A DNA stretch of 64,000 bases from Pseudomonas fortuita (GTDB lineage Bacteria; Pseudomonadota; Gammaproteobacteria; Pseudomonadales; Pseudomonadaceae), in the NCBI RefSeq assembly GCF_026898135.2, contig NZ_CP114035.2, forward strand, positions 3,017,501-3,081,500, given 5' to 3'. A program made the translations under genes and the position numbers. Every line of letters starts with the position of its first letter. Position 1 is the stretch's first letter. The notes under the pieces were generated by a model that saw nothing but the letters and a program-made list of their open reading frames with translations, had not been told where the DNA came from and did not search any database. This document shows, piece by piece, positions 1-64,000 of this stretch.

Positions 1-575
1 AGGGCGTGCTTGCCCCGCAGGCCCAGGCAGAAGCAGTAGTACAGGAACTCCAGTACATCCTGGAATTCCTTGGGCGCCTGCATGACCCGTTCGAGCAGCA
101 CGAAGATCTTTTCGCCGCCCTGGGTTTCGTCGTGGAAGATGCTGAGCAGCGGCTCGTGGCTCCAGCACGAATTGTTGCCCCAGGGGCGGCTCATCACGGC
201 CTCGTCCAGATACAGGCACAGGGCATAGGAATAGACTTCCTGGTGCACGATGGGGTAGCCGTGCTGCTGGATTTCTTCGCGGATGTTGCTGACCTGGTTT
301 TGCACGGTCTTGTGCACATAGGCGATGTTGGGCAGGTCATCCAGCGTACGCAGGCGAATGACCAGACCGAACAGCGGGCTCGCCGCGTCGAGCATCAGGT
401 TTTCGAAGCCGCCACGCAGCTGGAACTCCGGGTCGGCGGGGTAGCCGGGGAGCGCCATTGCGACTTGAGGATCAGCGCCGGGACGGGGCTCTTGGCTTTG
501 CTCCATATCCTCAAGCAGGACTGGCTTTTTCTTGAGCGGCACCGGGTTTTCAGTGCAATCGGACCGTCTGGACAT
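1..575 (-). CDS. tssL: Type VI secretion protein TssL / IcmH (DotU family), 3' part outside window
   Basis: Read on the minus strand, 191 codons are open from an ATG at 575 to the window edge. GAGG lies 7 nt upstream of that ATG. After a variable N-terminus of about 50 residues comes a DotU-type cytoplasmic domain with the family signatures YALCLYLDEAVM, WGNNSCW, LLSIFHDETQGGEKIF and VLEFLYYCFCLGLRGKHA. In this family the domain is followed by a single C-terminal membrane helix, sometimes with an OmpA-like extension; that part lies beyond the window. TssL anchors the type VI secretion membrane complex together with TssM and TssJ in the inner membrane. The rest of the T6SS cluster is inferred to lie to the left. 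Only the family assignment is shown by the sequence. Confidence 0.85.
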   Translation of the reverse strand, partial: MSRRSDCTENPVPLKKKPVLLEDMEQSQEPRPGADPQVAMALPGYPADPEFQLRGGFENLMLDAASPLFGLVIRLRTLDDLPNIAYVHKTVQNQVSNIREEIQQHGYPIVHQEVYSYALCLYLDEAVMSRPWGNNSCWSHEPLLSIFHDETQGGEKIFVLLERVMQAPKEFQDVLEFLYYCFCLGLRGKHA

Positions 576-699
576 CCTTAATCCTCGTCAATTAGCAGGT
601 CAATTCACGCAATGCCTGCGAACTTCCCTGTGACCGGGCGCAAGCAATTCGCGAAAGCCTGAAGACTAACGAGGAATCAATTTCTATGGGAGATTGAAA

Positions 700-721
700 C
701 TTCCTAAATAGCTGTAGGAAG
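700..721 (-). terminator. Possible hairpin downstream of the PAP2 gene
   Basis: Seven-base arms CTTCCTA and TAGGAAG are separated by 8 nt. On the minus strand the hairpin is followed by TTTCAATC. It lies about 95 nt beyond the stop of the phosphatase gene, in the 241-bp gap before tssL. It could end that transcript, but the U tract is weak. Confidence 0.3.
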
Positions 722-816
722 CTTCGCTTCAAGTTGTTTTGAAATTATTATCAGCAGAGAATGGGTCGACAAGTTTGTATAAGTTACTGTTAATTTTGGG
801 GGCTTGTAAGCCTCTG

Positions 817-1638
817 CTAAGCGGGCTGCGGCGCAGCAGTGACACGTGTGGCAGGGCTGTTTTCAGGCGTCTGCAACGCGACGCGCCCGTAGAAGAACAA
901 TGCCGTTGCCCAAGTTGTAAGCCAGACAAAGATCCCGGCCCAGAACGTATGAGACATATAGTGCCAGCCCTGCAGCACGCGGGTAGTTCCGTACACGAAC
1001 CCGATCAGCAGAATTGCCACCAGCAACTTGCGCGCATGCGCCCAGCGGTGGCGCAGGGCCACGAAATATAGCGCCAACAAAGTAAACCCGCTGGAGGCAT
1101 GGCCCCCCGGCCAGCAGCGGCCATCACCGGCCTTGCTCCATAACGAGAAGTTTTCGAACCACTCGACCCGGGCCTGCGGGCCGCCATACAGGGTGGTTTC
1201 CACAGGGCAATACACGCTGGTATGGCTTTTAAGGTAATGAATCACGGTGGTGCTCAGTGCGAATGCCACCACCACGAATAGCAGGTCGCGGCGATGTTGG
1301 GTGGTAAAGCGCAGCACCGGTGCGATACGGGCCTTTTCCAGCATCCGGGTCAGGCCCAGTTGAGGTCGGTTGGCCAGACGCGGCCAGATGAACGACAGCA
1401 CGCTGCCGATGACGGCGAGCTCACCGGTCCAGTCCGGCAGGATGCGCGGCCATTTGTGGGTGGCTTTCTCGAACCACTGGTTGTGCAGCAGCGGGAACTG
1501 GCCGGTGGTCGGGTCGAGCAGCAGGTTGCTGATCCAGCGATCGAGCTCTGTGAGGTCGAATGCAATGAACACGATGGCAGCCAGCAACAGCGGCAGCAGC
1601 AGGTTATTGCGGTAAAAAGTGGTGCGAGAGGGTGGCAT
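817..1638 (-). CDS. PAP2-family membrane phosphatase
   Basis: 273 residues with several hydrophobic segments (about 12-28, 75-88, 118-135, 185-200, 205-222, 230-250). The PAP2 acid phosphatase motifs are recognisable: KSHTSVYCP as a variant of the first motif, PGGHASSGF as the second (usually PSGH), and RVLQGWHYMSHTFWAG as the third with its catalytic histidine. Enzymes of this type remove phosphate from lipid phosphates or lipid A in the inner membrane, with the active site facing the periplasm. The ATG at 1638 has GGAG 8 nt upstream. The gene starts 2 nt after the stop of the histidine phosphatase gene, so the two are very probably co-transcribed. The pairing suggests remodelling of phosphate groups on the cell envelope; the substrate is inferred, not shown. 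Confidence 0.85.
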   Translation of the reverse strand: MPPSRTTFYRNNLLLPLLLAAIVFIAFDLTELDRWISNLLLDPTTGQFPLLHNQWFEKATHKWPRILPDWTGELAVIGSVLSFIWPRLANRPQLGLTRMLEKARIAPVLRFTTQHRRDLLFVVVAFALSTTVIHYLKSHTSVYCPVETTLYGGPQARVEWFENFSLWSKAGDGRCWPGGHASSGFTLLALYFVALRHRWAHARKLLVAILLIGFVYGTTRVLQGWHYMSHTFWAGIFVWLTTWATALFFYGRVALQTPENSPATRVTAAPQPA

Positions 1639-1640
1639 GT

Positions 1641-2330
1641 TCAGAGCTCCTTGGCATCAACGAGTTTGCGCCATTCACTGGCTGCTATCTGGCCCAGCAG
1701 TTTCGCCTTGCCATCGTTGCCCTGGGTGATGAACAGGGCACTGGCATAGCTGTTCGAGGTCGTGCTGGCAGGTACTTCGAGCGCCTGCTCCAGCCGTTCC
1801 ATGCAGCCGCTGTGGCTGACCAGCACGAGGTTGTGGCCGTTTCGCTTGAGGGCAAGGGCGTTTTCGGCGAAGTGGCCGTCACATTGATTAAGCCAGCCTT
1901 TCGTGGCAATGGTCTTACCAAACATGGCCTGTGCGGTCTGCCGGGTCCGCACCTCCGGGCTGGCCCACACATCGGCTGCGCCCAGACCAAGATGCTGCAG
2001 GCCGTGGCCTACATCGGCGGCAACATGGCTGCCCGCGACCGTGATACCGCTGGGGTCACCCAGGCAAGCACTGCTGGAGCGGTCGCAGCGTTCGGCATGG
2101 CGCAGCACCACGATCACCGAGCCTTTCGCCCAGGCGGCTTCGAGCCCGCTGTGCTGCAGGTGATGGGCGGTGCCGAGGTCAGCGATGGCCGTGCGGGTAT
2201 GCGCCCAGGCTGCTGCAACACCCAGAATTGACAGTACGCACAAGACTGCGAATAACGCCTTGCCCCAAGGCAATCGGTGTACCTGCGCATGGCGTGAGGC
2301 GGGTGATGGGTCGATAACACTTTGCAGCAT
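1641..2330 (-). CDS. Histidine phosphatase superfamily protein with N-terminal membrane anchor
   Basis: 229 residues from the ATG at 2330, which has GGAG 8 nt upstream; an in-frame GTG at 2339 is less likely because it overlaps that ribosome site. A hydrophobic segment at about residues 25-42 should anchor the protein or export it to the periplasm. The catalytic core starts with the RHAERCD motif (the RHGE-type phosphohistidine motif) and continues with SPEVRTRQTAQAMF and VLVSHSGCMERL, which supplies the second catalytic histidine. It resembles the Ais/PmrG branch, proposed to dephosphorylate lipopolysaccharide core sugars. First gene of a tight operon with the PAP2 phosphatase. Confidence 0.8.
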   Translation of the reverse strand: MLQSVIDPSPASRHAQVHRLPWGKALFAVLCVLSILGVAAAWAHTRTAIADLGTAHHLQHSGLEAAWAKGSVIVVLRHAERCDRSSSACLGDPSGITVAGSHVAADVGHGLQHLGLGAADVWASPEVRTRQTAQAMFGKTIATKGWLNQCDGHFAENALALKRNGHNLVLVSHSGCMERLEQALEVPASTTSNSYASALFITQGNDGKAKLLGQIAASEWRKLVDAKEL

Positions 2331-2470
2331 ATTTGCCACTCCAGTCAGCTCGCTCCATAAGAGAGCGTCGGCACTGTAGGTAGCGGGATGTCGGTAGAGG
2401 GTGAGACAGATGTGAAAAAAGCCTTGACCCTTCAGCCATGCGGGTGGCTAACGTGATGATATGTCAAGTA

Positions 2471-2484
2471 TGAAACCGGTTTCA
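2471..2484. promoter_or_regulatory. PtxS operator upstream of the gluconate dehydrogenase operon
   Basis: Perfect palindrome TGAAACCGGTTTCA, 120 nt before the first subunit gene. The same 14 bases recur at 6702 and 7804. This is the published PtxS recognition sequence in P. putida; 2-ketogluconate releases the repressor. Confidence 0.93.
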
Positions 2485-2603
2485 TAATATTTCTGAACGC
2501 GCTAGATTATTCGGCTGTCTTCTTGATGGCCTATCAAGATCACCTCCCACAGAAAAGCAGATGGCGCTAATCAAGGCCGCCGCACAGCCGATGAGGATTC
2601 GCA

Positions 2604-3350
2604 ATGCCTGAGCATGCCCCAGACAACCCGCGCAGGGATTTTCTGCGCAAGACCTTGACCCTGATCCCAGTCGTGACCGTGGCCAGCACAGGGCTTGGCG
2701 TGGGCGCCAGCCAGCTGCTTGCGGCCCCGCAACCGCATCAGCCACCACAAGTGCCGGCCACGCCGCCTGCGGGCCACTATCAACCGACGTTCTTCAGCGC
2801 CGAAGAATGGGCCTTTGTACAAGCTGCGGTGTCGCGCATCATCCCGGCCGATGAGCTTGGCCCCGGCGCACTCGAAGCCGGCGCCGCCGAGTTTATCGAC
2901 CGGCAGATGAACACCCCCTACGCCACTGGCGCGCAGTGGTACATGCAAGGCCCGTTCAACGCCGACGCTGCGCCCGAACTGGGCTATCAACTACAGCTCA
3001 GCCCGCAACAAATCTACCGTCTGGGCATTGCTGCCGTGGACGGCTGGTGCAAAGCTAATGGTGGGCAGGTTTTTGCTGAACAAGACAGCGCTACCCGCGA
3101 CCGTATTCTTGGGAAAGTCGAGGCAGGAGAGCTGGTATTCGACACGGTCCCGGCCAAGGTGTTTTTCAGCCTGCTGGTGCAGAACACCCGTGAAGGGTTC
3201 TTTTGCGACCCGATCCATGGTGGCAACAAAGGCATGGTCGGCTGGACCCAGATCGGCTTCCCCGGCGCCCGCGCCGATTTCATGGACTGGGTCGAACGCA
3301 ACGAGCCTTACCCGTTCCCGGCTGTATCGATCCGTGGCGAGAGGGCCTGA
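2604..3350 (+). CDS. Gluconate 2-dehydrogenase gamma (small) subunit, Tat signal
   Basis: 248 residues, Gluconate_2-dh3 family. The N-terminus carries a twin-arginine signal (RRDFLRKTL, residues 10-18, then a hydrophobic stretch to about residue 40), so the protein should be exported folded. The flavoprotein encoded 3 nt downstream has no signal of its own and is known in this family to be exported together with this subunit. The start ATG has GAGG 7 nt upstream. It is the first gene of a three-gene operon with the FAD subunit and a triheme cytochrome c, which together oxidise D-gluconate to 2-ketogluconate in the periplasm and pass electrons to ubiquinone. Confidence 0.92.
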   Translation: MPEHAPDNPRRDFLRKTLTLIPVVTVASTGLGVGASQLLAAPQPHQPPQVPATPPAGHYQPTFFSAEEWAFVQAAVSRIIPADELGPGALEAGAAEFIDRQMNTPYATGAQWYMQGPFNADAAPELGYQLQLSPQQIYRLGIAAVDGWCKANGGQVFAEQDSATRDRILGKVEAGELVFDTVPAKVFFSLLVQNTREGFFCDPIHGGNKGMVGWTQIGFPGARADFMDWVERNEPYPFPAVSIRGERA

Positions 3351-3353
3351 GGC

Positions 3354-5138
3354 ATGGCGACTGTGTTGAACAAAGTGGATGCGGTCATCGTTGGCTTTGG
3401 CTGGGCTGGCGCGATCATGGCCAAGGAACTGACCGAGGCCGGGTTGCACGTGGTGGCCCTGGAGCGGGGGCCGATGCAGGATACCTACCCGGAAGGCAGC
3501 TACCCGCAAGTGATCGATGAGCTGACCTACAGCGTGCGCAAGAAGCTGTTCGTGGATGTGTCGAAAGAAACCGTCACTGTCCGCCACAACGTGAATGACG
3601 TCGCGCTGCCCAATCGCCAGCTCGGTGCTTTCCTGCCGGGCAAGGGCGTGGGCGGCGCGGGCCTGCACTGGTCGGGCGTGCACTTCCGGGTCGACCCGGT
3701 GGAGTTGCGCTTGCGCAGCCACTACGAAGAGCGCTACGGGCGCAAGTTCATCCCTGAGGGCATGACCATCCAGGACTTCGGCGTCAGTTACGAAGAGCTG
3801 GAACCGTATTTCGACTTCGCCGAAAAGGTCTTCGGCACTTCAGGCCAGGCGTGGACCGTCAACGGCCAGGTGGTCGGTGAAGGGAAGGGTGGTAACCCCT
3901 ATGCGCCGGACCGCTCCAACCCCTTCCCGCTGCCCGCGCAGAAGAACGTGGTGTCGGCCAGGCTGTTCGAAAAAGCTGCCACCAGCTTGGGCTACAAACC
4001 CTACAACCTGCCATCGGCAAACACCTCCGGGCCTTACACCAACCCATACGGGGCACAGATGGGGCCATGCAACTTCTGTGGTTTCTGCAGCGGTTACGTG
4101 TGCTACATGTACTCCAAGGCCTCGCCCAACGTGAACATTCTGCCGGCGCTGCGCCAGGTGCCCAACTTCGAGCTGCGGCCCAATGCCCATGTGCTGCGGG
4201 TAAACCTGGACGACAGCAAGCGCAAAGCCACCGGGGTGACCTACATCGATGCCCAGGGGCGCGAGGTGGAGCAACCGGCGGAGCTGGTGATCCTGGCGGC
4301 GTTCCAGTTCAACAACGTGCGCCTGATGCTGCTTTCCGGCATCGGCAAGCCTTATGACCCCGTCAAGAACGAAGGTGTGGTCGGGCGTAACTTTGCCTAC
4401 CAGAACATGGGCACGGTCAAGGCGTTCTTCGACAAAAACACCTACACCAACAACTTCATCGGCGCGGGTGGCAACGGCATTGCCATTGACGATTTCAATG
4501 CCGACAACTTCGACCATGGCCCCCACGGCTTTGTCGGCGGCTCGCCGATGTGGGTGAACCAGGCTGGCAGCCGGCCGATTGCCGGCACTTCCAACCCGCC
4601 GGGCACGCCTGCCTGGGGCAGTGCCTGGAAGAAGGCCACAGCCGACTACTACACCCACCAGGTGTCGATGGACGCCCACGGTGCGCACCAGTCCTACCGT
4701 GCCAATTACCTGGACCTGGACCCCACCTACCGCGACGCCTACGGCCAGCCGCTGTTGCGCATGACCTTCGACTGGCAGGAAAACGACATCAAGATGAACC
4801 AGTTCATGGTCGACAAACTGAGCACGATCGCTCAGGCGATGAACCCCAAGGCCATTGCGGTGCTGGGCAAGCAGGTCAAGGATCACTTCAACACCGCCAG
4901 TTACCAGACCACCCACCTGAACGGCGGTGCGATCATGGGCACCGACCCCAAAACCAGCGCCCTGAACCGGTATCTGCAAAGCTGGGACGTGCATAACGTG
5001 TTCGTACCGGGGGCTTCGGCGTTCCCGCAGGGCCTGGGTTACAACCCGACCGGGCTGGTGGCCGCGCTGACCTATTGGTCTGCACGTGCCATTCGCGAGC
5101 AGTACCTGAAAAACCCTGGCCCGCTGGTCCAGGCTTGA
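3354..5138 (+). CDS. Gluconate 2-dehydrogenase flavoprotein subunit (GMC oxidoreductase)
   Basis: 594 residues, the catalytic subunit. The FAD-binding glycine motif GFGWAG is at 14-19. A cysteine cluster C239-x2-C242-x2-C245-x4-C250 matches the region that holds an Fe-S cluster in related membrane-bound FAD sugar dehydrogenases. The GMC C-terminal signature is intact, with H521 in HLNGG and N564 in GYNPTG as the expected catalytic pair. No signal peptide, as is normal when export depends on the Tat-targeted partner. The gene lies 3 nt after the gamma subunit and 6 nt before the cytochrome subunit. The substrate gluconate is inferred from the PtxS operator and the adjoining kgu genes; GMC dehydrogenases for other sugar acids share the same layout. 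Confidence 0.92.
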   Translation: MATVLNKVDAVIVGFGWAGAIMAKELTEAGLHVVALERGPMQDTYPEGSYPQVIDELTYSVRKKLFVDVSKETVTVRHNVNDVALPNRQLGAFLPGKGVGGAGLHWSGVHFRVDPVELRLRSHYEERYGRKFIPEGMTIQDFGVSYEELEPYFDFAEKVFGTSGQAWTVNGQVVGEGKGGNPYAPDRSNPFPLPAQKNVVSARLFEKAATSLGYKPYNLPSANTSGPYTNPYGAQMGPCNFCGFCSGYVCYMYSKASPNVNILPALRQVPNFELRPNAHVLRVNLDDSKRKATGVTYIDAQGREVEQPAELVILAAFQFNNVRLMLLSGIGKPYDPVKNEGVVGRNFAYQNMGTVKAFFDKNTYTNNFIGAGGNGIAIDDFNADNFDHGPHGFVGGSPMWVNQAGSRPIAGTSNPPGTPAWGSAWKKATADYYTHQVSMDAHGAHQSYRANYLDLDPTYRDAYGQPLLRMTFDWQENDIKMNQFMVDKLSTIAQAMNPKAIAVLGKQVKDHFNTASYQTTHLNGGAIMGTDPKTSALNRYLQSWDVHNVFVPGASAFPQGLGYNPTGLVAALTYWSARAIREQYLKNPGPLVQA

Positions 5139-5144
5139 GGAGCG

Positions 5145-6398
5145 ATGAGCATGAAGACAATGTTGATCGCAACCCTGTTGCTGGGTGCCTCCGCGGCCGC
5201 GCAGGCCTTGGCTAATGACGATGCACAGGTGCGCCAGGGCGAGTACCTGGCCCGCGCCGGTGACTGCGTGGCCTGCCACACCGCCAAGGGCGGAAAGCCC
5301 TTTGCCGGAGGCCTGCCGATGGAAACACCCATAGGCACGGTGTACTCCACCAACATTACCCCGGCGGCCAGCGGCATTGGCCAGTACAGTTTCGACGACT
5401 TCGACCAGGCTGTGCGCAAGGGTATCGGCAAGGATGGCAGCACCTTGTACCCGGCCATGCCTTATCCGTCGTACGCACGGGTCAGCGAGCAGGACATGCA
5501 GGCGCTGTACGCCTACTTCATGAAAGGCGTGGAGCCGGTCGAACAAACGAACAAGGCCACTGACATTCCCTGGCCGCTGAGCATGCGTTGGCCACTGGCA
5601 ATCTGGCGCGGCCTGTTCGCGCCAGAGGCCAAGCCTTGGCAGGCATCGGCAGCAGCTGACCCTGTGGTGAACCGTGGAGCCTACCTGGTCGAAGGCCTTG
5701 GGCATTGTGGCGCCTGCCATACCCCACGTGCGCTGACCATGCAGGAAAAGGCGCTGAGCCCTGCAGATGGCGATCAGTTCCTGGCCGGCAGCGCACCGCT
5801 GGAAGGCTGGGTTGCGAAAAATCTGCGTGGCGACCACAAGGATGGCCTGGGCAGCTGGAGCGAGGCGCAACTGGTGCAGTTTCTGAAGACTGGGCGCAGT
5901 GATCGCAGCGCCGTGTTCGGCGGCATGAGCGATGTGGTTGAGCACAGCATGCAGCATATGAGTGACGCCGACCTTACCGCAATCGCCCGCTACCTGAAGA
6001 CCCTGCCGCCGAGTAACCCGAATGACCAGCCGCACGTCTACGACAAGCAGGTGGCGGATGCGCTGTGGAAGGGCGACGACAGCAAACCCGGGGCGGCGGT
6101 GTACATCGACAACTGCGCGGCCTGCCACCGTACCGATGGCCAAGGCTACACCCGCGTGTTCCCCGCGTTGGCTGGCAACCCGGTGGTACAGACTGCAGAT
6201 GCCACGTCGCTGATTCACGTGGTGCTGGCGGGGGGGACGGTGCCCGCGACGCACACCGCGCCCTCGAACTTCACCATGCCGGCATTCGGCTGGCGCCTCA
6301 GCGACCAGGAGGTTGCAGAGGTGGTGAACTTCATCCGCAGCAGTTGGGGTAATCAGGGTAGCGCTGTTACGGCCCGTGATGTGAAGTCGCTTCGCTGA
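5145..6398 (+). CDS. Gluconate 2-dehydrogenase cytochrome c subunit (triheme)
   Basis: 417 residues with a Sec signal peptide (hydrophobic residues 5-22, cleavage near ALA-NDD). Three covalent heme sites are visible: CVACH at 41-45, CGACH at 188-192 and CAACH at 324-328. This matches the triheme cytochrome subunits of membrane gluconate and alcohol dehydrogenases, which carry electrons from the flavoprotein to the quinone pool. GAGG lies just before the ATG at 5145; a second in-frame ATG at 5151 is possible. Last gene of the dehydrogenase operon; a REP palindrome follows about 100 nt downstream. Confidence 0.93.
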   Translation: MSMKTMLIATLLLGASAAAQALANDDAQVRQGEYLARAGDCVACHTAKGGKPFAGGLPMETPIGTVYSTNITPAASGIGQYSFDDFDQAVRKGIGKDGSTLYPAMPYPSYARVSEQDMQALYAYFMKGVEPVEQTNKATDIPWPLSMRWPLAIWRGLFAPEAKPWQASAAADPVVNRGAYLVEGLGHCGACHTPRALTMQEKALSPADGDQFLAGSAPLEGWVAKNLRGDHKDGLGSWSEAQLVQFLKTGRSDRSAVFGGMSDVVEHSMQHMSDADLTAIARYLKTLPPSNPNDQPHVYDKQVADALWKGDDSKPGAAVYIDNCAACHRTDGQGYTRVFPALAGNPVVQTADATSLIHVVLAGGTVPATHTAPSNFTMPAFGWRLSDQEVAEVVNFIRSSWGNQGSAVTARDVKSLR

Positions 6399-6495
6399 CT
6401 GCGTCCTCACAGAGCTGTAAACGGCTGATTGCGTTGGCAGGCGCTCTGTGGGAGCCCCTGCCTTGCTCAATATCTCAAAGCTCGATGCGATCACT

Positions 6496-6538
6496 GTGGG
6501 AGCGGGCTTGTCCCGCGAACACGGGCGAAGCCCGTGCC
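6496..6538. repeat. REP palindrome downstream of the dehydrogenase operon
   Basis: GTGGGAGCGGGCTTGTCCCG followed by the inner palindrome CACGGGCGAAGCCCGTG, the standard P. putida REP form. A more degenerate copy starts near 6448. It occupies the middle of the 347-bp space between the cytochrome gene and ptxS; the rest of that space holds the ptxS promoter region. Confidence 0.85.
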
Positions 6539-6701
6539 AGCCACCGCGTTGGATTTTTCGAGGGCATGCCCGCGCCCACAGAGCTATCATCTAGTCCATA
6601 TTTATCAGGAACCTATAAGATATTGTTCAGATAATAACTCAAGATAATCAGACGGTTCCTGACCAACGGCAGGTTGACGAACTGCCGTAGTTTTGCTGTA
6701 T

Positions 6702-6715
6702 TGAAACCGGTTTCA
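6702..6715. promoter_or_regulatory. PtxS operator in the ptxS promoter
   Basis: Perfect TGAAACCGGTTTCA palindrome 31 nt before the ptxS start codon. Its position implies negative autoregulation of ptxS. Confidence 0.93.
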
Positions 6716-6745
6716 TCGCTATCACAATAATCATAAGGACAGCCC

Positions 6746-7765
6746 ATGACCGACGCGCCTGCCCATGCCCGCGAACGGGTCACCATCAGCGAAGTGGCGC
6801 GTGTCGCTGGTGTTTCCAAAGCCACCGTCTCCCGTTACATCGGTGGCGATCGCCAATTGCTGGCCGAAGCCACGGCCAAGCGCCTGGAAGAGGTCATCGA
6901 ACGTCTTGGTTACCGCCCCAACCAGATGGCCCGCGGCCTGAAGCGCGGTCAGACGCGACTGATCGGCATGCTGGTGGCGGATATTCTCAACCCCTATTCA
7001 GTGGCCGTGATGCATGGCGTGGAAACCGCCTGCCGTCAGCACGGTTACAGCCTGGTGGTGTGCAACACCAACCGCGACGACGAGCAGGAGCGTCACCACC
7101 TGGTGGCCCTGCAGAGCTACAACGTCGAAGGGTTGATCGTGAACACGCTCGGCCATCACCCCGGCGAATTGCTCAACCTGCAGCGTGACATCCCCATGGT
7201 GCTGGTCGACCGCCAATTGCCTGAGCTGAATGTCGACCTGGTGGGCCTGGACAATGCCGACGCGGTCGAGCAGGCCCTCGACCACCTGCAGGCCCAAGGT
7301 TACCGCGATATCCTGGCGGTCAGCGAACCCCTCGATGGCACCAGCTCGCGCCTGGAGCGGGTGCAGGCATTCGGGGCGTCGGTCAGTCGCCGGCCCGGCA
7401 TGCGTCAGCAGGTGCTGGAAATCAACGCCGGGTTGCCGGACCAACTGGCTGCGTTTCTTGCCGGCCGTGGCCATGGCCCGCAAGCAGTGTTCACCTTCAA
7501 CGGCGTTGCCACCTTGGCAGTGACCCGCGCCCTGCAGGAGGCTGGGTGCAATCTGTTTGCCGACGTCGGGCTGATTGCCCTCGACGACCTCGACTGGTAC
7601 CCCTTGGTCGGCAAAGGCATCACGGCACTGGTCCAACCCACCGAGAGTATTGGTGTGGCGGCATTCGAAAGCCTGCTCGATCGCTTGCGCGGCGACAGCG
7701 GCGCCGCCCGCCGCATCGACTTCAAGGCCAACCTGATCATCCGCGGCTCAACCCAACCCCAGTAA
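6746..7765 (+). CDS. ptxS: LacI-family transcriptional regulator PtxS
   Basis: 339 residues. A LacI-type helix-turn-helix is at about residues 11-60 (VTISEVARVAGVSKATVSRY and the following hinge), then a periplasmic-binding-protein-like effector domain from about residue 70. PtxS represses the gluconate dehydrogenase operon, the kgu operon and itself, and responds to 2-ketogluconate. Three identical palindromes in this window (2471, 6702, 7804) lie in front of exactly these three transcription units. The gene sits between the dehydrogenase and kgu operons as in other P. putida genomes. Confidence 0.95.
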   Translation: MTDAPAHARERVTISEVARVAGVSKATVSRYIGGDRQLLAEATAKRLEEVIERLGYRPNQMARGLKRGQTRLIGMLVADILNPYSVAVMHGVETACRQHGYSLVVCNTNRDDEQERHHLVALQSYNVEGLIVNTLGHHPGELLNLQRDIPMVLVDRQLPELNVDLVGLDNADAVEQALDHLQAQGYRDILAVSEPLDGTSSRLERVQAFGASVSRRPGMRQQVLEINAGLPDQLAAFLAGRGHGPQAVFTFNGVATLAVTRALQEAGCNLFADVGLIALDDLDWYPLVGKGITALVQPTESIGVAAFESLLDRLRGDSGAARRIDFKANLIIRGSTQPQ

Positions 7766-7803
7766 GCAACGGCAGGCTTGCGCCTGCGGCTGCCGACTAA
7801 AAA

Positions 7804-7817
7804 TGAAACCGGTTTCA
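7804..7817. promoter_or_regulatory. PtxS operator in front of the kgu operon
   Basis: Third perfect TGAAACCGGTTTCA palindrome, 14 nt before the kguE start codon and overlapping the leader, so bound PtxS would block initiation or early elongation. Confidence 0.93.
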
Positions 7818-7831
7818 TAAGGATAAAAACA

Positions 7832-8611
7832 ATGCACCCGAACCCCGTTTCCATCAGCCTCTCAAGCTACGGCGCCGACTTTGTGCGGCAACGTGGCCAG
7901 GAGCAGTTCCTGGACATGCTGGCAGCCGCTGGCGTCAGCCGAGTGGAGTTGCGCGAAGAATTGTTTGCCAGCGCACCGGACGCGACCGCACTCGGTGCAG
8001 TCGTTGCCACACTGGGCCTGGAATGCTTGTACTCGAGCCCCCTTGAATTGTGGACCGCGCAAGGCGTGCCCGATCCGCGACTGGTGCAGAAGCTGGAGAC
8101 CGCTCGGGCGCTTGGCGCGGTGGCGCTGAAGGTATCGCTGGGGCATTTCGATGAGCACTGCGATGTAATGGCTCTGGCGGCGCTGCTGCCTGCTCATGGG
8201 CCGCTGCTGCTGGTGGAAAACGATCAGACTGCACAGGGTGGCAGGATCGAGCCGCTGCTGCAGTTCTTTCTGCGGGCCGACACGCTAGGGCTGCGCCTGG
8301 GCATGACTTTCGACATCGGCAACTGGCAGTGGCAGGACGAGCCTGCGCGGCAAGCCGCTCGGCAACTCGGCCGTTGGGTGCGCTATGTACATTGCAAGGC
8401 TGTGCAGCGCCGGGCCGATGGCCGTCTGGTTGCCACACCGCCCGAAGCGGCGGACCTACAGGCGTGGGCAGCGCTGATGGCCGAGTTCGCGCCCGGCGTG
8501 GTGCGCGCCGTCGAGTACCCTCTGGTTGGTGAAGACCTGTTGGCGCTCACCCGGGCCCAAGTGCGTAGCCTGGCTGCATTGAGCGCCGGCGAGGAGGTGG
8601 CCCATGCATGA
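7832..8611 (+). CDS. kguE: KguE, sugar phosphate isomerase/epimerase-like protein of 2-ketogluconate catabolism
   Basis: 259 residues from the ATG at 7832, which has AAGGA 8 nt upstream. The xylose-isomerase-like TIM-barrel fold is suggested by strand-end motifs such as VELREELF, LKVSLGHFD, LLLVENDQT, GMTFDIGNW and VRYVHCKA, which supply the usual acidic and histidine metal ligands. First gene of the kgu operon. The family name epimerase is by similarity; its exact step in 2-ketogluconate use is not settled. It overlaps kguK by 8 nt, which suggests translational coupling. Confidence 0.92.
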   Translation: MHPNPVSISLSSYGADFVRQRGQEQFLDMLAAAGVSRVELREELFASAPDATALGAVVATLGLECLYSSPLELWTAQGVPDPRLVQKLETARALGAVALKVSLGHFDEHCDVMALAALLPAHGPLLLVENDQTAQGGRIEPLLQFFLRADTLGLRLGMTFDIGNWQWQDEPARQAARQLGRWVRYVHCKAVQRRADGRLVATPPEAADLQAWAALMAEFAPGVVRAVEYPLVGEDLLALTRAQVRSLAALSAGEEVAHA

Positions 8612-9554
8612 GCATGATGTGCTGTGCTTCGGCGAAACCATGGCCATGTTCGTTGCCGAGCAGACAGGCGACCTGGCCAGTGTCGGCCAGTTCGGCAAAC
8701 GCATAGCAGGTGCAGACAGTAACGTGGCCATCGGCTTGGCGAGGCTGGGTTTCAAGGTGCGCTGGCTGAGCCGCGTCGGTAACGATTCACTGGGCCGTTT
8801 TGTGCTCGACAGCTTGCGCAGCGAAGGCCTGGACTGTTCCGGTGTCGAGGTGGATGCCTGCTACCCGACGGGTTTTCAGCTCAAGGCCCGCTGCGATGAT
8901 GGCAGCGACCCGGCAGTGGAGTACTTTCGCCGTGGTTCGGCAGCCAGCAAGCTGTCGCCCACATCGCTAGGCCCGGGCTTGCTGCAGGCACGCCATCTGC
9001 ACGCCACCGGCATCCCGCCGGCGCTGTCGGAAGGCTGCCGGGCGCTTTCCCACGCGCTGCTGGATGCCATGCGCGCAGCCGGGCGCAGCATCTCGTTCGA
9101 CCCTAACTTGCGTCCCTCGCTTTGGCCCGATCAAAGCAGCATGGTGCGCGAAATCAATGCCCTGGCCGCCAAGGCCGATTGGGTTTTACCGGGCCTGGAG
9201 GAGGGGCGGTTGCTGACTGGCCAGCACACCCCGGCGGACATCGCTGGGTTCTACCTCGACCAAGGGGTGGAACTGGTGGTGATCAAGCTGGGCGACGCCG
9301 GCGCCTACTACCGCAGCGCCAAGGGCGAAGGGCAGGTAGCACCGGTGGCGGTCAGCCGTGTGCTGGACACCGTCGGTGCGGGTGATGCCTTTGCTGTCGG
9401 CGTGCTCAGCGCGTTGCTTGAGGGACGTGCGGTGGAAGAGGCGGTCGCGCGCGGCAACTGGTGCGGCAGCCGTGCCGTGCAGTCACGCGGCGACATGGAA
9501 GGGCTGCCGCAGCGCCATGAACTGGAGGCCCACGACCTGCGCAGAAGCGCGTGA
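8604..9554 (+). CDS. kguK: 2-ketogluconate kinase KguK (PfkB family)
   Basis: 316 residues. PfkB carbohydrate kinase features: N-terminal GADSNVAIGLARLG and the C-terminal DTVGAGDAFAVGVL motif, whose GAGD holds the catalytic aspartate. It phosphorylates cytoplasmic 2-ketogluconate to 2-keto-6-phosphogluconate with ATP. GGAGG sits 6 nt before the start, inside the end of kguE. Residues in the middle (DPNLRPSLW) match sugar-acid kinases related to 2-dehydro-3-deoxygluconate kinase; the kgu context decides the substrate. Confidence 0.93.
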   Translation: MHEHDVLCFGETMAMFVAEQTGDLASVGQFGKRIAGADSNVAIGLARLGFKVRWLSRVGNDSLGRFVLDSLRSEGLDCSGVEVDACYPTGFQLKARCDDGSDPAVEYFRRGSAASKLSPTSLGPGLLQARHLHATGIPPALSEGCRALSHALLDAMRAAGRSISFDPNLRPSLWPDQSSMVREINALAAKADWVLPGLEEGRLLTGQHTPADIAGFYLDQGVELVVIKLGDAGAYYRSAKGEGQVAPVAVSRVLDTVGAGDAFAVGVLSALLEGRAVEEAVARGNWCGSRAVQSRGDMEGLPQRHELEAHDLRRSA

Positions 9555-9609
9555 GCCGCCCCGAAAGACCTGTTGCGACAAAAACAACAAGCTCAGGAGA
9601 AACAAAACC

Positions 9610-10911
9610 ATGCAAAGCCAAAGCCTGGCACCTCGCCGCTGGTGGTATATCATCCCGATCGTGTTCGTCACCTACAGCCTGGCGTACCTGGACCGCGCCA
9701 ATTATGGCTTCGCCGCTGCCTCTGGCATGGCCGAAGACCTGCACATCACACCCGTATTGTCTTCCCTGCTGGGCGCGCTGTTCTTTCTCGGTTACTTCTT
9801 CTTCCAGGTACCCGGCGCCATTTACGCCGAAAAGCGCAGCGTGAAGAAGCTGATCTTCGTCTGCCTGATCCTGTGGGGCGGCCTTGCCACGCTCACCGGC
9901 ATGGTCAGCAACGTCTACATGCTGATCGGTATCCGTTTTCTGCTCGGGGTGGTGGAGGCCGCCGTCATGCCGGCAATGCTGGTGTACCTGTGCCATTGGT
10001 TCACCCGCGCCGAGCGCTCGCGCGCCAACACCTTCCTGATGCTCGGCAACCCGGTGACCATCCTGTGGATGTCGGTGGTGTCGGGATACCTGATCAAGCA
10101 TTACGACTGGCGCTGGATGTTCATCATCGAAGGCCTGCCTGCGGTGATCTGGGCATTCTTCTGGTGGCGCCTGGTGGATGACCGCCCAGCCCAGGTGAAG
10201 TGGCTGAGCGCTCAGGAAAAGGCCGACCTGGCGCAGGCCCTGGCCGCTGAGCAACAGGGCATCAAGCCGGTAAAGAACTATCGCGAGGCGTTCCGCTCGC
10301 GACAGGTGATCATTCTGGCGCTGCAGTACTTCTGCTGGAGCATTGGCGTGTACGGCTTCGTGCTGTGGCTGCCGTCGATTCTGAAGCAGGCGGCCAACGT
10401 CGATATCGTGCAGGCCGGCTGGCTGGCCTCGGTGCCTTACCTGGCGGCGGTACTGGCGATGGTGGGCGTGTCCTGGGCGTCCGACCGCCTGCAAAAGCGC
10501 AAGCGCTTCGTCTGGCCGCCGCTGCTGGTTGCCGCTGTGGCGTTCTATGGCTCGTACGCGTTGGGCAGCGAACATTTCTGGCTGTCGTACGCGTTGCTGG
10601 TGGTCGCAGGCGCCTGCATGTACGCGCCCTATGGCCCGTTCTTCGCAATCGTGCCGGAGATTCTGCCGGCAAACGTCGCAGGCGGGGCCATGGCGCTGAT
10701 CAACAGCATGGGCGCGTTGGGCTCGTTCGGCGGTTCGTGGTTGGTGGGCTACCTCAATGGCGCTACCGGCGGGCCCGGCGCCTCTTACCTGTTCATGTGC
10801 GGCGCGCTGCTGGCAGCTGTGGCGCTGACCGCTGCACTCAATACCCCCCAGACGTCCGGCCGGGCCAAGCGCGACAGCGCGAGGCTGGCCATGAACCCTC
10901 AGGAAACCTGA
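9610..10911 (+). CDS. kguT: 2-ketogluconate transporter KguT (MFS, anion:cation symporter type)
   Basis: 433 residues from the ATG at 9610, which has AGGAG 10 nt upstream. About twelve hydrophobic segments. The N-terminus shows the YLDRANYGFAAA signature of the anion:cation symporter branch that carries hexuronates and sugar acids. It would import the 2-ketogluconate made in the periplasm by the dehydrogenase encoded upstream. Fourth protein of the PtxS pathway and third gene of the operon; kguD begins one base after its stop. Confidence 0.93.
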   Translation: MQSQSLAPRRWWYIIPIVFVTYSLAYLDRANYGFAAASGMAEDLHITPVLSSLLGALFFLGYFFFQVPGAIYAEKRSVKKLIFVCLILWGGLATLTGMVSNVYMLIGIRFLLGVVEAAVMPAMLVYLCHWFTRAERSRANTFLMLGNPVTILWMSVVSGYLIKHYDWRWMFIIEGLPAVIWAFFWWRLVDDRPAQVKWLSAQEKADLAQALAAEQQGIKPVKNYREAFRSRQVIILALQYFCWSIGVYGFVLWLPSILKQAANVDIVQAGWLASVPYLAAVLAMVGVSWASDRLQKRKRFVWPPLLVAAVAFYGSYALGSEHFWLSYALLVVAGACMYAPYGPFFAIVPEILPANVAGGAMALINSMGALGSFGGSWLVGYLNGATGGPGASYLFMCGALLAAVALTAALNTPQTSGRAKRDSARLAMNPQET

Positions 10912-10912
10912 A

Positions 10913-11887
10913 ATGAAGAAGCGAATCGTCCTTTACAAACGCCTGTCCGACGACTTGATGGCACGCCTGCAAAACCACGTTGAGGTGACCTGGGTGGACA
11001 CCACACAGCCAGATGGCCTGGCCCGGCTGCGCGACGCGTTGCCGGGGGCGCATGGGTTGTTGGGGGCCAGCCTGCGCCTGGATGCCAGCCTGCTTGACTT
11101 GGCGCCGCAGCTGGAAGTGGTGTCCAGCGTTTCGGTGGGCGTGGACAACTACGATGTTGCCGAACTCAGCCGGCGTGGCGTGATGCTGACCAACACACCT
11201 GACGTGCTGACCGAAACCACTGCCGACACCGGCTTTGCCTTGATGCTTGCTACCGCCAGGCGGGTGGTGGAACTGGCGAACTGGGTGCGTGACGGCCATT
11301 GGCAGGCCAACCTGGGGCCGGGGCATTTTGGCAGTGATGTGCACGGCAAGACGCTGGGCATCGTCGGCATGGGCCGCATCGGCGAGGCTTTGGCCCGGCG
11401 CGCGGCAGCCGGCTTCGGCATGCGTGTGCTGTATCACAGCCAACGTGCCAAACCGGAGGTGGAGGCGCGCCATGCGGCACGCCAGTGCAGCCTGGATGAG
11501 TTGTTGCAGCAGGCAGATTTCGTTTGCCTGACCGTGCCGCTGAGCGTCAGTACCGAAGGCCTGATCGGTGCACGAGAGCTGGCGTTGATGAAGGATGAGG
11601 CGATCCTGGTGAACATCTCACGGGGGCGCGTGGTGGATGAGCAGGCGCTGGTCGAAGCGTTGCGGGCCAGGCGCATACGTGGCGCGGGGCTGGATGTGTT
11701 TGTGCAGGAGCCGCTATCAGTAGACTCTCCGCTGTTGCAGCTCGATAACGTGGTAGCGACACCGCATATCGGCTCCGCGACCGAGGAAACCCGCCAGGCC
11801 ATGGCGCGTTGCGCGGTAGACAACCTGCTGAGCGCGCTGGCCGGTGAGCGGCCGGCAAATTTGGTGAATGAGGTGTGCAGAACGTGA
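10913..11887 (+). CDS. kguD: 2-keto-6-phosphogluconate reductase KguD (D-2-hydroxyacid dehydrogenase family)
   Basis: 324 residues. NAD(P)-binding motif GIVGMGRIGEAL at about residues 145-156, and the family catalytic residues: Arg in NISRGRVVDE, Glu in DVFVQEP and His in TPHIGSATEE. It reduces 2-keto-6-phosphogluconate to 6-phosphogluconate, which enters the Entner-Doudoroff route. AGGA lies 8 nt before the start, one base after kguT. Last gene of the operon, followed by a stem-loop. Confidence 0.93.
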   Translation: MKKRIVLYKRLSDDLMARLQNHVEVTWVDTTQPDGLARLRDALPGAHGLLGASLRLDASLLDLAPQLEVVSSVSVGVDNYDVAELSRRGVMLTNTPDVLTETTADTGFALMLATARRVVELANWVRDGHWQANLGPGHFGSDVHGKTLGIVGMGRIGEALARRAAAGFGMRVLYHSQRAKPEVEARHAARQCSLDELLQQADFVCLTVPLSVSTEGLIGARELALMKDEAILVNISRGRVVDEQALVEALRARRIRGAGLDVFVQEPLSVDSPLLQLDNVVATPHIGSATEETRQAMARCAVDNLLSALAGERPANLVNEVCRT

Positions 11888-11893
11888 GAACAA

Positions 11894-11912
11894 GGGGCCG
11901 CTATGCGGCCCC
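11894..11912. terminator. Stem-loop between convergent kguD and endA
   Basis: Eight-base GC arms GGGGCCGC and GCGGCCCC around a 3-nt loop, 7 nt after the kguD stop and 15 nt from the endA stop. No long T run, so it may act as a weak bidirectional terminator. Confidence 0.6.
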
Positions 11913-11926
11913 CGTACAATACAGGT

Positions 11927-12892
11927 CTATCGGCAGTTACCTGCCTTGCGATAGCCCGCTGCCTGCGCCTCACCCTCGTTAGCGAAGGTCACCTGGTTCT
12001 TGGCTGCGACCTGGTTGTAGCCCGGGCAGCCTACAGACAGGTGATATACGTGGCTGTTGCGGTTGCCAAGCACGGCCCCGACTGACTGGACACTGGCCAG
12101 GCTCGGCTTGGGCTCTGGCTTGGCGGCTTTCGCCGGCACCGCCTGTACCACGCCACTGCCAACCGGCTTGTAGTCGGCCGTCCACTTGCGCTCGCCGCTC
12201 ACGAACGGGTTGGCGTGCCCCATGATGGCGGCGATGCGTCGGTCGCGCTCTTTCTCCCAGGCCGACACCGGGTGCTGTTTGTCCCAGGCCATCAGCAGTT
12301 GTTGCTGCTGGCGCGACATACTCAGCTGGTAACGGTCGAACATGTAGAACGTGGTGCGAGCCACCAGGCCTTTGACTTCATCGCGCGGTTCGGCGGCACG
12401 CTGGACGAAATCGACCTTGGTGGTGCACTGGCCATACTCGCCGGCATTGCCAGCGACCATGCCGTAGTTGAAGTTGCTGCGGTCGCCGTTGACCTCGCCC
12501 ACGGCCGGGTAGAGGTTGAACAGGTCGGCCTCCATGGCGCGGAACACTGGGTCGTTGTCCACGCAATGCTCGCGGCCGCCGTTCTTCCAGCACTGGCGCT
12601 GGTTGCCGAACGTATAGGCGGGCACGATGTGTTCCCACTCGGTGCGTTCGGCACGGTTTTGCTGCTTGCGCGTCTGGTAACCGCACGAAGCGGCATCGAT
12701 GCGCCCACCCGACTTGCCCACCCAGGTCCATTTGCAACCGCAGTACAGGTCACCCATGGCACTGCTGGCCTGGTCCAGGTACACCTTCTGCTTGGCTACC
12801 ACCTTGGCCTCGGTAAACGTCGCCGGGGGGTTGGCCAAGGCAGGCAAGGTGAAGGAAAACACTAAGGTTAAGGCGTAAAGCAGTGATTTCAT
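11927..12892 (-). CDS. endA: Endonuclease I family secreted nuclease (EndA-like)
   Basis: 321 residues from the ATG at 12892. A Sec signal peptide (MKSLLYALTLVFSFTLPALA) leads into the endonuclease I fold. The catalytic region is RTEWEHIVPAY, whose histidine is the expected active-site residue, with downstream NDRSNFNYG-type ligands visible as NGDRSNFNYG. Conserved cysteines CGCKW and CGYQTR fit disulfide bonding in the periplasm. The C-terminal 50 residues (HVYHLSVGCPGYNQV, ending GNCR) form a small extra domain resembling metal-binding tails on other Pseudomonas nucleases. Likely role: periplasmic or extracellular DNA breakdown. A small gene of unknown function ends 14 nt upstream. Confidence 0.87.
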   Translation of the reverse strand: MKSLLYALTLVFSFTLPALANPPATFTEAKVVAKQKVYLDQASSAMGDLYCGCKWTWVGKSGGRIDAASCGYQTRKQQNRAERTEWEHIVPAYTFGNQRQCWKNGGREHCVDNDPVFRAMEADLFNLYPAVGEVNGDRSNFNYGMVAGNAGEYGQCTTKVDFVQRAAEPRDEVKGLVARTTFYMFDRYQLSMSRQQQQLLMAWDKQHPVSAWEKERDRRIAAIMGHANPFVSGERKWTADYKPVGSGVVQAVPAKAAKPEPKPSLASVQSVGAVLGNRNSHVYHLSVGCPGYNQVAAKNQVTFANEGEAQAAGYRKAGNCR

Positions 12893-12906
12893 GAGAAAAA
12901 CATATT

Positions 12907-13290
12907 TCAGATTGGGGCGCGCATTGTAATGCTTTCCCCGTGGCTGGCCAGCTCGCTGAGCCATACCAGCGGTCGGCCCGGGGCGTCCCCTGCCATACGG
13001 CTGAACGTGGCCGAGTCGAGCATGTCCCTGACCTGGGCGCCCATGCGCAACAGGCGCTCGATGAAACCGGCACCGACGTCGCCGTAGTCCTCAAGCGAAA
13101 CGCCGCTCTGGTTGTGCTGGATCGCCAGGTGGTAATGACTGACCCCCGCGCCATTGCCGCTGCCGCCAAGTACCACCGTGAAGCGGGGGCCGAGCAGCGT
13201 GGCCAGGCGTTGCTGGACCAGGTCGAGCAGTGCAAGCGGTACTTCATCGTGCCGCAGCGTGTTGGGGAAGCAAGGGGTGAAGGGAAGCAT
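12907..13290 (-). CDS. Conserved-looking protein of unknown function, 127 aa
   Basis: 127 residues; AGGA 8 nt before the ATG. I do not recognise a family. The protein is soluble, with no signal peptide or membrane segment. The N-terminal half contains a glycine-rich strand (FTVVLGGSGNGAGVSHYHLAI), and a helical part follows (GAGFIERLLRMGAQVRDML). Third-position GC is like that of its neighbours, and the gene is placed 14 nt before endA on the same strand, which supports a real gene in an operon with it. Confidence 0.6.
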   Translation of the reverse strand: MLPFTPCFPNTLRHDEVPLALLDLVQQRLATLLGPRFTVVLGGSGNGAGVSHYHLAIQHNQSGVSLEDYGDVGAGFIERLLRMGAQVRDMLDSATFSRMAGDAPGRPLVWLSELASHGESITMRAPI

Positions 13291-13406
13291 GGGTGTGTCC
13301 TGCTGGCCGGGTTCGAGTGTTGGCCAGCTTAGGCAAGGTGACTGTCAACTTGGGTTAAGCGGGGGTAAAAGCGGGTAATGCTTAACCCTGGCGTGCGCGG
13401 CTGTTT

Positions 13407-13522
13407 GTGGGAGCGGCCTTGTGTCGCGAAAGGGCCGCGAAGCGGCCCCGGCAATGTTGGCGGTGAAGCTGAAAACCTGGGGGCGCTCCGCACCCCTTTC
13501 GCGACACAAGGCCGCTCCCACA
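13407..13522. repeat. Pair of inverted REP elements (BIME)
   Basis: GTGGGAGCGGCCTTGTGTCG with AGGGCCGCGAAGCGGCCC, and about 40 nt later the reverse-oriented CGACACAAGGCCGCTCCCAC. The pair faces head to head between the small unknown gene and the bamA paralog. Confidence 0.85.
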
Positions 13523-13523
13523 A

Positions 13524-13550
13524 GAGCCCTCCCACCGTAAGAAAGGGCTC
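13524..13550 (-). terminator. Hairpin at the end of the bamA paralog
   Basis: Arms GAGCCCT and AGGGCTC around 13 nt; the hairpin overlaps the last base pairs of the stop codon region. It has no U tract, so termination is only a possibility. Confidence 0.35.
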
Positions 13551-15912
13551 AGAACGTCTGCCCCAGCGAAAACTGGAAGATCTGGGTCTCGGCGTTATCC
13601 GGTTTTTTCAACGGCGCCGCCAGGCTGAAGCTCAGTGGCCCCATGGGGCTGTACCAGGTCACGCCAACCCCTAGCGACACGGCCATCTGCGCCAGGTCGA
13701 CGCTGCCGCAGCCCTGGGTGGTCGACAGGTAACAGGTGTCGGCATACACGTTACCGGCGTCGACGAACAACGAGCTGCGCAGCTGGCTCTGGTCCTTCAC
13801 GAACGGCAGCGGGAAGATGTATTCGGCGCCGCCGCTAATCAGGATATTGCCCCCCAGCACATCGGTGTCGCGGTCGGAATAGTAAGCCTGTCCGGCGCTG
13901 GCGTAGGTACCGGTGGCCGGGGTGTTGCGCGGGCCGAGGGTGCCATCCTTGAACCCGCGCACCGAGCCTTGGCCACCGGCGGTGTAGCTCTCATAGAACG
14001 GCAAGCCGTCGGTGGATCCGTAGCCATTGCCGTAGCCCAGGGTGGTGTGCAGGCGCAGCGAGGTGTTGTTGGTTACCGGCAGGAAGGTCTGGCCGTTGTA
14101 ATCCAGTTTGTAGAATGACAGGTCGCTGCCAGGGGTGGTGGCCATCAGTGTCAGGCTCTGGGAGTGACCACGGGTGGCCAGCACGCCTTTGTTCAGGGTC
14201 GACTCGGACCAGCCGATCGACGCCTTGAGGTTGTTGAAACGCTTGCCCTCACGGGTGATGAAGTCGTAGATCTCGTCGGCGCTGTAGGTGCCTGGCGAAA
14301 TGTCGTCGTGCTGCAGGGTCAGGCCGTAGGTCAGGCGCGAGGTTTCGTTGATCGGGTAGCCAAAGCTTACCCCGGCGCCGTAGCTATTGATCGCGTAGTA
14401 CGAAACGCCATCGTCGTAGTAGTCGCTGTAGTCGGTGCTGTTGTAGAACAGGTTGTAGCCCAGGCTGACACCGTCGGCAGTGAAGTAGGGGTCCACGAAA
14501 CCGAAGTTGTACTTGGTCTGGTACTCGCTGCGGGTCAGCCCGATGGACACCTTGTTACCGGTACCGAGGAAGTTGCTCTGGCTGATCGAACCCCCGAGGA
14601 TCAGGCCGGCGCTCTGGGCGAAACCGACGCTGGCGGTGATCGAGCCGGAGGCTTGCTCTTCGACGCTGTAGTTGACGTCGACCTGGTCGTCAGTACCTGG
14701 TACTGGCGGGGTCTCGACGTTGACTTCCTTGAAGAAGCCCAGGCGCTCCAGACGGGTCTTGGACTGGTCGATCAGGTAGGTCGAAGCCCAGCCACCTTCC
14801 ATCTGGCGCATTTCGCGGCGCAGCACTTCGTCTTCGGTCTTGGTGTTGCCGCGGTAGTTGATGCGGTTGACGTAGGCACGCTTGCCCGGGTCGACCACGA
14901 ACATGATGTCGACCGTGTGGTCCTGGTCGTTGGGCTGCGGCACGCCGTTGACGTTGGCGAAGGTGTAGCCTTCGTTACCCAGGCGGCGGGTGATCAGCTC
15001 GGACGTGGTGGTCATCACCTTGCGCGAGAACACCTGGCCCGGCTGCACCAGCAACAGCGACTTGACCTGGTCTTCTGGCACTTTCAGGTCACCGGACAGC
15101 TTCACGTCGCGAACGGTGTACTTCTCGCCTTCGTTGATGTTGACGGTGATGTAGACGTGTTTCTTGTCCGGCGTGATGGACACCTGGGTGGAGGCGATGT
15201 CCATGTTGATGTAGCCGCGGTCCAGGTAGTAGGAACGCAGGCGCTCCAGGTCACCGGACAGTTTTTCGCGGGCATACTTGTCGTCGTTCTTGAAGAACGA
15301 CAGCCAGTTGGTGGTCTTCAGCTCGAACAACTGGCCCAGGGTTTCATCATCGAACACGTTGTTGCCAACGATGTTGATGTGCTGGATGGCAGCAACGGTG
15401 CCTTCGTTGATCTTGATCTTCAGTGCCACACGGTTGCGCGGCTGCGGCACCACTTCGGCGTCAACCTCGGCCGAGTAGCGGCCTTGGGCCACGTACTGGC
15501 GCTGCAGCTCGTTACGCACACCTTCGAGGGTGGCGCGCTGGAAGATCTCGCCTTCGGCCAGGCCCGATTGCTTCAGGCCCTTCATCAGGTCGTCGGTGCT
15601 GATGGCCTTGTTGCCTTCGATCTCGATGCTTGACACCGACGGGCGCTCCACCACGTTGATGATCAGCACATTGCCATCGCGGTTCAGCTGGATGTCCTGA
15701 AAGAAGCCGGTCTTGAACAGGGAACGGGTCGAGTCCACCAGGCGGCGATCATCGGCCTGGTCGCCGACGTTCAGCGGCAAGGCACCGAAAACACTGCCAG
15801 CGGACACCCGCTGCAGGCCGTTGACGCGGATGTCGGCGATCCTGAAAGCGCAGGCATGGGCCAGCGAGGCTTTCAGCAACAGGATGGAGAGCAACAGGCG
15901 CGGGTAGTTCAT
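13549..15912 (-). CDS. Outer membrane protein assembly factor BamA-type protein (Omp85), apparent second copy
   Basis: 787 residues from the ATG at 15912, the full BamA length. A signal peptide (MNYPRLLLSILLLKASLAHA) precedes five POTRA-type repeats (about residues 22-420; for example FRIADIRVNGLQRVSAGSVF and KRAYVNRINYRGNTKTEDEV), then a 16-strand barrel with the lid-loop motif GSVRGFKDG and a C-terminal phenylalanine. In Pseudomonas the essential bamA lies between rseP and skp/lpxD, whereas here none of those genes is present and the gene stands alone, divergent from a CpxR/CpxA-like pair. I infer a paralog, possibly made under envelope stress. That a second bamA exists elsewhere is inference from family knowledge. 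Confidence 0.88.
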   Translation of the reverse strand: MNYPRLLLSILLLKASLAHACAFRIADIRVNGLQRVSAGSVFGALPLNVGDQADDRRLVDSTRSLFKTGFFQDIQLNRDGNVLIINVVERPSVSSIEIEGNKAISTDDLMKGLKQSGLAEGEIFQRATLEGVRNELQRQYVAQGRYSAEVDAEVVPQPRNRVALKIKINEGTVAAIQHINIVGNNVFDDETLGQLFELKTTNWLSFFKNDDKYAREKLSGDLERLRSYYLDRGYINMDIASTQVSITPDKKHVYITVNINEGEKYTVRDVKLSGDLKVPEDQVKSLLLVQPGQVFSRKVMTTTSELITRRLGNEGYTFANVNGVPQPNDQDHTVDIMFVVDPGKRAYVNRINYRGNTKTEDEVLRREMRQMEGGWASTYLIDQSKTRLERLGFFKEVNVETPPVPGTDDQVDVNYSVEEQASGSITASVGFAQSAGLILGGSISQSNFLGTGNKVSIGLTRSEYQTKYNFGFVDPYFTADGVSLGYNLFYNSTDYSDYYDDGVSYYAINSYGAGVSFGYPINETSRLTYGLTLQHDDISPGTYSADEIYDFITREGKRFNNLKASIGWSESTLNKGVLATRGHSQSLTLMATTPGSDLSFYKLDYNGQTFLPVTNNTSLRLHTTLGYGNGYGSTDGLPFYESYTAGGQGSVRGFKDGTLGPRNTPATGTYASAGQAYYSDRDTDVLGGNILISGGAEYIFPLPFVKDQSQLRSSLFVDAGNVYADTCYLSTTQGCGSVDLAQMAVSLGVGVTWYSPMGPLSFSLAAPLKKPDNAETQIFQFSLGQTF

Positions 15913-16109
15913 CAGGGGTTCCAGACAAGCGGATTCGAAGGGGAGCAAGCGCGGGCAACCCGCTGGCAGCGGGCGATGAGGATACGGGCGGGCTGTGTAC
16001 GGCGCGGTTAGCCAAGGGTAAAGATGTGTAAAGTCCGACCAGCCGGCGGTGACAGTACTGGCCGGCGGGGCGATCATTACAGCCCCTGAAATTGCGATGT
16101 CTGGCCCCG

Positions 16110-16802
16110 ATGATCCCTGTGCTGCTGGTCGACGACGACCGCGAACTGACTGAAATGCTCTCTTTGTACCTGGCGCGCGAAGGCTTCCAGGCCACGGCGG
16201 TGGCCACGGGTGAAGAGGGCGAGACCCAGGCATTGTCCGGTCACTTCCAGGTGGTGGTGCTGGACGTGATGCTGCCGGGTATTTCTGGCATCGAAGTGCT
16301 GCGGCGCGTGCGTGCGCGCAGCCAGGTGCCGGTGCTGCTGCTGACCGCGCGTGGCGACAATATCGACCGTATTGCCGGCCTTGAGCTTGGGGCTGATGAC
16401 TATGTTCCCAAGCCCAGCTCCCCGGGTGAACTGGTTGCACGCCTGCGGGCGATACTGCGCCGGGTGCAGCCGCAACCGACAGGCGAGGGCAGTGCGCCCG
16501 AACAGGTGCGCACGGGCGCATTGAAGCTGTGGCCAGGACGTCGTGAAGCGCATTGGGGCCAAGCCACGCTGGAGCTGACGGGCTCGGAATTCAGCCTGCT
16601 CGAAGCGTTGGCTCGCCAGGCTGGTCAGTTGGTCAGCAAGCAGGACCTGTCCCTCAATGCCCTGGGGCGGCCGTTGACCCGTTATGACCGGCGCATCGAC
16701 GTGCACGTCAGCAGCATTCGGCAAAAGCTCGGCCCGCGCGCCGATGGCAGCAGCTGGATCCAGAGCGTGCGTGGCATGGGCTACATGCTGATTGTCGAAT
16801 GA
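16110..16802 (+). CDS. OmpR/CpxR-like response regulator
   Basis: 230 residues. Receiver domain 1-115 with acidic pocket D8-D10, phospho-acceptor D52 in VVVLDVMLPG and conserved lysine near residue 102 (VPKPSSPGEL). A winged-helix OmpR-type domain follows (LTGSEFSLLEALAR, then RPLTRYDRRIDVHVSSIRQKLG), closest in wording to CpxR. I use the ATG at 16110; a TTG at 16092 would add six residues, and neither has a clear ribosome site. The stop overlaps the kinase start by 4 nt (ATGA), so the pair is coupled. It is divergent from the bamA paralog with 197 nt between them. Confidence 0.88.
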   Translation: MIPVLLVDDDRELTEMLSLYLAREGFQATAVATGEEGETQALSGHFQVVVLDVMLPGISGIEVLRRVRARSQVPVLLLTARGDNIDRIAGLELGADDYVPKPSSPGELVARLRAILRRVQPQPTGEGSAPEQVRTGALKLWPGRREAHWGQATLELTGSEFSLLEALARQAGQLVSKQDLSLNALGRPLTRYDRRIDVHVSSIRQKLGPRADGSSWIQSVRGMGYMLIVE

Positions 16803-18064
16803 TGCGTCGGCGTCTGTTCTGGAAGCTGTTCCTGGCGTTCTGGCTGGCCAACTGCCTGACCTTCCTGGTGGGGGCGGGGGCCTTCATGCTCAATGACTGG
16901 CGCGGTGATACCCCGGCGCTGCGTTCGCTGCTGGCCACAGAACTGCAGTTACTGCAGCGTTACGGCGAGCAGGCCGGTCGGCAACTGCTGGAGGTGTCAC
17001 CGCAGCCGCCGGATGTGCGAGTGGGCCTATATGACAGCCAGGGCCAGCTGCTGGCGGGCAGGGCGGTGCCGGTGTCGCGTTTCGAGCAGGCGTTGAGCGA
17101 CCGAGAAGGCCGCCCGTTGGTGTTGCGTGCGTCGGTGGCTACGGCGCTAGGCGAGCCGCCGCGCCCGCGTGGCATGGGCCCGTTGGTGACCGGCACGCTG
17201 ATGAGTGCGTTGTTTGCCTTTCTGTGCAGCCTTTACCTGACTCGCCCATTGGCCTGGTTGCGTGAAGCCATGGGCCAGGTGGCCCAAGGCAGGTTCGATG
17301 TGCGTGTAAAACCCAGGTTGGGCAAACGGCGCGACGAGATCGTCGAACTGGCCGAGGACTGCGACCGCATGGCCGGCCAGCTCAAGGCCCTGGTACAGGC
17401 GCAGCAGAACCTGCTGCACGATATTTCCCACGAACTGCGTTCTCCGCTGACCCGCATGCATGCCGCCATCGGCCTGATGCGTCAGCAGCCTGACCGACAC
17501 GACATGCTGCAGCGGGTGGAGCGCGAATCACGGCGCATGGACGACCTGATCGAGCAACTGCTGACCCTGGCCCGCGCCCAGGCTCGGCAGGGCGACGGCG
17601 CCTTTGCCAGTGTAGATGTGACAGAGTTGCTGGCGCAGATCGTTGAAGACGCCCGTTTTGAAGCGGGCATGAAGCGGTGCCAGGTAACGTTGCAAGCCCA
17701 AGGGGCGTTTCTCATCCTGGGGCATGAAGAGCTGCTGTACCGGGCGTTCGAGAACATCATCCGCAACGCTGTTCGCTATACCGCCGCCGGCACAGAAGTG
17801 TTGGTGAGCGCTGTGTTGGCGCCGGGCGGGCAATGGCTTCAGGTCAGTGTCAGCGACCACGGTCCGGGGGTAGACCCGGCCCGTCTGAAGCGTATCTTCG
17901 AGCCGTTCGACCGCGGCACCGACAGTAGCGACGATGGTTTTGGCCTGGGCCTGGCGATTGCCCAGCGGGCCATTATCCTGCATGGCGGCAGCATTACCGC
18001 GCTGGCCGCAACCAGCGGCGGCCTGCGCGTGCGCATCGAGCTGCCGCAAAACCGCCCTACTTGA
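16799..18064 (+). CDS. CpxA-like sensor histidine kinase
   Basis: 421 residues. Transmembrane segment 1 at about 8-30, a periplasmic sensor of roughly 95 residues, transmembrane segment 2 at about 128-147, and a HAMP domain to about 200. The HisKA motif is LLHDISHELRSPLTR with H211. The ATPase domain has N box ENIIRNAVRY, G1 DHGPGV and G2 GFGLGLAIAQ. Length and wording match CpxA-type kinases. It is translated in a 4-nt overlap with the regulator. Its 3' end overlaps the convergent aldo/keto reductase gene by 8 nt. Confidence 0.9.
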   Translation: MMRRRLFWKLFLAFWLANCLTFLVGAGAFMLNDWRGDTPALRSLLATELQLLQRYGEQAGRQLLEVSPQPPDVRVGLYDSQGQLLAGRAVPVSRFEQALSDREGRPLVLRASVATALGEPPRPRGMGPLVTGTLMSALFAFLCSLYLTRPLAWLREAMGQVAQGRFDVRVKPRLGKRRDEIVELAEDCDRMAGQLKALVQAQQNLLHDISHELRSPLTRMHAAIGLMRQQPDRHDMLQRVERESRRMDDLIEQLLTLARAQARQGDGAFASVDVTELLAQIVEDARFEAGMKRCQVTLQAQGAFLILGHEELLYRAFENIIRNAVRYTAAGTEVLVSAVLAPGGQWLQVSVSDHGPGVDPARLKRIFEPFDRGTDSSDDGFGLGLAIAQRAIILHGGSITALAATSGGLRVRIELPQNRPT

Positions 18065-19052
18065 AGCCGGTCACGGCGTGGGGAACGTAAGGGGCCTGCA
18101 AGCGCGCCACCTCGGTCTCGCTCAGCTGCAGTGACAACGCGCCCAGTGCATCGTCCAGATGGGCGGGCTTCGAGGCCCCGACGATAGGGGCGCTAACGCC
18201 GGTCTTGCCCAGTACCCAGGCCAGCGCAACCTGGGCCATCGGCACACCCCGTTCGCCAGCGATCTGTTCGACGACATCGATCACTCGGCCGTCTTCCACC
18301 TCGGTCTTTTCATAGAACGACTGGCCGGATACATCGCTGCGGGTGCGTGCTGTCTGCTGCCCGTGCGGCCGGGTCAGGCGCCCGCGGGCCATCGGGCTCC
18401 AGGGCATCAGCCCCACCCCCTGGTCCAGGCACAGTGGGATCATCTCGCGCTCTTCCTCGCGGTAGATCAGGTTGAGGTAGTTCTGCATCGACACAAAACG
18501 GCTCCAGCCGTTGCTGGCCGCCACCTGCTGTGCCTTGGCGAACTGCCAGGCGTACATCGATGAAGCACCGATGTAGCGTGCCTTGCCGGCCTTGACCACG
18601 TCATGCAGGGCTTCCATGGTCTCCTCGATGGGGGTGTGGTAGTCCCAGCGGTGGATCTGGTACAGGTCGACGTAGTCGGTACCCAGGCGGGTGAGGCTGG
18701 CGTCGATGCTGGCCATGATCGCCTTGCGCGACAAGCCTTGCTCATTGGGCCGGCTGGCGCCTTCCCACATGTTGGCCGGGAAGAACACCTTGGTGGCGAT
18801 CACGGTTTCTTCGCGGCGGGTGAATGCCTTCAACAGTTTGCCGACGATGATTTCCGAGGTGCCGGCAGAATAGCTGTTGGCAGTGTCGAAGAAGTTGATG
18901 CCTTGCTCTACGGCATGGCGAATGATGGGGCGGCTGGCGGCTTCGCCCAAGGTCCAGGGATGCGTGCCGGCGTCGGGTTCGCCGAAGGTCATGCAGCCCA
19001 GACACAGCCTGGAAATGTCCAGCCCGGTGTTACCCAGCTTTACGTATTGCAT
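18057..19052 (-). CDS. Aldo/keto reductase (YajO-like)
   Basis: 331 residues; AAGGAG 7 nt before the ATG. AKR signatures are present: FFDTANSYSAGTSE with catalytic Asp and Tyr, VIATKVF with the Lys, and VDLYQIHRWD with the His. The C-terminal part binds NADPH (VGASKPAHLDDAL). The opening LGNTGLDISRLCLGCMTFGEPDAG and the insertion WTLGEAASRPII match the YajO subgroup, whose physiological substrate is uncertain. It lies downstream of an MFS gene and a LysR gene on the same strand, with about 100 nt between members. Confidence 0.88.
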   Translation of the reverse strand: MQYVKLGNTGLDISRLCLGCMTFGEPDAGTHPWTLGEAASRPIIRHAVEQGINFFDTANSYSAGTSEIIVGKLLKAFTRREETVIATKVFFPANMWEGASRPNEQGLSRKAIMASIDASLTRLGTDYVDLYQIHRWDYHTPIEETMEALHDVVKAGKARYIGASSMYAWQFAKAQQVAASNGWSRFVSMQNYLNLIYREEEREMIPLCLDQGVGLMPWSPMARGRLTRPHGQQTARTRSDVSGQSFYEKTEVEDGRVIDVVEQIAGERGVPMAQVALAWVLGKTGVSAPIVGASKPAHLDDALGALSLQLSETEVARLQAPYVPHAVTGFK

Positions 19053-19149
19053 CGTTTTCTCCTTCGGGGGGCGTTAGTGATGGGGGGAGACTAACGCTGG
19101 CCCGCCTGCGCGAAAATTCCGCATTAGTGCACGTGCATTACGCAAAAAT

Positions 19150-20001
19150 TCACAAGCGTAGCAGTGGCCGCACCTGTTGCTGAAGGAAGTCGGTAACGGC
19201 CTTGATCCGTGGGGTGGCGCGCACGTCTTCATGGACTGCTTGCCAGATTTCGATGCTCATGGTCTGTTCGGCGCTGCCGGCGTCCTTCAGGCCGTGCTCC
19301 TGCGCCATGAACGCCGGCAGGCAGGCGATGCCGATGCCGCCGGCACAGGCCTGAGCCTGGATGCGCAGGTCATTGCTGCGCAGTGCGAACGGCTGCTGGC
19401 CGGCCTGGCGGTTCAGCCATTGCTGTTGCGGTGAGTTGGCCTGGGATTCGTCGTAACCGATGTAGCGTCGTGCCGCTGCACTGGCCAAGTAGCCGGGCGA
19501 GGCGTACAACCGGTAGTCCAGGTGGCCCAGAAGGCTGGCCACCAGGGTCGGTTCTGTCGGCCTGGCCAGGGTGATGCTGATGTCAGCTTCGCGGCGGGCC
19601 AGAGATGCCTTTGATTTGCTGCCCACCAGCTTCAGGCGCAACCGTGGGTAGCGCTGGTACAGCTCGCCCAGGCGTCGGGCGACGATGCTGCCGAGCAGTG
19701 CCGGTGGTGCCGACAGCACCACCTCGCCTTCCACCGCCTGTTGGCCGGCGCTGGCGAAATGTTCTAGGGCGAAGGAGGACAGGGTCATTTGCTCGGCAAG
19801 TTCGGCAACGCGTCGGCCTTCGTCGGTGAGCACATAGGCGCGGGGGCGCCGGTCAACCAGCTTGAGCTTGAGCGAGGCTTCGAGCGAAGCGATGCGCCGG
19901 GCCACGGTGGCGTGGTCGACGCCCAAGGCCTTGGCGGCGGCGGACAGCGAACCGGCCGAGGTGAAGGCAGAGAAATGACGCAGGTCTTCCCAATCGAACA
20001 T
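19150..20001 (-). CDS. LysR-family transcriptional regulator
   Basis: 283 residues. Winged helix-turn-helix at residues 4-63 (LRHFSAFTSAGSLSAAAKAL, then VDHATVARRIASLEASL), followed by a periplasmic-binding-like effector domain (EGEVVLSAPPALLGSIVARRL). It lies between an MFS efflux-type gene upstream and an aldo/keto reductase downstream, all on the minus strand, so one or both are plausible targets. No strong ribosome site precedes the ATG. Confidence 0.88.
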   Translation of the reverse strand: MFDWEDLRHFSAFTSAGSLSAAAKALGVDHATVARRIASLEASLKLKLVDRRPRAYVLTDEGRRVAELAEQMTLSSFALEHFASAGQQAVEGEVVLSAPPALLGSIVARRLGELYQRYPRLRLKLVGSKSKASLARREADISITLARPTEPTLVASLLGHLDYRLYASPGYLASAAARRYIGYDESQANSPQQQWLNRQAGQQPFALRSNDLRIQAQACAGGIGIACLPAFMAQEHGLKDAGSAEQTMSIEIWQAVHEDVRATPRIKAVTDFLQQQVRPLLRL

Positions 20002-20115
20002 GAAGGGCTCGGCAGTGGCTTGTGTGAAGGGGGTAGGGTAGCGTTTTCGGGGGGCACTGTAGATTGCGGTGGGTTGGAGATTTTGGGGCTGCTTTGCAGC
20101 CCCACGTGGCTGGCC

Positions 20116-21300
20116 TCAGTGGCCGCCTTTCATGCGTCGTGCCACCAGATAGATACCCAGGCCAACCAGCGCAGTCGCCGCGCCGATATAGCCAGTGCTG
20201 GTCCAGCCCATGCCCGCGGTAATCGCCATGCCACCCAGCCATGGCCCCAGCGCATTGGCCAGATTGAACGCTGCATGGTTCGACGCAGCTGCCAGGCTAG
20301 GCGCTTCATGGGCAATGTCCATCAGGCGGATCTGCAATGGCGCTGCCAGTGCGATCATGGTACCCACCAGGCCGATGCCCAACAGCAGGCTCCACAGTGC
20401 CTGGGCGGCAATGGTGAAGAACAGCAGCACGGCGATCGACCACACCAGCACCAGCCCCACGGCGCGGAACTGCAGGCGGTCGAACAGTTTGCCGCCGGCA
20501 ATGTTGCCGACGATGCCGCCCACCCCGAACGCCGCCAGGCCGAACGGAATCCACTGGGGCGATACCTGGGTCACCTGCAGCATGGTCGGCGCCAGGTAGC
20601 TGAATACCGTAAACATGCCGGCAAAGCCGATCGACGCGATGGCCAGCGCCATCCACACCTGCGGGAGGGTAAAGGCTTGCAGTTCCTTGCGTGGGTCGCT
20701 GCGCACTTCGTCGTGGCGCTGGGGCACAAAGCGCCATACCAGGGCGATGGTGCACAGCGCGATGGCGCCAACCAGCACGAACGCTGAACGCCAGCCAAAG
20801 TACTGGCCCAGATACGTGGCTAGCGGGTTGCCCAGCAGCATGGCCAAGGTCAGGCCCATCATCACCCGTGCAACGGCACCCGCTCGGTGGTCCTTGGCCA
20901 CCATGCTGGATGCCACCACTGCGGCAATGCCGAAGTAGGCGCCGTGGGGCAGGCCGCTGATAAAACGGAAGGCAACCAGGCTGCTGAACGAAGGGGCGAA
21001 AGCGGTAGCCAGGTTGCCAAGGGCGTACAGTGCCATCAGCAGCAGCAACATGTGCTTGCGCAGCAGCCGCGCACCCAGAATCGCGAGTGTCGGGGCGCCA
21101 ACCATCACCCCCAGTGCGTAGGCACTGATGGCATGCCCCACCTGGGGCTCACTCAATTGCAGGTTGTTGGCAATGTCGGGCATCAGGCCCATGATGGCGA
21201 ATTCGCCGGTGCCGATGGCAAAGCTGCCCAGCGCCATGGCGGCTTCCATCTTCGCGACGGTGCCTTTACCGGGGAGAGGGGGTATTTGCGGAACTGACAT
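20116..21300 (-). CDS. MFS transporter, DHA1 (AraJ/sugar-efflux-like) family
   Basis: 394 residues with twelve predicted membrane segments. The opening ALGSFAIGTGEFAIMGLMPDIA and the RFISGLPHGAYFGIAAVVAS segment are typical of DHA1 transporters of the AraJ / YdhP type, which export sugars or drugs. The ATG at 21300 has AAGGG 6 nt upstream. The ORF is complete. The cargo cannot be read from the sequence. Confidence 0.88.
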   Translation of the reverse strand: MSVPQIPPLPGKGTVAKMEAAMALGSFAIGTGEFAIMGLMPDIANNLQLSEPQVGHAISAYALGVMVGAPTLAILGARLLRKHMLLLLMALYALGNLATAFAPSFSSLVAFRFISGLPHGAYFGIAAVVASSMVAKDHRAGAVARVMMGLTLAMLLGNPLATYLGQYFGWRSAFVLVGAIALCTIALVWRFVPQRHDEVRSDPRKELQAFTLPQVWMALAIASIGFAGMFTVFSYLAPTMLQVTQVSPQWIPFGLAAFGVGGIVGNIAGGKLFDRLQFRAVGLVLVWSIAVLLFFTIAAQALWSLLLGIGLVGTMIALAAPLQIRLMDIAHEAPSLAAASNHAAFNLANALGPWLGGMAITAGMGWTSTGYIGAATALVGLGIYLVARRMKGGH

Positions 21301-21418
21301 CTGTATCCCTTTTGAAACATGCTGAAACGTTCAAGGCGGGATCATAGTCAATATTTGCCGGCAACGTCGAGGAACCTGAGCAGCTTGTGGGGGCATCGGC
21401 GGCCTGGCTGGGGAGCGT

Positions 21419-21889
21419 TTAAACGGTCAGCTTCTTGCTGAACTTGGTTTCCATGACAATGTGCGAAGCCGTGTGCGTAACCCCCTTGATCATGTTGATG
21501 CGGGTCAGCTCGGCATTGAGCTCGCCCAGCGTATGGGTGGTCAGGTGGATAATGAAGTCCATCTCGCCCGACACCGCATACACCGCCTGCACCGCGTCCA
21601 TTTTGCGCAGGGTGGTCATCACATCGGTGTAGCTCTTGTTGCTGCACGAGGTCATGGTGAAGCAGTTGATCACCTGCTGCAGCTTGTCTTGGTCGATGCG
21701 CACACTGTAGCCGGTGATCACCCCGGCGTTTTCCAGGCGGTTGATGCGCTCCTGTACCGCCGAGCGAGACACGCCCAGCTTGCGCGCCAGCGAGGCGGTG
21801 GGCTCACGGGCGTTGGCCTGCAGCAGCCCGAGCAATTGCCGGTCCTTCTCAGTCAGTTTGAACAGCGCGCCGGGTGGGAGGGCGTCCAT
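21419..21889 (-). CDS. Lrp/AsnC-family transcriptional regulator
   Basis: 156 residues from the ATG at 21889, which has AGGA 6 nt upstream. The N-terminal HTH is LTEKDRQLLGLLQANAREPT through GVSRSAVQERINRLENAGVI, and the C-terminal RAM ligand domain includes AVYAVSGEMDFIIHLTTHT. It is 20 nt downstream of an FAD oxidoreductase and the last gene of an ABC transporter operon, which suggests control of uptake and oxidation of an amino acid or amine. Confidence 0.9.
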   Translation of the reverse strand: MDALPPGALFKLTEKDRQLLGLLQANAREPTASLARKLGVSRSAVQERINRLENAGVITGYSVRIDQDKLQQVINCFTMTSCSNKSYTDVMTTLRKMDAVQAVYAVSGEMDFIIHLTTHTLGELNAELTRINMIKGVTHTASHIVMETKFSKKLTV

Positions 21890-21909
21890 GGTGGTTCCTG
21901 GTGTTTGTT

Positions 21910-23205
21910 CTAGTTGTGGTACTGCGCGCGGGCTTCCTGGAACCTGTCCATCAGCTTCAGCCCGGCATACACCGTTTGCGCCGCAGCGGGTCCGAACGGC
22001 CCGCCATTCCATTCCAGGCCATAGGCGTCGAACAGGCGGTAGCGGTCGGTTTCGCCACAGATTGCTTCGCTGACAACCCGGGCGCCCACAGGTGCGGTGT
22101 TCATACCATGGCCCCCAAATGAAGTACAAGCCCACAGCCCTGGACCGAGGGGGCCGATGTGCGGCATTTTGTGGCGGGCGTAACCCATCAGCCCGGACCA
22201 GGCCTTGGCGATTTTCAAACCCTGCAACTGTGGATACACGCTGAGGATGTCACGGGTCAGCAACTGACCCAGGCGCTGTTCGTCCTGCAGGTTGCGCGTG
22301 GTGATATGGCCGCCCCACAGCAGGCGGTCACCCTCGACGATGCGGTAGTAGTCGGAGGCGCGGCGGTTGTCGCCGACTGCGTCCGTGGTACGTACTACGT
22401 CACGCAGGCGCTCACCCAGGTGTTCGGTCAGCACCACATAAGTGGCAATCGGCAGGAACGCCCGGCGCAGCTGGCCGAACTCCGGGCCGCCGTAGCCACC
22501 GCAGCAGTACACCACATCGGCACAGGTCACCGCGCCGTCGGCGGTGATCACGCGATGACTGCCGGCTCTGCGCTCTACCCGCAGCATCGGCGACTGTTCG
22601 TGGATGCGACCACCGGCCAGCTCGACCAGCTCGGCCAGGCCCAGGCAGTAGTTCAGTGGGTGGAAGTGAAAACCATGGCTGTCCCGCAACCCCTGGAAGT
22701 AGCGGTCGGTGTTCAGACGGCTGCGCAGTGCCTGTGTGTCCAGGTATTCCAGGTTGAAATCGAAGTCGCGGGCCATACGGTCGCGGGTGCGCTGCAGGTT
22801 GTCGGCGTCGTCGTAGCGCACCACGCTCAGCTTGCCGGTGGTGGCGGCGCAGCCTGGCAACTGGTGGCGGGCGATGGTGTCGCGGACGATATCGACGCCC
22901 TCCAGCGATAGCCGGAACAAGGCGGCGGCGGTCTGCTTGCCGCAACGCCGCTCGATCGCCGACAGCCCCTCGGACCACCCCTGCAACACAAAGCCGCCAT
23001 TGCGCCCAGAGGCGCCCCATGCCACCCGTGCCGCCTCCAGCAACACCACCGAGCGCCCACGCGCCAGCAGCTCGCGGGCCACGCTCAGGCCTGCCAGGCC
23101 GCCGCCAATCACGCATGCATCTGCCCGGGTCTCACCGGTCAACCCGGCTCGCTGGGGGGCAGGGCGCATGGTCCCGGTATAGTAGTTGTTGCTGTAGCTG
23201 GCCAT
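21910..23205 (-). CDS. FAD-dependent oxidoreductase (DAO/PuuB-like amine oxidase)
   Basis: 431 residues from the ATG at 23205; AAGGA lies about 11 nt upstream, while ATGs at 23217 and 23250 are in frame but badly spaced. The N-terminal dinucleotide motif is ACVIGGGLAGLSVARELLARG, followed by GASGRNGGFVLQGW. The C-terminal FAD motif is GLWACTSFGGHGMNTAP. The start SNNYYTGTM is typical of PuuB / OrdL-type enzymes that oxidise putrescine conjugates or N-methyl amino acids. It lies between an ABC substrate-binding gene and an Lrp regulator on one strand. The actual substrate is not determined by the sequence. Confidence 0.85.
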   Translation of the reverse strand: MASYSNNYYTGTMRPAPQRAGLTGETRADACVIGGGLAGLSVARELLARGRSVVLLEAARVAWGASGRNGGFVLQGWSEGLSAIERRCGKQTAAALFRLSLEGVDIVRDTIARHQLPGCAATTGKLSVVRYDDADNLQRTRDRMARDFDFNLEYLDTQALRSRLNTDRYFQGLRDSHGFHFHPLNYCLGLAELVELAGGRIHEQSPMLRVERRAGSHRVITADGAVTCADVVYCCGGYGGPEFGQLRRAFLPIATYVVLTEHLGERLRDVVRTTDAVGDNRRASDYYRIVEGDRLLWGGHITTRNLQDEQRLGQLLTRDILSVYPQLQGLKIAKAWSGLMGYARHKMPHIGPLGPGLWACTSFGGHGMNTAPVGARVVSEAICGETDRYRLFDAYGLEWNGGPFGPAAAQTVYAGLKLMDRFQEARAQYHN

Positions 23206-23302
23206 CGGCTGGGTCATCCTTTTACGGGGCGCTGCAGGTTTTGCGGGCATGGGGGGGCCGTACGCCCTTCAAGTCAAGGGCGCAGGCTTGCGGGTAATGG
23301 CG

Positions 23303-24142
23303 TTACTGCACTTGTGTAAGGTCGGCGCCGTACCATTTTTCCGACAGCTGTTTCAGCGTGCCGTCGGCCTTCATGTCGTCGATGGCCTTGGCCAGTTCAG
23401 CGTTGAAGGCGTCGTCGCCCTTGTCGGTGGCGATGGCCAGGGGCTCGTAGTAGGCGGGCTTGCCCTGCACCGGGGCAACCGGGTAACCGGCCTTGATCGC
23501 GCCCATGATGGTTGGCAGTGCAGACAGGGTGGCATCCAGGCGGGTGCCGTTGCCTATGCGCAGGTCGTCCAGCGGGCCCATGCTGTCGCCGTAGGTTTGC
23601 ACGTTGCCCGGCTCCACGCTGTAGCTGAACGCGGGCACGTCCGCGGCGTCGATTTTCAGCCGACGGTTGATATAGTCCTCGGACGTGGTGCCAGCTTCAA
23701 CGCCGATGGTCTTGCCATTGAGGTCGGCCGCGCTGGCGCCGGCGGCGTCCTTGTGCACCGCGAACACATACGGGGTGTAGTAGTAAATGGCCGGAAAGTC
23801 GAGCACCCGCCCCCGCTCGGTGGTGGGGGTCATCGAGCCGACTGACAGGTCCCAGCGGCTTGCCCAGCGCCCCGCGGTGATGATGCCGTATTCCGGGGTG
23901 ACAAACGCCACCTTGGCGCCCAGGCGCTTGCCAATCTCGTTGGCCACATCAATGTCGAAGCCCTTGAGGGTGTTGTCCTCGCCAAGAAATGACTGCGGTG
24001 GCCAGTTGGCGGCTGTGGCCACTTTCATGACCTTGCTCTGGTGGATACGATCGAGCGTGGCGCCGGCCCACGCGGCGCCTGTCATCAAGGTCAGGCAGCC
24101 GGCAACGGCGGTAAGGGCAAACAAGCGAGCGACTGGGTTCAT
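23303..24142 (-). CDS. ABC transporter substrate-binding protein (family 3, amino acid type)
   Basis: 279 residues with a Sec signal (hydrophobic residues 8-26, cleavage near AWA-GAT). It is an SBP family 3 protein: KVMKVATAANWPPQSFLGED, then GFDIDVANEIGKRLGAKVAF, and WDLSVGSMTPTTERGRVLDF. GGAG lies 9 nt before the start. It is the periplasmic receptor of the importer encoded just upstream (ATPase and permease) and is followed by the FAD oxidoreductase probably acting on the same substrate. Confidence 0.9.
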   Translation of the reverse strand: MNPVARLFALTAVAGCLTLMTGAAWAGATLDRIHQSKVMKVATAANWPPQSFLGEDNTLKGFDIDVANEIGKRLGAKVAFVTPEYGIITAGRWASRWDLSVGSMTPTTERGRVLDFPAIYYYTPYVFAVHKDAAGASAADLNGKTIGVEAGTTSEDYINRRLKIDAADVPAFSYSVEPGNVQTYGDSMGPLDDLRIGNGTRLDATLSALPTIMGAIKAGYPVAPVQGKPAYYEPLAIATDKGDDAFNAELAKAIDDMKADGTLKQLSEKWYGADLTQVQ

Positions 24143-24202
24143 ACGGAAAGTCTCCGGGCATGCAATTGTTGTTGTGGTATTGGCACAGCGGTAGACACAG
24201 GC

Positions 24203-24967
24203 TCAGTGGCTGAGGATTTGCGAGAGAAACTCCCTGGCGCGCGCATGGCCAGGGTTGTCGAAGAACGCGTCGGGCCGGCCTTGTTCGATTACCTGGCCTT
24301 GGTCCATGAAGATGATGCGGTCGGCCACCCGGCGGGCGAAGCCCATTTCGTGGGTAACGCAAAGCATGGTGATGCCGTCCTTGGCCAGCTCGCCCATTAC
24401 GTCGAGCACCTCTTTGACCATTTCCGGGTCCAACGCCGAGGTCGGTTCGTCGAACAGCATGATGCGCGGCTTCATGCACAGCGCACGAGCAATGGCCACA
24501 CGTTGTTGCTGGCCGCCGGAAAGCTGCCCGGGGAACTTGTCGGCCTGGCTGGCGATACGCACCCGGTGCAGATACTCCAGCGCCAGGGCGCGGGCCTCTG
24601 GCGCGCTGAGCTTGCTGACCAGGCGCGGGCCGAGCATCAGGTTTTCCAGCACGGTCAGGTGCGGGAACAGGTTGAACTGCTGGAACACCATGCCCACCTG
24701 GCGACGGATGGCGGCGACGCTTGCCGCATCACGGTTCAGTGGGTTGCCGGCGATTTGCACCTGACCTTTCTGGAAGTCTTCCAGCAGGTTCAGGCACCGG
24801 ATCAACGTGGATTTGCCCGAGCCGGAAGGCCCACAGACCACCACGATTTCGCCGCTGGCGATCTCCAGGTCAATGCCCTTGAGCACATGAAACTCGCCGT
24901 ACCATTTCTGCAAGCCGCGAATTGACACGGCGGCCTGGCCGGCAGCGGGGGTAAAAGGCTGGTTCAT
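24203..24967 (-). CDS. Amino acid ABC transporter ATP-binding protein
   Basis: 254 residues. Walker [10 protein letters not shown] loop in VGMVFQQFNLFPHL, signature [15 protein letters not shown], Walker B IMLFDEPTSALD and the switch histidine in CVTHEMGF. This is the GlnQ/HisP-type polar amino acid importer subfamily. It lies 15 nt after the permease gene, with GAGGAACC before the ATG. Confidence 0.93.
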   Translation of the reverse strand: MNQPFTPAAGQAAVSIRGLQKWYGEFHVLKGIDLEIASGEIVVVCGPSGSGKSTLIRCLNLLEDFQKGQVQIAGNPLNRDAASVAAIRRQVGMVFQQFNLFPHLTVLENLMLGPRLVSKLSAPEARALALEYLHRVRIASQADKFPGQLSGGQQQRVAIARALCMKPRIMLFDEPTSALDPEMVKEVLDVMGELAKDGITMLCVTHEMGFARRVADRIIFMDQGQVIEQGRPDAFFDNPGHARAREFLSQILSH

Positions 24968-24982
24968 CAGGGGGTTCCTCGA

Positions 24983-25948
24983 TCAACGGTGGGCGCGGTC
25001 GAAACGTTTTTCCAGGCGCGATTGCACGGTTTCGAGCAGGATCGACAGCACCCAGTACAAGACGGCAGCGGTGATCAGCATTTCCAAGTGGCGGAACTCC
25101 GCACGGCCCTGGGTGCGGGCGAGGAACATCAGCTCCCATACACCGATCACTGACACCAGCGAGCTGTCTTTGAGCATGGAGATGAACTGGTTGCCGGTAG
25201 GTGGAATGATCAGCCGCATCGACTGCGGCAGGATCACCCGGGTCATGGCCTGGAAGGGCGTCAGGCCGATCGCCCGCGACGCTTCCCATTGCCCGCGCGG
25301 GATGCTGCTGATACCGGCGCGGAAGATTTCCGTCATGTAAGCGCCGTAGCACAGCGACAACGCCAGGATGCCTGCCGGCACGGCGCCCACCACATAGCCG
25401 AGCTGGGGGATGCCGAGGTAGATCAGGTAGATCTGGATCAGTAGCGGCACACCGCGGAAGAACGAGGTGTAGAAGCTGGCAATGGCGATGGCGAAACCGT
25501 TGGACGACAGCCGGGCAGTAGCCCCCAGCAGCGCCAGAACAAAGGCGATGGCGATGGAGAGGGTGGACACGTAGACGGTGGTGAACACCCCTTGGGTGAT
25601 CATGAAGCCGACCTTGCTGGCGATGAAACTGTAAGACAGGTCGAAGGTGTCGAAGAACAGCAGGAACAGCAGCAACAGCTCACACCAGACCGTTATCACC
25701 TGGGCCCGTAACGGAAAACGGCCAAGGATGAACAGGTTCAGTACCAGGGTCACCGCCAAGGTGCCGGCCACTGCGGCGTTACGCAGCAGCGGTGCCTGCA
25801 GGTCGAGTACGATCGGGCCCATCAGCCGGGCGAGGCTACCGTCACCCACGCCACAGAGCAGGGCGGTGGCGAATATCACAGCGGCGACCAAACCCATGAA
25901 TGCCGGTTTATCGGTCGCACGCGGTTTGACGATGTGGTCTCTGTACAT
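24983..25948 (-). CDS. Amino acid ABC transporter permease
   Basis: 321 residues from the ATG at 25948; GAGG about 9 nt upstream decides this start over the much longer reading frame that extends beyond. Three or four extra N-terminal membrane segments (about 18-110) precede the standard HisM/GlnP-type permease core. The core holds the EAA loop, GISSIPRGQWEASRAIGLTPFQ, which contacts the ATPase. It is the first gene of a five-gene operon (permease, ATPase, binding protein, FAD oxidoreductase, Lrp). The long N-terminal extension is common for single-permease systems. Confidence 0.9.
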   Translation of the reverse strand: MYRDHIVKPRATDKPAFMGLVAAVIFATALLCGVGDGSLARLMGPIVLDLQAPLLRNAAVAGTLAVTLVLNLFILGRFPLRAQVITVWCELLLLFLLFFDTFDLSYSFIASKVGFMITQGVFTTVYVSTLSIAIAFVLALLGATARLSSNGFAIAIASFYTSFFRGVPLLIQIYLIYLGIPQLGYVVGAVPAGILALSLCYGAYMTEIFRAGISSIPRGQWEASRAIGLTPFQAMTRVILPQSMRLIIPPTGNQFISMLKDSSLVSVIGVWELMFLARTQGRAEFRHLEMLITAAVLYWVLSILLETVQSRLEKRFDRAHR

Positions 25949-26277
25949 GGGGTCGTGCCTCACGGAGCTGGGCTCGTTTGTTGTTGTGGGGTCATTGTAG
26001 GGAGGCGAAGCGCAGGCAAGAACCTGTGGAATCGCAACAAATATCAAATTTGTTTTGGCAATTACGGAGGTTGCACCCTGACATCTGCCAGTGAATGCCC
26101 ACCAGATTGCTACCGGGCCACAAGCGTGCGTACAAATGTACTCCACCCGTTTTTTAAGCTGTCTACTGCGCGCATAACTGAAATGCCGGGATGTTGTGGC
26201 AAGCCATACGCCTGCTCTTTTAGACTGCCACCTGCGTGCGCCGACATCCGGCCCGCTTGGTGGATAAGGCTGCTGTC
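25949..26277. promoter_or_regulatory. Divergent intergenic region with an AT-rich inverted repeat
   Basis: 329 bp between the ABC operon (minus) and the MFS gene (plus). It is visibly richer in A and T than the flanks. An inverted repeat AACAAA / TTTGTT (26036-26041 and 26049-26054) and the short palindrome TACAAATGTA at 26131 are possible regulator sites; Lrp proteins prefer such sequence. I see no gene or RNA here. Confidence 0.4.
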
Positions 26278-27453
26278 GTGAATGCTGGCGTACGTTTTCC
26301 CGGGCCCTTGGGTATTTTCTGGCTGGGCCTGCTGCAAATCCTGGTGTGGGGTGGTTCGTTCTTCCTCCTGGCGGTGATGGGCAAGCCAATCCTGCACGAG
26401 ACCGGCTGGGACAGCGGCTGGGTGTATGGGGCGCTGTCGCTGGCCCTGATGGTGTCGGCGTTGTTGGCGCCGCTGTCCAGCCGCCTGGTGGCGCGCTATG
26501 GCGGGCGCTGGCAACTGGCCGCCAGCGGCGCGGTAGTGGGGCTGGGCTTGCTGGTGGTTGCCAACTGCCACAGCCTGCAGGTATTCCTGCTGGCCTGGGT
26601 GATCATTGGCGCGGGGATGGCAATGGGGCTTTACGAAGCACTATTTGCCACCCTCGGTGCCCTGTATGCCGAACGGGCGGGACGGGCGATTACGGGCATC
26701 ACCCTGATTTCAGGGTTTGCCACTACCGTGACCTGGCCGGTACTCGCCCTCGCCATCGAGCAACTGGGCTGGCGCACGGCCTGCATGGCTTATGCGTTGG
26801 TGCTGATCGTTGCCGTGGCGCCGCTGTACCTCTGGGTGTTGCCGGCAGGCCAGCCCCGGCAGAAGGCCCAGAGCATGACGGCGGTGGCAGATCAGCCCGT
26901 GCACCGCCGCCTTTACTGGCTGCTGACCGCAATCTTCGCCATTGGCGCGATCATCATGACTGCCGTTTCAGTGCAACTGGTGGCGGTCCTGCAGGGCCAG
27001 GGCCATTCGCTGGCGGCTGCCATTGGCCTGAGTGCCTTGCTTGGGCCAAGTCAAGTGGCCTCGCGGGTGCTGCAGATCATCGCCGGCAAGCGCCACCCGA
27101 TATGGACTGCGCTGGTATCATCAGTGCTGGTTGCTGTAGGTCTGACGCTGGTGGCCGTGGCGCCGGGGATGACCGCGCTGGGCCTGCTGCTGTATGGCTG
27201 TGGCAATGGTCTGCGCGCCATTGTCAGGGGGCTGCTGCCGCTGGCCCTGATGCCGCCTGCCCAGTATGTTGCGCTGATGGGCAAGATGTCGCGCCCATCA
27301 TTGATTGGCCAGGCACTGACGCCCTTGGTGGGCGGTTATCTGTTCCAGCACTTCGGCGCGACGGGGGTACTGGCAACGCTCTCGGCCCTGGCATTGACCA
27401 GTGTCGTGCTGGTGTTGCTGGTGGTGCATGGCCTCCCGCGGCAAACGGCGTGA
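26278..27453 (+). CDS. MFS transporter
   Basis: 391 residues from the GTG at 26278, chosen because ATAAGG ends 9 nt upstream. Twelve membrane segments. It resembles the CynX/OFA-like MFS group: GIFWLGLLQILVWGGSFFLL, then GLYEALFATLGALYAERAGR, then GPSQVASRVLQIIAGKR. The substrate is unknown. A hydrolase gene begins 37 nt downstream and is probably co-transcribed. Confidence 0.85.
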   Translation: MNAGVRFPGPLGIFWLGLLQILVWGGSFFLLAVMGKPILHETGWDSGWVYGALSLALMVSALLAPLSSRLVARYGGRWQLAASGAVVGLGLLVVANCHSLQVFLLAWVIIGAGMAMGLYEALFATLGALYAERAGRAITGITLISGFATTVTWPVLALAIEQLGWRTACMAYALVLIVAVAPLYLWVLPAGQPRQKAQSMTAVADQPVHRRLYWLLTAIFAIGAIIMTAVSVQLVAVLQGQGHSLAAAIGLSALLGPSQVASRVLQIIAGKRHPIWTALVSSVLVAVGLTLVAVAPGMTALGLLLYGCGNGLRAIVRGLLPLALMPPAQYVALMGKMSRPSLIGQALTPLVGGYLFQHFGATGVLATLSALALTSVVLVLLVVHGLPRQTA

Positions 27454-27490
27454 TCAGGCGCCACTCATTTGGCTAGCAAGGACGAAAACG

Positions 27491-28141
27491 ATGTCGGATG
27501 CACCACGTAACCCGTTGCTTATCGATGGGCCGGCCGGCCAGATCGAGCTGCTGATCGACTACTCTGCCGGGCCGCCCAAGGGGGTGGTGCTGGTCAGTCA
27601 CCCACAACCGCTGCTCGGCGGTAGCCCGCGCCATATCGTGCCGCTGACCCTGGCGCGGCAACTGTGCGCAGCCGGTTGGCAGGTGGTGCGGCCGAGTTTC
27701 CGTGGGGTAGGGCAGACCCAAGGTGCGCACGACGAGGGTATCGGCGAAGCGCAAGACTGCATCGCGGTCATCCGTCACTTCAGACGGGAGTTGCCTGAGC
27801 TACCGGTAGCCCTGGTCGGGTTTTCTTTTGGTGCCTATGTGTTCGCCCGTGTGGCCTGTGCGCTTGAAGGCCATTTGCAGGCAGTGGCGTTGCTGGGGCT
27901 GCCGGTAGGTGATGTACCGGGCGGGCGATATTACGAGCCATTGCCGGTGCCTGCGGATTGCCTGCTGCTGCATGGCGAACAGGATGAAATGGCGCCGCTG
28001 GCCAACCTGTTGCAATGGGCTGGCCCGGGGCAACGGGCGGTGTCGGTTTATGCAGGTGCCAACCACTTTTTCAAGGGCTGCCTGGGGCGGGCGGCTGAGC
28101 AGGTGATCGCCCATCTGGCGTTGAAAACTGCGCTCCCATAG
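27491..28141 (+). CDS. Alpha/beta hydrolase (dienelactone-hydrolase-like)
   Basis: 216 residues. The nucleophile elbow is GFSFGAYVFA, the acid is in LLHGEQDEMAPL and the histidine in AGANHFFKG, so the triad is complete. The opening HPQPLLGGSPRHIVPLTLAR is typical of a small conserved bacterial hydrolase family of unknown substrate. It follows the MFS gene; a head-to-head REP pair lies beyond. Confidence 0.82.
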   Translation: MSDAPRNPLLIDGPAGQIELLIDYSAGPPKGVVLVSHPQPLLGGSPRHIVPLTLARQLCAAGWQVVRPSFRGVGQTQGAHDEGIGEAQDCIAVIRHFRRELPELPVALVGFSFGAYVFARVACALEGHLQAVALLGLPVGDVPGGRYYEPLPVPADCLLLHGEQDEMAPLANLLQWAGPGQRAVSVYAGANHFFKGCLGRAAEQVIAHLALKTALP

Positions 28142-28160
28142 GCACTGGCGCGTCGGTCTG

Positions 28161-28264
28161 GCACCGGCTTTGCCGGTGTTCGCGGCTAAAGCCGCTCCCA
28201 CAGGGACTGTGGGTGCCCAACATTTACGCTGTACCTGTGGGAGCGGCTTTAGCCGCGAAAGGGT
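28161..28264. repeat. Pair of inverted REP elements
   Basis: GCACCGGCTTTGCCGGTGTT with GCGGCTAAAGCCGCTCCCAC, and about 35 nt on the reverse-oriented TGTGGGAGCGGCTTTAGCCG. It fills the space between the convergent hydrolase and LysR genes and may end both transcripts. Confidence 0.85.
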
Positions 28265-28279
28265 CGGAACAGGCTAGCC

Positions 28280-29161
28280 TCACCGCTCCAGGTAATTCAT
28301 CTGCGCAGCAAAGTCGATGAACCGCTTGCTGGCCAGCGACAGGTATTCCCCCGAGCGCCAACACAATCTGAAGCTCATCAGCTGCGCCGGCCGGAACGGC
28401 ACCCCGACGATACCCGGCGTGCGCTGCTGGACCGAGCGCAGCAGGGTTGCCACGCCCATGTTGTCCAGCGCGGCCTGCACCACCAGTGAGACGAAGTTGC
28501 TCTGCAACGCCACTTGGTAAGTAATCCCGTGTTCGGCGAAGAAGGCGTCCAGTAGGTGACGTTGAACGAACGTGCGGTCGAACACGACCATGTCGGTATT
28601 GCGCAGGTCTTGCGCCGTGAGGAAGGCTTTGCCGGCATAAGGGTGGTCGGGGTGCATACACGCCAGCATCTCGTCACTGCCCAGCAGAATCGATTCCTTG
28701 TCGGGCGGCACTCGCCTGGACTCCAGCAGTGCCAGGTCGATTTCCCGTTGCTCCAGACGATGGCCAATGTCCTCGGCACTGCCTTCGAATACGGTCATGG
28801 CAATGCCTGGATACAGCTGGCGGAAGGCGTTCATCAACCCGGGTACATAGTGCAGGCCGAACATGGGCGGGATGCCCAGGCGCACTTCGCCGCGTTTCAG
28901 GTCGGCCATGTCGCGCAGTTCTTGCCGGGCGACATCCATCTCGCGCAACGCCGACGCAATGCGTGGCAGGAACTGTTCGCCCTCGGCGGTAAGGATGACT
29001 TTGCGCGTGGTGCGGTTGAACAGGGTCACGCCCAGCTCTTCTTCCAGACGGGTGACGGCCATGCTCAGCGCCGGCTGGGCAATGTGCAAATGCTGCGCAG
29101 CCTTGGTGAAGCTGCCCTGGCGTACGATCTCGACGCAGCAGCGCAATGCCTTGAGGTTCAT
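28280..29161 (-). CDS. LysR-family transcriptional regulator (divergent from acetolactate synthase)
   Basis: 293 residues. HTH at residues 1-60 (MNLKALRCCVEIVRQGSFTK, then AQPALSMAVTRLEEELG) and a CynR/CbbR-like effector domain (LKRGEVRLGIPPMFGLHYVP). It is divergent from the acetolactate synthase gene with 170 nt between starts, the usual arrangement of a LysR activator and its target. Confidence 0.9.
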   Translation of the reverse strand: MNLKALRCCVEIVRQGSFTKAAQHLHIAQPALSMAVTRLEEELGVTLFNRTTRKVILTAEGEQFLPRIASALREMDVARQELRDMADLKRGEVRLGIPPMFGLHYVPGLMNAFRQLYPGIAMTVFEGSAEDIGHRLEQREIDLALLESRRVPPDKESILLGSDEMLACMHPDHPYAGKAFLTAQDLRNTDMVVFDRTFVQRHLLDAFFAEHGITYQVALQSNFVSLVVQAALDNMGVATLLRSVQQRTPGIVGVPFRPAQLMSFRLCWRSGEYLSLASKRFIDFAAQMNYLER

Positions 29162-29190
29162 TGAGGGGCTCTACCATTCATAACGAACTG

Positions 29191-29205
29191 TGATGCTAAG
29201 CATCA
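29191..29205. promoter_or_regulatory. Candidate LysR operator
   Basis: TGATGCTAAGCATCA, two 7-nt arms around one base, within the AT-rich divergent promoter region of the LysR gene and acetolactate synthase. The size and dyad fit a LysR binding site; the assignment is inference. Confidence 0.5.
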
Positions 29206-29252
29206 TAACAATATATTTATTATTATTAACCAGAGGGCCTACGATGCGCGCC

Positions 29253-29278
29253 ACTGAGACATCCTGCAACATCTCAGT
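29253..29278. promoter_or_regulatory. Inverted repeat in the acetolactate synthase leader
   Basis: Arms ACTGAGA and TCTCAGT around 12 nt, about 54 nt before the start codon. It could fold as a leader hairpin or be a second protein site. Confidence 0.4.
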
Positions 29279-29331
29279 CACGCAGCGAAATAAAGCTGCA
29301 ATCCCACAAAGATTTTGAGGTAGTACCCCAA

Positions 29332-30975
29332 ATGGCCAAGGCCGCCGATGTCGTTGTGCAATGCCTGGAAAACGAAGGTGTCGAGTATGTGTTCGGCATT
29401 CCCGGTGAGGAAAACCTCGACCTGCTCGAATCCCTGCGCAAGTCGAAGATCAAGCTGGTACTGACCCGCCATGAGCAGTCTGCAGGCTTCATGGCTGCCA
29501 CCTACGGCCGCCTGACCGGCAAGACCGGCGTCAGCCTGTCCACCCTCGGCCCCGGCGCCACCAACCTGGTCACCGCCAGCGCCTACGCCTACCTGGGCGG
29601 CATGCCGATGATGATGATCACCGGCCAGAAGCCGATCAAGAAGTCCAAGCAGGGCCGCTTCCAGATCATTGACGTGTGCGGCATGATGGACCCCATCACC
29701 AAGTACACCCACCAGTTTGCCTCGGCCGACAACATCCCGGCCCGCATGCGTGAAGCCTTCCGCCTGGCCGAAGAAGAAAAGCCGGGTGCGGTACACCTGG
29801 AACTGCCGGAAGACATCGCCGCCGAGCAGACCGATGCACTGCCGATCCCGCGTAGCCTGCACCGCCGCCCGCTGGCCGAACACGTAGCGATCGAAGCTGC
29901 CGTCGAGAAATTGCAGAACGCCCGTAACCCGATCCTGGTGATCGGCGCCGGTGCCAACCGCAAGATGACCGCCAAGGTCCTCAAGCAGCTGATCGACAAG
30001 ACCGGTATCCCGTTCATCACCACCCAGATGGGTAAAGGCGTGGTCGACGAGCGCCACCCGCGCTTCCTGGGCAACGCTGCGCTGTCGTCGGGTGACTTTG
30101 TTCACCGCGCCGTCGAAGCCGCCGACCTGATCATCAACATCGGCCACGACGTGATCGAAAAGCCGCCGTTCTTCATGGTCCGTGGTGGTACCGAAGTCAT
30201 CCACATCAACTTCCGCTCCGCCGAAGTCGATGCCGTGTACTTCCCGCAGGTCGAAGTGATTGGTGACATCGCCAACGCCGTGTGGCAGATCAGCGAAGCG
30301 CTGAACGACACGTCGCACTGGGACTTCACCCGCCTGCTGGCCATCCGTGAAGCCAACGAAGCGCAGATCGCCGAAGGGGCTGACGACAACCGCTTCCCGG
30401 TCTACCCGCAGCGCCTGGTAGCCGACATCCGTCGCGTACTGCCGTCCGAAGGCATCGTTGCCCTGGACAACGGCATCTACAAGATCTGGTTCGCCCGTAA
30501 CTACAAGGCGCACAAACCGAACACCGTGCTGCTGGACAACGCCCTGGCGACCATGGGCGCCGGCCTGCCATCGGCCATGGCGGCACACCTGGTGCACCCT
30601 GACCGCCCGGTGATCTCGGTGTGCGGTGACGGCGGCTTCATGATGAACAGCCAGGAGCTGGAAACCGCAGTCCGCCTGGGCATGCACATCACCGTGGTGA
30701 TCCTGCGTGACGATGGCTACGGCATGATCCGCTGGAAGCAGGCCAACATGGGCTTCACCGATTTTGGCCTGGACTACGGCAACCCGGACTTCGTCAAATA
30801 CGCCGAAGCCTACGGTGCCAACGGTCACCGCGTGGAAAGTGCCGAAGGCCTGCTGCCACTGCTGGAACACTGCATCAAGACCCCGGGCGTGCACGTGATC
30901 GACTGCCCGGTCGATTACAGCGAGAACGACCGCATCCTCAACAGCGAGCTGCGTGAGCGTGCGCTGGCGGTATAA
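29332..30975 (+). CDS. Acetolactate synthase, catabolic (AlsS-like, thiamine diphosphate enzyme)
   Basis: 547 residues. Catalytic Glu48 in LTRHEQSAGFMA, and the thiamine diphosphate/Mg motif starting GDGGFMMN at G432. It resembles the single-subunit catabolic synthase that condenses two pyruvates to acetolactate. No regulatory small subunit gene (ilvH/N) is next to it, unlike biosynthetic ilvBN or ilvIH. Strong codon bias (almost exclusively GC-ending codons) suggests it can be highly expressed. The gene is divergent from a LysR regulator. A related thiamine diphosphate enzyme with another 2-oxoacid substrate cannot be excluded. Confidence 0.88.
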   Translation: MAKAADVVVQCLENEGVEYVFGIPGEENLDLLESLRKSKIKLVLTRHEQSAGFMAATYGRLTGKTGVSLSTLGPGATNLVTASAYAYLGGMPMMMITGQKPIKKSKQGRFQIIDVCGMMDPITKYTHQFASADNIPARMREAFRLAEEEKPGAVHLELPEDIAAEQTDALPIPRSLHRRPLAEHVAIEAAVEKLQNARNPILVIGAGANRKMTAKVLKQLIDKTGIPFITTQMGKGVVDERHPRFLGNAALSSGDFVHRAVEAADLIINIGHDVIEKPPFFMVRGGTEVIHINFRSAEVDAVYFPQVEVIGDIANAVWQISEALNDTSHWDFTRLLAIREANEAQIAEGADDNRFPVYPQRLVADIRRVLPSEGIVALDNGIYKIWFARNYKAHKPNTVLLDNALATMGAGLPSAMAAHLVHPDRPVISVCGDGGFMMNSQELETAVRLGMHITVVILRDDGYGMIRWKQANMGFTDFGLDYGNPDFVKYAEAYGANGHRVESAEGLLPLLEHCIKTPGVHVIDCPVDYSENDRILNSELRERALAV

Positions 30976-30988
30976 GCCTTAAGGTACG

Positions 30989-31010
30989 GCGCCAGCTTCA
31001 AGGCTGGCGC
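30989..31010 (+). terminator. Stem-loop after acetolactate synthase
   Basis: Perfect 8-bp stem GCGCCAGC / GCTGGCGC with a 6-nt loop, starting 13 nt after the stop codon. No U run follows. A REP-like segment (31023-31057) comes directly after it. Confidence 0.6.
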
Positions 31011-31022
31011 TGCCCTCCTGCA

Positions 31023-31057
31023 AGAGCGGTTTCAGCCGCGCACCGGCAAGGCCGGTG
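31023..31057. repeat. Single degenerate REP element
   Basis: GAGCGGTTTCAGCCGCGCAC followed by CCGGCAAGGCCGG, a diverged REP between the convergent acetolactate synthase and phytochrome genes. Confidence 0.6.
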
Positions 31058-31100
31058 TTATCTCCAGGCCTCGCTGGCCACGCAATCTCCGTCGCTTCCG

Positions 31101-33641
31101 TCAACGATCCAACAGGCCCTGCAGGCTGGCCAGGATGCTGTTGGCGTCGTAAGGCTTGCGCGCTACGGGGGCAGCCTTCAAGTGCTCGGGAATGCTGATA
31201 CCGTCGCCATAGCCGGTGGCAAAGAGGAAGGGAACCTGACGGCGTAACAGTTCATCGGCCACGGAAATGGATGTGCCGGTACCCAGGTTGACATCCAGTA
31301 TGGCCACATCCGGTGTGCAACCGGCGAGCAGTTGCATTGCCTCAGCTTCGGAATTGGCGGTGATCACGTGCTTGATTTGAGCATCGGTGAGAATCTGCTC
31401 CAAGCCCACTGCAATCACCAGTTGGTCTTCGAGGATCATCACGCACAAGTCCTCCCGCGCTGCAAAGGTATCGCGCACGCGGGCCATGGCCGAGGCCGGG
31501 ATGACGGGTTCGAAGGTTTCGGCAATGGTAAGGTGCTTGGCCGGGATACTGAAAAAGCCCTGCAGGCCTTCGGGGTAATACTCCACTGTGCTGGTGCCGC
31601 CCAGGTCGAACGGGATGCTGCGGTCGATCAGTACCGAGCCGAAGCCACTGCGGCTGGGCGGGCGTACCGTTGGCCCGCCACTTTCACGCCAGCTGATGGC
31701 GCAGGCGTTCGCGGCGTCGAGTGCCCAGCTTACCGAAAGCCTGCCGCCGGCCCGCGATAGCGCGCCGTACTTGGCCGCATTGGTAGCCAGTTCGTGCAGC
31801 ACCAGGGCCATTACCGAGTAGGCGCGCGCATCGAGGATGACGTTAGGGCCCTGCAGCTCGATCATGCCGGCAGCCGTGCGATAGGGCGAAAGCTCGGCCT
31901 CCAGCAGCCTCTCCAGGCGACCGCCACCATCACCCCGCACCACTTGATCATGGGCCAGTGACAATGCCTGTATACGACCTTTCAATGTCGTCACATAGTC
32001 CTGGAGTGTCTGCCCCTCAGCGGTCGGATGGGCAACCAATGCCCCGATCAGCGACAGGATGTTCTTGACCCTGTGGTTGAGCTCTTCATTGAGGATGCGC
32101 TGGCGCACTTCTGCCTTCGATCGCTCGCCGGCGAGCAGCTCGTTGTTGTGCAGCACCACTTCGACGATGGCGGTGCGGATGGCATCACCAAACTGGCGAT
32201 CCTGCTCGGTCCAGGGCAGCGAATGCTGGTGAACGGTTTCTTTCCAGACGGCGAAGCTTTTGCGCGGTGTCAGACGATCCCCCAGCGCCCCGCTGTCGTA
32301 GGTCTTGTTAGGGTCCCCCGCCCAGGCGAGTGTCTCGATGACCTCCTTGCGGAAGAAGATCAGGTAGTCCCTCGGCTGTTGCGATATCGGGATGATCAAA
32401 ACGCCAGAGACGTCGGTGAAGTAAGCCTGGGCAGAGGGATGCACCATCGACAGGCGGTTGGACGCCCAGGTCCGGCCATCGGTGACCCTGCCTGCCAGGT
32501 TCAACAGTTCGGGCACGGCAGCCTTCGGCAATACCAGCCCGGATGATACCCAGCGGCCTTGCAGCGATATGCCGACGCCATCGCAGGGGATCAGCGACAT
32601 GAGTTGCGGCAGGCGTGAGTGGAAGAACCCATCGAGGTCCACTGACAGGGTGGCATCGCGCACGATGTCGTCCAGTGCGTTGTGAACCCGCACGGCGGCT
32701 TCGAGTTTTTGCCGGCTGCGCAGGGTCTCGAGATGCAACGCGAAGAACTCGCCGAACATTTCGGCGGCCACCCGCTGCCCCATGGTCAGTGTACGTGGCG
32801 TGTAGTGGTGGCAGGCGATCATCCCCCACAGCTCGCCGTTGACGATCACCGATATCGACATGGAGGCGCCCACGCCCATGTTGCACAGGTACTCGCAATG
32901 GACCGGCGACACGCTGCGCAGGTGCGCGTAGGACAGGTCTAGCGGTTCGCCTGACGGGTCAAGGACAGGCTCGATGGCGACTCGTTTGAACTGGGCATCG
33001 GAGATCACCCGGATGGGGTTGCGCAGGTAAAGCGCTCGGGCCTGCTGCGGGATGTCGGTGGCGGGGAAATACTGGCCCATGAAGCTTTCGAGGTCGCCGC
33101 GCTTGGCTTCCGCTACCACTTGGCCAGCCCCGTCTGCACCGAGCTGGTAGATCATTACACGGTCGTAGCCCAGCACCGCGCGGACAAAGCGGGCAGCGTC
33201 GCGGATCAATTTGGTGGTCTGGGCGGTTTCGCGCAGCTGGGTAATCAGGGTGCGGGCCAGTTCGATGGGCTCGGCGATGCTGGCGCCCGCCGGTTCGAAC
33301 TCCAGGATGGCCGAACCCTTGAACAGGTGGGCGGCGATATCGAAGGCCTGGCCGTTGGGCAGCATCACGCCAAAGCTGAGTGCAGGGCGCGAGGCTTCGC
33401 GGGTACGGGCCAACGCGTTACGCAAGGTGTGGGCTACCTCGTCCCCTAAGACTGTGTGCAGCTTCTGCCCGTTGATATCGCCTGCCAGGCCCAGCAAATG
33501 CGGGGCATTGAGCGAATGGCGCAGGACCACGGTCGCGGATGCATCGCAGGCCAGCAGGCAGCCGTGGGGCTGGATGCTGCCAGGGATCTGGATCGGTTCG
33601 CGGTCGCAGTTGGTCAGGTTTACTTGCGGATCGGAGGTCAT
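31101..33641 (-). CDS. bphP: Bacteriophytochrome: biliverdin-binding HWE-type histidine kinase with C-terminal receiver domain
   Basis: 846 residues from the ATG at 33641. PAS-GAF-PHY photosensory core: the N-terminal Cys12 (LTNCDREPIQIPGSIQPHG) is the biliverdin attachment position of bacteriophytochromes, PATDIP at 193-198 is the GAF signature, H248 lies in SPVHCEYLCN, and the PHY tongue motif PRKSF is at 459-463. The kinase is of the HWE/HisKA_2 kind, with LNEELNHRVKNIL (H523) and HELATNAAKYGALS. The last ~115 residues form a receiver (VMILEDQLVIAVG, then VAILDVNLGTG with the phospho-acceptor). It should sense red/far-red light and drive a phosphorelay. No heme oxygenase (bphO) gene is adjacent on either side. 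Confidence 0.92.
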   Translation of the reverse strand: MTSDPQVNLTNCDREPIQIPGSIQPHGCLLACDASATVVLRHSLNAPHLLGLAGDINGQKLHTVLGDEVAHTLRNALARTREASRPALSFGVMLPNGQAFDIAAHLFKGSAILEFEPAGASIAEPIELARTLITQLRETAQTTKLIRDAARFVRAVLGYDRVMIYQLGADGAGQVVAEAKRGDLESFMGQYFPATDIPQQARALYLRNPIRVISDAQFKRVAIEPVLDPSGEPLDLSYAHLRSVSPVHCEYLCNMGVGASMSISVIVNGELWGMIACHHYTPRTLTMGQRVAAEMFGEFFALHLETLRSRQKLEAAVRVHNALDDIVRDATLSVDLDGFFHSRLPQLMSLIPCDGVGISLQGRWVSSGLVLPKAAVPELLNLAGRVTDGRTWASNRLSMVHPSAQAYFTDVSGVLIIPISQQPRDYLIFFRKEVIETLAWAGDPNKTYDSGALGDRLTPRKSFAVWKETVHQHSLPWTEQDRQFGDAIRTAIVEVVLHNNELLAGERSKAEVRQRILNEELNHRVKNILSLIGALVAHPTAEGQTLQDYVTTLKGRIQALSLAHDQVVRGDGGGRLERLLEAELSPYRTAAGMIELQGPNVILDARAYSVMALVLHELATNAAKYGALSRAGGRLSVSWALDAANACAISWRESGGPTVRPPSRSGFGSVLIDRSIPFDLGGTSTVEYYPEGLQGFFSIPAKHLTIAETFEPVIPASAMARVRDTFAAREDLCVMILEDQLVIAVGLEQILTDAQIKHVITANSEAEAMQLLAGCTPDVAILDVNLGTGTSISVADELLRRQVPFLFATGYGDGISIPEHLKAAPVARKPYDANSILASLQGLLDR

Positions 33642-33741
33642 TTGGCCCGTGCCTAAGGGTAAAGAGTAGGCTGCCAAAAGGGCCGCCACCGTCAGCCTAG
33701 CAGGCATTGTCCGCCTTGGGCATTGCCGAGTGGCTGCCTTT

Positions 33742-33882
33742 TCAGGTTGACGGGGTATGTGCCCGTTCATCTGTGAAACCCAACTCTCGTATGAACATCG
33801 AAAACAGCTCGGGGTGAGACGATATGTTCAGCTTCGCGTACAGATGACGCCGGTTCACCTTTATGGTTTCTGGCGAGATTTC
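33742..33882 (-). pseudogene. LuxR-type regulator, 3' remnant (HTH only)
   Basis: The minus strand encodes EISPETIKVNRRHLYAKL and then SHPELFSMFIRELG, which is the second half of a LuxR helix-turn-helix domain. Upstream of residue EIS the homology stops, and the same DNA reads as the 3' part of a permease on the other strand. The gene body is missing, so this is a truncated remnant. Confidence 0.7.
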
Positions 33883-34151
33883 ACTGTACTGCTGATCCTG
33901 TGCGTGTACCTGGTGGTCGGGATGTGCGCGCTGTTCAGCCGCGTGCTGCGCCGCGACCGTGAGCACCCTTACCGGATGCCGCTGTGGCCACTGCCGGCCT
34001 TGGCTGCGGTGACGGGGCCGGGTACCTGTTGACGACCCTGTTAAGTACGGCTTCAGCCCGGGACATTTTCATCATTCTTGGCATTCTGATTACTTCCGTG
34101 TTGCTGTACGGCACGTATGGCAAGTTGAGCCCGGCTTTCCAGAAGCTTTGA
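33880..34151 (+). pseudogene. Amino acid permease, 3' remnant with a frameshift
   Basis: The plus strand carries the C-terminal membrane part of an APC-type amino acid permease: LLILCVYLVVGMCALFSRVL, then HPYRMPLWPLPALAAVTG. It then shifts frame near 34010-34020 (one base apparently lost) and continues GYLLTTLLSTASARDIFIIL, ending KLSPAFQKL with TGA at 34149-34151. No start and no N-terminal two-thirds. The fragment begins where the LuxR remnant ends, consistent with one deletion across a formerly divergent pair. Confidence 0.75.
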
Positions 34152-34163
34152 GCGAGAGACAAG

Positions 34164-34526
34164 ATGCGAGCACGCGATTTCGGTATCACGCTGGGCCTTG
34201 GTCGGCCTGGCCCCCACAACGCCATTACCGATGTGCCGGGTGTACGGGTTGGCCACGCCACCCTGAGCAAGCACCATAACGGCAAGCCTGTACGCACCGG
34301 TGTCAGTGTCATCGAGCCCCGCGAAGGCCCGGCGCGCCATCAACCGTGCTTTGCCAATATTTCGCCGCTGTTCGCGGCAGCGGCCGATGCGGTAGAAGAG
34401 GCCATTGTCAACGCGATCCTGGCAGGCAGGACCCTGCAAACAGAGGACGGGCGAGAAGTGCCAGGCCTGGAGGGTTCGCGGTTGCTGAAGGCCCTTGAGC
34501 AAGTGGGTTGGAAAGCTCAGGGTTAA
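34164..34526 (+). pseudogene. P1-family (DmpA-like) aminopeptidase with a large internal deletion
   Basis: 120 residues. The first ~50 match the N-terminus of DmpA / P1-type aminopeptidases (MRARDFGITLGLGRPGPHNA, then ITDVPGVRVGHATL, then VRTGVSVIEPRE). The last ~55 match their C-terminus (FAAAADAVEEAIVNAIL, then LEGSRLLKALEQVGW). Complete members have roughly 350 residues, so about 230, including the autocatalytic Gly-Ser site, are missing in frame. It cannot be an active peptidase. It follows the permease remnant by 12 nt, as if once in one peptide-use operon. Confidence 0.75.
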
Positions 34527-34602
34527 CTCAGCAAGCGAATCGCTTGAAGACAAGCCACGATCAATGCTTTCATTCCGCGCTTGAACCAACGGGTATTGAA
34601 CG

Positions 34603-35220
34603 ATGAACCGCCCGCTGTTTGTTGCCATCGATGGGCCCAAGGGTACTGGCAAGACCACGCTGCTGGAGGCCGTCACTCAAGCCTTGCGGCTGGACGGGAA
34701 CAAGGTGATCCGCCTCTGCGAAAGAAACAACGACCCTTACCGGGGCGAGACCATGGTCCTGGTCAACCAGCTTGCCAGAAGCCCATGCCCGGACCTGGAG
34801 TTCAAGGTGTGCGAGCGCTTTGCAGAGAGCCGCGCCTGGATTTCCCGGCATGTGCTGCCCAGGCAGCCAGCTGACAGCATCATCCTGATTGATCGCTGGT
34901 ATCCCTCTGATGCTGCTTTTCGTCGCACGGTGCCTTTTGACCAGATCTTGCGCCTGAACCTTGAGCGAAACGTGCAAGTGCCCGATTTGCATGTCGGGGT
35001 TGTCACAGCCGCTGAAACCTCATGGGCACGAGCCGCAGCGCGTACGCGTGGGCTTGGCAGTACGGTGATCTACAACCTTGATGAACAGGTGGCCTGTACC
35101 GAGGCGTTCGAGCGTGCCGTTGCAGAGTACGGCTGGGTGTTGTGCCGTAATGAGGGGACGATCGACGAGGCGACGCGGCAGGTAGTTGGCGAGATACAGG
35201 GCGTGCTTGCACACATGTGA
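34603..35220 (+). CDS. Thymidylate-kinase-like P-loop nucleoside/nucleotide kinase
   Basis: 205 residues. P-loop DGPKGTGKTTL at residues 10-20; an LID-like arginine region and the DRWYPSD motif (about residues 96-102) correspond to the DR(Y/F) motif of thymidylate and deoxynucleoside kinases. It is shorter in its LID and more divergent than housekeeping Tmk, and it stands alone, not beside holB. The likely reaction is phosphorylation of a (deoxy)nucleoside monophosphate; the substrate is unknown. It lies between degraded genes, so it may be a recent or accessory gene. Confidence 0.75.
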   Translation: MNRPLFVAIDGPKGTGKTTLLEAVTQALRLDGNKVIRLCERNNDPYRGETMVLVNQLARSPCPDLEFKVCERFAESRAWISRHVLPRQPADSIILIDRWYPSDAAFRRTVPFDQILRLNLERNVQVPDLHVGVVTAAETSWARAAARTRGLGSTVIYNLDEQVACTEAFERAVAEYGWVLCRNEGTIDEATRQVVGEIQGVLAHM

Positions 35221-35274
35221 GTTGTGCCAGCAACATGTTCTGGCTGTTACAGCCCGGTTTCCTCAATACAACGC

Positions 35275-35547
35275 ATGAATGGGTTGCCGTGCAAAGTGTT
35301 GTGGGTCAAGGACGGCGCAGAGGAAGAGCAGCGGCAACGGCAGCTGCGCCTGCTTGAGCGGGAAAAGAAGCTGCTGGACAAGATTGACGAAGCCCTGGAG
35401 CGCATTGCACGGGGTGAGTACGGGTGGTGCAAGGACCCCGGCGAGCCCATCGACCTCAAGCGCTTGCTGCTGCGGCCGACCGCGACACTGAGCATCGAGG
35501 CCAAGGAGCGGCAGGAACGCCAGGAGCGGCCTATACGCGAAGCTTGA
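35275..35547 (+). CDS. DksA/TraR-family C-terminal stub, probably non-functional
   Basis: 90 residues if started at the ATG 35275; an in-frame GTG at 35224 would add 17 residues without homology, and neither has a ribosome site. Residues 25-80 match the end of DksA-like proteins (KKLLDKIDEALERIARGEYG, then PIDLKRLLLRPTATLSIEA). The coiled-coil tip is missing. Of the usual zinc-finger cysteines only the one in YGWCKD remains in place; the second pair is replaced. It is either a relic or a zinc-free short paralog. Confidence 0.55.
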   Translation: MNGLPCKVLWVKDGAEEEQRQRQLRLLEREKKLLDKIDEALERIARGEYGWCKDPGEPIDLKRLLLRPTATLSIEAKERQERQERPIREA

Positions 35548-35600
35548 TTCTCTAGGCGTGGATGGCACCGGCTTGGCCGGTGTTCGCGGGGCAAGCCCGC

Positions 35601-36489
35601 TCCCACAGTGACCGCGCAGGCTTCTGGATTTTGAGTAAGACAGCAGGGCCAAGTTGACTCGCTAGGCATGTATAAACTGCGCTGGCGGCCAATCTGCATA
35701 CCCTGTGCAGAGCCACTGTCTCGCACAAAGGCTGAAAGCGAGCGCGGTCACTGTGGGAGCGGGCTTGCCCCGCGAACACGGGCGAAGCCCGTGCCATCCA
35801 CCGTGCTGGATTCTTCGCGGCTAAAGCCGCTCCCACAGTGACCGCGCAGGCTTCTGGATTTTGAGTCAGACAGCAGGGCCAGGTTGACTCGCTAGGCAGG
35901 TATAAACTGCGCTGGCGGCCAATCTGCATACCCTGTGCAGAGCCACTGTCTCGCACAAAGGCTAAAAGCGAGCGCGGTCACTGTGGGAGCGGGCTTGCCC
36001 CGCGAACACGGGCGAAGCCCGTGCCATCCACCGTGCAGGATTCTTCGCGGCTAAAGCCGCTCCCACAGTGACCGCGCAGGCTTCTGGATTTTGAGTAAGA
36101 CAGCAGGGCCAAGTTGACTCGCTAGGCAGGTATAAACTGCGCTGGCGGCCAATCTGCATACCCTGTGCAGAGCCACTGTCTCGCACAAAGGCTGAAAGCG
36201 AGCGCGGTCACTGTGGGAGCGGGCTTGCCCCGCGAACACGGGCGAAGCCCGTGCCATCCACCGTGCTGTATTCTTCGCGGCTAAAGCCGCTCCCACAGTG
36301 ACCGCGCAGGCTTCTGGATTTTGAGTCAGACAGCAGGGCCAGGTTGACTCGCTAGGCAGGTATAAACTGCGCTGGCGGCCAATCTGCATACCCTGTGCAG
36401 AGCCACTGTCTCGCACAAAGGCTGAAAGCGAGCGCGGTCACTGTGGGAGCGGGCTTGCCCCGCGAACACGGGCGAAGCCCGTGCCATCC
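35601..36489. repeat. Exact 230-bp tandem array of REP pairs, 3.9 copies
   Basis: Copies begin at 35601, 35831, 36061 and 36291, each with TCCCACAGTGACCGCGC; the last is cut at about 199 bp. Each unit holds a core of about 160 bp bounded by the inverted repeat TCCCACAGTGACCGCGC / GCGCGGTCACTGTGGGA (continuing into REP arms), followed by a complete REP (GCGGGCTTGCCCCGCGAAC). Reading frames across it are repeats, not genes. Sequence variants alternate between copies: GAGTAAGA in the 1st and 3rd, GAGTCAGA in the 2nd and 4th. This fills the ~950 bp between the DksA-like stub and the lrp gene. Confidence 0.95.
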
Positions 36490-36498
36490 TGCAGGTCG

Positions 36499-36939
36499 TC
36501 AGGCACCCTGCCGGTCGATATCACGGCGCAGGACCACCGACGTGGTAATGTCATCCACGGATTCGTGCCGTGCCACGTTGTCGCGTACCTGGTTGAGGTC
36601 GTCGATCGTCCGGGTCTCCACTTCAACCACCAGGTCAAGCTGGCCGCTCACCGAGGAAACCCGCCGCACGCGTGCGTCCGTGGCCAACTGGTCGAGCAGC
36701 CCCATGGCAGGCGTGCGCTGCAATGTCACCAGCAAGATCGCGCGTATCACATTGGCATCTATTTCGCCGATATCCGCCCGATAACCGCGAATGACCCCGC
36801 TGCGTTCAAGGTTGGCGACGCGCTCGGTCGTGGCGCTTCTGGAAAGGCCTATGCGGCCGGCTAATGCCTTCAGCGCAATGCGCGCGTCCTTCGAAAGTAC
36901 TTCAAGAATCTCACGATCTTTTGCGTCCAGCTCACGCAT
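36499..36939 (-). CDS. Lrp/AsnC-family regulator, copy 1 of a pair
   Basis: 146 residues. HTH KDREILEVLSKDARIALKAL and GLSRSATTERVANLERSGVI; RAM ligand domain with VRRVSSVSGQLDLVVEVET. It is divergent from the 1015-residue fusion gene with 142 nt between starts, and a perfect inverted repeat at 36964-36991 lies directly before its start. By eye about 80% identical, and of identical length, to the regulator at 40181-40621 beyond the fusion gene. Confidence 0.92.
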   Translation of the reverse strand: MRELDAKDREILEVLSKDARIALKALAGRIGLSRSATTERVANLERSGVIRGYRADIGEIDANVIRAILLVTLQRTPAMGLLDQLATDARVRRVSSVSGQLDLVVEVETRTIDDLNQVRDNVARHESVDDITTSVVLRRDIDRQGA

Positions 36940-36963
36940 TGCACCACCTGATTAGCTTGCCGT

Positions 36964-36991
36964 CATTATGCCGGTCGGAACCGGCATAATG
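36964..36991. promoter_or_regulatory. Perfect inverted repeat, candidate Lrp operator
   Basis: Arms CATTATGCCGG and CCGGCATAATG (11 bp) around TCGGAA. It is located 24 nt before the lrp start and 90 nt before the fusion gene, so it can control both. Confidence 0.7.
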
Positions 36992-37081
36992 CCTGTTGAT
37001 CCCGACGGTATGCAGGGTGTCGGTTTCGGTGGTGCATGACAAGCTATTGAAAAACAATTTGCTCGCTCGGAACGTGATGAC

Positions 37082-40000
37082 ATGACAGACCTTTCCCACC
37101 CGGCACCTCGGTTTTCGGCAAGCGAAGCCGAGGGCCTTGCAAAAGATTTCTTCAATGTCTCTGGCACTGCCACGCCCCTGGATGGGGAGCGTGATCGCAA
37201 TTACCGGCTGGAGACTGGCCTGGATGCAGGCTGGATACTGAAAATCGTCAATGCCAGCGAACCCAGGGTGGAAAGCGAGTTCCAAACCGCGCTGCTTGAT
37301 CACCTGGCCGTGCACGGCGCGCATTTGCGCGTGCCTCACTTGCGGGCCAGCATGGCTGGCGACTACCTGCCATCGGTGACCAGTGCCACAGGTGAAACGC
37401 ACGCGGTACGCCTGGTCAGCTGGTTGGCCGGTACGCCACTTGCCGAGGCCAGGCGCTCATTCGCCCTGATGAAAAACTTCGGTCGGGCACTCGGTGAACT
37501 CGACCGCGCACTGCAGGGCTTCATGCACCCGGGTGCCGTCCGCGACCTTGACTGGGATCTGCGCCATGCTGCGCGCTCCCGGTCGCGCCTGCACTTCATC
37601 AAGAGCCCTGAACGCCGGGCCATTGTCGAGCGCTTCATCACCCGGTTTGAACAGACCGTACAGCCCAAGCTGGCGTCCCTCCGGGCGCAGGTGATTCACA
37701 ACGACGCCAACGACTGGAACATCCTGGTCGATGCCGAAACCACCAGTACCGTGACGGGCTTCATCGACTTTGGCGATGCCGTGCATACCGTGCTGATTGC
37801 CGAGGTCGCGATTGCCAGCGCGTACGCCATTCTGGACATGGACGACCCGATCGGCGCTGCTGCTGCGCTGGCCGCCGGTTTCCACGAGACATACCCGTTG
37901 CAGGCGCAAGAGCTTGATGTGTTGTTCAACCTGATCGCCATGCGCCTGGTCGTCAGCGTCACGTTCTCCGCTTCCCGGCAGGATCAGACAGAGCACAACC
38001 CCTACCTGGCGATCAGTGAAGCGCCTGCCTGGCGCCTGCTGGAACAACTCGACTCGATGAACCCACGGCTGGCCACCGGCATACTGCGCAAGGCCTGTGG
38101 TTTCGATGCCATCGAAGGCGCGGGTGATGTCCGCCGCTGGATTGCGGACAACCACAAATCCTTCGCCGACCTGGTGCGCCCGTCCGCCGCCATCCTCAAC
38201 AAGGTGATTGCACCGTTTGGTGACGCCACCCACGAGATGACCATCGCCTCGGCTGAGCAGCGCCCTGCAGATGCAACCCGTTGGTGGGAAGCGTTTTCTG
38301 CTGCTCACCAGGTGCCATTGGCCATCGGGCCATGGGGGGAGTTGCGCACCATCTACACTGACAGCGCGTTCGAGTCCCGTTTCATCAAAGGGCAGCGCCG
38401 CACACTGCATGTCGGTGTCGACCTGGTGATGCCAGCGGGTACGCCGTTGTACGCACCGGTCGCTGGCACTGTCAGAAGTGTGGAGGTTGAACCAGACCCG
38501 CTGGGGTATGGTGGCCTGGTGATGATCGAGCACACGCCACCCGGTTGCCCGCCATTTCTGACCCTGTGGGGGCACATGGCCCATGAAGCGCTCAGCCGCT
38601 TGAAAGCCGGTGACAAGCTCGAAGCCGGCGACTTGGTCGGTTACATGGGCACCGATCATGAAAACGGCGGCTGGATTCCCCACCTGCACCTGCAGATGAC
38701 CACCGATACCCAGCTGAGTGCGAGCGAGGTCATTGGCGTGGGTGAGCCCGAGTACCAGGAGGTATGGGCCGACCTGTTCCCCGATGCCTCGGCCTTGGCG
38801 GGTATCCCGCCAGAGACCTACACCCAGCAAGGGATGACCAAGGCCCAGATTATTGCCAAGCGCAAGGATCTGCTGCTACCTAACCTGTCAATTTCGTACA
38901 CCGACCCGATCAAGTTCGTGCGTGGTGATGGCGTATGGCTGATCGACAACTTCGGGCGCGCCTACCTGGACTGCTTCAACAACGTGTGCCACCTGGGCCA
39001 TAGCCATCCCGACGTGGTCGAGGCCTTGACCCGCCAGGCTGCGCTACTCAACACCAACACCCGTTACCTGCACGACAACATCGTCGAGTACGCCGAACGC
39101 CTGACCGGTACCCTGCCAGAGGGTCTTTGCGTAGCGTCCTTTGGTTGTTCGGGGAGTGAAGCCAACAGCCTGATGCTGCGCATGGCGCGCAACTACACAG
39201 GCAGTGACCAGGCGATCGTGCTGGACTGGGCTTACCACGGCACCACGCAAGAACTCATCGACCTTAGCCCTTACAAGTACAAGCGCAAGGCCGGCAAGGG
39301 CAGGGCGGCACATGTTCACGAGGCGATGGTCCCGGACAGCTACTACGCGCCCGGGCACTGGCCAGTGGAAGAGCATGGCAAGCGTTTTGCCGAGTCGGTC
39401 GCAGAGCAGCTGGATGCCATACGCAAGGCAGGCAAGGGCCCAGGCTTCTTCCTTGCCGAGTCGATCCCCAGCGTGGCGGGGCAGGTGTTCCTGCCTGACA
39501 ACTACCTCAAGGAGGTCTACGCCATGGTTCGCGCCGAGGGTGGGCTTTGCCTGGCCGATGAGGTACAGGTCGGGTTCGGCCGCGTCGGTAGCCACTGGTG
39601 GGCATTCGAGACCCAGGGCGTGGTGCCGGATGCCGTCACCATGGGCAAACCGATTGGTAACGGCCACCCGATGTCGGCGGTTGTCACCACGCGTGAGGTT
39701 GCCGATGCCTTCAATAATGGGATGGAGTATTTCAATACCTTCGCCGGCAACCCTGTGTCGTGCGCGGTAGGCCTGGCGGTGCTCAATGCAATCGAGCGCG
39801 ACCAGTTGAAAGAAAATGCCTTGAGTGTTGGTAACTACCTGCTCGATGGGTTCCGCAAGCTTCAGCAGCAATTCGATGTGATTGGTGATGTGCGCGGGCT
39901 TGGGCTTTTCCTCGGCATCGTCCTGGTCACCGACCGCAAGTCGAAGGCGCCGGCCACGTCCCTGGCCCGGAAAGTGGCTGATGGCGCCAGGGAACGCGGC

Positions 40001-40129
40001 GTATTGATCGGCACTGAAGGCCCGCATGACAACGTGCTGAAAATGCGGCCATCGATGATTTTCAGCCGGGCCAATGCCGACTTCCTCCTCGACGTGCTGA
40101 AAGACAGCTTTACCGCAGCACTGAAGTAG
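37082..40129 (+). CDS. Three-domain fusion: APH-type kinase, M23 metallopeptidase-like domain, class-III aminotransferase-fold lyase
   Basis: 1015 residues. (a) About 1-330: aminoglycoside phosphotransferase/hydroxylysine-kinase fold with catalytic loop HNDANDWN (D208) and metal motif FIDFGD (D229). (b) About 425-570: M23 (LytM) domain with the zinc-ligand pattern intact, H443-xxx-D447 and H534-L-H536. (c) About 590-1015: PLP class-III aminotransferase fold with Lys856 in [10 protein letters not shown]. Relatives of (a) and (c) in animals are hydroxylysine kinase and the phospho-amine lyases AGXT2L1/2, which remove phosphate from phosphohydroxylysine or phosphoethanolamine. I infer a kinase-lyase acting on a hydroxylated amine, perhaps freed by or bound to the M23 domain. 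No signal peptide is seen. An amino-acid-type ABC importer lies downstream. Confidence 0.88.
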
Positions 40130-40151
40130 CTTTTGTAGACTACGCGGTCTT

Positions 40152-40180
40152 TGCAGGCGCGACACAAGGCCGCGCCTGCA
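40152..40180. terminator. Stem-loop between the fusion gene and lrp copy 2
   Basis: Perfect 10-bp GC-rich arms TGCAGGCGCG and CGCGCCTGCA with a 9-nt loop, 22 nt after the fusion stop and touching the convergent lrp stop. Probably bidirectional, although no U tract follows. Confidence 0.6.
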
Positions 40181-40621
40181 TCACGCCTTCTGCCGGTCTA
40201 TGTCACGCCGCAGCACTACCGCGGTGGTGATGTCGTCTACAGAGTCGTGGCACGCCACGGCGTCCCGTACACGGTTCAAGTCATCAATCGTCCGTGCTTC
40301 GACCTCGACTATCAGGTCGAGCTGCCCGCTGACCGATGAAACCCGTTTCACTTGGGCGTTCTGTGCCAGAAGGTCCAACAGCCCAAGTGCCGGTGTACGT
40401 TTCAGCGCTACCAGGATGATTGCCCGTATGACATTGGCATCGATTTCACCGATGTCGGCGCGATATCCGCGAATGACCCCACTACGCTCCAGTTGCAAAA
40501 CCCGCTCGCTGGTGGCACTTCTTGACAGGCCAACTCTTGCAGCCAGCGCTTTGAGTGCCACACGTGCTTCCTTGGAGAGTATTTCGAGGATTTCCCGATC
40601 TTTGACGTCTAATTCGCGCAA
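40181..40621 (-). CDS. Lrp/AsnC-family regulator, copy 2 of a pair
   Basis: 146 residues from a TTG start at 40621. GGGAG lies 9 nt upstream, and the protein then begins LRELDVKDREILEIL, exactly aligned with the MRELDAKDREILEVL of copy 1; the longer upstream reading frame has no homology. HTH GLSRSATSERVLQLERSGVI and RAM domain VKRVSSVSGQLDLIVEVEA. It is divergent from the ABC transporter operon with 287 nt between starts. The rare TTG start may lower its level compared with copy 1. Confidence 0.92.
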   Translation of the reverse strand: MRELDVKDREILEILSKEARVALKALAARVGLSRSATSERVLQLERSGVIRGYRADIGEIDANVIRAIILVALKRTPALGLLDLLAQNAQVKRVSSVSGQLDLIVEVEARTIDDLNRVRDAVACHDSVDDITTAVVLRRDIDRQKA

Positions 40622-40760
40622 TGCTGACACTCCCGCCTGATCACCGGTAAATGACCGGCTGCCCCGGTAAAGTGCAGGGGGCAAACCAGCCGAGTACTCG
40701 CTTGTTTTTAGTGCATCGCCAGACACTACTCCAGTTATTCCAAAGCCCGAAGTAGCGCCG

Positions 40761-40790
40761 ACACTATGTCGGCCGATTCCGGCAATGTGC
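40761..40790. promoter_or_regulatory. Imperfect inverted repeat resembling the 36964 site
   Basis: ACACTATGTCGG, CCGATT, CCGGCAATGTGC: the same spacing of 6 nt and a near copy of the right arm CCGGCATAATG. It lies between lrp copy 2 and the binding-protein gene. A possible shared operator; about 8 of 12 arm positions pair. Confidence 0.5.
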
Positions 40791-40908
40791 CACCCGAACA
40801 CGCACATTGCAGGGTGATTTCAAGGTTTTAGTGTGCAAAGCTCTCAGTGAAGGTTGGGACTTCAGCGCCCAGGACAATAAGAAATAGAAACTTCCAAGGA
40901 GTGCCTCG

Positions 40909-41697
40909 ATGCTGGCAAGAAAAACCAGGATGCTACTGGCTTCCACCGCTGTTGCAGCGGCTGCATTATTTTCTCACGGCATGGCGCACGCCGATGATTT
41001 GCAGGCCGTTCAACATTCAAAAGTACTGCGCGTGGCAATGAGTGGCCAATACTCTCCGTTCAGTTTCGCCAATGAAAAGAATGAAATTGTCGGTTTCGAC
41101 GCCTCCATTGGTGAAGCACTCGCCCAGCGTCTGGGTGTGAATATAAAAATTATCACCACACCGTTTGACGGCATTATCGCCGGGCTGCTGGCCAAGAAGT
41201 ATGACGCTGTCATTGCCTCGATGACCATTACCCCCGAGCGGCTGAAAGCCGTCGACTTCGTGGGCCCTTATTACCATGCAGGCCGTACCATCGGCGTCAA
41301 GGAAGACTCTTCGATCAAGGGGCTTGATGACCTGAAGGATGTCACCGTTGGCGTTACGTTGGGTGACTCGCATGACAAATGGGCGCGTAATCGCGGCAAT
41401 CTTAAAGTGCGCACCTATAAAGGCTTACCGGAAATGCTGGTGGACCTGGAAGCCGGTCGTATCGACGCGGTAGTGATGGACAGTATTCCGGTCATGGTTG
41501 CGGTAAAAGAGACCGGGCAGAAGGTGCGGATCATCAGCCTGCCGGACGAGCAGGGTGGCCGTGAAGGCCTGGGCATTGCCATTCGCAGAAACAACCCTGA
41601 ACTCAAGGCCCAGTTGCAGAAGGCGCTGGACGAGATTCTGGCCGATGGCACCTATAAAGAAATCTCCATGAAATGGGTGGGTAGCGATATTCGCTGA
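40909..41697 (+). CDS. ABC transporter substrate-binding protein (family 3)
   Basis: 262 residues with a Sec signal (residues 5-27, cleavage near AHA-DDL). Family 3 core: KVLRVAMSGQYSPFSFANEK, then GFDASIGEALAQRLGVNIKI, and YDAVIASMTITPERLKAVDF. First gene of a four-gene importer operon. Because the fusion enzyme and its regulators are next door, the ligand may be a hydroxylated amino acid or amine; that is inference. Confidence 0.92.
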   Translation: MLARKTRMLLASTAVAAAALFSHGMAHADDLQAVQHSKVLRVAMSGQYSPFSFANEKNEIVGFDASIGEALAQRLGVNIKIITTPFDGIIAGLLAKKYDAVIASMTITPERLKAVDFVGPYYHAGRTIGVKEDSSIKGLDDLKDVTVGVTLGDSHDKWARNRGNLKVRTYKGLPEMLVDLEAGRIDAVVMDSIPVMVAVKETGQKVRIISLPDEQGGREGLGIAIRRNNPELKAQLQKALDEILADGTYKEISMKWVGSDIR

Positions 41698-41762
41698 TGC
41701 ACACCTGGAGTGGCCTGACCGACAGGTTGGGCCGGGTTGGCTGAATTCTGTGAGTGGTTTTT

Positions 41763-42410
41763 ATGGACCTGTCATTGATCCATCGCACCTACCCGTTCTT
41801 TCTGGAATCCGCCTGGGTAACTGTGCAGATCTCGTTGCTGTCACTCTTACTGGGTTTACTCCTTGCAATCGTTCTGGTGGCGTGCCGGTTATCGCCATTT
41901 ATTCTCTTGCGGTGGGCAGCCAAAATCTACGTCAGTGTCTTTCGCGGTACACCCTGCCTGGTGCAGTTATTCATTATCTATTTTGGTGGGCCACAAATAG
42001 GTATTGAGCTTGAGCCGTTTGCTGCTGCGGTGATCGGTTTAGGCATGAATATAGCGGCGTATATGTCGGAGTCCATTCGAGGGGCTATCGATAATGTCGA
42101 CCCGGGCCAGGAGGAGGGCGCACGGTCGATTGGCTTCAGCCGCAGCCAGACGCTGTTGTTCATCATCATTCCCCAGGCAATGAAGCTGATGATCAGGCCG
42201 CTTGGCGTAAATGCTATCGGCCTGATCAAGGGTTCTGCCCTGGTGTCGGCCATTTCGGTGGTCGAACTGACTTACACCGCGCAGCGCTTCATCAGTTCAA
42301 CCTACAAACCGTTCGAGATATTCATGGTGTCGGCGCTGCTTTATATCGTCATGGTCTACGCGGTCAAGTACCTGGTGGAAGTGCTGGACCGGCGCTACGC
42401 AACCCAGTGA
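41763..42410 (+). CDS. Amino acid ABC transporter permease 1
   Basis: 215 residues from the ATG at 41763 (an in-frame GTG at 41754 is possible). HisM/GlnP-like, with about five membrane segments and the EAA loop AIDNVDPGQEEGARSIGFSR. It pairs with the second permease to form a heterodimeric channel. Confidence 0.9.
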   Translation: MDLSLIHRTYPFFLESAWVTVQISLLSLLLGLLLAIVLVACRLSPFILLRWAAKIYVSVFRGTPCLVQLFIIYFGGPQIGIELEPFAAAVIGLGMNIAAYMSESIRGAIDNVDPGQEEGARSIGFSRSQTLLFIIIPQAMKLMIRPLGVNAIGLIKGSALVSAISVVELTYTAQRFISSTYKPFEIFMVSALLYIVMVYAVKYLVEVLDRRYATQ

Positions 42411-42419
42411 GGAGTGCCA

Positions 42420-43079
42420 GTGGAAGGGTTCAACCTGAGTGTCATCACGCCTTACTATGAAATGCTGGCAACCGGTCTGTGGTGGACGGTTGTCATGTTT
42501 CTCTGTTCCAGCGTCATCAGCCTGATGGTGGGCGTGTTATTCGCCTTGATCGACCTGTATGCGCCGAAAGCCATGGCACTGCCTGTGCGTTTCGTGACCT
42601 GGCTGTTGATGGGCACGCCATTGTTGCTGCAACTGTATCTGATCTATTACGGGCTGGTTCAGGTGGGTATCGATATTCCGGCGCTGGCTGCGGGGATAAT
42701 CGGGCTAAGCCTGCATTTTGCGGTGTACAACGCCGAGGTGATCAAGTCCGGGATCGAGGCGGTCGACCCAGGCCAGATAGAGGGCGCGCGCTCGATTGGC
42801 CTTAGCAAAGCCATGACCCAGCGCTACATCATTGTTCCGCAGGCGCTCAGAAAAACCATTGCGCCACTGGGGAACAACCTCATTGTGTTGCTGAAGGACA
42901 CTTCACTGGTGTCGATCATCGGTATTGCCGAACTCGTCTACAGCGCCCAATTGGCTGTCAGCGAAACGTATAGCCCCTTTGAGTTCTATATAGCCGTCGC
43001 AGTGATCTACTACGTGGCCAATCTGGTACTCGAGGCGGGGTTGCATCTTATTGAAGCCAAGGTCGAGATGTCACGATGA
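42420..43079 (+). CDS. Amino acid ABC transporter permease 2
   Basis: 219 residues from the GTG at 42420, which AGGAG precedes by 5 nt; a GTG at 42414 overlaps that ribosome site. EAA loop [20 protein letters not shown]. The stop overlaps the ATPase start by 4 nt. Confidence 0.9.
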
Positions 43080-43846
43080 ACAACAACGCTATGGTAGAAG
43101 TGAAGGGCGCTCGCAAAGCCTACGGCACACTTGAGGTGCTCAAGGGCATCGACCTGTCGGTCTCGCGTGGGCAGATCTTCGCTATCATCGGCCCGAGTGG
43201 CTCTGGCAAAAGTACCCTGCTGCGATCGATCAACCATCTCGAAGTGCTCAATGGCGGTGAAATCTGGCTGGATGGTGCTCAGGTCAACCGGCCCTTGAAA
43301 GGCCGCGCCTTCGAGCAGCACATCAACCGGGTGCGCCAGCAGATGGGCATGGTGTTTCAACACTTCAATCTGTTCCCGCACCTCACCGTCTGTGAAAACG
43401 TCGCGATAGGGCCTGTGAAGCTCAAAGGCTACTCGAAAAGTGCGGCCAGAGCGCTGGCCCTGGAGTACCTGCAAAAGGTCGGGCTGGAAAACAAGATTGA
43501 CGAATATCCGTCGCGCTTGTCCGGTGGGCAGAAGCAGCGCGTGGCCATTGCCCGGGCGTTGGCCATGCAACCCAAGGTGATGTTGTTCGATGAAGCGACC
43601 TCAGCCCTGGACCCGGAGCTTGTGGAAGAGGTGAACCTGGTCATGAAGCAACTGGCGGCCGAGCACATGACCATGTTGATCGTCACGCATGAGATGCGCT
43701 TTGCCGGCGAGGTTGCTGACCAGATCGTATTCATGGATGGCGGGGTTGTTGTGGAACAAGGGGCTCCGGGGGACATCCTGAGGAACCCGGTGCAGGATCG
43801 TACCCGGGCTTTTTTGAAGAAGCATTTGCAAGCCGACCCTTTGTAA
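43076..43846 (+). CDS. Amino acid ABC transporter ATP-binding protein
   Basis: 256 residues. Walker [10 protein letters not shown] loop [15 protein letters not shown], signature [15 protein letters not shown], Walker [13 protein letters not shown] and switch region IVTHEMRF. The Walker B has EAT instead of the common EPT, a tolerated variant. Last gene of the importer operon. The next gene, etfA, is convergent, 35 nt away. Confidence 0.93.
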
Positions 43847-43881
43847 GAGGGCCGGGCTTCTTCAAAAACCAGGCAGGCGGG

Positions 43882-44823
43882 TCAGGCCAGCTTTTCCAGC
43901 TCTGGCACCGCTTCGAACAGGTCAGCGACCAGGCCGTAGTCGGCCACCTGGAAGATCGGCGCTTCTTCGTCCTTGTTGATCGCAACGATCACTTTGGAGT
44001 CTTTCATGCCGGCCAGGTGCTGGATCGCGCCGGAGATACCGACGGCGATATACAGCTGTGGCGCAACGATCTTGCCGGTCTGGCCGACCTGCATGTCGTT
44101 CGGCACGAAGCCTGCGTCGACCGCAGCACGCGAAGCGCCGACGGCCGCGCCAAGCTTGTCGGCCAGGCTGTACAGGTGCTTGAAGTTGTCACCGTTACCC
44201 ATGCCGCGGCCGCCGGAAACGACGATCTTGGCAGCGGTCAGTTCCGGGCGGTCGGACTTGGCCAGCTCTTCACCGACAAAGGCCGAGATACCGGCGTTGT
44301 GCGCGGCACCCACCGCTTCAACAGCGGCCGAGCCACCTTCGGCGGCGACTGGGTCGAAGCCGGTGGTACGCACGGTGATGACCTTGACCGAAGCGCTCGA
44401 TTGCACGGTGGCAATGGCGTTACCGGCATAGATCGGGCGCTTGAAGGTGTCGGCGGACTCGACCGAGATGATCTCGGAGATCTGGTCCACATCCAGCAGT
44501 GCGGCAACGCGTGGCAGGATGTTCTTGCCGTTGGTGGTGGCCGGGGCCAGCACGTGGCTGTAACCGTTGGCCAACTCGACAATCAGCGGCGCCACGTTCT
44601 CCGGCAGGACGTGTGCGTAAGCTGCGTTGTCGGCAACCAGCACTTTCGCCACACCCGCGATCTTGGCAGCAGACTCGGCAATGCCACCGACGTTCTGGCC
44701 AGCGACCAGCACGTGCACATCACCACCGATCTTGGCAGCTGCGGCAACAGTGTTCAGGGTAGACGGTGCTACTGCACCGTTCTCAGGACCTTGTAGAAGG
44801 TCAGCGACAACCAGGACAGTCAT
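43882..44823 (-). CDS. etfA: Electron transfer flavoprotein alpha subunit
   Basis: 313 residues. The C-terminal FAD domain holds [20 protein letters not shown], then [20 protein letters not shown] and [13 protein letters not shown]. With EtfB it accepts electrons from acyl-CoA dehydrogenases and hands them to ETF-ubiquinone oxidoreductase. The start abuts the etfB stop directly. Highly biased codon use fits a well-expressed housekeeping gene. Confidence 0.97.
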
Positions 44824-45573
44824 TCAGATCACCTTCGCTTCGTTCTTCAGCTTCTCGACCAGCTCGGCCACCGACTTGACTTTGATACCCGCGCTGCGGG
44901 CAGCCGGCGCTTCGACTTTCAGGGTCTTGTTGGTGGAGGCGAGCGAAACGCCCAGATCGTCAGGCTTGACGGTCTCCAGCGGTTTCTTCTTGGCCTTCAT
45001 GATGTTCGGCAGCGACGCATAGCGTGGCTCGTTCAGGCGCAGGTCGGTGGTGACGATGGCTGGCAGGTTCAGCGATACGGTCTGCAGGCCGCCATCGATT
45101 TCACGGGTGACATTCAGGTTGTCGCCGGCGACTTCCACCTTGGAGGCGAAGGTGCCCTGGGCGTAGCCGGTCAGCGCAGCCAGCATCTGGCCGGTCTGGT
45201 TGTTGTCGCTGTCGATGGCCTGCTTGCCAAGGATGACCAGCTGAGGCTGCTCCTTGTCGACAACGGCTTTCAGCGCCTTGGCCACCGCCAGGGAGTTCAG
45301 CTCGTCAGCGGCTTCTACCAGGATGGCACGGTCGGCACCCAGGGCCAGGGCGGTACGCAGTTGCTCCTGGGCAAAGGTCGGGCCGACGGAAACGACAACG
45401 ATCTCGGTCGCAACGCCTTTTTCCTTCAGGCGTACGGCCTCTTCCACGGCGATTTCGCAGAAGGGGTTCATGGACATCTTGACGTTAGTAAGGTCGACGC
45501 CGGAGTTGTCCGCCTTGACGCGAACCTTGACGTTGTAGTCGACCACTCGTTTGACGCTTACCAGTATCCTCAT
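44824..45573 (-). CDS. etfB: Electron transfer flavoprotein beta subunit
   Basis: 249 residues from the ATG at 45573 ([20 protein letters not shown]). ETF beta features: [23 protein letters not shown]-site strand [20 protein letters not shown] and C-terminal [16 protein letters not shown]. Co-transcribed with etfA. A 16-bp site shared with the steroid-type cluster (45655-45670) lies 82 nt upstream. Confidence 0.97.
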
Positions 45574-45654
45574 AAGCTCTCCAGTCATTGATATTGCGAA
45601 CGCGGGGCAGCGGGTGTCTGACAATGACGGTAACGTAGGGAATGTGCGGGTGGA

Positions 45655-45670
45655 TCGTCCGTTTCAACTA
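45655..45670. promoter_or_regulatory. Candidate operator, site E (etfB promoter)
   Basis: TCGTCCGTTTCAACTA, one base from the consensus TMGTCCRYTNNGACGA derived from the four other sites (51825, 51856, 55114, 63559). It is 82 nt before etfB. Confidence 0.55.
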
Positions 45671-45703
45671 GTTGATCGGCGATTGTGCGCCAGTGCTCAG
45701 GTT

Positions 45704-47029
45704 TCAGGCATACGCAGAAAGGCGCGAAGGGGCGGCCAGGTGTTGATAGGTCCGCCAGAGCAGCACGATCGGTATGACGATGGTAAGGCTGACCAGCAGC
45801 AGGGCGTAGCGCAGCGACTCGTCCACCAGCACTGGCATCAGTACATCGCTCAGTAGCCCGGTTGCCAACGGGCCGATACCGACTCCGCACAAGGTCGAGA
45901 TAATGGTCTGCAGGGCGACGGCAGTCGCCCTGCGGTGGGCGGGCACCAACTGGGTCAACAACGAGAAGCAGGGGCCGACCCACCATACCGAGAAAAAGCT
46001 GCCCAGCGCACACCAGAGCATCGCGCTGGGTACCGGAACTGCACCCGCATGCAGCAGGATGTCACGTGGCCAAAGCAGGTAGATGATCAATGCGCAATTG
46101 CCGAGCACATGGCCGATGAGCGGAATGCCGATTTGCCAATGCTGGCTCCTGATCACCAGGCGGTCGGTCAGCCATCCACTGAACAACGCCCCTAGCCCGG
46201 CAAAGGTGCCGCCTACCAAGCCGGCTAGAAGGCCCGCGTAGTGCAAGGGCAGGTCATGCGATCGCACCAGGAAGCTGGCATTCCACATGGCAAAGGCATA
46301 GGCGCTGAAGGTGGTAATGCCGCAAGCCAGCACCAGGCAACGGTAGGCAGGCTGTGCCATGAGTGCCCGCGCACTGCCCAGCAGGCTTTGTATGGGCGGT
46401 GCGCCCTGGCTGGCGTGGCTATGGGGGAGGTCGAAGCGACCCCGTACCGGGTCGCGCATCACAAAGGCAAACACCGCGCTGATCAGCAGGGAAGGCAGGG
46501 CGACAGCAAAAAAAGCGCTGCGCCAGCCATATTGGTCGACCACCCAGGCGCCGGCACTAAGGGCAACGATGGTCGAAAACGTCGGCGCGGCGGTGTAGCA
46601 ACTGATGGCAAAAGAACGCCGGTGCGGTGGGTAGATATCGGCAATGATCGACATCGAGGTCGAGGTGCTTGGTGACTCGAAGACTGCTACCGCCATGCGT
46701 GCGATCACCAGCATCGCAAAGCTGGTGGACAGGCCGCAGGCCACCGTTGCCAGCGCCCACAACGAGCAGGTAATGGCCAGCAGGCGTGTGCGTGACAGGC
46801 GATCGGCCAGGCGCCCGGCTGGCAGGCCCAGCAGCACATAGACGGCAGCGAAGGCCAGGCCCGAAACCAGGCCCATGGCGGTGTCGCTGGCACCGAACTC
46901 TTGTTTGAGCGGTTCGATCATCACGGCAATGATCTGCCGCCCGACAAAGTTGTCGGCGTACATCATCGCGAGCACAAACAGCAGACCATGGCTGCGCCAG
47001 CCGATGGGTTGAGGGTGCGTACTGCTCAT
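45704..47029 (-). CDS. MFS transporter (spinster/aromatic-acid-like), likely substrate uptake for the catabolic cluster
   Basis: 441 residues from the ATG at 47029, with GGGAG 7 nt upstream. Twelve membrane segments. The motif between segments 2 and 3 is GLPAGRLADRLSRTRLL, and the N-terminus YADNFVGRQIIAVMIEPLKQ is the type found in MFS carriers of steroid and aromatic acid clusters. It is the last gene of a minus-strand run after aldolase, dehydrogenase and hydratase genes. The cargo is inferred from this context only. Confidence 0.85.
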   Translation of the reverse strand: MSSTHPQPIGWRSHGLLFVLAMMYADNFVGRQIIAVMIEPLKQEFGASDTAMGLVSGLAFAAVYVLLGLPAGRLADRLSRTRLLAITCSLWALATVACGLSTSFAMLVIARMAVAVFESPSTSTSMSIIADIYPPHRRSFAISCYTAAPTFSTIVALSAGAWVVDQYGWRSAFFAVALPSLLISAVFAFVMRDPVRGRFDLPHSHASQGAPPIQSLLGSARALMAQPAYRCLVLACGITTFSAYAFAMWNASFLVRSHDLPLHYAGLLAGLVGGTFAGLGALFSGWLTDRLVIRSQHWQIGIPLIGHVLGNCALIIYLLWPRDILLHAGAVPVPSAMLWCALGSFFSVWWVGPCFSLLTQLVPAHRRATAVALQTIISTLCGVGIGPLATGLLSDVLMPVLVDESLRYALLLVSLTIVIPIVLLWRTYQHLAAPSRLSAYA

Positions 47030-47096
47030 GGATGACTCCCGGTCAAACCGCAGAGATGGGCAATGGCCCAAGCTGTGCCTGGGCCCCGTGAAGCGG

Positions 47097-48128
47097 TCAG
47101 GCGCTGGCTTGGCGTTGCTTGGCCAGGGTCATCGCGGTGTCTTCGATCATGTCTTCCTGGCCGCCGACCATGCCGCGCCGGCCCATTTCGACAAGAATTT
47201 CCCGCGCCGGGACGCCGTACTTTTTTTCAGCGCGCTTGGCAAACAGCAGGAACGAGCCGTAGACACCCGCATAGCCCATGGTCAGGGCATCGCGATCGCT
47301 GCGGATCGGGAAGTCCATGATCGGCACCACCAGGTCCTCGGCAACGTCCTGGATACCAAACACACTCACGCCAGTTTCAATGCCCATGCGGTCGCAGACG
47401 GCCACCAGCACTTCCATGGGGGTATTGCCAGCACCCGCGCCCAAGCCTGCGCACGCGGCATCGATACGGGTGGCGCCAGCGGCAATGGCCGCGATCGAGT
47501 TGGATACGCCCATCGACAGGTTGTGATGGCCATGGAAGCCGATTTCAGTCTCGGGCTTGAGCGCTGCACGCAGCGCCGCGACCCGCGCGCTGACGTCGTG
47601 GGGCAGCAGGTAGCCGGCCGAGTCGGTGATGTAGATGCAATTGGCCCCGTAGCTCTCCATCAGCTTGCCCTGGGTGGCCAGGCCTTGCGGGCTGTTCATA
47701 TGGGCCATCATCAGGAACCCGACGCTGTCCATGCCCAGCTTGCGGGCCGCGCCAAGGTGCTGTTCGGACACGTCTGCTTCCGTGCAGTGAGTGGCGACGC
47801 GAATCGTGCTGACGCCCAGTTCGTAGGCCATCTGCAGGTGATCGACCGTGCCGATGCCCGGTAGCAGCAGTGCGGAGACCTTGGCGTTTTTCATCAGCGG
47901 GATGACCGCCGACAAATACGCCTCGTCGCTGTGCGCCGGAAAACCATAGTTCAACGAACTGCCACCCAGGCCATCGCCATGGGTCACCTCGATCAACGGC
48001 ACACCGGCGGCGTCGAGGCCACAGGCAATGTCTTTCATTTGCTGCAGGGTGATCTGGTGGCGTTTGGGGTGCATGCCGTCACGCAGGCACATGTCGTGGA
48101 CGGTGATGGATTTGCCGTGAAGGTCCAT
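47097..48128 (-). CDS. 4-hydroxy-2-oxovalerate-type aldolase (TesG/HsaF/DmpG family)
   Basis: 343 residues from the ATG at 48128. Opening [15 protein letters not shown] with catalytic Arg16, metal ligand Asp17 and His20; metal ligands H199 and H201 in FHGHHN; C-terminal communication domain for the dehydrogenase partner. The enzyme splits 4-hydroxy-2-oxo acids to pyruvate and an aldehyde that is channelled to the acylating dehydrogenase encoded 10 nt upstream. In a steroid context the aldehyde is propanal; DmpG-like enzymes of phenol degradation give acetaldehyde. Confidence 0.95.
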
Positions 48129-48138
48129 GGTGCGCTCC

Positions 48139-49068
48139 TTAGGCGATGGCAGGTTGTGGGCTGCTGGCACGCAGGGTCAGCTCGCCTTTGAGCATCGCTT
48201 CGGCAAACATCTCGGCGGTGCGCGCGGCGGCGGCGGTCATGATGTCGAGGTTGCCGGCATATTTGGGCAGATAGTCGCCCAGGCCTTCGACTTCCATGAA
48301 AATCGACACCCGGTTACCGTCGAACACCGGGCCGTTGACCAGCTTGTAGCCGGGCACATAGCGCTGGACTTGCTTGATCATGTCGGCAATCGCGGCGGTG
48401 ATGGCTGCCTGGTCAGGCTCGGTTTCGGTCAGGCAGTGCACGGTGTCACGCATGATCAGCGGCGGCTCGGCGGGGTTGACGATAATGATTGCCTTGCCCT
48501 TTTTTGCGCCGCCAACCTGTTCCACGGCCGCAGCGGTGGTACGGGTGAATTCATCGATGTTCTTGCGTGTGCCTGGGCCGACCGATTTCGAGGCCGCCGT
48601 GGCAATGATCTCGGCATAGGCCACCGGCTGCACGCTGGACACCGCGGCCACCAGCGGGATGGTCGCCTGGCCGCCACAGGTCACCATGTTGACGTTCATC
48701 GCGCCCAGGCCTAGGTTGTGCTTGAGATTGACCGGTGGCACGCAGTAGGGGCCGATGGCTGCTGGCGTCAGGTCGATCATCAGCACACCCAAGGCATTGA
48801 GCTTGCGGCTGTTTTCGGCATGCACATACGCGGAGGTAGCATCGAAGGCGATCTGGATGCCGTCTTCCATTACATGCGGTAGCAGGCCGTCGACGCCCTC
48901 GCTGGTGGTCTTCAGGCCCAGCGCGGCGGCGCGGGCCAGGCCTTCGGAGGTGGCGTCGATACCCACCATCCAGACGGGCTCCAGTACTTCACTGCGCTTG
49001 AGCTTGTACAGCAGGTCGGTACCGATGTTGCCGGGCCCGATGAGGGCGCATTTTATCTTTTTACTCAT
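48139..49068 (-). CDS. Acetaldehyde/propanal dehydrogenase, CoA-acylating (TesF/HsaG/DmpF family)
   Basis: 309 residues. NAD motif GPGNIG at 11-16, catalytic Cys131 in [10 protein letters not shown], and the dimer/aldolase contact region [12 protein letters not shown]. It converts the aldehyde from the aldolase to acyl-CoA using NAD. It lies between hydratase and aldolase in the order hydratase, dehydrogenase, aldolase, the same as tesE-F-G of Comamonas testosteroni. Confidence 0.95.
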
Positions 49069-49106
49069 GGCATTGTTCTCGATCAGAAGAAGGAACGGCC
49101 GCAGGC

Positions 49107-49898
49107 TCAGGGCACGAAGTTCAGGTGCATCTCGCCCATGCCGCTCAGCGACAGGCTGACGAAGTCACCCGGTGCGACCGGTACCAGTGGCGCAAGGGCA
49201 CCGGACAGAATGATTTCGCCCTTGCGAAACGGGATGCCCAGTCGGCCCAGGGTGTTGGCCAGCCAGGCCACGGCGGCGCAGGGGTGGCCTTGCACCGCCG
49301 AGCCCAGGCCGCTGCCCACCGGCAGGCCGTTTTTGAACAGGTGCAACTGGACCTCGGCCAGGTCCAGTTCACGCGGATCGACGCGCTGCTGGCCCAGGGC
49401 GAAAACACCGCATGAAGCGTTGTCGGCAACGGTGTCCTGAATGCGGATCTGCCAGTTCTCGATACGCGAGTCGACAATTTCGAAGCACGGCATAACCCAC
49501 TCGCTGGCCGCCAGCACATCGTTGGCGGTGATATCGGTACCTTGCAGGTCTTCGCCCAGTACAAAGGCAATCTCGCCTTCGGCCCGTGGCTGCACAAGAT
49601 GGTGGGCAGCAAAGCTGATGTCGCTGCCATCGGCAACCTGCATACGGTCGGTTAGAAAACCAAAATCGGGCTGATGCACATCGAGCATTTCTTGCACGGC
49701 GCGGCTGGTCACCCCGATTTTCTTGCCGATCACTTGCTCGCCCACCGCTTCGCGACGCGCCAGAAATCGCCGGGAGATCTGGTAGGCGTCGTCAAGGCTG
49801 ATGGCCGGGTAACGTTGGGTCAGCGGGGGCAGGCTCTGGCGTGCGTTCAGGGCATGGAACAGCTCGTCGCCCAGTGTTTCAATCAGTTGCGCATCCAT
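49107..49898 (-). CDS. 2-hydroxyhexa/penta-2,4-dienoate hydratase (TesE/HsaE/MhpD family)
   Basis: 263 residues from the ATG at 49898. Fumarylacetoacetase-like fold with metal site [12 protein letters not shown] and the family opening [23 protein letters not shown]. It hydrates the dienoate made by the C-C hydrolase, giving the 4-hydroxy-2-oxo acid for the aldolase. The start codon has no visible ribosome site, so an alternative start cannot be ruled out. The dioxygenase and hydrolase that would make its substrate are not in this window. Confidence 0.93.
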
Positions 49899-49966
49899 AG
49901 GGAGGTCGCTCTGTGGCAAGTGGATAACAGGCCGGGCCAGCTGCAGGCACGCCCGGCAAAAAGGCC

Positions 49967-50740
49967 TCAACCCGGCCAGACACTGGAATCGGCGCCGCCA
50001 TCGACATCGATGATCTTGCCGGTGACCCAGGCCGAGGCGGGGCTTGCCAGGTAAAGGGCCGCGGCGGCGATGTCCTCTGGTTGCCCCAGGCATTTGAGCG
50101 GGGTGTTGCTTTCCATCGTTTTGCGCATGGCATCGGGCATGACCCCGGCCAGGGCGTCGGTCAGGATTGGCCCTGGCGCCACCGCATTGACCCGGATCTG
50201 CGGCGCAAACTCTTGTGCCAGCAGGCGCGTCAGGTGAGTCAGGGCAGCCTTGGCGGTGCCATAGGCGCTGAAATGGCGCTGGGCATAACGGGCGGCGACC
50301 GAGGTAATGTTGATGATGTTGCCGCCCCCGGCGTCGCGCATCAGGGGTACGCAGAGCTGTGAAAGGGCATAGGCGGCGCTGACGTTGAAGCTCAACACCT
50401 GCTCGAAGTCTTGCGGGCTCATCTTCAGCGGGTCATTGGGGCCGCCGCCCCCGGCATTGTTGACCAGATGGGTGATGCGCCCCAGCTGTTCGGCGGCGTT
50501 GGCGACCAAGGCGCAGCGCTGTTCGCTGTCGGTGACATCGCAGCTCAGGGCCAGGGCGCGCCGCCCTCGGCTGCGTACCTCTTCGGCGACGGCCTCGACA
50601 TCTGCCAGCGAACGGGCGCTGCAGACTACATCAGCGCCAGCATCGGCGTAGGCCAAGGCAATGGCGCGACCGATGCCGCGGCCGCTGCCGGTGACAATGG
50701 CGACACTGCCAGTGAGGTTGAAGCGTTGCAGAATGCTCAT
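49967..50740 (-). CDS. Short-chain dehydrogenase/reductase (hydroxysteroid-dehydrogenase-like)
   Basis: 257 residues. Cofactor motif TGSGRGIG, NNAG at about 95-98, catalytic Ser in ITSVAARYAQ, and Tyr-x3-Lys in YGTAKAAL. The wording resembles 7-alpha-hydroxysteroid dehydrogenase and FabG-like SDRs. First gene of the minus-strand group that continues with hydratase, dehydrogenase, aldolase and MFS. It may oxidise a hydroxyl of a steroid nucleus. Confidence 0.85.
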   Translation of the reverse strand: MSILQRFNLTGSVAIVTGSGRGIGRAIALAYADAGADVVCSARSLADVEAVAEEVRSRGRRALALSCDVTDSEQRCALVANAAEQLGRITHLVNNAGGGGPNDPLKMSPQDFEQVLSFNVSAAYALSQLCVPLMRDAGGGNIINITSVAARYAQRHFSAYGTAKAALTHLTRLLAQEFAPQIRVNAVAPGPILTDALAGVMPDAMRKTMESNTPLKCLGQPEDIAAAALYLASPASAWVTGKIIDVDGGADSSVWPG

Positions 50741-50782
50741 GGCTGTCCTTATTGTTCTAATGGTTCAGGGAAGACACAGTGC

Positions 50783-51763
50783 TTAGCGCGGCGCCCACAG
50801 GTCCGGCAAGCCCGGGTCGGAGGTGGCGATCAGGCGCTTGAGCAACACCTTGAGTGCCTGGCTATCACCGGCGCCAAGACGGGCAGCGATATCCTCCTCG
50901 ACGGCTTTGGCCAGGGCCACCTCCTGCAGCGAAGCCTCCCGCCCGTCGGCTGTGAGCACATAGCGGACCTGCTCATTATCAAGCTCACGGGCGACCAGGT
51001 TCTGGCGTTCCAGGAAGCGCATGCTGGTGGCGCTGACCACATGGCCGGTGTAGCCGACGAAGGCGTTGATCTCGTCCAGGGTCAGGTTGTCCCGAATGCA
51101 CAGGGTGGAGAGAATGAAGAACGCGTGTTCATCGAGCTGCTGGTTCTTCAGCAGGCGGCGCAGTGCAAACAGCATCTGGTAGTGCGAGCGCCCGAGCAGG
51201 TAGCCGAGCAAGTCTTCGGTGTAACTGCACTCGGGCGGTGGCGGGGTAGTTGCCAGGCGCAGTTCGTTGCGCGGCTTGCGCATCGCCAGAGCGTACTGGC
51301 CACTCTGGAAGGCCAGGGGCGCGCGGTCGCTATGGTCGAAAGCGAGCACTTCGCCGACGAAGATGACATGGTCGCCGCCTTCATACTGGAAGGCTGTGCG
51401 GCATTGGAAGCGCGCCGTACAGTCTTGCAGCAGCGGTGCCTCGCTGATACCTGTGTCGAGCTGGATTTCGGAGAACTTGTCTTCACCCTGGCGGGCAAAG
51501 CGGCCGGACAGCGTTTCCTGCTCCGTCGACAAAACGTGCACGTTCCAGTGGCGACCACCGCTGAACACCGGCAGACTGCGGGCATTCTTGGACAGACTCC
51601 AGAGCACCAGAGGTGGGTTGAGCGAGACCGAGTTGAAGCTGTTGGCCGTGATGCCAACGGGCGAGCCGTCTTCGGCCTTGGTAGTGATGATGGTCACTCC
51701 CGTGGTAAAGGTGCCGAGCGCGGCGCGAAACGCTTGAGGGTCGAAACAGGCGGGCGTTGCCAT
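50783..51763 (-). CDS. Flavin reductase with C-terminal MarR-like domain (reductase of two-component monooxygenase)
   Basis: 326 residues from the ATG at 51763, which has GAGG 6 nt upstream (an ATG at 51775 is less well placed). Residues 1-165 form a flavin reductase domain (FRAALGTFTTGVTIITT, then VGITANSFNSVSLNPPLVLW). The remaining ~155 look like a MarR-type winged helix (DEHAFFILSTLCIRDNLTLD, then SATSMRFLERQNLVARE). This two-part layout is that of the C1 reductase of p-hydroxyphenylacetate hydroxylase, where the tail senses substrate and releases inhibition. The partner oxygenase is probably the gene at 55205. It is divergent from the plus-strand operon across sites A and B. Confidence 0.9.
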   Translation of the reverse strand: MATPACFDPQAFRAALGTFTTGVTIITTKAEDGSPVGITANSFNSVSLNPPLVLWSLSKNARSLPVFSGGRHWNVHVLSTEQETLSGRFARQGEDKFSEIQLDTGISEAPLLQDCTARFQCRTAFQYEGGDHVIFVGEVLAFDHSDRAPLAFQSGQYALAMRKPRNELRLATTPPPPECSYTEDLLGYLLGRSHYQMLFALRRLLKNQQLDEHAFFILSTLCIRDNLTLDEINAFVGYTGHVVSATSMRFLERQNLVARELDNEQVRYVLTADGREASLQEVALAKAVEEDIAARLGAGDSQALKVLLKRLIATSDPGLPDLWAPR

Positions 51764-51824
51764 GATGGGCCTCATGGAATGAGTGTGCGTGCTGGCAGTA
51801 TTCCCAGCGTCACGGGGCTTTGCA

Positions 51825-51840
51825 TCGTCTCAACGGACTA
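51825..51840. promoter_or_regulatory. Candidate operator, site A
   Basis: Minus-strand reading TAGTCCGTTGAGACGA; 62 nt before the flavin reductase start. Member of the five-site motif TMGTCCRYTNNGACGA. Confidence 0.65.
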
Positions 51841-51855
51841 ACGTTTTTGGCTCGA

Positions 51856-51871
51856 TCGTCCACTTGGACGA
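51856..51871. promoter_or_regulatory. Candidate operator, site B
   Basis: TCGTCCACTTGGACGA, with perfect 7-base arms, 110 nt before the aldehyde dehydrogenase start. It is 16 nt from site A, and the two together control the divergent promoters. Confidence 0.65.
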
Positions 51872-51980
51872 GGCGGTCTCCGGGGTCTGGGGCTAGTTTG
51901 CGGGGCAGGGCGTCGTGCAACGACGGCCATGGTGGGCACAGAGGCGACATGCTGGCCCTTGTTCAGTTGAGGAGGCACCA

Positions 51981-53417
51981 ATGAGTTGTGCAAATTCTTC
52001 CGTCGACATGCTGTCGGCCTTGCTGCGTGAACAAAAGGCTGCGTTCAACGCTCAAGGGGCTGTCACTGCCGTGGCCCGCCGCGCGCGGATCCAGCGGGTG
52101 ATCGACATGCTGGTGGCGCACCACGAAGCGCTGGCCGAGGCGATGGATGCGGACTTTGGCGGCCGGCCCCAGGGTTTTTCGTTGATGAATGATGTGCTGG
52201 GTTCGCTCGGGTCCCTCAAGCACGCGCGCGACCACCTCGAAGGATGGATGCAGGATGAGCCGCGGCCCGTCTTCAGCCCTTACGATCAGCTGGGCGCCGA
52301 GGCCTGGGTGATGTATCAGCCCAAGGGTACGGTGGGCATTCTGGGCACCTGGAACGCCCCCCTGTATACCTTGCTCAGCCCCCTGGGTTCGGCGTTGGCG
52401 GCGGGTAACCGGGCGATCCTCAAGCCTTCGGAGGTGGTGCCACGTACTGCTGCGCTGGTGGCGAAGCTGTTTGCCGAGGCGTTCGATCCGCTCGAAGTGG
52501 CTGTGGTCACCGGTGGCGCGGACCTGGCCCAGGCCTTCACCGCACAGCCGTTCGACCACCTGGTGTTTACCGGCAGTACCGCGGTGGCCAGGTCCGTGAT
52601 GCGTAACGCGGCCGAACACCTGGTGCCGTTGACGCTGGAACTGGGCGGAAAGTCGCCGGTCATCGTCGCCCGCAGCGCCGACCTGGGCACCGCAGCGTTT
52701 CGTATTGCGCTTTCCAAGACCACCAACAGTGGCCAGGTCTGCATCAACCCGGACCTGGTCTACGTGCCACGCGAGCAGCTGGAAACCTTTCTTGAGGCCT
52801 TTGCCAGCGCTTACCGCCAGTTCATCCCTGAGGTGAGCGACAACCCGGACGTGGTCGCGGTGGTCAATGCCCAACACCTGTCCCGTGTTGAAAACCTGGT
52901 TCAGCAGGCGCTTCAAGCCGGTGCCCGGGTAGTGAGCCTGCCCTACGCGCAAGCGGCTGATGAGCAAAACCGCCGCCGACCGCTGCAACTGGTGATCGAC
53001 CCGCCGCAAGGCAGCCTGATTCTGCATGAAGAAATCTTCGGCCCGGCAATGGTGGTTCTGCCTTTTGATGAGGTTGATCAGGTCATCGCTCAGATCAACG
53101 CCCGCCCGCGGCCTTTGGCCCTTTACTACTTTGGCAGCGACGCCAAGGAGCAGCGCCAGGTGCTGGAGCACACATTGTCCGGCGGTGTCACCCTCAACGA
53201 TGTGATGATGCATGCCGCCTTGCATGATGCCCCGTTCGGTGGGGTTGGCGGGTCAGGCATGGGCCACTACCACGGTCGCGAAGGCTTTATCGAGTTCAGC
53301 CACCTGCGCACAGTACTCAAGGCGCCCGAGCATGATCCGCGCGGTGAATGGGGCCTGCTACCGCCTTACAGCGAACACTTCCTGGCCGCGATGAAAGCGC
53401 AGATCACCCCGGACTGA
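51981..53417 (+). CDS. Aldehyde dehydrogenase (coniferyl-aldehyde-dehydrogenase-like)
   Basis: 478 residues from the ATG at 51981, with GGAGG 6 nt upstream. Catalytic Glu in LELGGKSPVIVA, Cys in NSGQVCINPDLV and the NAD site FTGSTAVARSVM. It belongs to the class-3 / CalB-like group acting on aromatic or long-chain aldehydes. First gene of the plus-strand operon of the cluster; it may oxidise a side-chain aldehyde intermediate. Confidence 0.9.
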   Translation: MSCANSSVDMLSALLREQKAAFNAQGAVTAVARRARIQRVIDMLVAHHEALAEAMDADFGGRPQGFSLMNDVLGSLGSLKHARDHLEGWMQDEPRPVFSPYDQLGAEAWVMYQPKGTVGILGTWNAPLYTLLSPLGSALAAGNRAILKPSEVVPRTAALVAKLFAEAFDPLEVAVVTGGADLAQAFTAQPFDHLVFTGSTAVARSVMRNAAEHLVPLTLELGGKSPVIVARSADLGTAAFRIALSKTTNSGQVCINPDLVYVPREQLETFLEAFASAYRQFIPEVSDNPDVVAVVNAQHLSRVENLVQQALQAGARVVSLPYAQAADEQNRRRPLQLVIDPPQGSLILHEEIFGPAMVVLPFDEVDQVIAQINARPRPLALYYFGSDAKEQRQVLEHTLSGGVTLNDVMMHAALHDAPFGGVGGSGMGHYHGREGFIEFSHLRTVLKAPEHDPRGEWGLLPPYSEHFLAAMKAQITPD

Positions 53418-53477
53418 TCGGGGACACCGGCGCGCTGAGCGAATCGAACAGACACAATAAAAAACGGAATTCTGCAC

Positions 53478-55073
53478 ATGGAAAAAAACGCATTGCCACT
53501 GGCCGACACGCTTGCCCCAGCGGGTGCCGACGCCGCTGACGGATGGCCGCGCCGGCAGGTGCTCAAGGCCGGCGCGGTGGCGCTGGGCGTCGGGCTACTG
53601 GGGCGCTTTGCCGATGCCCGGGCCGCAGGCGGCTTGTCGGCCAGCGATTACCTGGGCCTGGATGCCTGGGCCATGGCCAAGGGCTTGCAGGCCGGCCACT
53701 TCAGTGCCGAAGACTTGCTCGGCGCAGCATTCGCCCGTTGTGACCTGGTCAACCCGAAGATCAACGCAGTCAACATGCGCCATGACGATTATGCCCGCGC
53801 GTTGCTGGCGGCCAGGCAGAAGGCCGGCACCCTGACCCAGGGCTCGCTGGCGGGCGTGCCGATCCTGCTCAAGGACCTCAACACCTACTTGCAGGGCACG
53901 ACCACCAGCAACGGCAGCCGGCTGTTCAAGGACGCGCCCCCTTCGAGCGTTACCAGCACCTTGATCCGCCGTTATGAAGCCGCCGGGGCAGTGCCTTTTG
54001 GTAAAGCCACCAGCCCGGAGTTCGGCCTGACCACCACCACCGAGTCGTTGGCATGGGGGCAGACCCGCAACCCCTGGAATCTGGCGTTGAGCTCGGGTGG
54101 TTCGTCCGGTGGTTCCGCCGCGGCGGTTGCCGCCGGTATCGTCCCGGTCGCCCATGCCACCGACGGTGGCGGCTCGATCCGGATCCCGGCGTCCTACTGC
54201 GGGCTGGTCGGCCTCAAGCCGACACGCTACCGCACGCCGAGCGGGCCGGCCCGCCTGGAAGGCTCGTTTGGCGCCAGTGTCGCCAACATGGTCTCGCACA
54301 GCGTGCGCGATACCGCGTTGTTTCTTGATGCCGGTCAGGGTCACGAACCAGGGAGCCCGTACTGGAGCTCACCGCTGGTACGTCCCTACGTCGAGGAGCT
54401 GGGCCGTGACCCGGGCCGTTTACGGGTTGCACTGGTGCGGGAATCGCTGACCGGGGCACCGCTGGACCCGGCGATTGCCAAGGTTCTGGAGGACACCATC
54501 AAGCAACTGCTGGGCCTTGGCCACGAAGTGGAAGAACTGCGCTTGCCGATTCAGGCCCAGCAGCTGTTCGGCGCCCACGGCGTTGCCATCGGCAACTCCT
54601 TGCTGGTCACGGTCAATGACCGGGAGAAAGCCCTGGGCCGCGCGTTGGGGCCGCAGGATCTGGAAAGCATCACCTTTGGTGTGCTGGAGCGTGCAGCGAA
54701 AGCCACGGGTGAGGGGGTAGTGCGTGCCCGGCATGCGTTCGAAGACATCAGCATGGCCATGGAACAGCAGTTCGAGCGCTTTGATGTGATCCTTTCGCCG
54801 GTCACCGCCAGCCTGACGCCGGCCCTGGGCGAGCTCTCGCTCAACCAGCCTTACGAAAGTTACGCCCGCAAGGCCATGGGCAGTGCCGCGTTTACCGTGC
54901 TGGCCAACGTCAGCGGCCAGCCGGCTATTTCCTTGCCGTTGGGCATGAGTGACAGCGGCCTGCCAGTGGGCATGATGTTCACCGCTCGCCTGGGCGGGGA
55001 AGACGTGCTGCTGCGCCTGGCCTCGCAGCTGGAGCAGGACCGCCCGTGGGCCGCCAGGCGCGCCGCGATCTGA
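53478..55073 (+). CDS. Amidase-signature-family enzyme with Tat signal
   Basis: 531 residues. A twin-arginine signal (PRRQVLKAGAVALGVGLLG, Arg25-Arg26) predicts export. The amidase triad is present: Lys132 in LLKDLNTYLQG, cis-Ser209/210 in SSGGSSGGS and nucleophile Ser233 in DGGGSIRIPASYCGLVGLKP. It hydrolyses an amide bond outside the cytoplasm. Within a steroid-type cluster a conjugated (amino-acid-linked) substrate is a reasonable guess, but amidases of this family act on many substrates. It lies 60 nt after the aldehyde dehydrogenase and 131 nt before the monooxygenase. Confidence 0.9.
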   Translation: MEKNALPLADTLAPAGADAADGWPRRQVLKAGAVALGVGLLGRFADARAAGGLSASDYLGLDAWAMAKGLQAGHFSAEDLLGAAFARCDLVNPKINAVNMRHDDYARALLAARQKAGTLTQGSLAGVPILLKDLNTYLQGTTTSNGSRLFKDAPPSSVTSTLIRRYEAAGAVPFGKATSPEFGLTTTTESLAWGQTRNPWNLALSSGGSSGGSAAAVAAGIVPVAHATDGGGSIRIPASYCGLVGLKPTRYRTPSGPARLEGSFGASVANMVSHSVRDTALFLDAGQGHEPGSPYWSSPLVRPYVEELGRDPGRLRVALVRESLTGAPLDPAIAKVLEDTIKQLLGLGHEVEELRLPIQAQQLFGAHGVAIGNSLLVTVNDREKALGRALGPQDLESITFGVLERAAKATGEGVVRARHAFEDISMAMEQQFERFDVILSPVTASLTPALGELSLNQPYESYARKAMGSAAFTVLANVSGQPAISLPLGMSDSGLPVGMMFTARLGGEDVLLRLASQLEQDRPWAARRAAI

Positions 55074-55113
55074 GCCTGAAAGGCGCCAGGGACGGCGCCG
55101 TACCGTGTTTCCC

Positions 55114-55129
55114 TAGTCCGCTTTGACGA
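55114..55129. promoter_or_regulatory. Candidate operator, site C
   Basis: TAGTCCGCTTTGACGA, 75 nt before the monooxygenase start and 40 nt after the amidase stop, which suggests an internal promoter for the second half of the operon. Confidence 0.6.
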
Positions 55130-55204
55130 TGAATATTCGCCTGCTGCATTCGATCATCAACCAAGACTCGCGCAACCGCGCAACGAGATTGGGAGAACGA
55201 ACGG

Positions 55205-56392
55205 ATGGACAGCATGCGAGTAAGAACGCCGGAAGAAATCGAACTGCTTGAACACGCCCGGCGCCTGGTGCCCGCCCTCAAAAGCCGCACCGCGCGCGCT
55301 GACCGCGAGTTCCGGGTACCGGACGAAACCATCTTCGAATTGCAACAGGCCGGCTTGTTGCGGGCCTTGCAACCACGTGCGTTTGGCGGCTACGAGGTCG
55401 ATCCGCGGACGTTTTTCGAAATCCAGATGATCCTCGCCGAGGGCTGCATGTCCACAGCGTGGATTTATGGCGTGATGGGCGTACACCCCTGGCAGCTGGC
55501 GCGCTACCCGATCGAGGCCCAGCGCGATGTATGGGGCCAGGACCATACCACCCTGATCTCGTCCACCTACATGCCCGTGGCCAAGGTAACCGTGGTCGAA
55601 GGCGGTTATCGCATCAGTGGTCGCTGGGGCTTTTCCAGCGGCAGCGAACACTGCCAATGGTGCTTCCTTGGCGGGGTGCTGCCCGCCGATGGCGACCGTG
55701 CAGCGGAGCACGGCACCTTCCTGATCCCGCGCAGCGACTACCGTATCGAGCACAACTGGGACGTGCTGGGCCTGCGCGGCACCGGCAGCCACGACATTGT
55801 GGTCGAAGATGCCTTCGTGCCGGCACACCGCGTGCAACGCACCAATAACTGCACGCTGGACGCGACGCCAGGACGCCTGGTGAACACCAATCCGATTTAT
55901 GCCATTCCTTTCGCCCAGGTGTTCACGCGCGCTGTGTCCTCATCGGCCATCGGTGCCTTGCAGGGGGCGATCAACGAATTTCGTGCCAATGCCGCTGCGC
56001 ACATCGGCAAGCACGGCATGAAAACCGCCGATGACCCGGTGGCGCAAACCACCGTTGCCGAGGCGACGATCATCGTCGACAGCCTGCGGCTGGTACTGGA
56101 GCGGAACTACGCGCACCTGATGGCGCTGGCCGAAGCGGGTGAGTACCCGGATGTGGAAACCCGTCTGCTGTACCGCTACCAATCCTCCTATGTCACCAAT
56201 ATCTGCGCCGAGAAGGTCAACGAACTGCTGCGCTGCATGGCCGCTTCCGGGCTTTATAACACCAACCCCGTGGCGCGCCTGTTCCGCGACCTGCACCAGG
56301 CACGTGGGCATATCGCCAACAACTACATGGCCTTCAGCCGCAGCCTTGGCGCCGTGCAACTGGGCCTGCCCAACCCTGATCCTTACGTATGA
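55205..56392 (+). CDS. Flavin-dependent monooxygenase, oxygenase component (HsaA/TesA2-like, acyl-CoA dehydrogenase fold)
   Basis: 395 residues. Group D flavin monooxygenase of the HsaA / HpaH-C2 family: helical N-terminus ending QAGLLRALQPRAFGGYEVDP, flavin region GRWGFSSGSEHCQWCFLGGV, and DVLGLRGTGSHDIVVEDAFV. It uses FMNH2 made by a separate reductase to hydroxylate a phenol ortho to its OH. In steroid degradation this turns 3-HSA into the catechol 3,4-DHSA. The likely reductase is at 50783. ATG 55205 is preceded by GGGAG at a wide spacing; ATG 55214 is possible. Confidence 0.9.
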   Translation: MDSMRVRTPEEIELLEHARRLVPALKSRTARADREFRVPDETIFELQQAGLLRALQPRAFGGYEVDPRTFFEIQMILAEGCMSTAWIYGVMGVHPWQLARYPIEAQRDVWGQDHTTLISSTYMPVAKVTVVEGGYRISGRWGFSSGSEHCQWCFLGGVLPADGDRAAEHGTFLIPRSDYRIEHNWDVLGLRGTGSHDIVVEDAFVPAHRVQRTNNCTLDATPGRLVNTNPIYAIPFAQVFTRAVSSSAIGALQGAINEFRANAAAHIGKHGMKTADDPVAQTTVAEATIIVDSLRLVLERNYAHLMALAEAGEYPDVETRLLYRYQSSYVTNICAEKVNELLRCMAASGLYNTNPVARLFRDLHQARGHIANNYMAFSRSLGAVQLGLPNPDPYV

Positions 56393-56482
56393 GCCGTGCC
56401 CGGGCCTAGCTGCAGGCCCGGGTATGCGCACCCCTGGCCGGCACGCCGGGAAATTTCCGATCACAGCCAAGGCACAACAACA

Positions 56483-58192
56483 ATGACAGCTAAAGCTCAG
56501 CCTGTTTCACACTACGACGTGATCGTCGTCGGCTCCGGTGCCGGTGCGATGACCTCGGCGCTGTTTGCTGCCGAGCAGGGTCTATCGGTACTGGTTGTCG
56601 AGAAAAGCGACAAGTTCGGCGGTACGTCGGCGATCTCCGGCGGCGGCATCTGGATTCCCAATAACCACTACTTTGCCGCCAAAGGCGGTGGCGACAGTGT
56701 GGAGCTGGCCCTGCAGTACCTCAAAGCTGCCACCGGTGAGCATGGCGATGACAAGCGCTTGCGTGCCTACGTCAAGCACGCGCCGCAAATGATCCGGGCC
56801 CTGGTGGACAACAGCCATGTGCGTTACGCCGTGGCGGCGAAGTACCCGGACTACTATCCGCAACTGCCAGGCTCGCTGGCCGGGGGGCGCACCCTCGACC
56901 CGGAACTGTTCGATACCAGCCTGCTCGGTGATGAACTGGCCAACCTGCGCACACCGTCACCCTCGACACTGCTGATGGGGCGCATCGCCTGGACCGCCCG
57001 GCACGCGCACAAGGCCATGTCGCGCTCCTTTGGCTGGCGCCTGCTGATTCTCGGCCTGATGCTGCGCTACAAGCTCGACTTCAAATGGCGCCGCAAAAGC
57101 CGGCGCGACCGCCGCGCGGCCTTGGGCAGTGCGCTGGTTGCGTCGCTACGCCGCTCGTTGATGGACCGCAACATCCCACTGTGGTTGAACACCGACTTTC
57201 AGAACCTGATCACCGATAACGGCCGGGTCATTGGCATGCAGGTTTGTCGTGACGGGCAGACGCTGCAGCTGCATGCCCGCCATGCGGTGATCTTCGGCTC
57301 CGGGGGGTTTGAACAGAACCAGGCTTTGCGCGAGCGCTACCTACCACAGCCCACCCTGCGTGACTGGAGCGCCACGCCACCGGGCAACAACACCGGTGCT
57401 GCGTTGCAAGCCGGTATCGAACTGGGTGCGGCGACCGCCCTGATGGATTGGGCCTGGTGGGCGCCGACCATTACCGTGCCCGGCGAAGAAAAACCCCGTG
57501 GGATATTTGCCGAGCGGGCGTTCCCTGGTGCCATCGTGGTCAACAGCCTGGGCCGGCGCTTTGTCAATGAGGCAGCGCCGTACCTGGAATTTGTCGACGC
57601 CATGTACCGCGACAACCAGCACACCGGCGGCAAGTCGATCCCATCCTGGGTGATCTTCGACGGCCATTTTCGCTTCAACTACGCCATGGGGCCGTTGATG
57701 CCGGCCCAGGTCATGCCCGACAGCCGACTGCGCAAGGAATGGCTCAATACCTTGTATTTCAAGGCTGACAGCCTGGCGGCGCTGGCGGCGCAGATCGGCG
57801 TCGACCGCGCAGGGCTCGAGCAGACCGTGCAGAAGATGAACGCCTACGCCCGCAGCGGCGTCGATGCCGACTTCGGCCGTGGCGGTAACGTGTTCGACCG
57901 TTATTACGGCGACAGCAACGTCAAACCCAACCCGTGCCTGGCGCCCCTGAGCAAGGGGCCGTACTACGCGATGCGCCTGGACGCTGGCGATATCGGCACC
58001 AAAGGTGGGCTATTGACCAACGAACACGCCCAGGTTGTGAGCCAGGACGGCGAGGTCATTCCTGGCCTATATGCCATTGGCAACTGCTCGGCGTCGGTCA
58101 TGGGCACCAGCTATCCCGGTGCGGGCGGCACCCTGGGGCCGGCCATGACGTTCGGCTATATCGCGGCCTATCACATTGCTGCCAACCGTTGA
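56483..58192 (+). CDS. kstD: 3-ketosteroid delta1-dehydrogenase-like FAD enzyme (KstD/TesH)
   Basis: 569 residues from the ATG at 56483. N-terminal FAD motif VIVVGSGAGAMTSALFAAEQ, then KFGGTSAISGGGIWIP. C-terminal catalytic/FAD part SKGPYYAMRLDAGDIGTKGG and SYPGAGGTLGPAMTFGY, the KstD pattern with the Tyr and Gly of the active site. It desaturates C1-C2 of 3-ketosteroids. It is directly followed, 9 nt on, by a second FAD dehydrogenase, as tesH-tesI in Comamonas. Confidence 0.9.
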   Translation: MTAKAQPVSHYDVIVVGSGAGAMTSALFAAEQGLSVLVVEKSDKFGGTSAISGGGIWIPNNHYFAAKGGGDSVELALQYLKAATGEHGDDKRLRAYVKHAPQMIRALVDNSHVRYAVAAKYPDYYPQLPGSLAGGRTLDPELFDTSLLGDELANLRTPSPSTLLMGRIAWTARHAHKAMSRSFGWRLLILGLMLRYKLDFKWRRKSRRDRRAALGSALVASLRRSLMDRNIPLWLNTDFQNLITDNGRVIGMQVCRDGQTLQLHARHAVIFGSGGFEQNQALRERYLPQPTLRDWSATPPGNNTGAALQAGIELGAATALMDWAWWAPTITVPGEEKPRGIFAERAFPGAIVVNSLGRRFVNEAAPYLEFVDAMYRDNQHTGGKSIPSWVIFDGHFRFNYAMGPLMPAQVMPDSRLRKEWLNTLYFKADSLAALAAQIGVDRAGLEQTVQKMNAYARSGVDADFGRGGNVFDRYYGDSNVKPNPCLAPLSKGPYYAMRLDAGDIGTKGGLLTNEHAQVVSQDGEVIPGLYAIGNCSASVMGTSYPGAGGTLGPAMTFGYIAAYHIAANR

Positions 58193-58201
58193 GGAATTGC
58201 C

Positions 58202-59896
58202 ATGCCAGCCGCTGTCAAATCGACATGTACCGATATCCAGCCGGCATTGCAGGTGGCCGATGCCGACGCCATGCTCTGGGATGACCACTGTGATGTGCTG
58301 GTGATCGGCTGGGGGGCGGCCGGTGCCTGCGCCGCCCTTGAGGCCCGCGCCCAGGGTGCTGACGTGCTGGTCGCCGACCGTTTTACCGGCGGCGGTGCCA
58401 GTGCCAAAAGCGGTGGCGTGGTTTACGCCGGCGGTGGCACCCGCCAGCAGCAGGCCGCTGGGTTCAGCGACACGCCCGAAGCGATGTTCGCCTATCTCAA
58501 GCACGAAACCCAGGGTGTGGTCGACGATGCTACCTTGCGGCGGTTTTGCCAGGACAGTGCCAGCAACCTGGCCTGGCTGGAGGGGCATGGCGTGCCCTAT
58601 GCCCACAGCATGCCGCCCGGTGGCAAAACCTCGTATCCAGCCGATGGCCAGTTTCTGTATTACTCCGGCAATGAGCTGGTGCCGTCGCACCGAAGCGAGT
58701 TGCCGCCGGCCCCGCGTGGCCATCGCACGGTAGGCAGGGGCCAATGTGGCGCGGTGCTGTACGCGCAGCTGAAGGCGGCTTGCCTGCGCAACGGTGTGCG
58801 GCCGCAAGTTCAGTCCGCTGCCCGGCGTCTGGTGAGGGATCACACGGGCAGGGTCGTCGGCGTGGAACTGTGGTGCCTGCCGGCCGGCAGTGCCCAGGCT
58901 CGGTTGCATGCCAAATTGGCTGCGCGTGCCGAACGGCTGCAGAACTTTGCCCCGCGCTACTGCGATACCTTGCGCAAACGCGTGCACCAGCTGGAACTCG
59001 ACTTTGCCCGGCCGCGGCTGGTACGCGCCCGGCGTGGCGTAGTGCTGAGCACCGGTGGCTTCATCTTCAACCGCGAGATGGTCAGCGAGCATGCCCCCAA
59101 GTTTCGCCGCAACTTCAAAGTCGGCGCGACCGGCTGCGATGGCAGTGGCGTACGCCTGGGCGTGAGTGTCGGTGGGGTCAGCGACCGACTGCAGCGGGTG
59201 TCGGCCTGGCGCTTTATCAACCCACCGTTGTGCTGGCCCAAGGGCATTGTGGTCAACACCCTCGGGCAGCGCTTCGTCAACGAAGAAGTCTACGGCGCCA
59301 CCCTGGGCCAGCCCCTGTGTGAAGAGCAGGGCGGCAAGGCCTGGCTGGTGCTGGACGCACGCCTGCGCAAGCAGTCGATCAAGCAAGCGCTGTTCGACGG
59401 TTACTGGTGGTTCCAGAGCTTGCCGGCATTGCTGCTGATGCTGCGCGGTGTGCGCAAAGGCCAGAGCATCGAGCAGTTGGCCCAGGCCACGGGCATGCGC
59501 GCGGATGTATTGCGCAGCGCATTGCAAGCCTACAACACAGCTGCCCGGGGGGACGCCGAGGATGCCTTTGGCAAGTCGCAAAGCAGCCGTCAGGTACTCG
59601 ACCAGGGCCCTTACTATGCCTGTGACATCTCTGTCAGCAACCCCTTGTTCCCCCTTGGGGCGTTGACCCTGGGCGGCCTCAAGGTCAATGAAGACAGCGG
59701 CGCGGTGCTGGGCCCTGAAGGCCTGCCAATACCCGGTTTGTACGCCGCCGGCCGTACCGCCATCGGCATTCCCTGCCATTTGTACGTCAGCGGCCTGTCG
59801 CTGGCCGATTGTGTGTTTTCCGGGCGACGTGCCGGACGGTCGTTGACGGCGGCCACGGCTGACATCGAAATCGAACCCAGCGAGCAATTGATATGA
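58202..59896 (+). CDS. 3-oxo-5-alpha-steroid 4-dehydrogenase-like FAD enzyme (TesI type)
   Basis: 564 residues. N-terminal FAD motif VLVIGWGAAGACAALEARAQ, GGGASAKSGGVVYAGGGT, and the C-terminal ending GLYAAGRTAIGIPCHLYVSG then LSLADCVFSGRRAGRS. It belongs to the fumarate-reductase/KstD superfamily; the YVSGLSLADC ending is typical of delta4(5alpha) dehydrogenases. It introduces the C4-C5 double bond in 5-alpha-3-ketosteroids. GAGGA 6 nt before the ATG; its stop overlaps the reductase start by 4 nt. Confidence 0.85.
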   Translation: MPAAVKSTCTDIQPALQVADADAMLWDDHCDVLVIGWGAAGACAALEARAQGADVLVADRFTGGGASAKSGGVVYAGGGTRQQQAAGFSDTPEAMFAYLKHETQGVVDDATLRRFCQDSASNLAWLEGHGVPYAHSMPPGGKTSYPADGQFLYYSGNELVPSHRSELPPAPRGHRTVGRGQCGAVLYAQLKAACLRNGVRPQVQSAARRLVRDHTGRVVGVELWCLPAGSAQARLHAKLAARAERLQNFAPRYCDTLRKRVHQLELDFARPRLVRARRGVVLSTGGFIFNREMVSEHAPKFRRNFKVGATGCDGSGVRLGVSVGGVSDRLQRVSAWRFINPPLCWPKGIVVNTLGQRFVNEEVYGATLGQPLCEEQGGKAWLVLDARLRKQSIKQALFDGYWWFQSLPALLLMLRGVRKGQSIEQLAQATGMRADVLRSALQAYNTAARGDAEDAFGKSQSSRQVLDQGPYYACDISVSNPLFPLGALTLGGLKVNEDSGAVLGPEGLPIPGLYAAGRTAIGIPCHLYVSGLSLADCVFSGRRAGRSLTAATADIEIEPSEQLI

Positions 59897-60921
59897 GCCT
59901 GGATTACCTGTCAGTACGTGTAACCCGCGTGATTGAAGAGACTGCCGACAGCCGCTCCCTGGAGTTCGAGGTGCCAGAAGCGCTTGCCGAGCGCTTGCGC
60001 TATCGACCAGGGCAATTCCTGACCTTGCGTGTGCCTCACCAGGGGGGGTGGTTGCCGCGTTGTTACTCTCTGTCGAGCACGCCACTGCTCGATGAGCCAT
60101 TGCGGGTCACGATCAAGCGGGTGCGCGATGGGCGCGCCTCGAACTGGCTCTGTGACGCCGTGCAGGCGGGCGATACCTTGCAGGTGCTGGCGCCGGCCGG
60201 GGTGTTTGTGCCGCGCCAGCTGGACACCGACCTGCTGCTGTTCGGCGGCGGCAGTGGCATCACCCCGGTGCTGTCCATCCTGCGCTCGGCGCTGTTGGCG
60301 GGCACTGGGCGTATTCTGCTGATCTACGCCAACCGCGACGAAGCGTCGGTGATATTCCGTGACTCGCTCAAGGCCCTGGCCAGGGCGCACCCACAGCGCC
60401 TGCAAGTGATCCACTGGCTCGACTCGGTGCAGGGCATTGCGTCGGTGAGCCAGTTGGCCGAACTGGCGCGCCCGTTCGCGAGTGCCGAGGCGTTCATCTG
60501 CGGCCCCGGACCGTTCATGGATGCTGCCGTCGCTGCCCTGCAGACGTTAGGCATGCCGAGTGCGCAGGTCCATGTCGAGCGCTTTGTCTCGCTGCCCGAA
60601 GAGGGCGAAGTCGCAGTGCCGGCAGCTGTCGATACCCGCCGCCCGAGCAGCCAGCTTTCGGTGCGCCTGGACGGTGAAGAGTTCGAGGTGCCCTGCGCCG
60701 AAGGTGAAACCCTGCTTAACGCCATGCGCCGGGCCGGCCTGAGCCCGCCAAGTTCTTGTCTGGTCGGCTCCTGTGCAACCTGCATGTGCACGGTCGAACG
60801 GGGTGAGGTGCAGATGTTGCGCAACGATGCCCTTGACCAGCAGGAGATAGACCAGGGCTGGACGCTGGCTTGCCAGTCCCTGGCCCGCAGCGAGCACCTG
60901 CGGGTGCTCTTTCCCGAATAA
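59893..60921 (+). CDS. Ferredoxin-NAD(P) reductase with C-terminal 2Fe-2S domain (KshB-like)
   Basis: 342 residues. FAD-binding RCYSLS at 56-61, NAD-binding GGGSGITPV at 118-126, and a C-terminal plant-type 2Fe-2S domain with Cys289, Cys294, Cys297 and Cys327. The layout matches KshB, the reductase for 3-ketosteroid 9-alpha-hydroxylase, and PaaE-like reductases. The Rieske oxygenase KshA is not in the window. Confidence 0.88.
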   Translation: MSLDYLSVRVTRVIEETADSRSLEFEVPEALAERLRYRPGQFLTLRVPHQGGWLPRCYSLSSTPLLDEPLRVTIKRVRDGRASNWLCDAVQAGDTLQVLAPAGVFVPRQLDTDLLLFGGGSGITPVLSILRSALLAGTGRILLIYANRDEASVIFRDSLKALARAHPQRLQVIHWLDSVQGIASVSQLAELARPFASAEAFICGPGPFMDAAVAALQTLGMPSAQVHVERFVSLPEEGEVAVPAAVDTRRPSSQLSVRLDGEEFEVPCAEGETLLNAMRRAGLSPPSSCLVGSCATCMCTVERGEVQMLRNDALDQQEIDQGWTLACQSLARSEHLRVLFPE

Positions 60922-60942
60922 CCCGATGGCGAGTTTGTCACT

Positions 60943-62580
60943 ATGACTGCATGTTCAGCATTACCGGGCAGCGTGCATGCCTGGAACCTGTTGCCTTTGT
61001 CGATTCCTGCTTTGTTGTTCGCCAGTGCTGAACGCTTTGCCGGTCGGGCAGCGATCGAGGAAGACGGCATTGCGACCGATTACCGGGATTTGCCCGGGTT
61101 GGCACTGGGTGTCTGCCGCAGCCTGATGGCACTGGGGATCAAGGCGGGCGACCGCGTGGCGATCTGGGCACCCAATTGCCGCGACTGGGTGATCGCCGCC
61201 TTGGGCGTGCATTGCGCGGGGGCTGTGCTGGTACCGATCAATACCCGCATGAAAGGCGCCGAGGCGGCCGATATTCTGGCGCGCAGCCAGGCGCGGGTGC
61301 TGTTGACGCAAGGGGTATTTCTGGGGTTGGACTACCCGGCCATGCTGGCGCCGCTACGTCCGGCCAGCCTGGAACAGCTGGTGGTGTTCGGTACACAGCC
61401 GCCTCAGGCGGCCAGCGACCTGGATTGGGCCAGTTTTCTCGCCAGGGGCGAGTCTGTCAGTGAGCTGCAAGCCCGCCAGCGTGCGGTGGCGGTGGGCCCG
61501 CGGGACTTGTCCGACTTGCTGTTTACCTCCGGCACCACCGGCAAACCCAAGGGTGTGATGAGTGCCCATGGGCAGAACCTGCGGGCATACAACGAATATG
61601 TGCGGGTCATTGGCCTGCAGCCGGGTGATCGTTACCTGATCATCAACCCGTTTTTTCATGCCTTTGGCTACAAGGCCGGTTGGCTAACCTGCATGCTGGC
61701 TGGCGCGACTATCCTGCCGCATGCGGTGTTCGATGCCGAAGCGGTGTTCCAGCGCATTGCCGCCGAGCGCATCAGCGTGCTGCCAGGGCCGCCCACGCTG
61801 TACTTGTCGATGCTGGCCCACCCGCGCCTGGCCCAGACTGATCTGTCCAGCTTGCGCATCGCTGTGACTGGTTCATCGACGATCCCGCCGGTGCTGATCG
61901 AGCGCATGCGGCGGGAGCTCGGAGTCGACGTGGTGACCACCGCCTATGGGCTGACTGAGTGTGGCGGCCTGGCGACCATCTGCAACCCGGATGACCCTGC
62001 CGACATCGTTGCCGGCACCAGCGGCCGGGCCATCGATGGCACTGAAGTGTGCATTCGTTCGGCAGATAATCAACCGGTGGCCACGGGCGTGTCAGGAGAA
62101 ATCTGCCTGCGCGGTTTTCATGTGATGCAGGGGTATTTCAATGACCCGCAAGCGACGGCGCAGGCCATTGATGCCGAGGGCTGGCTACACACGGGCGACA
62201 TCGGCAATCTGGATGTGCATGGCAACCTGCAAATTACCGACCGCCTCAAGGATATGTTCATTGTCGGCGGCTTCAACTGCTATCCGGCAGAGATCGAGGC
62301 GGGTTTGATCGAGCATCCGGCCATCGCGCAGGTGGCGGTGATCGGCGTTGCGGATGAGCGCATGGGGGAGGTGGGGTGTGCCTGCGTGGTATTGCGTGCA
62401 GGCCAGCACCTGGATGAGCCGTCTCTGATCGCCTGGGCCAGAGAGCGGATGGCCAACTACAAAGTGCCGCGACAGGTTCGGTTCTTTGAAGCGTTGCCGG
62501 TGAATGCCTCGAACAAGGTGGTCAAACCTGAGCTGCGTGCGGCGGTTCTGCAGGGCGAGGGCGGGCTGGCCTGGCGATGA
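60943..62580 (+). CDS. Acyl-CoA synthetase (FadD3-like, AMP-forming)
   Basis: 545 residues. AMP-binding P-loop LLFTSGTTGKPKGVM, A5 motif AYGLTECGGLATI, A7 TGDIGNLD, A8 RLKDMFIVGGFNCYP and A10 lysine in NASNKVVKPEL. It activates a carboxylic acid to its CoA ester. FadD3 does this for HIP, the ring C/D remnant left after rings A and B are removed, which fits the gene order; other acids are possible. Last gene of the plus operon. Confidence 0.88.
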   Translation: MTACSALPGSVHAWNLLPLSIPALLFASAERFAGRAAIEEDGIATDYRDLPGLALGVCRSLMALGIKAGDRVAIWAPNCRDWVIAALGVHCAGAVLVPINTRMKGAEAADILARSQARVLLTQGVFLGLDYPAMLAPLRPASLEQLVVFGTQPPQAASDLDWASFLARGESVSELQARQRAVAVGPRDLSDLLFTSGTTGKPKGVMSAHGQNLRAYNEYVRVIGLQPGDRYLIINPFFHAFGYKAGWLTCMLAGATILPHAVFDAEAVFQRIAAERISVLPGPPTLYLSMLAHPRLAQTDLSSLRIAVTGSSTIPPVLIERMRRELGVDVVTTAYGLTECGGLATICNPDDPADIVAGTSGRAIDGTEVCIRSADNQPVATGVSGEICLRGFHVMQGYFNDPQATAQAIDAEGWLHTGDIGNLDVHGNLQITDRLKDMFIVGGFNCYPAEIEAGLIEHPAIAQVAVIGVADERMGEVGCACVVLRAGQHLDEPSLIAWARERMANYKVPRQVRFFEALPVNASNKVVKPELRAAVLQGEGGLAWR

Positions 62581-62639
62581 GGCCCCCATTGATCAACCCC
62601 GCAGGCCGTAGGAATATCGCGTAGCGACGTAGCAGAGAG

Positions 62640-62666
62640 GGGGCCCGGAGTGCAGCGTAGGGCCCC
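62640..62666. terminator. Stem-loop between convergent ligase and hydratase genes
   Basis: Arms GGGGCCC and GGGCCCC around 13 nt in the 117-bp gap. Likely bidirectional terminator without a clear U tract. Confidence 0.5.
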
Positions 62667-62697
62667 TGGAGCGTTCCGTGGTGCTGGGCCGGCCCCA

Positions 62698-63483
62698 TCA
62701 GTGCCCTTCAAACCGGGCAGGCCGCTTATCAATGAATGCCTGCATGCCTTCCTTCTGGTCACGTGAGGCAAACAACAACGCATTGGCCTTGCGCTCCAGC
62801 GCCAAACCCGCTTCCAGCGGTGCATCCATCCCCGCAAGAATCACCTCTTTGATCTGCTCGGCAGCCAACGGCGGCATTGCCGCAACCATCTGCGCCAATT
62901 TCAAGCCGTGGGCGAGCACCTGATCATCGGCCACCACCTCACTGACCAGCCCCGCAATCCAGGCCTCTTCAGCCGTGATCGGCTGGCCGGTCAGCGCCAT
63001 CCGCATTGCCTTGGCCTTGCCGACCGCCCGCACCAACCGCTGGGTGCCGCCAATCCCGGGCATGATCCCGATCTTGATTTCCGGCTGGCAGAAGCGTGCA
63101 CTCTGCCCGGCAACAATGATATCGGCGAGCATCGCCAGCTCGCAGCCACCGCCATAGGCGTAACCGCATACCGCCGCGATCACAGGTTTGGGGCAGTGCT
63201 GGATCGGCGCCCAGACCCGCTCGGTGTGGCGCTGATAGATATCAATGGGACCCACCCCGGCCAGGCTGTTGATATCGCCCCCGGCGGCGAACACCTTGTC
63301 GCCGCCGGTCAGCAGAATGCAGCGCACATCAGCATTGCTCCCCAGCTCAATGAAGTAGTGCGACAGCAGCGCCTGTAGCTCCAGGCTCAGGGCATTGGTG
63401 GCGTGCGGGCGGTTGAGCCGCACCAGGGCGACACCTGGGGCCGGGTACTCCAGCAGCACCGACGCGGTAACTGAATCGGACAT
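62698..63483 (-). CDS. Enoyl-CoA hydratase/isomerase family protein
   Basis: 261 residues from the ATG at 63483. Crotonase fold: oxyanion-hole segments FAAGGDINSLAG and AYGGGCELAM, and both catalytic glutamates (CELAM and QPEIKIGIMPG). It acts on CoA esters in beta-oxidation. It is divergent from an SDR gene across candidate site D, so it is inferred to take part in degrading the CoA ester made by the neighbouring ligase. Confidence 0.92.
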   Translation of the reverse strand: MSDSVTASVLLEYPAPGVALVRLNRPHATNALSLELQALLSHYFIELGSNADVRCILLTGGDKVFAAGGDINSLAGVGPIDIYQRHTERVWAPIQHCPKPVIAAVCGYAYGGGCELAMLADIIVAGQSARFCQPEIKIGIMPGIGGTQRLVRAVGKAKAMRMALTGQPITAEEAWIAGLVSEVVADDQVLAHGLKLAQMVAAMPPLAAEQIKEVILAGMDAPLEAGLALERKANALLFASRDQKEGMQAFIDKRPARFEGH

Positions 63484-63558
63484 GATCAACCTCTGGCAGT
63501 AGGCACCGCAGAGCGGGCGCCATTGCGCGGATTGTTGCCAGCGCGGCGCCACGCTTCA

Positions 63559-63574
63559 TCGTCCGTTCAGACGA
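63559..63574. promoter_or_regulatory. Candidate operator, site D
   Basis: TCGTCCGTTCAGACGA in the divergent space, 76 nt from the hydratase start and 58 nt from the SDR start. Member of the five-site motif. Confidence 0.65.
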
Positions 63575-63632
63575 CGTGGTCGAGCAGTTTTGTCCCTAGA
63601 GTGGCCCTCAACACAAGCATGAGGAGCGTGCC

Positions 63633-64000
63633 ATGAGTGGTCACTCGGGACTGGATTACAACGGCAAGGTGGTACTGGTCACCGGCGGTACCAAAGGCAT
63701 TGGCGCTGGCATTGCCCGCAGCTATCTGGCCGCCGGGGCCAAGGTGATCGTGTGTGGGCGCAACCTGCCTGAGCAATTGCCGAGCGTGGCTCAGGGCCAG
63801 GCGGACTTCATCGCCGCCGACGTGCGCGACCAGGCCTCCTTGCAAGGCCTGTTTGAGAGCATCCGCAGCAAATACGGCCGCCTCGATGTGCTGGTCAACA
63901 ACGCGGGCGGCAGCCCCTCGGCCGACGCCGCTAGCGCCTCGCCGCGTTTTCATGAGGGGATTATCCGCCTCAACCTGATTGCACCGCTCAATGTCGCCCA
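63633..64000 (+). CDS. Short-chain dehydrogenase/reductase, 3' end outside window
   Basis: At least 122 residues; GAGGAG 6 nt before the ATG. Cofactor motif VTGGTKGIGAGIARSYLAAG, acidic residue after DFIAADVRD, and NNAGG. The active-site Ser, Tyr and Lys lie past the window edge. Position suggests oxidation of a hydroxyacyl-CoA or steroid alcohol in the same pathway; the catabolic cluster probably continues to the right. Confidence 0.85.
   Translation, partial: MSGHSGLDYNGKVVLVTGGTKGIGAGIARSYLAAGAKVIVCGRNLPEQLPSVAQGQADFIAADVRDQASLQGLFESIRSKYGRLDVLVNNAGGSPSADAASASPRFHEGIIRLNLIAPLNVA

What the first reader, a model, noticed from the sequence alone, without database searches (positions are those of the whole stretch)
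45655..63574. Five copies of a 16-bp inverted repeat mark a regulon that joins etfBA to the steroid-type cluster
TMGTCCRYTNNGACGA occurs at 51825 (minus), 51856, 55114 and 63559, with a one-mismatch copy at 45655. All five are intergenic and 58-110 nt before a start codon: flavin reductase, aldehyde dehydrogenase, monooxygenase, hydratase/SDR and etfB. I did not see it elsewhere in the window. No regulator gene is present in this cluster, so the binding protein must be encoded outside. It differs from the KstR (TAGAAC/GTTCTA) type. That the sites are bound is inference.
Basis: partly seen in the sequence, partly recalled or inferred. Interest (0 to 1): 0.85.

Follow-up and report, generated by a model that had tools for sequence, protein, structure and literature searches.

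The report
Promoter switch for bacterial steroid breakdown
A short repeated DNA signal sits at a nearly fixed distance from the predicted start point of the gene groups for steroid-type breakdown in this Pseudomonas, and it turns up with one type of regulator gene in other bacteria, so that regulator probably binds it to switch the pathway on.

Summary
In the 6.31-Mb genome all 6 exact copies of the symmetrised motif TMGTCCRYTNNGACKA lie in one steroid/bile-acid-type cluster that runs about 45 kb past the window. It has 14 intergenic sites facing 15 promoters. Read towards the gene, the site is TAGTC-N6-GACGATG. At one fixed distance 14 of 15 have an A and 12 of 15 a T where the -11 and -7 bases of a -10 element fall, which centres the motif near -42.5, a class II activator position. 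A regulator is in the cluster, beyond the window's edge: a LuxR-type protein resembling TesR/TeiR. Of 298 genomes of the genus, 50 of 53 with the regulator have three or more exact motifs, against 1 of 245 without. Motif and spacing recur in Vibrio, Betaproteobacteria and Sphingobium. The etfBA link is supported: it is a second etfBA copy, the other copy lacks the motif, and on a Vibrio plasmid etfBA directly precedes the regulator behind a motif. Binding is inferred.

The parts
45655..45670 (-). motif copy facing etfB (TAGTTGAAACGGACGA on the minus strand; left half degenerate)
   Evidence: identical in G217 and G265
45627..45632 (-). predicted -10 element TACCGT for etfBA
   Evidence: A at offset 24 and T at offset 28 after the 16-mer
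44824..45573 (-). etfB, second copy in the genome
   Evidence: Pfam ETF (given as 44824-45564); NCBIfam EtfB-type models below cut-off; paralogue at genome 4338174; ATG read
43882..44823 (-). etfA
   Evidence: Pfam ETF and ETF_alpha
51825..51840 (-). motif copy facing the flavin reductase operon (TAGTCCGTTGAGACGATG)
51797..51802 (-). predicted -10 element AATACT
50783..51775 (-). flavin reductase, HsaB-like, first gene of a leftward run (SDR, hydratase, dehydrogenase, aldolase, MFS transporter) to 45704
   Evidence: NCBIfam HsaB 129.2 bits, below its cut-off of 230
51856..51871 (+). motif copy facing the aldehyde dehydrogenase gene (TCGTCCACTTGGACGA)
51894..51899 (+). predicted -10 element TAGTTT
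51915..53417 (+). aldehyde dehydrogenase (the ATG at 51981 is a likelier start), followed by an amidase
   Evidence: ATG read
55114..55129 (+). motif copy facing the HsaA-like monooxygenase operon (TAGTCCGCTTTGACGATG)
55152..55157 (+). predicted -10 element GATCAT
55205..56392 (+). HsaA-like monooxygenase; then two FAD_binding_2 (KstD-like) dehydrogenases, a reductase and an AMP-binding ligase up to 62580
   Evidence: NCBIfam HsaA 369.7 bits, cut-off 450
63559..63574 (.). motif copy between two divergent genes, with a -10 on both sides
   Evidence: A24 and T28 in both directions
63597..63602 (+). predicted -10 element TAGAGT for the SDR operon
63531..63536 (-). predicted -10 element AACAAT for the enoyl-CoA hydratase gene
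62698..63483 (-). enoyl-CoA hydratase
   Evidence: ORF given to 63552; ATG read
63633..64000 (+). SDR gene, cut by the window end (to 64418 in continued window numbering); first gene of a run with OB-fold/MaoC, thiolase-like, acyl-CoA dehydrogenase and ligase genes

Best explanation
The repeats are operators of one regulon that covers nearly the whole steroid (bile-acid-type) degradation cluster. The binding protein is most likely the 416-residue LuxR-type regulator, probably GAF-PAS-HTH, encoded in the same cluster at genome 3123488-3124738, a TesR/TeiR-like protein. It would bind as a dimer at -42.5, in place of a -35 element, and recruit RNA polymerase to a weak -10 element in response to a steroid-derived signal (class II activation). 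The regulator gene stands at the end of a gene run that begins with such a site, so activation is likely self-reinforcing. etfBA is a duplicated electron-transfer flavoprotein pair put under the same switch, plausibly to take electrons from the pathway's acyl-CoA dehydrogenases (at least six such genes lie in the cluster). Shown by computation: the sites, their confinement, the -10 spacing, the co-occurrence with the regulator and the recurrence in other classes. Inferred: binding, activation, operons, the ligand and the substrate.
For: Six of six exact sites in the genome lie in the cluster, and so do 6 of 6 exact matches of a 44-base pattern that adds the -10. In 28 flanks (14 sites, both directions) A24 plus T28 occurs 12 times at that offset and at most 4 times at any other; 2000 shuffles never exceeded 7. 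Independent sets give the same offset: 24 of 93 dereplicated flanks in Pseudomonas loci (next best 10, one base away) and 11 of 27 in the others (next 4). Co-occurrence with the regulator is 50 of 53 against 1 of 245 genomes (Fisher p about 5e-52). 87 exact motifs stand in 80 regulator loci, against a mean of 0.18 and at most 8 for 300 shuffled patterns. A genome of another family with three regulator homologues has 12 exact 44-base matches, against 0 for the reversed control. Over 7 homologues the HTH is 69-98% identical while residues 1-180 are 31-64%. It is the only DNA-binding regulator among 52 of 55 called cluster genes scanned.
Against: No binding or expression data. G225 has a 35%-identity homologue and no exact motif. 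30 of the 80 regulator loci have no exact full motif within the DNA held, among them L117 and L145 of the 13 non-Pseudomonas ones; 10 of 80 lack even the looser TMGTC-N6-GACKA. Seven loci with weaker homologues (E 1e-41 to 1e-48) have none. G269 has three exact motifs without a detected regulator. Three of 15 promoters (73472, 99815, 107293) miss the exact -10 spacing or its T; in Burkholderia 1 of 2 and in Cupriavidus 1 of 3 exact sites have it. The etfB site is the weakest of the window copies. In the 67 Pseudomonas loci other dyads are more widespread than this one. Many genomes are related, so counts of genomes are not independent events; the tool scored at most 6 candidates per genome.
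Confidence: 0.85

Rival explanations
1. The motif is a true operator, but it is bound by another regulator (for example a TetR-type repressor encoded elsewhere), and the LuxR-type gene only travels with the cluster.
For: Several other regulators of steroid genes are described in C. testosteroni (PMC6678751, passages).
Against: The site is centred near -42.5, an activator's place. It is found with the LuxR-type gene in Vibrio, Caballeronia, Cupriavidus and Sphingobium. No TetR domain was found in 52 of 55 called cluster genes. I could not test steroid clusters that lack the LuxR-type gene.
Confidence: 0.1
2. The repeats are part of the promoter only (a handed -35-like element for an alternative sigma factor), not an operator.
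For: The site is handed and at a nearly fixed distance from the -10.
Against: It is a dyad: in the 13 non-Pseudomonas loci GTCCG-N2-CGGAC is the most widespread 5-base dyad (8 loci) and GTCC-N4-GGAC ties for the most widespread 4-base one (11 loci). The 63559 site has a -10 on both sides. The -10 looks like the sigma-70 kind.
Confidence: 0.04
3. Chance or compositional repeat in coding-rich DNA.
For: Reversed control patterns give similar or higher whole-genome counts; 3 of 10 cluster sites are covered by some long ORF.
Against: Confinement to the cluster, placement between genes, -10 spacing and recurrence in other classes.
Confidence: 0.01

Closest known systems
TesR/TeiR of Comamonas testosteroni (LuxR-type positive regulator of steroid degradation)
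   Same: LuxR-type HTH protein in a steroid degradation cluster; here too on the same strand and downstream of a tesB-like extradiol dioxygenase gene (tesB to tesR, as in PMC6678751 and PMC13101464, passages).
   Different: TesR/TeiR has been described as a polar membrane protein with kinase activity (passages); here Pfam shows only the HTH and no strong hydrophobic segment is seen. I saw no TesR/TeiR operator in the listings or in passages of six papers.
lux-box type class II activation by LuxR-family regulators (recalled)
   Same: Dyad centred near -42.5, overlapping the -35 region.
   Different: Different sequence; probably a GAF-PAS sensor in place of an acyl-homoserine-lactone domain (weak structural evidence).
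KstR / KstR2 regulons of actinobacteria
   Same: One motif across a steroid catabolic cluster.
   Different: TetR-type repressors with other operators; a review states that KstR1/KstR2 homologues are absent from bile-acid-degrading Proteobacteria (PMC8399759, passages).
EdcR of Caenibius tardaugens (estrogen genes)
   Same: Palindrome at several promoters of a steroid cluster.
   Different: TetR-type repressor; site TnnCnnTACnAnTnGTAnnGnnA over the -10 box (PMC8700777, passages).

Membership tests
TesR/TeiR | C-terminal LuxR-type HTH | tested here: met
   PF00196 24.3 bits, cut-off 23.5
TesR/TeiR | sequence orthology to C. testosteroni TesR | not testable with these tools
   no Comamonas TesR among the listed hits (lists capped); the 2004 TeiR paper is not held
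TesR/TeiR | position at the end of the tesB-tesR gene run | tested here: inconclusive
   tesB-like gene at 90010 and regulator at 105988 on the same strand, continued window numbering; genes between not compared with C. testosteroni one by one
TesR/TeiR | needed for induction of steroid genes | not testable with these tools
   needs an experiment; PMC8399759 mentions two TeiR-like genes in the P. stutzeri Chol1 cluster and an unpublished deletion of one that delayed cholate growth (passage)
TesR/TeiR | kinase activity and membrane location (reported for TeiR) | tested here: inconclusive
   Pfam shows HTH matches only; best 19-residue hydropathy 1.24; model of modest confidence, mean pLDDT 68.8, pTM 0.49
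class II activator promoter | dyad centred at about -41.5 to -42.5 upstream of a -10 element | tested here: met
   12 of 15 promoters with A and T where -11 and -7 fall; transcription starts not measured
KstR/KstR2 regulon | a TetR-type regulator gene with the cluster | tested here: not met
   no TetR domain in 52 of 55 called cluster genes
KstR/KstR2 regulon | KstR-type operator | not tested

The most novel reading that the evidence does not exclude
One operator-promoter module (TAGTC-N6-GACGATG with a -10 element at a fixed distance) read by a directly DNA-binding GAF-PAS-LuxR-type steroid sensor controls steroid catabolism across Alpha-, Beta- and Gammaproteobacteria, with positive feedback through the sensor's own operon and recruitment of duplicated etfBA. 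This would replace the picture of a membrane kinase cascade for the TesR/TeiR group.
Probability: 0.6. Interest if true: 0.72.

Novelty: new member of a known kind. Interest (0 to 1): 0.64.

Why it matters
[quoted passage not shown] A defined operator with a predicted transcription start and a named candidate regulator makes that directly testable, lets unlinked steroid genes be found by motif search, and gives a design for steroid-responsive reporters. It also offers a reason why a second etfBA copy sits beside the cluster.

Tried and rejected
A regulator outside the cluster: not needed, since one is inside it. A TetR explanation: no such domain in 52 of 55 called cluster genes; of the other three, two are ORFs antisense to genes scanned and one (100865-102376) spans two loci and was not scanned. 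The right end also has a PAS histidine kinase with a receiver (111546-113618), which I did not pursue. Solved structures of the regulator by sequence: none at E 0.001. The fold search gave matches to GAF and PAS sensors with low TM-scores (0.18-0.31 by query length in the listed rows), with VqmA and EL222 matched in part, so the domain names are weak. No match in phage records. No NCBIfam model reaches its cut-off for it. Raw genome-wide motif counts were rejected as evidence, because the reversed control pattern is as frequent. Two or more etfB copies as a mark of the regulator: 27 of 53 regulator genomes against 38 of 245 others (my count), an enrichment but not a rule.
Full report
What is there. 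The window is bases 3017501-3081500 of a 6,311,744-base chromosome. It comes from a Pseudomonas near P. putida W15Oct28: the regulator copy in that named record (L071) is 98% identical. The dyad is better written TMGTCCRYTNNGACKA; this has six exact copies, again all in the cluster.

The cluster goes on past the window. I joined three further stretches to the window and number on from 64000. Scanning at up to two mismatches gives 14 intergenic sites: 45655, 51825, 51856, 55114, 63559, 73472, 79443, 79493, 87619, 89995, 99815, 102405, 107293 and 109026; the remaining hits of that scan lie inside called genes. Gene calls are my own simple ones; some called starts are the ATG inside the motif itself and are surely too early. 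Genes behind the sites include HsaA/HsaB-like enzymes, FAD_binding_2 (KstD-like) dehydrogenases, KshA (KshA_C 228.5 bits, cut-off 23.3), an extradiol dioxygenase, MaoC/OB-fold and thiolase-like side-chain enzymes, acyl-CoA dehydrogenases, CoA-transferase-like genes, DUF1302, DUF1329 and MMPL proteins. The HsaA, HsaB and HsaC models score below their NCBIfam cut-offs, so 'steroid-type' is safe and the exact substrate is inference.

Promoter geometry. Read towards the gene the site is handed, TAGTC-N6-GACGATG; of the two bases after the 16-mer the first is T in 13 of 15 and the second G in 13 of 15. At bases 24 and 28 after the 16-mer, A stands in 14 of 15 and T in 12 of 15 promoters, jointly in 12, while no other offset exceeds 3. 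Because I chose directions by the downstream gene, I repeated the count on all 14 sites in both directions: still 12 of 28 at that offset, at most 4 elsewhere, and never above 7 in 2000 shuffles. A binomial estimate corrected for 50 offsets is about 2e-8. The A and T match the two most conserved bases of a -10 element, -11 and -7 (recalled); that puts the centre of the dyad at about -42.5. Of the three exceptions, 73472 and 107293 have a -10-like hexamer one base off and 99815 has TATACC in place.

Other genomes. In 298 genomes of the window's genus (unnamed, drawn by the tool, G000 included) 53 encode the regulator at E 1e-40 or better. Of these, 52 of 53 have at least one exact motif and 50 of 53 three or more; without it 35 of 245 have one or more and 1 of 245 three or more (my counts from the tables; Fisher tests). 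In two of the genomes whose regulator is only about 41% identical (G046, G027), and in one more (G204), the neighbours look like steroid-type genes by the first 45 residues, and motif copies stand among them. In 80 loci around relatives (67 Pseudomonas, 13 others) there are 87 exact motifs against a mean of 0.18, at most 8, for 300 shuffled patterns; 50 of 80 loci have at least one, and 11 of the 13 others. The looser TMGTC-N6-GACKA is in 70 of 80, all 13 others included. The -10 spacing reappears in both sets. De novo, GTCCG-N2-CGGAC is the most widespread 5-base dyad in the 13 others, but ranks fourth in the Pseudomonas loci.

Plasmid records. I fetched five of the 19 records with a relative. 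Exact symmetric sites, and those with the -10 bases in at least one direction: Vibrio 3 and 3, Burkholderia 2 and 1, Caballeronia 4 and 3, Cupriavidus 3 and 1, Sphingobium 1 and 1 (beside a KshA gene, -10 bases in both directions). Shuffle means for exact sites in the first four are 0.1-0.2; Sphingobium was not shuffled. One Burkholderia site lies within the regulator match. In 369 genomes drawn from the class, 8 have a match at E 1e-40; the one with strong homologues besides G000 (G521) has 12 exact matches of motif plus -10 and none of the reversed control; seven weaker-homologue loci have no site.

The regulator. It is the only match in this genome. Pfam finds an HTH only. The model, mean pLDDT 68.8, suggests a GAF-like part, a PAS-like part and the HTH, with weak structural matches. 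Against 7 homologues the HTH is 69-98% identical and the first 180 residues 31-64%, as expected if the DNA site is kept and the sensor drifts. In this genome the gene is the third of a run behind the 102405 site; in the Caballeronia and Cupriavidus loci a site lies about 160 and 200 bases before the regulator match. So positive feedback is likely.

etfBA. The genome has two etfB copies, 98% identical in protein. The two etfBA stretches are 96% identical over 1713 bases, while the upstream DNA differs, and the 196 bases before the other copy hold no motif within one mismatch. The site and its -10 bases are kept in G217 and G265, which are near relatives. On the Vibrio alfacsensis plasmid, etfB, etfA and the regulator gene follow one another behind an exact site at 18090 with the -10 bases in place. 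So the link between etfBA and the cluster is well supported, and in Vibrio it takes in the regulator itself.

Against. See the Against line: G225, the 30 of 80 loci without an exact motif, the weaker homologues, G269, the imperfect spacing at some sites, the ORF cover of some sites and the reversed control counts. The genomes are related, so the independent support is the -10 spacing within one genome and the recurrence in other classes.

Literature. Papers name TesR/TeiR as positive regulator and report kinase activity and polar location (PMC6678751; PMC8399759; passages only). TeiR-like genes in a Pseudomonas stutzeri steroid cluster are already mentioned there. PMC6895838 (passages) repeats a report that tesR-like genes are only in C. 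testosteroni; the present loci argue against that if the protein is a TesR orthologue, which I could not test. I saw no TesR/TeiR operator in the listings (open-access library, capped lists, titles and abstract starts) nor in the passages read from six papers. The 2004 TeiR paper is not held, so an earlier description cannot be excluded.

On recheck I added the ORF cover inside the cluster, the 30 loci without an exact motif, and the scan of 12 more cluster genes and three ORFs.

Noticed in passing
window 43847-45558 and genome 4337207-4338906: Two etfBA copies 96% identical in DNA over 1713 bases with unrelated upstream DNA: a recent duplication or gene conversion.
   Followed up: partly
L208 1-41152: A Vibrio alfacsensis plasmid from a diseased turbot carries a steroid-type gene cluster with the same regulator type, etfBA and motif.
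   Followed up: partly
L071-L150: De novo dyads besides the motif recur: ATGAA-N10-TTCAT in 36 of 80 loci and CGAGC-N2-GCTCG (69 copies in 24 loci).
   Followed up: no
G204, G015: These genomes hold five and three regulator homologues, suggesting several clusters with the same motif.
   Followed up: no
window 37082-40129: A 1015-residue protein joins an APH-type domain, a Peptidase_M23 domain and a class III aminotransferase.
   Followed up: no
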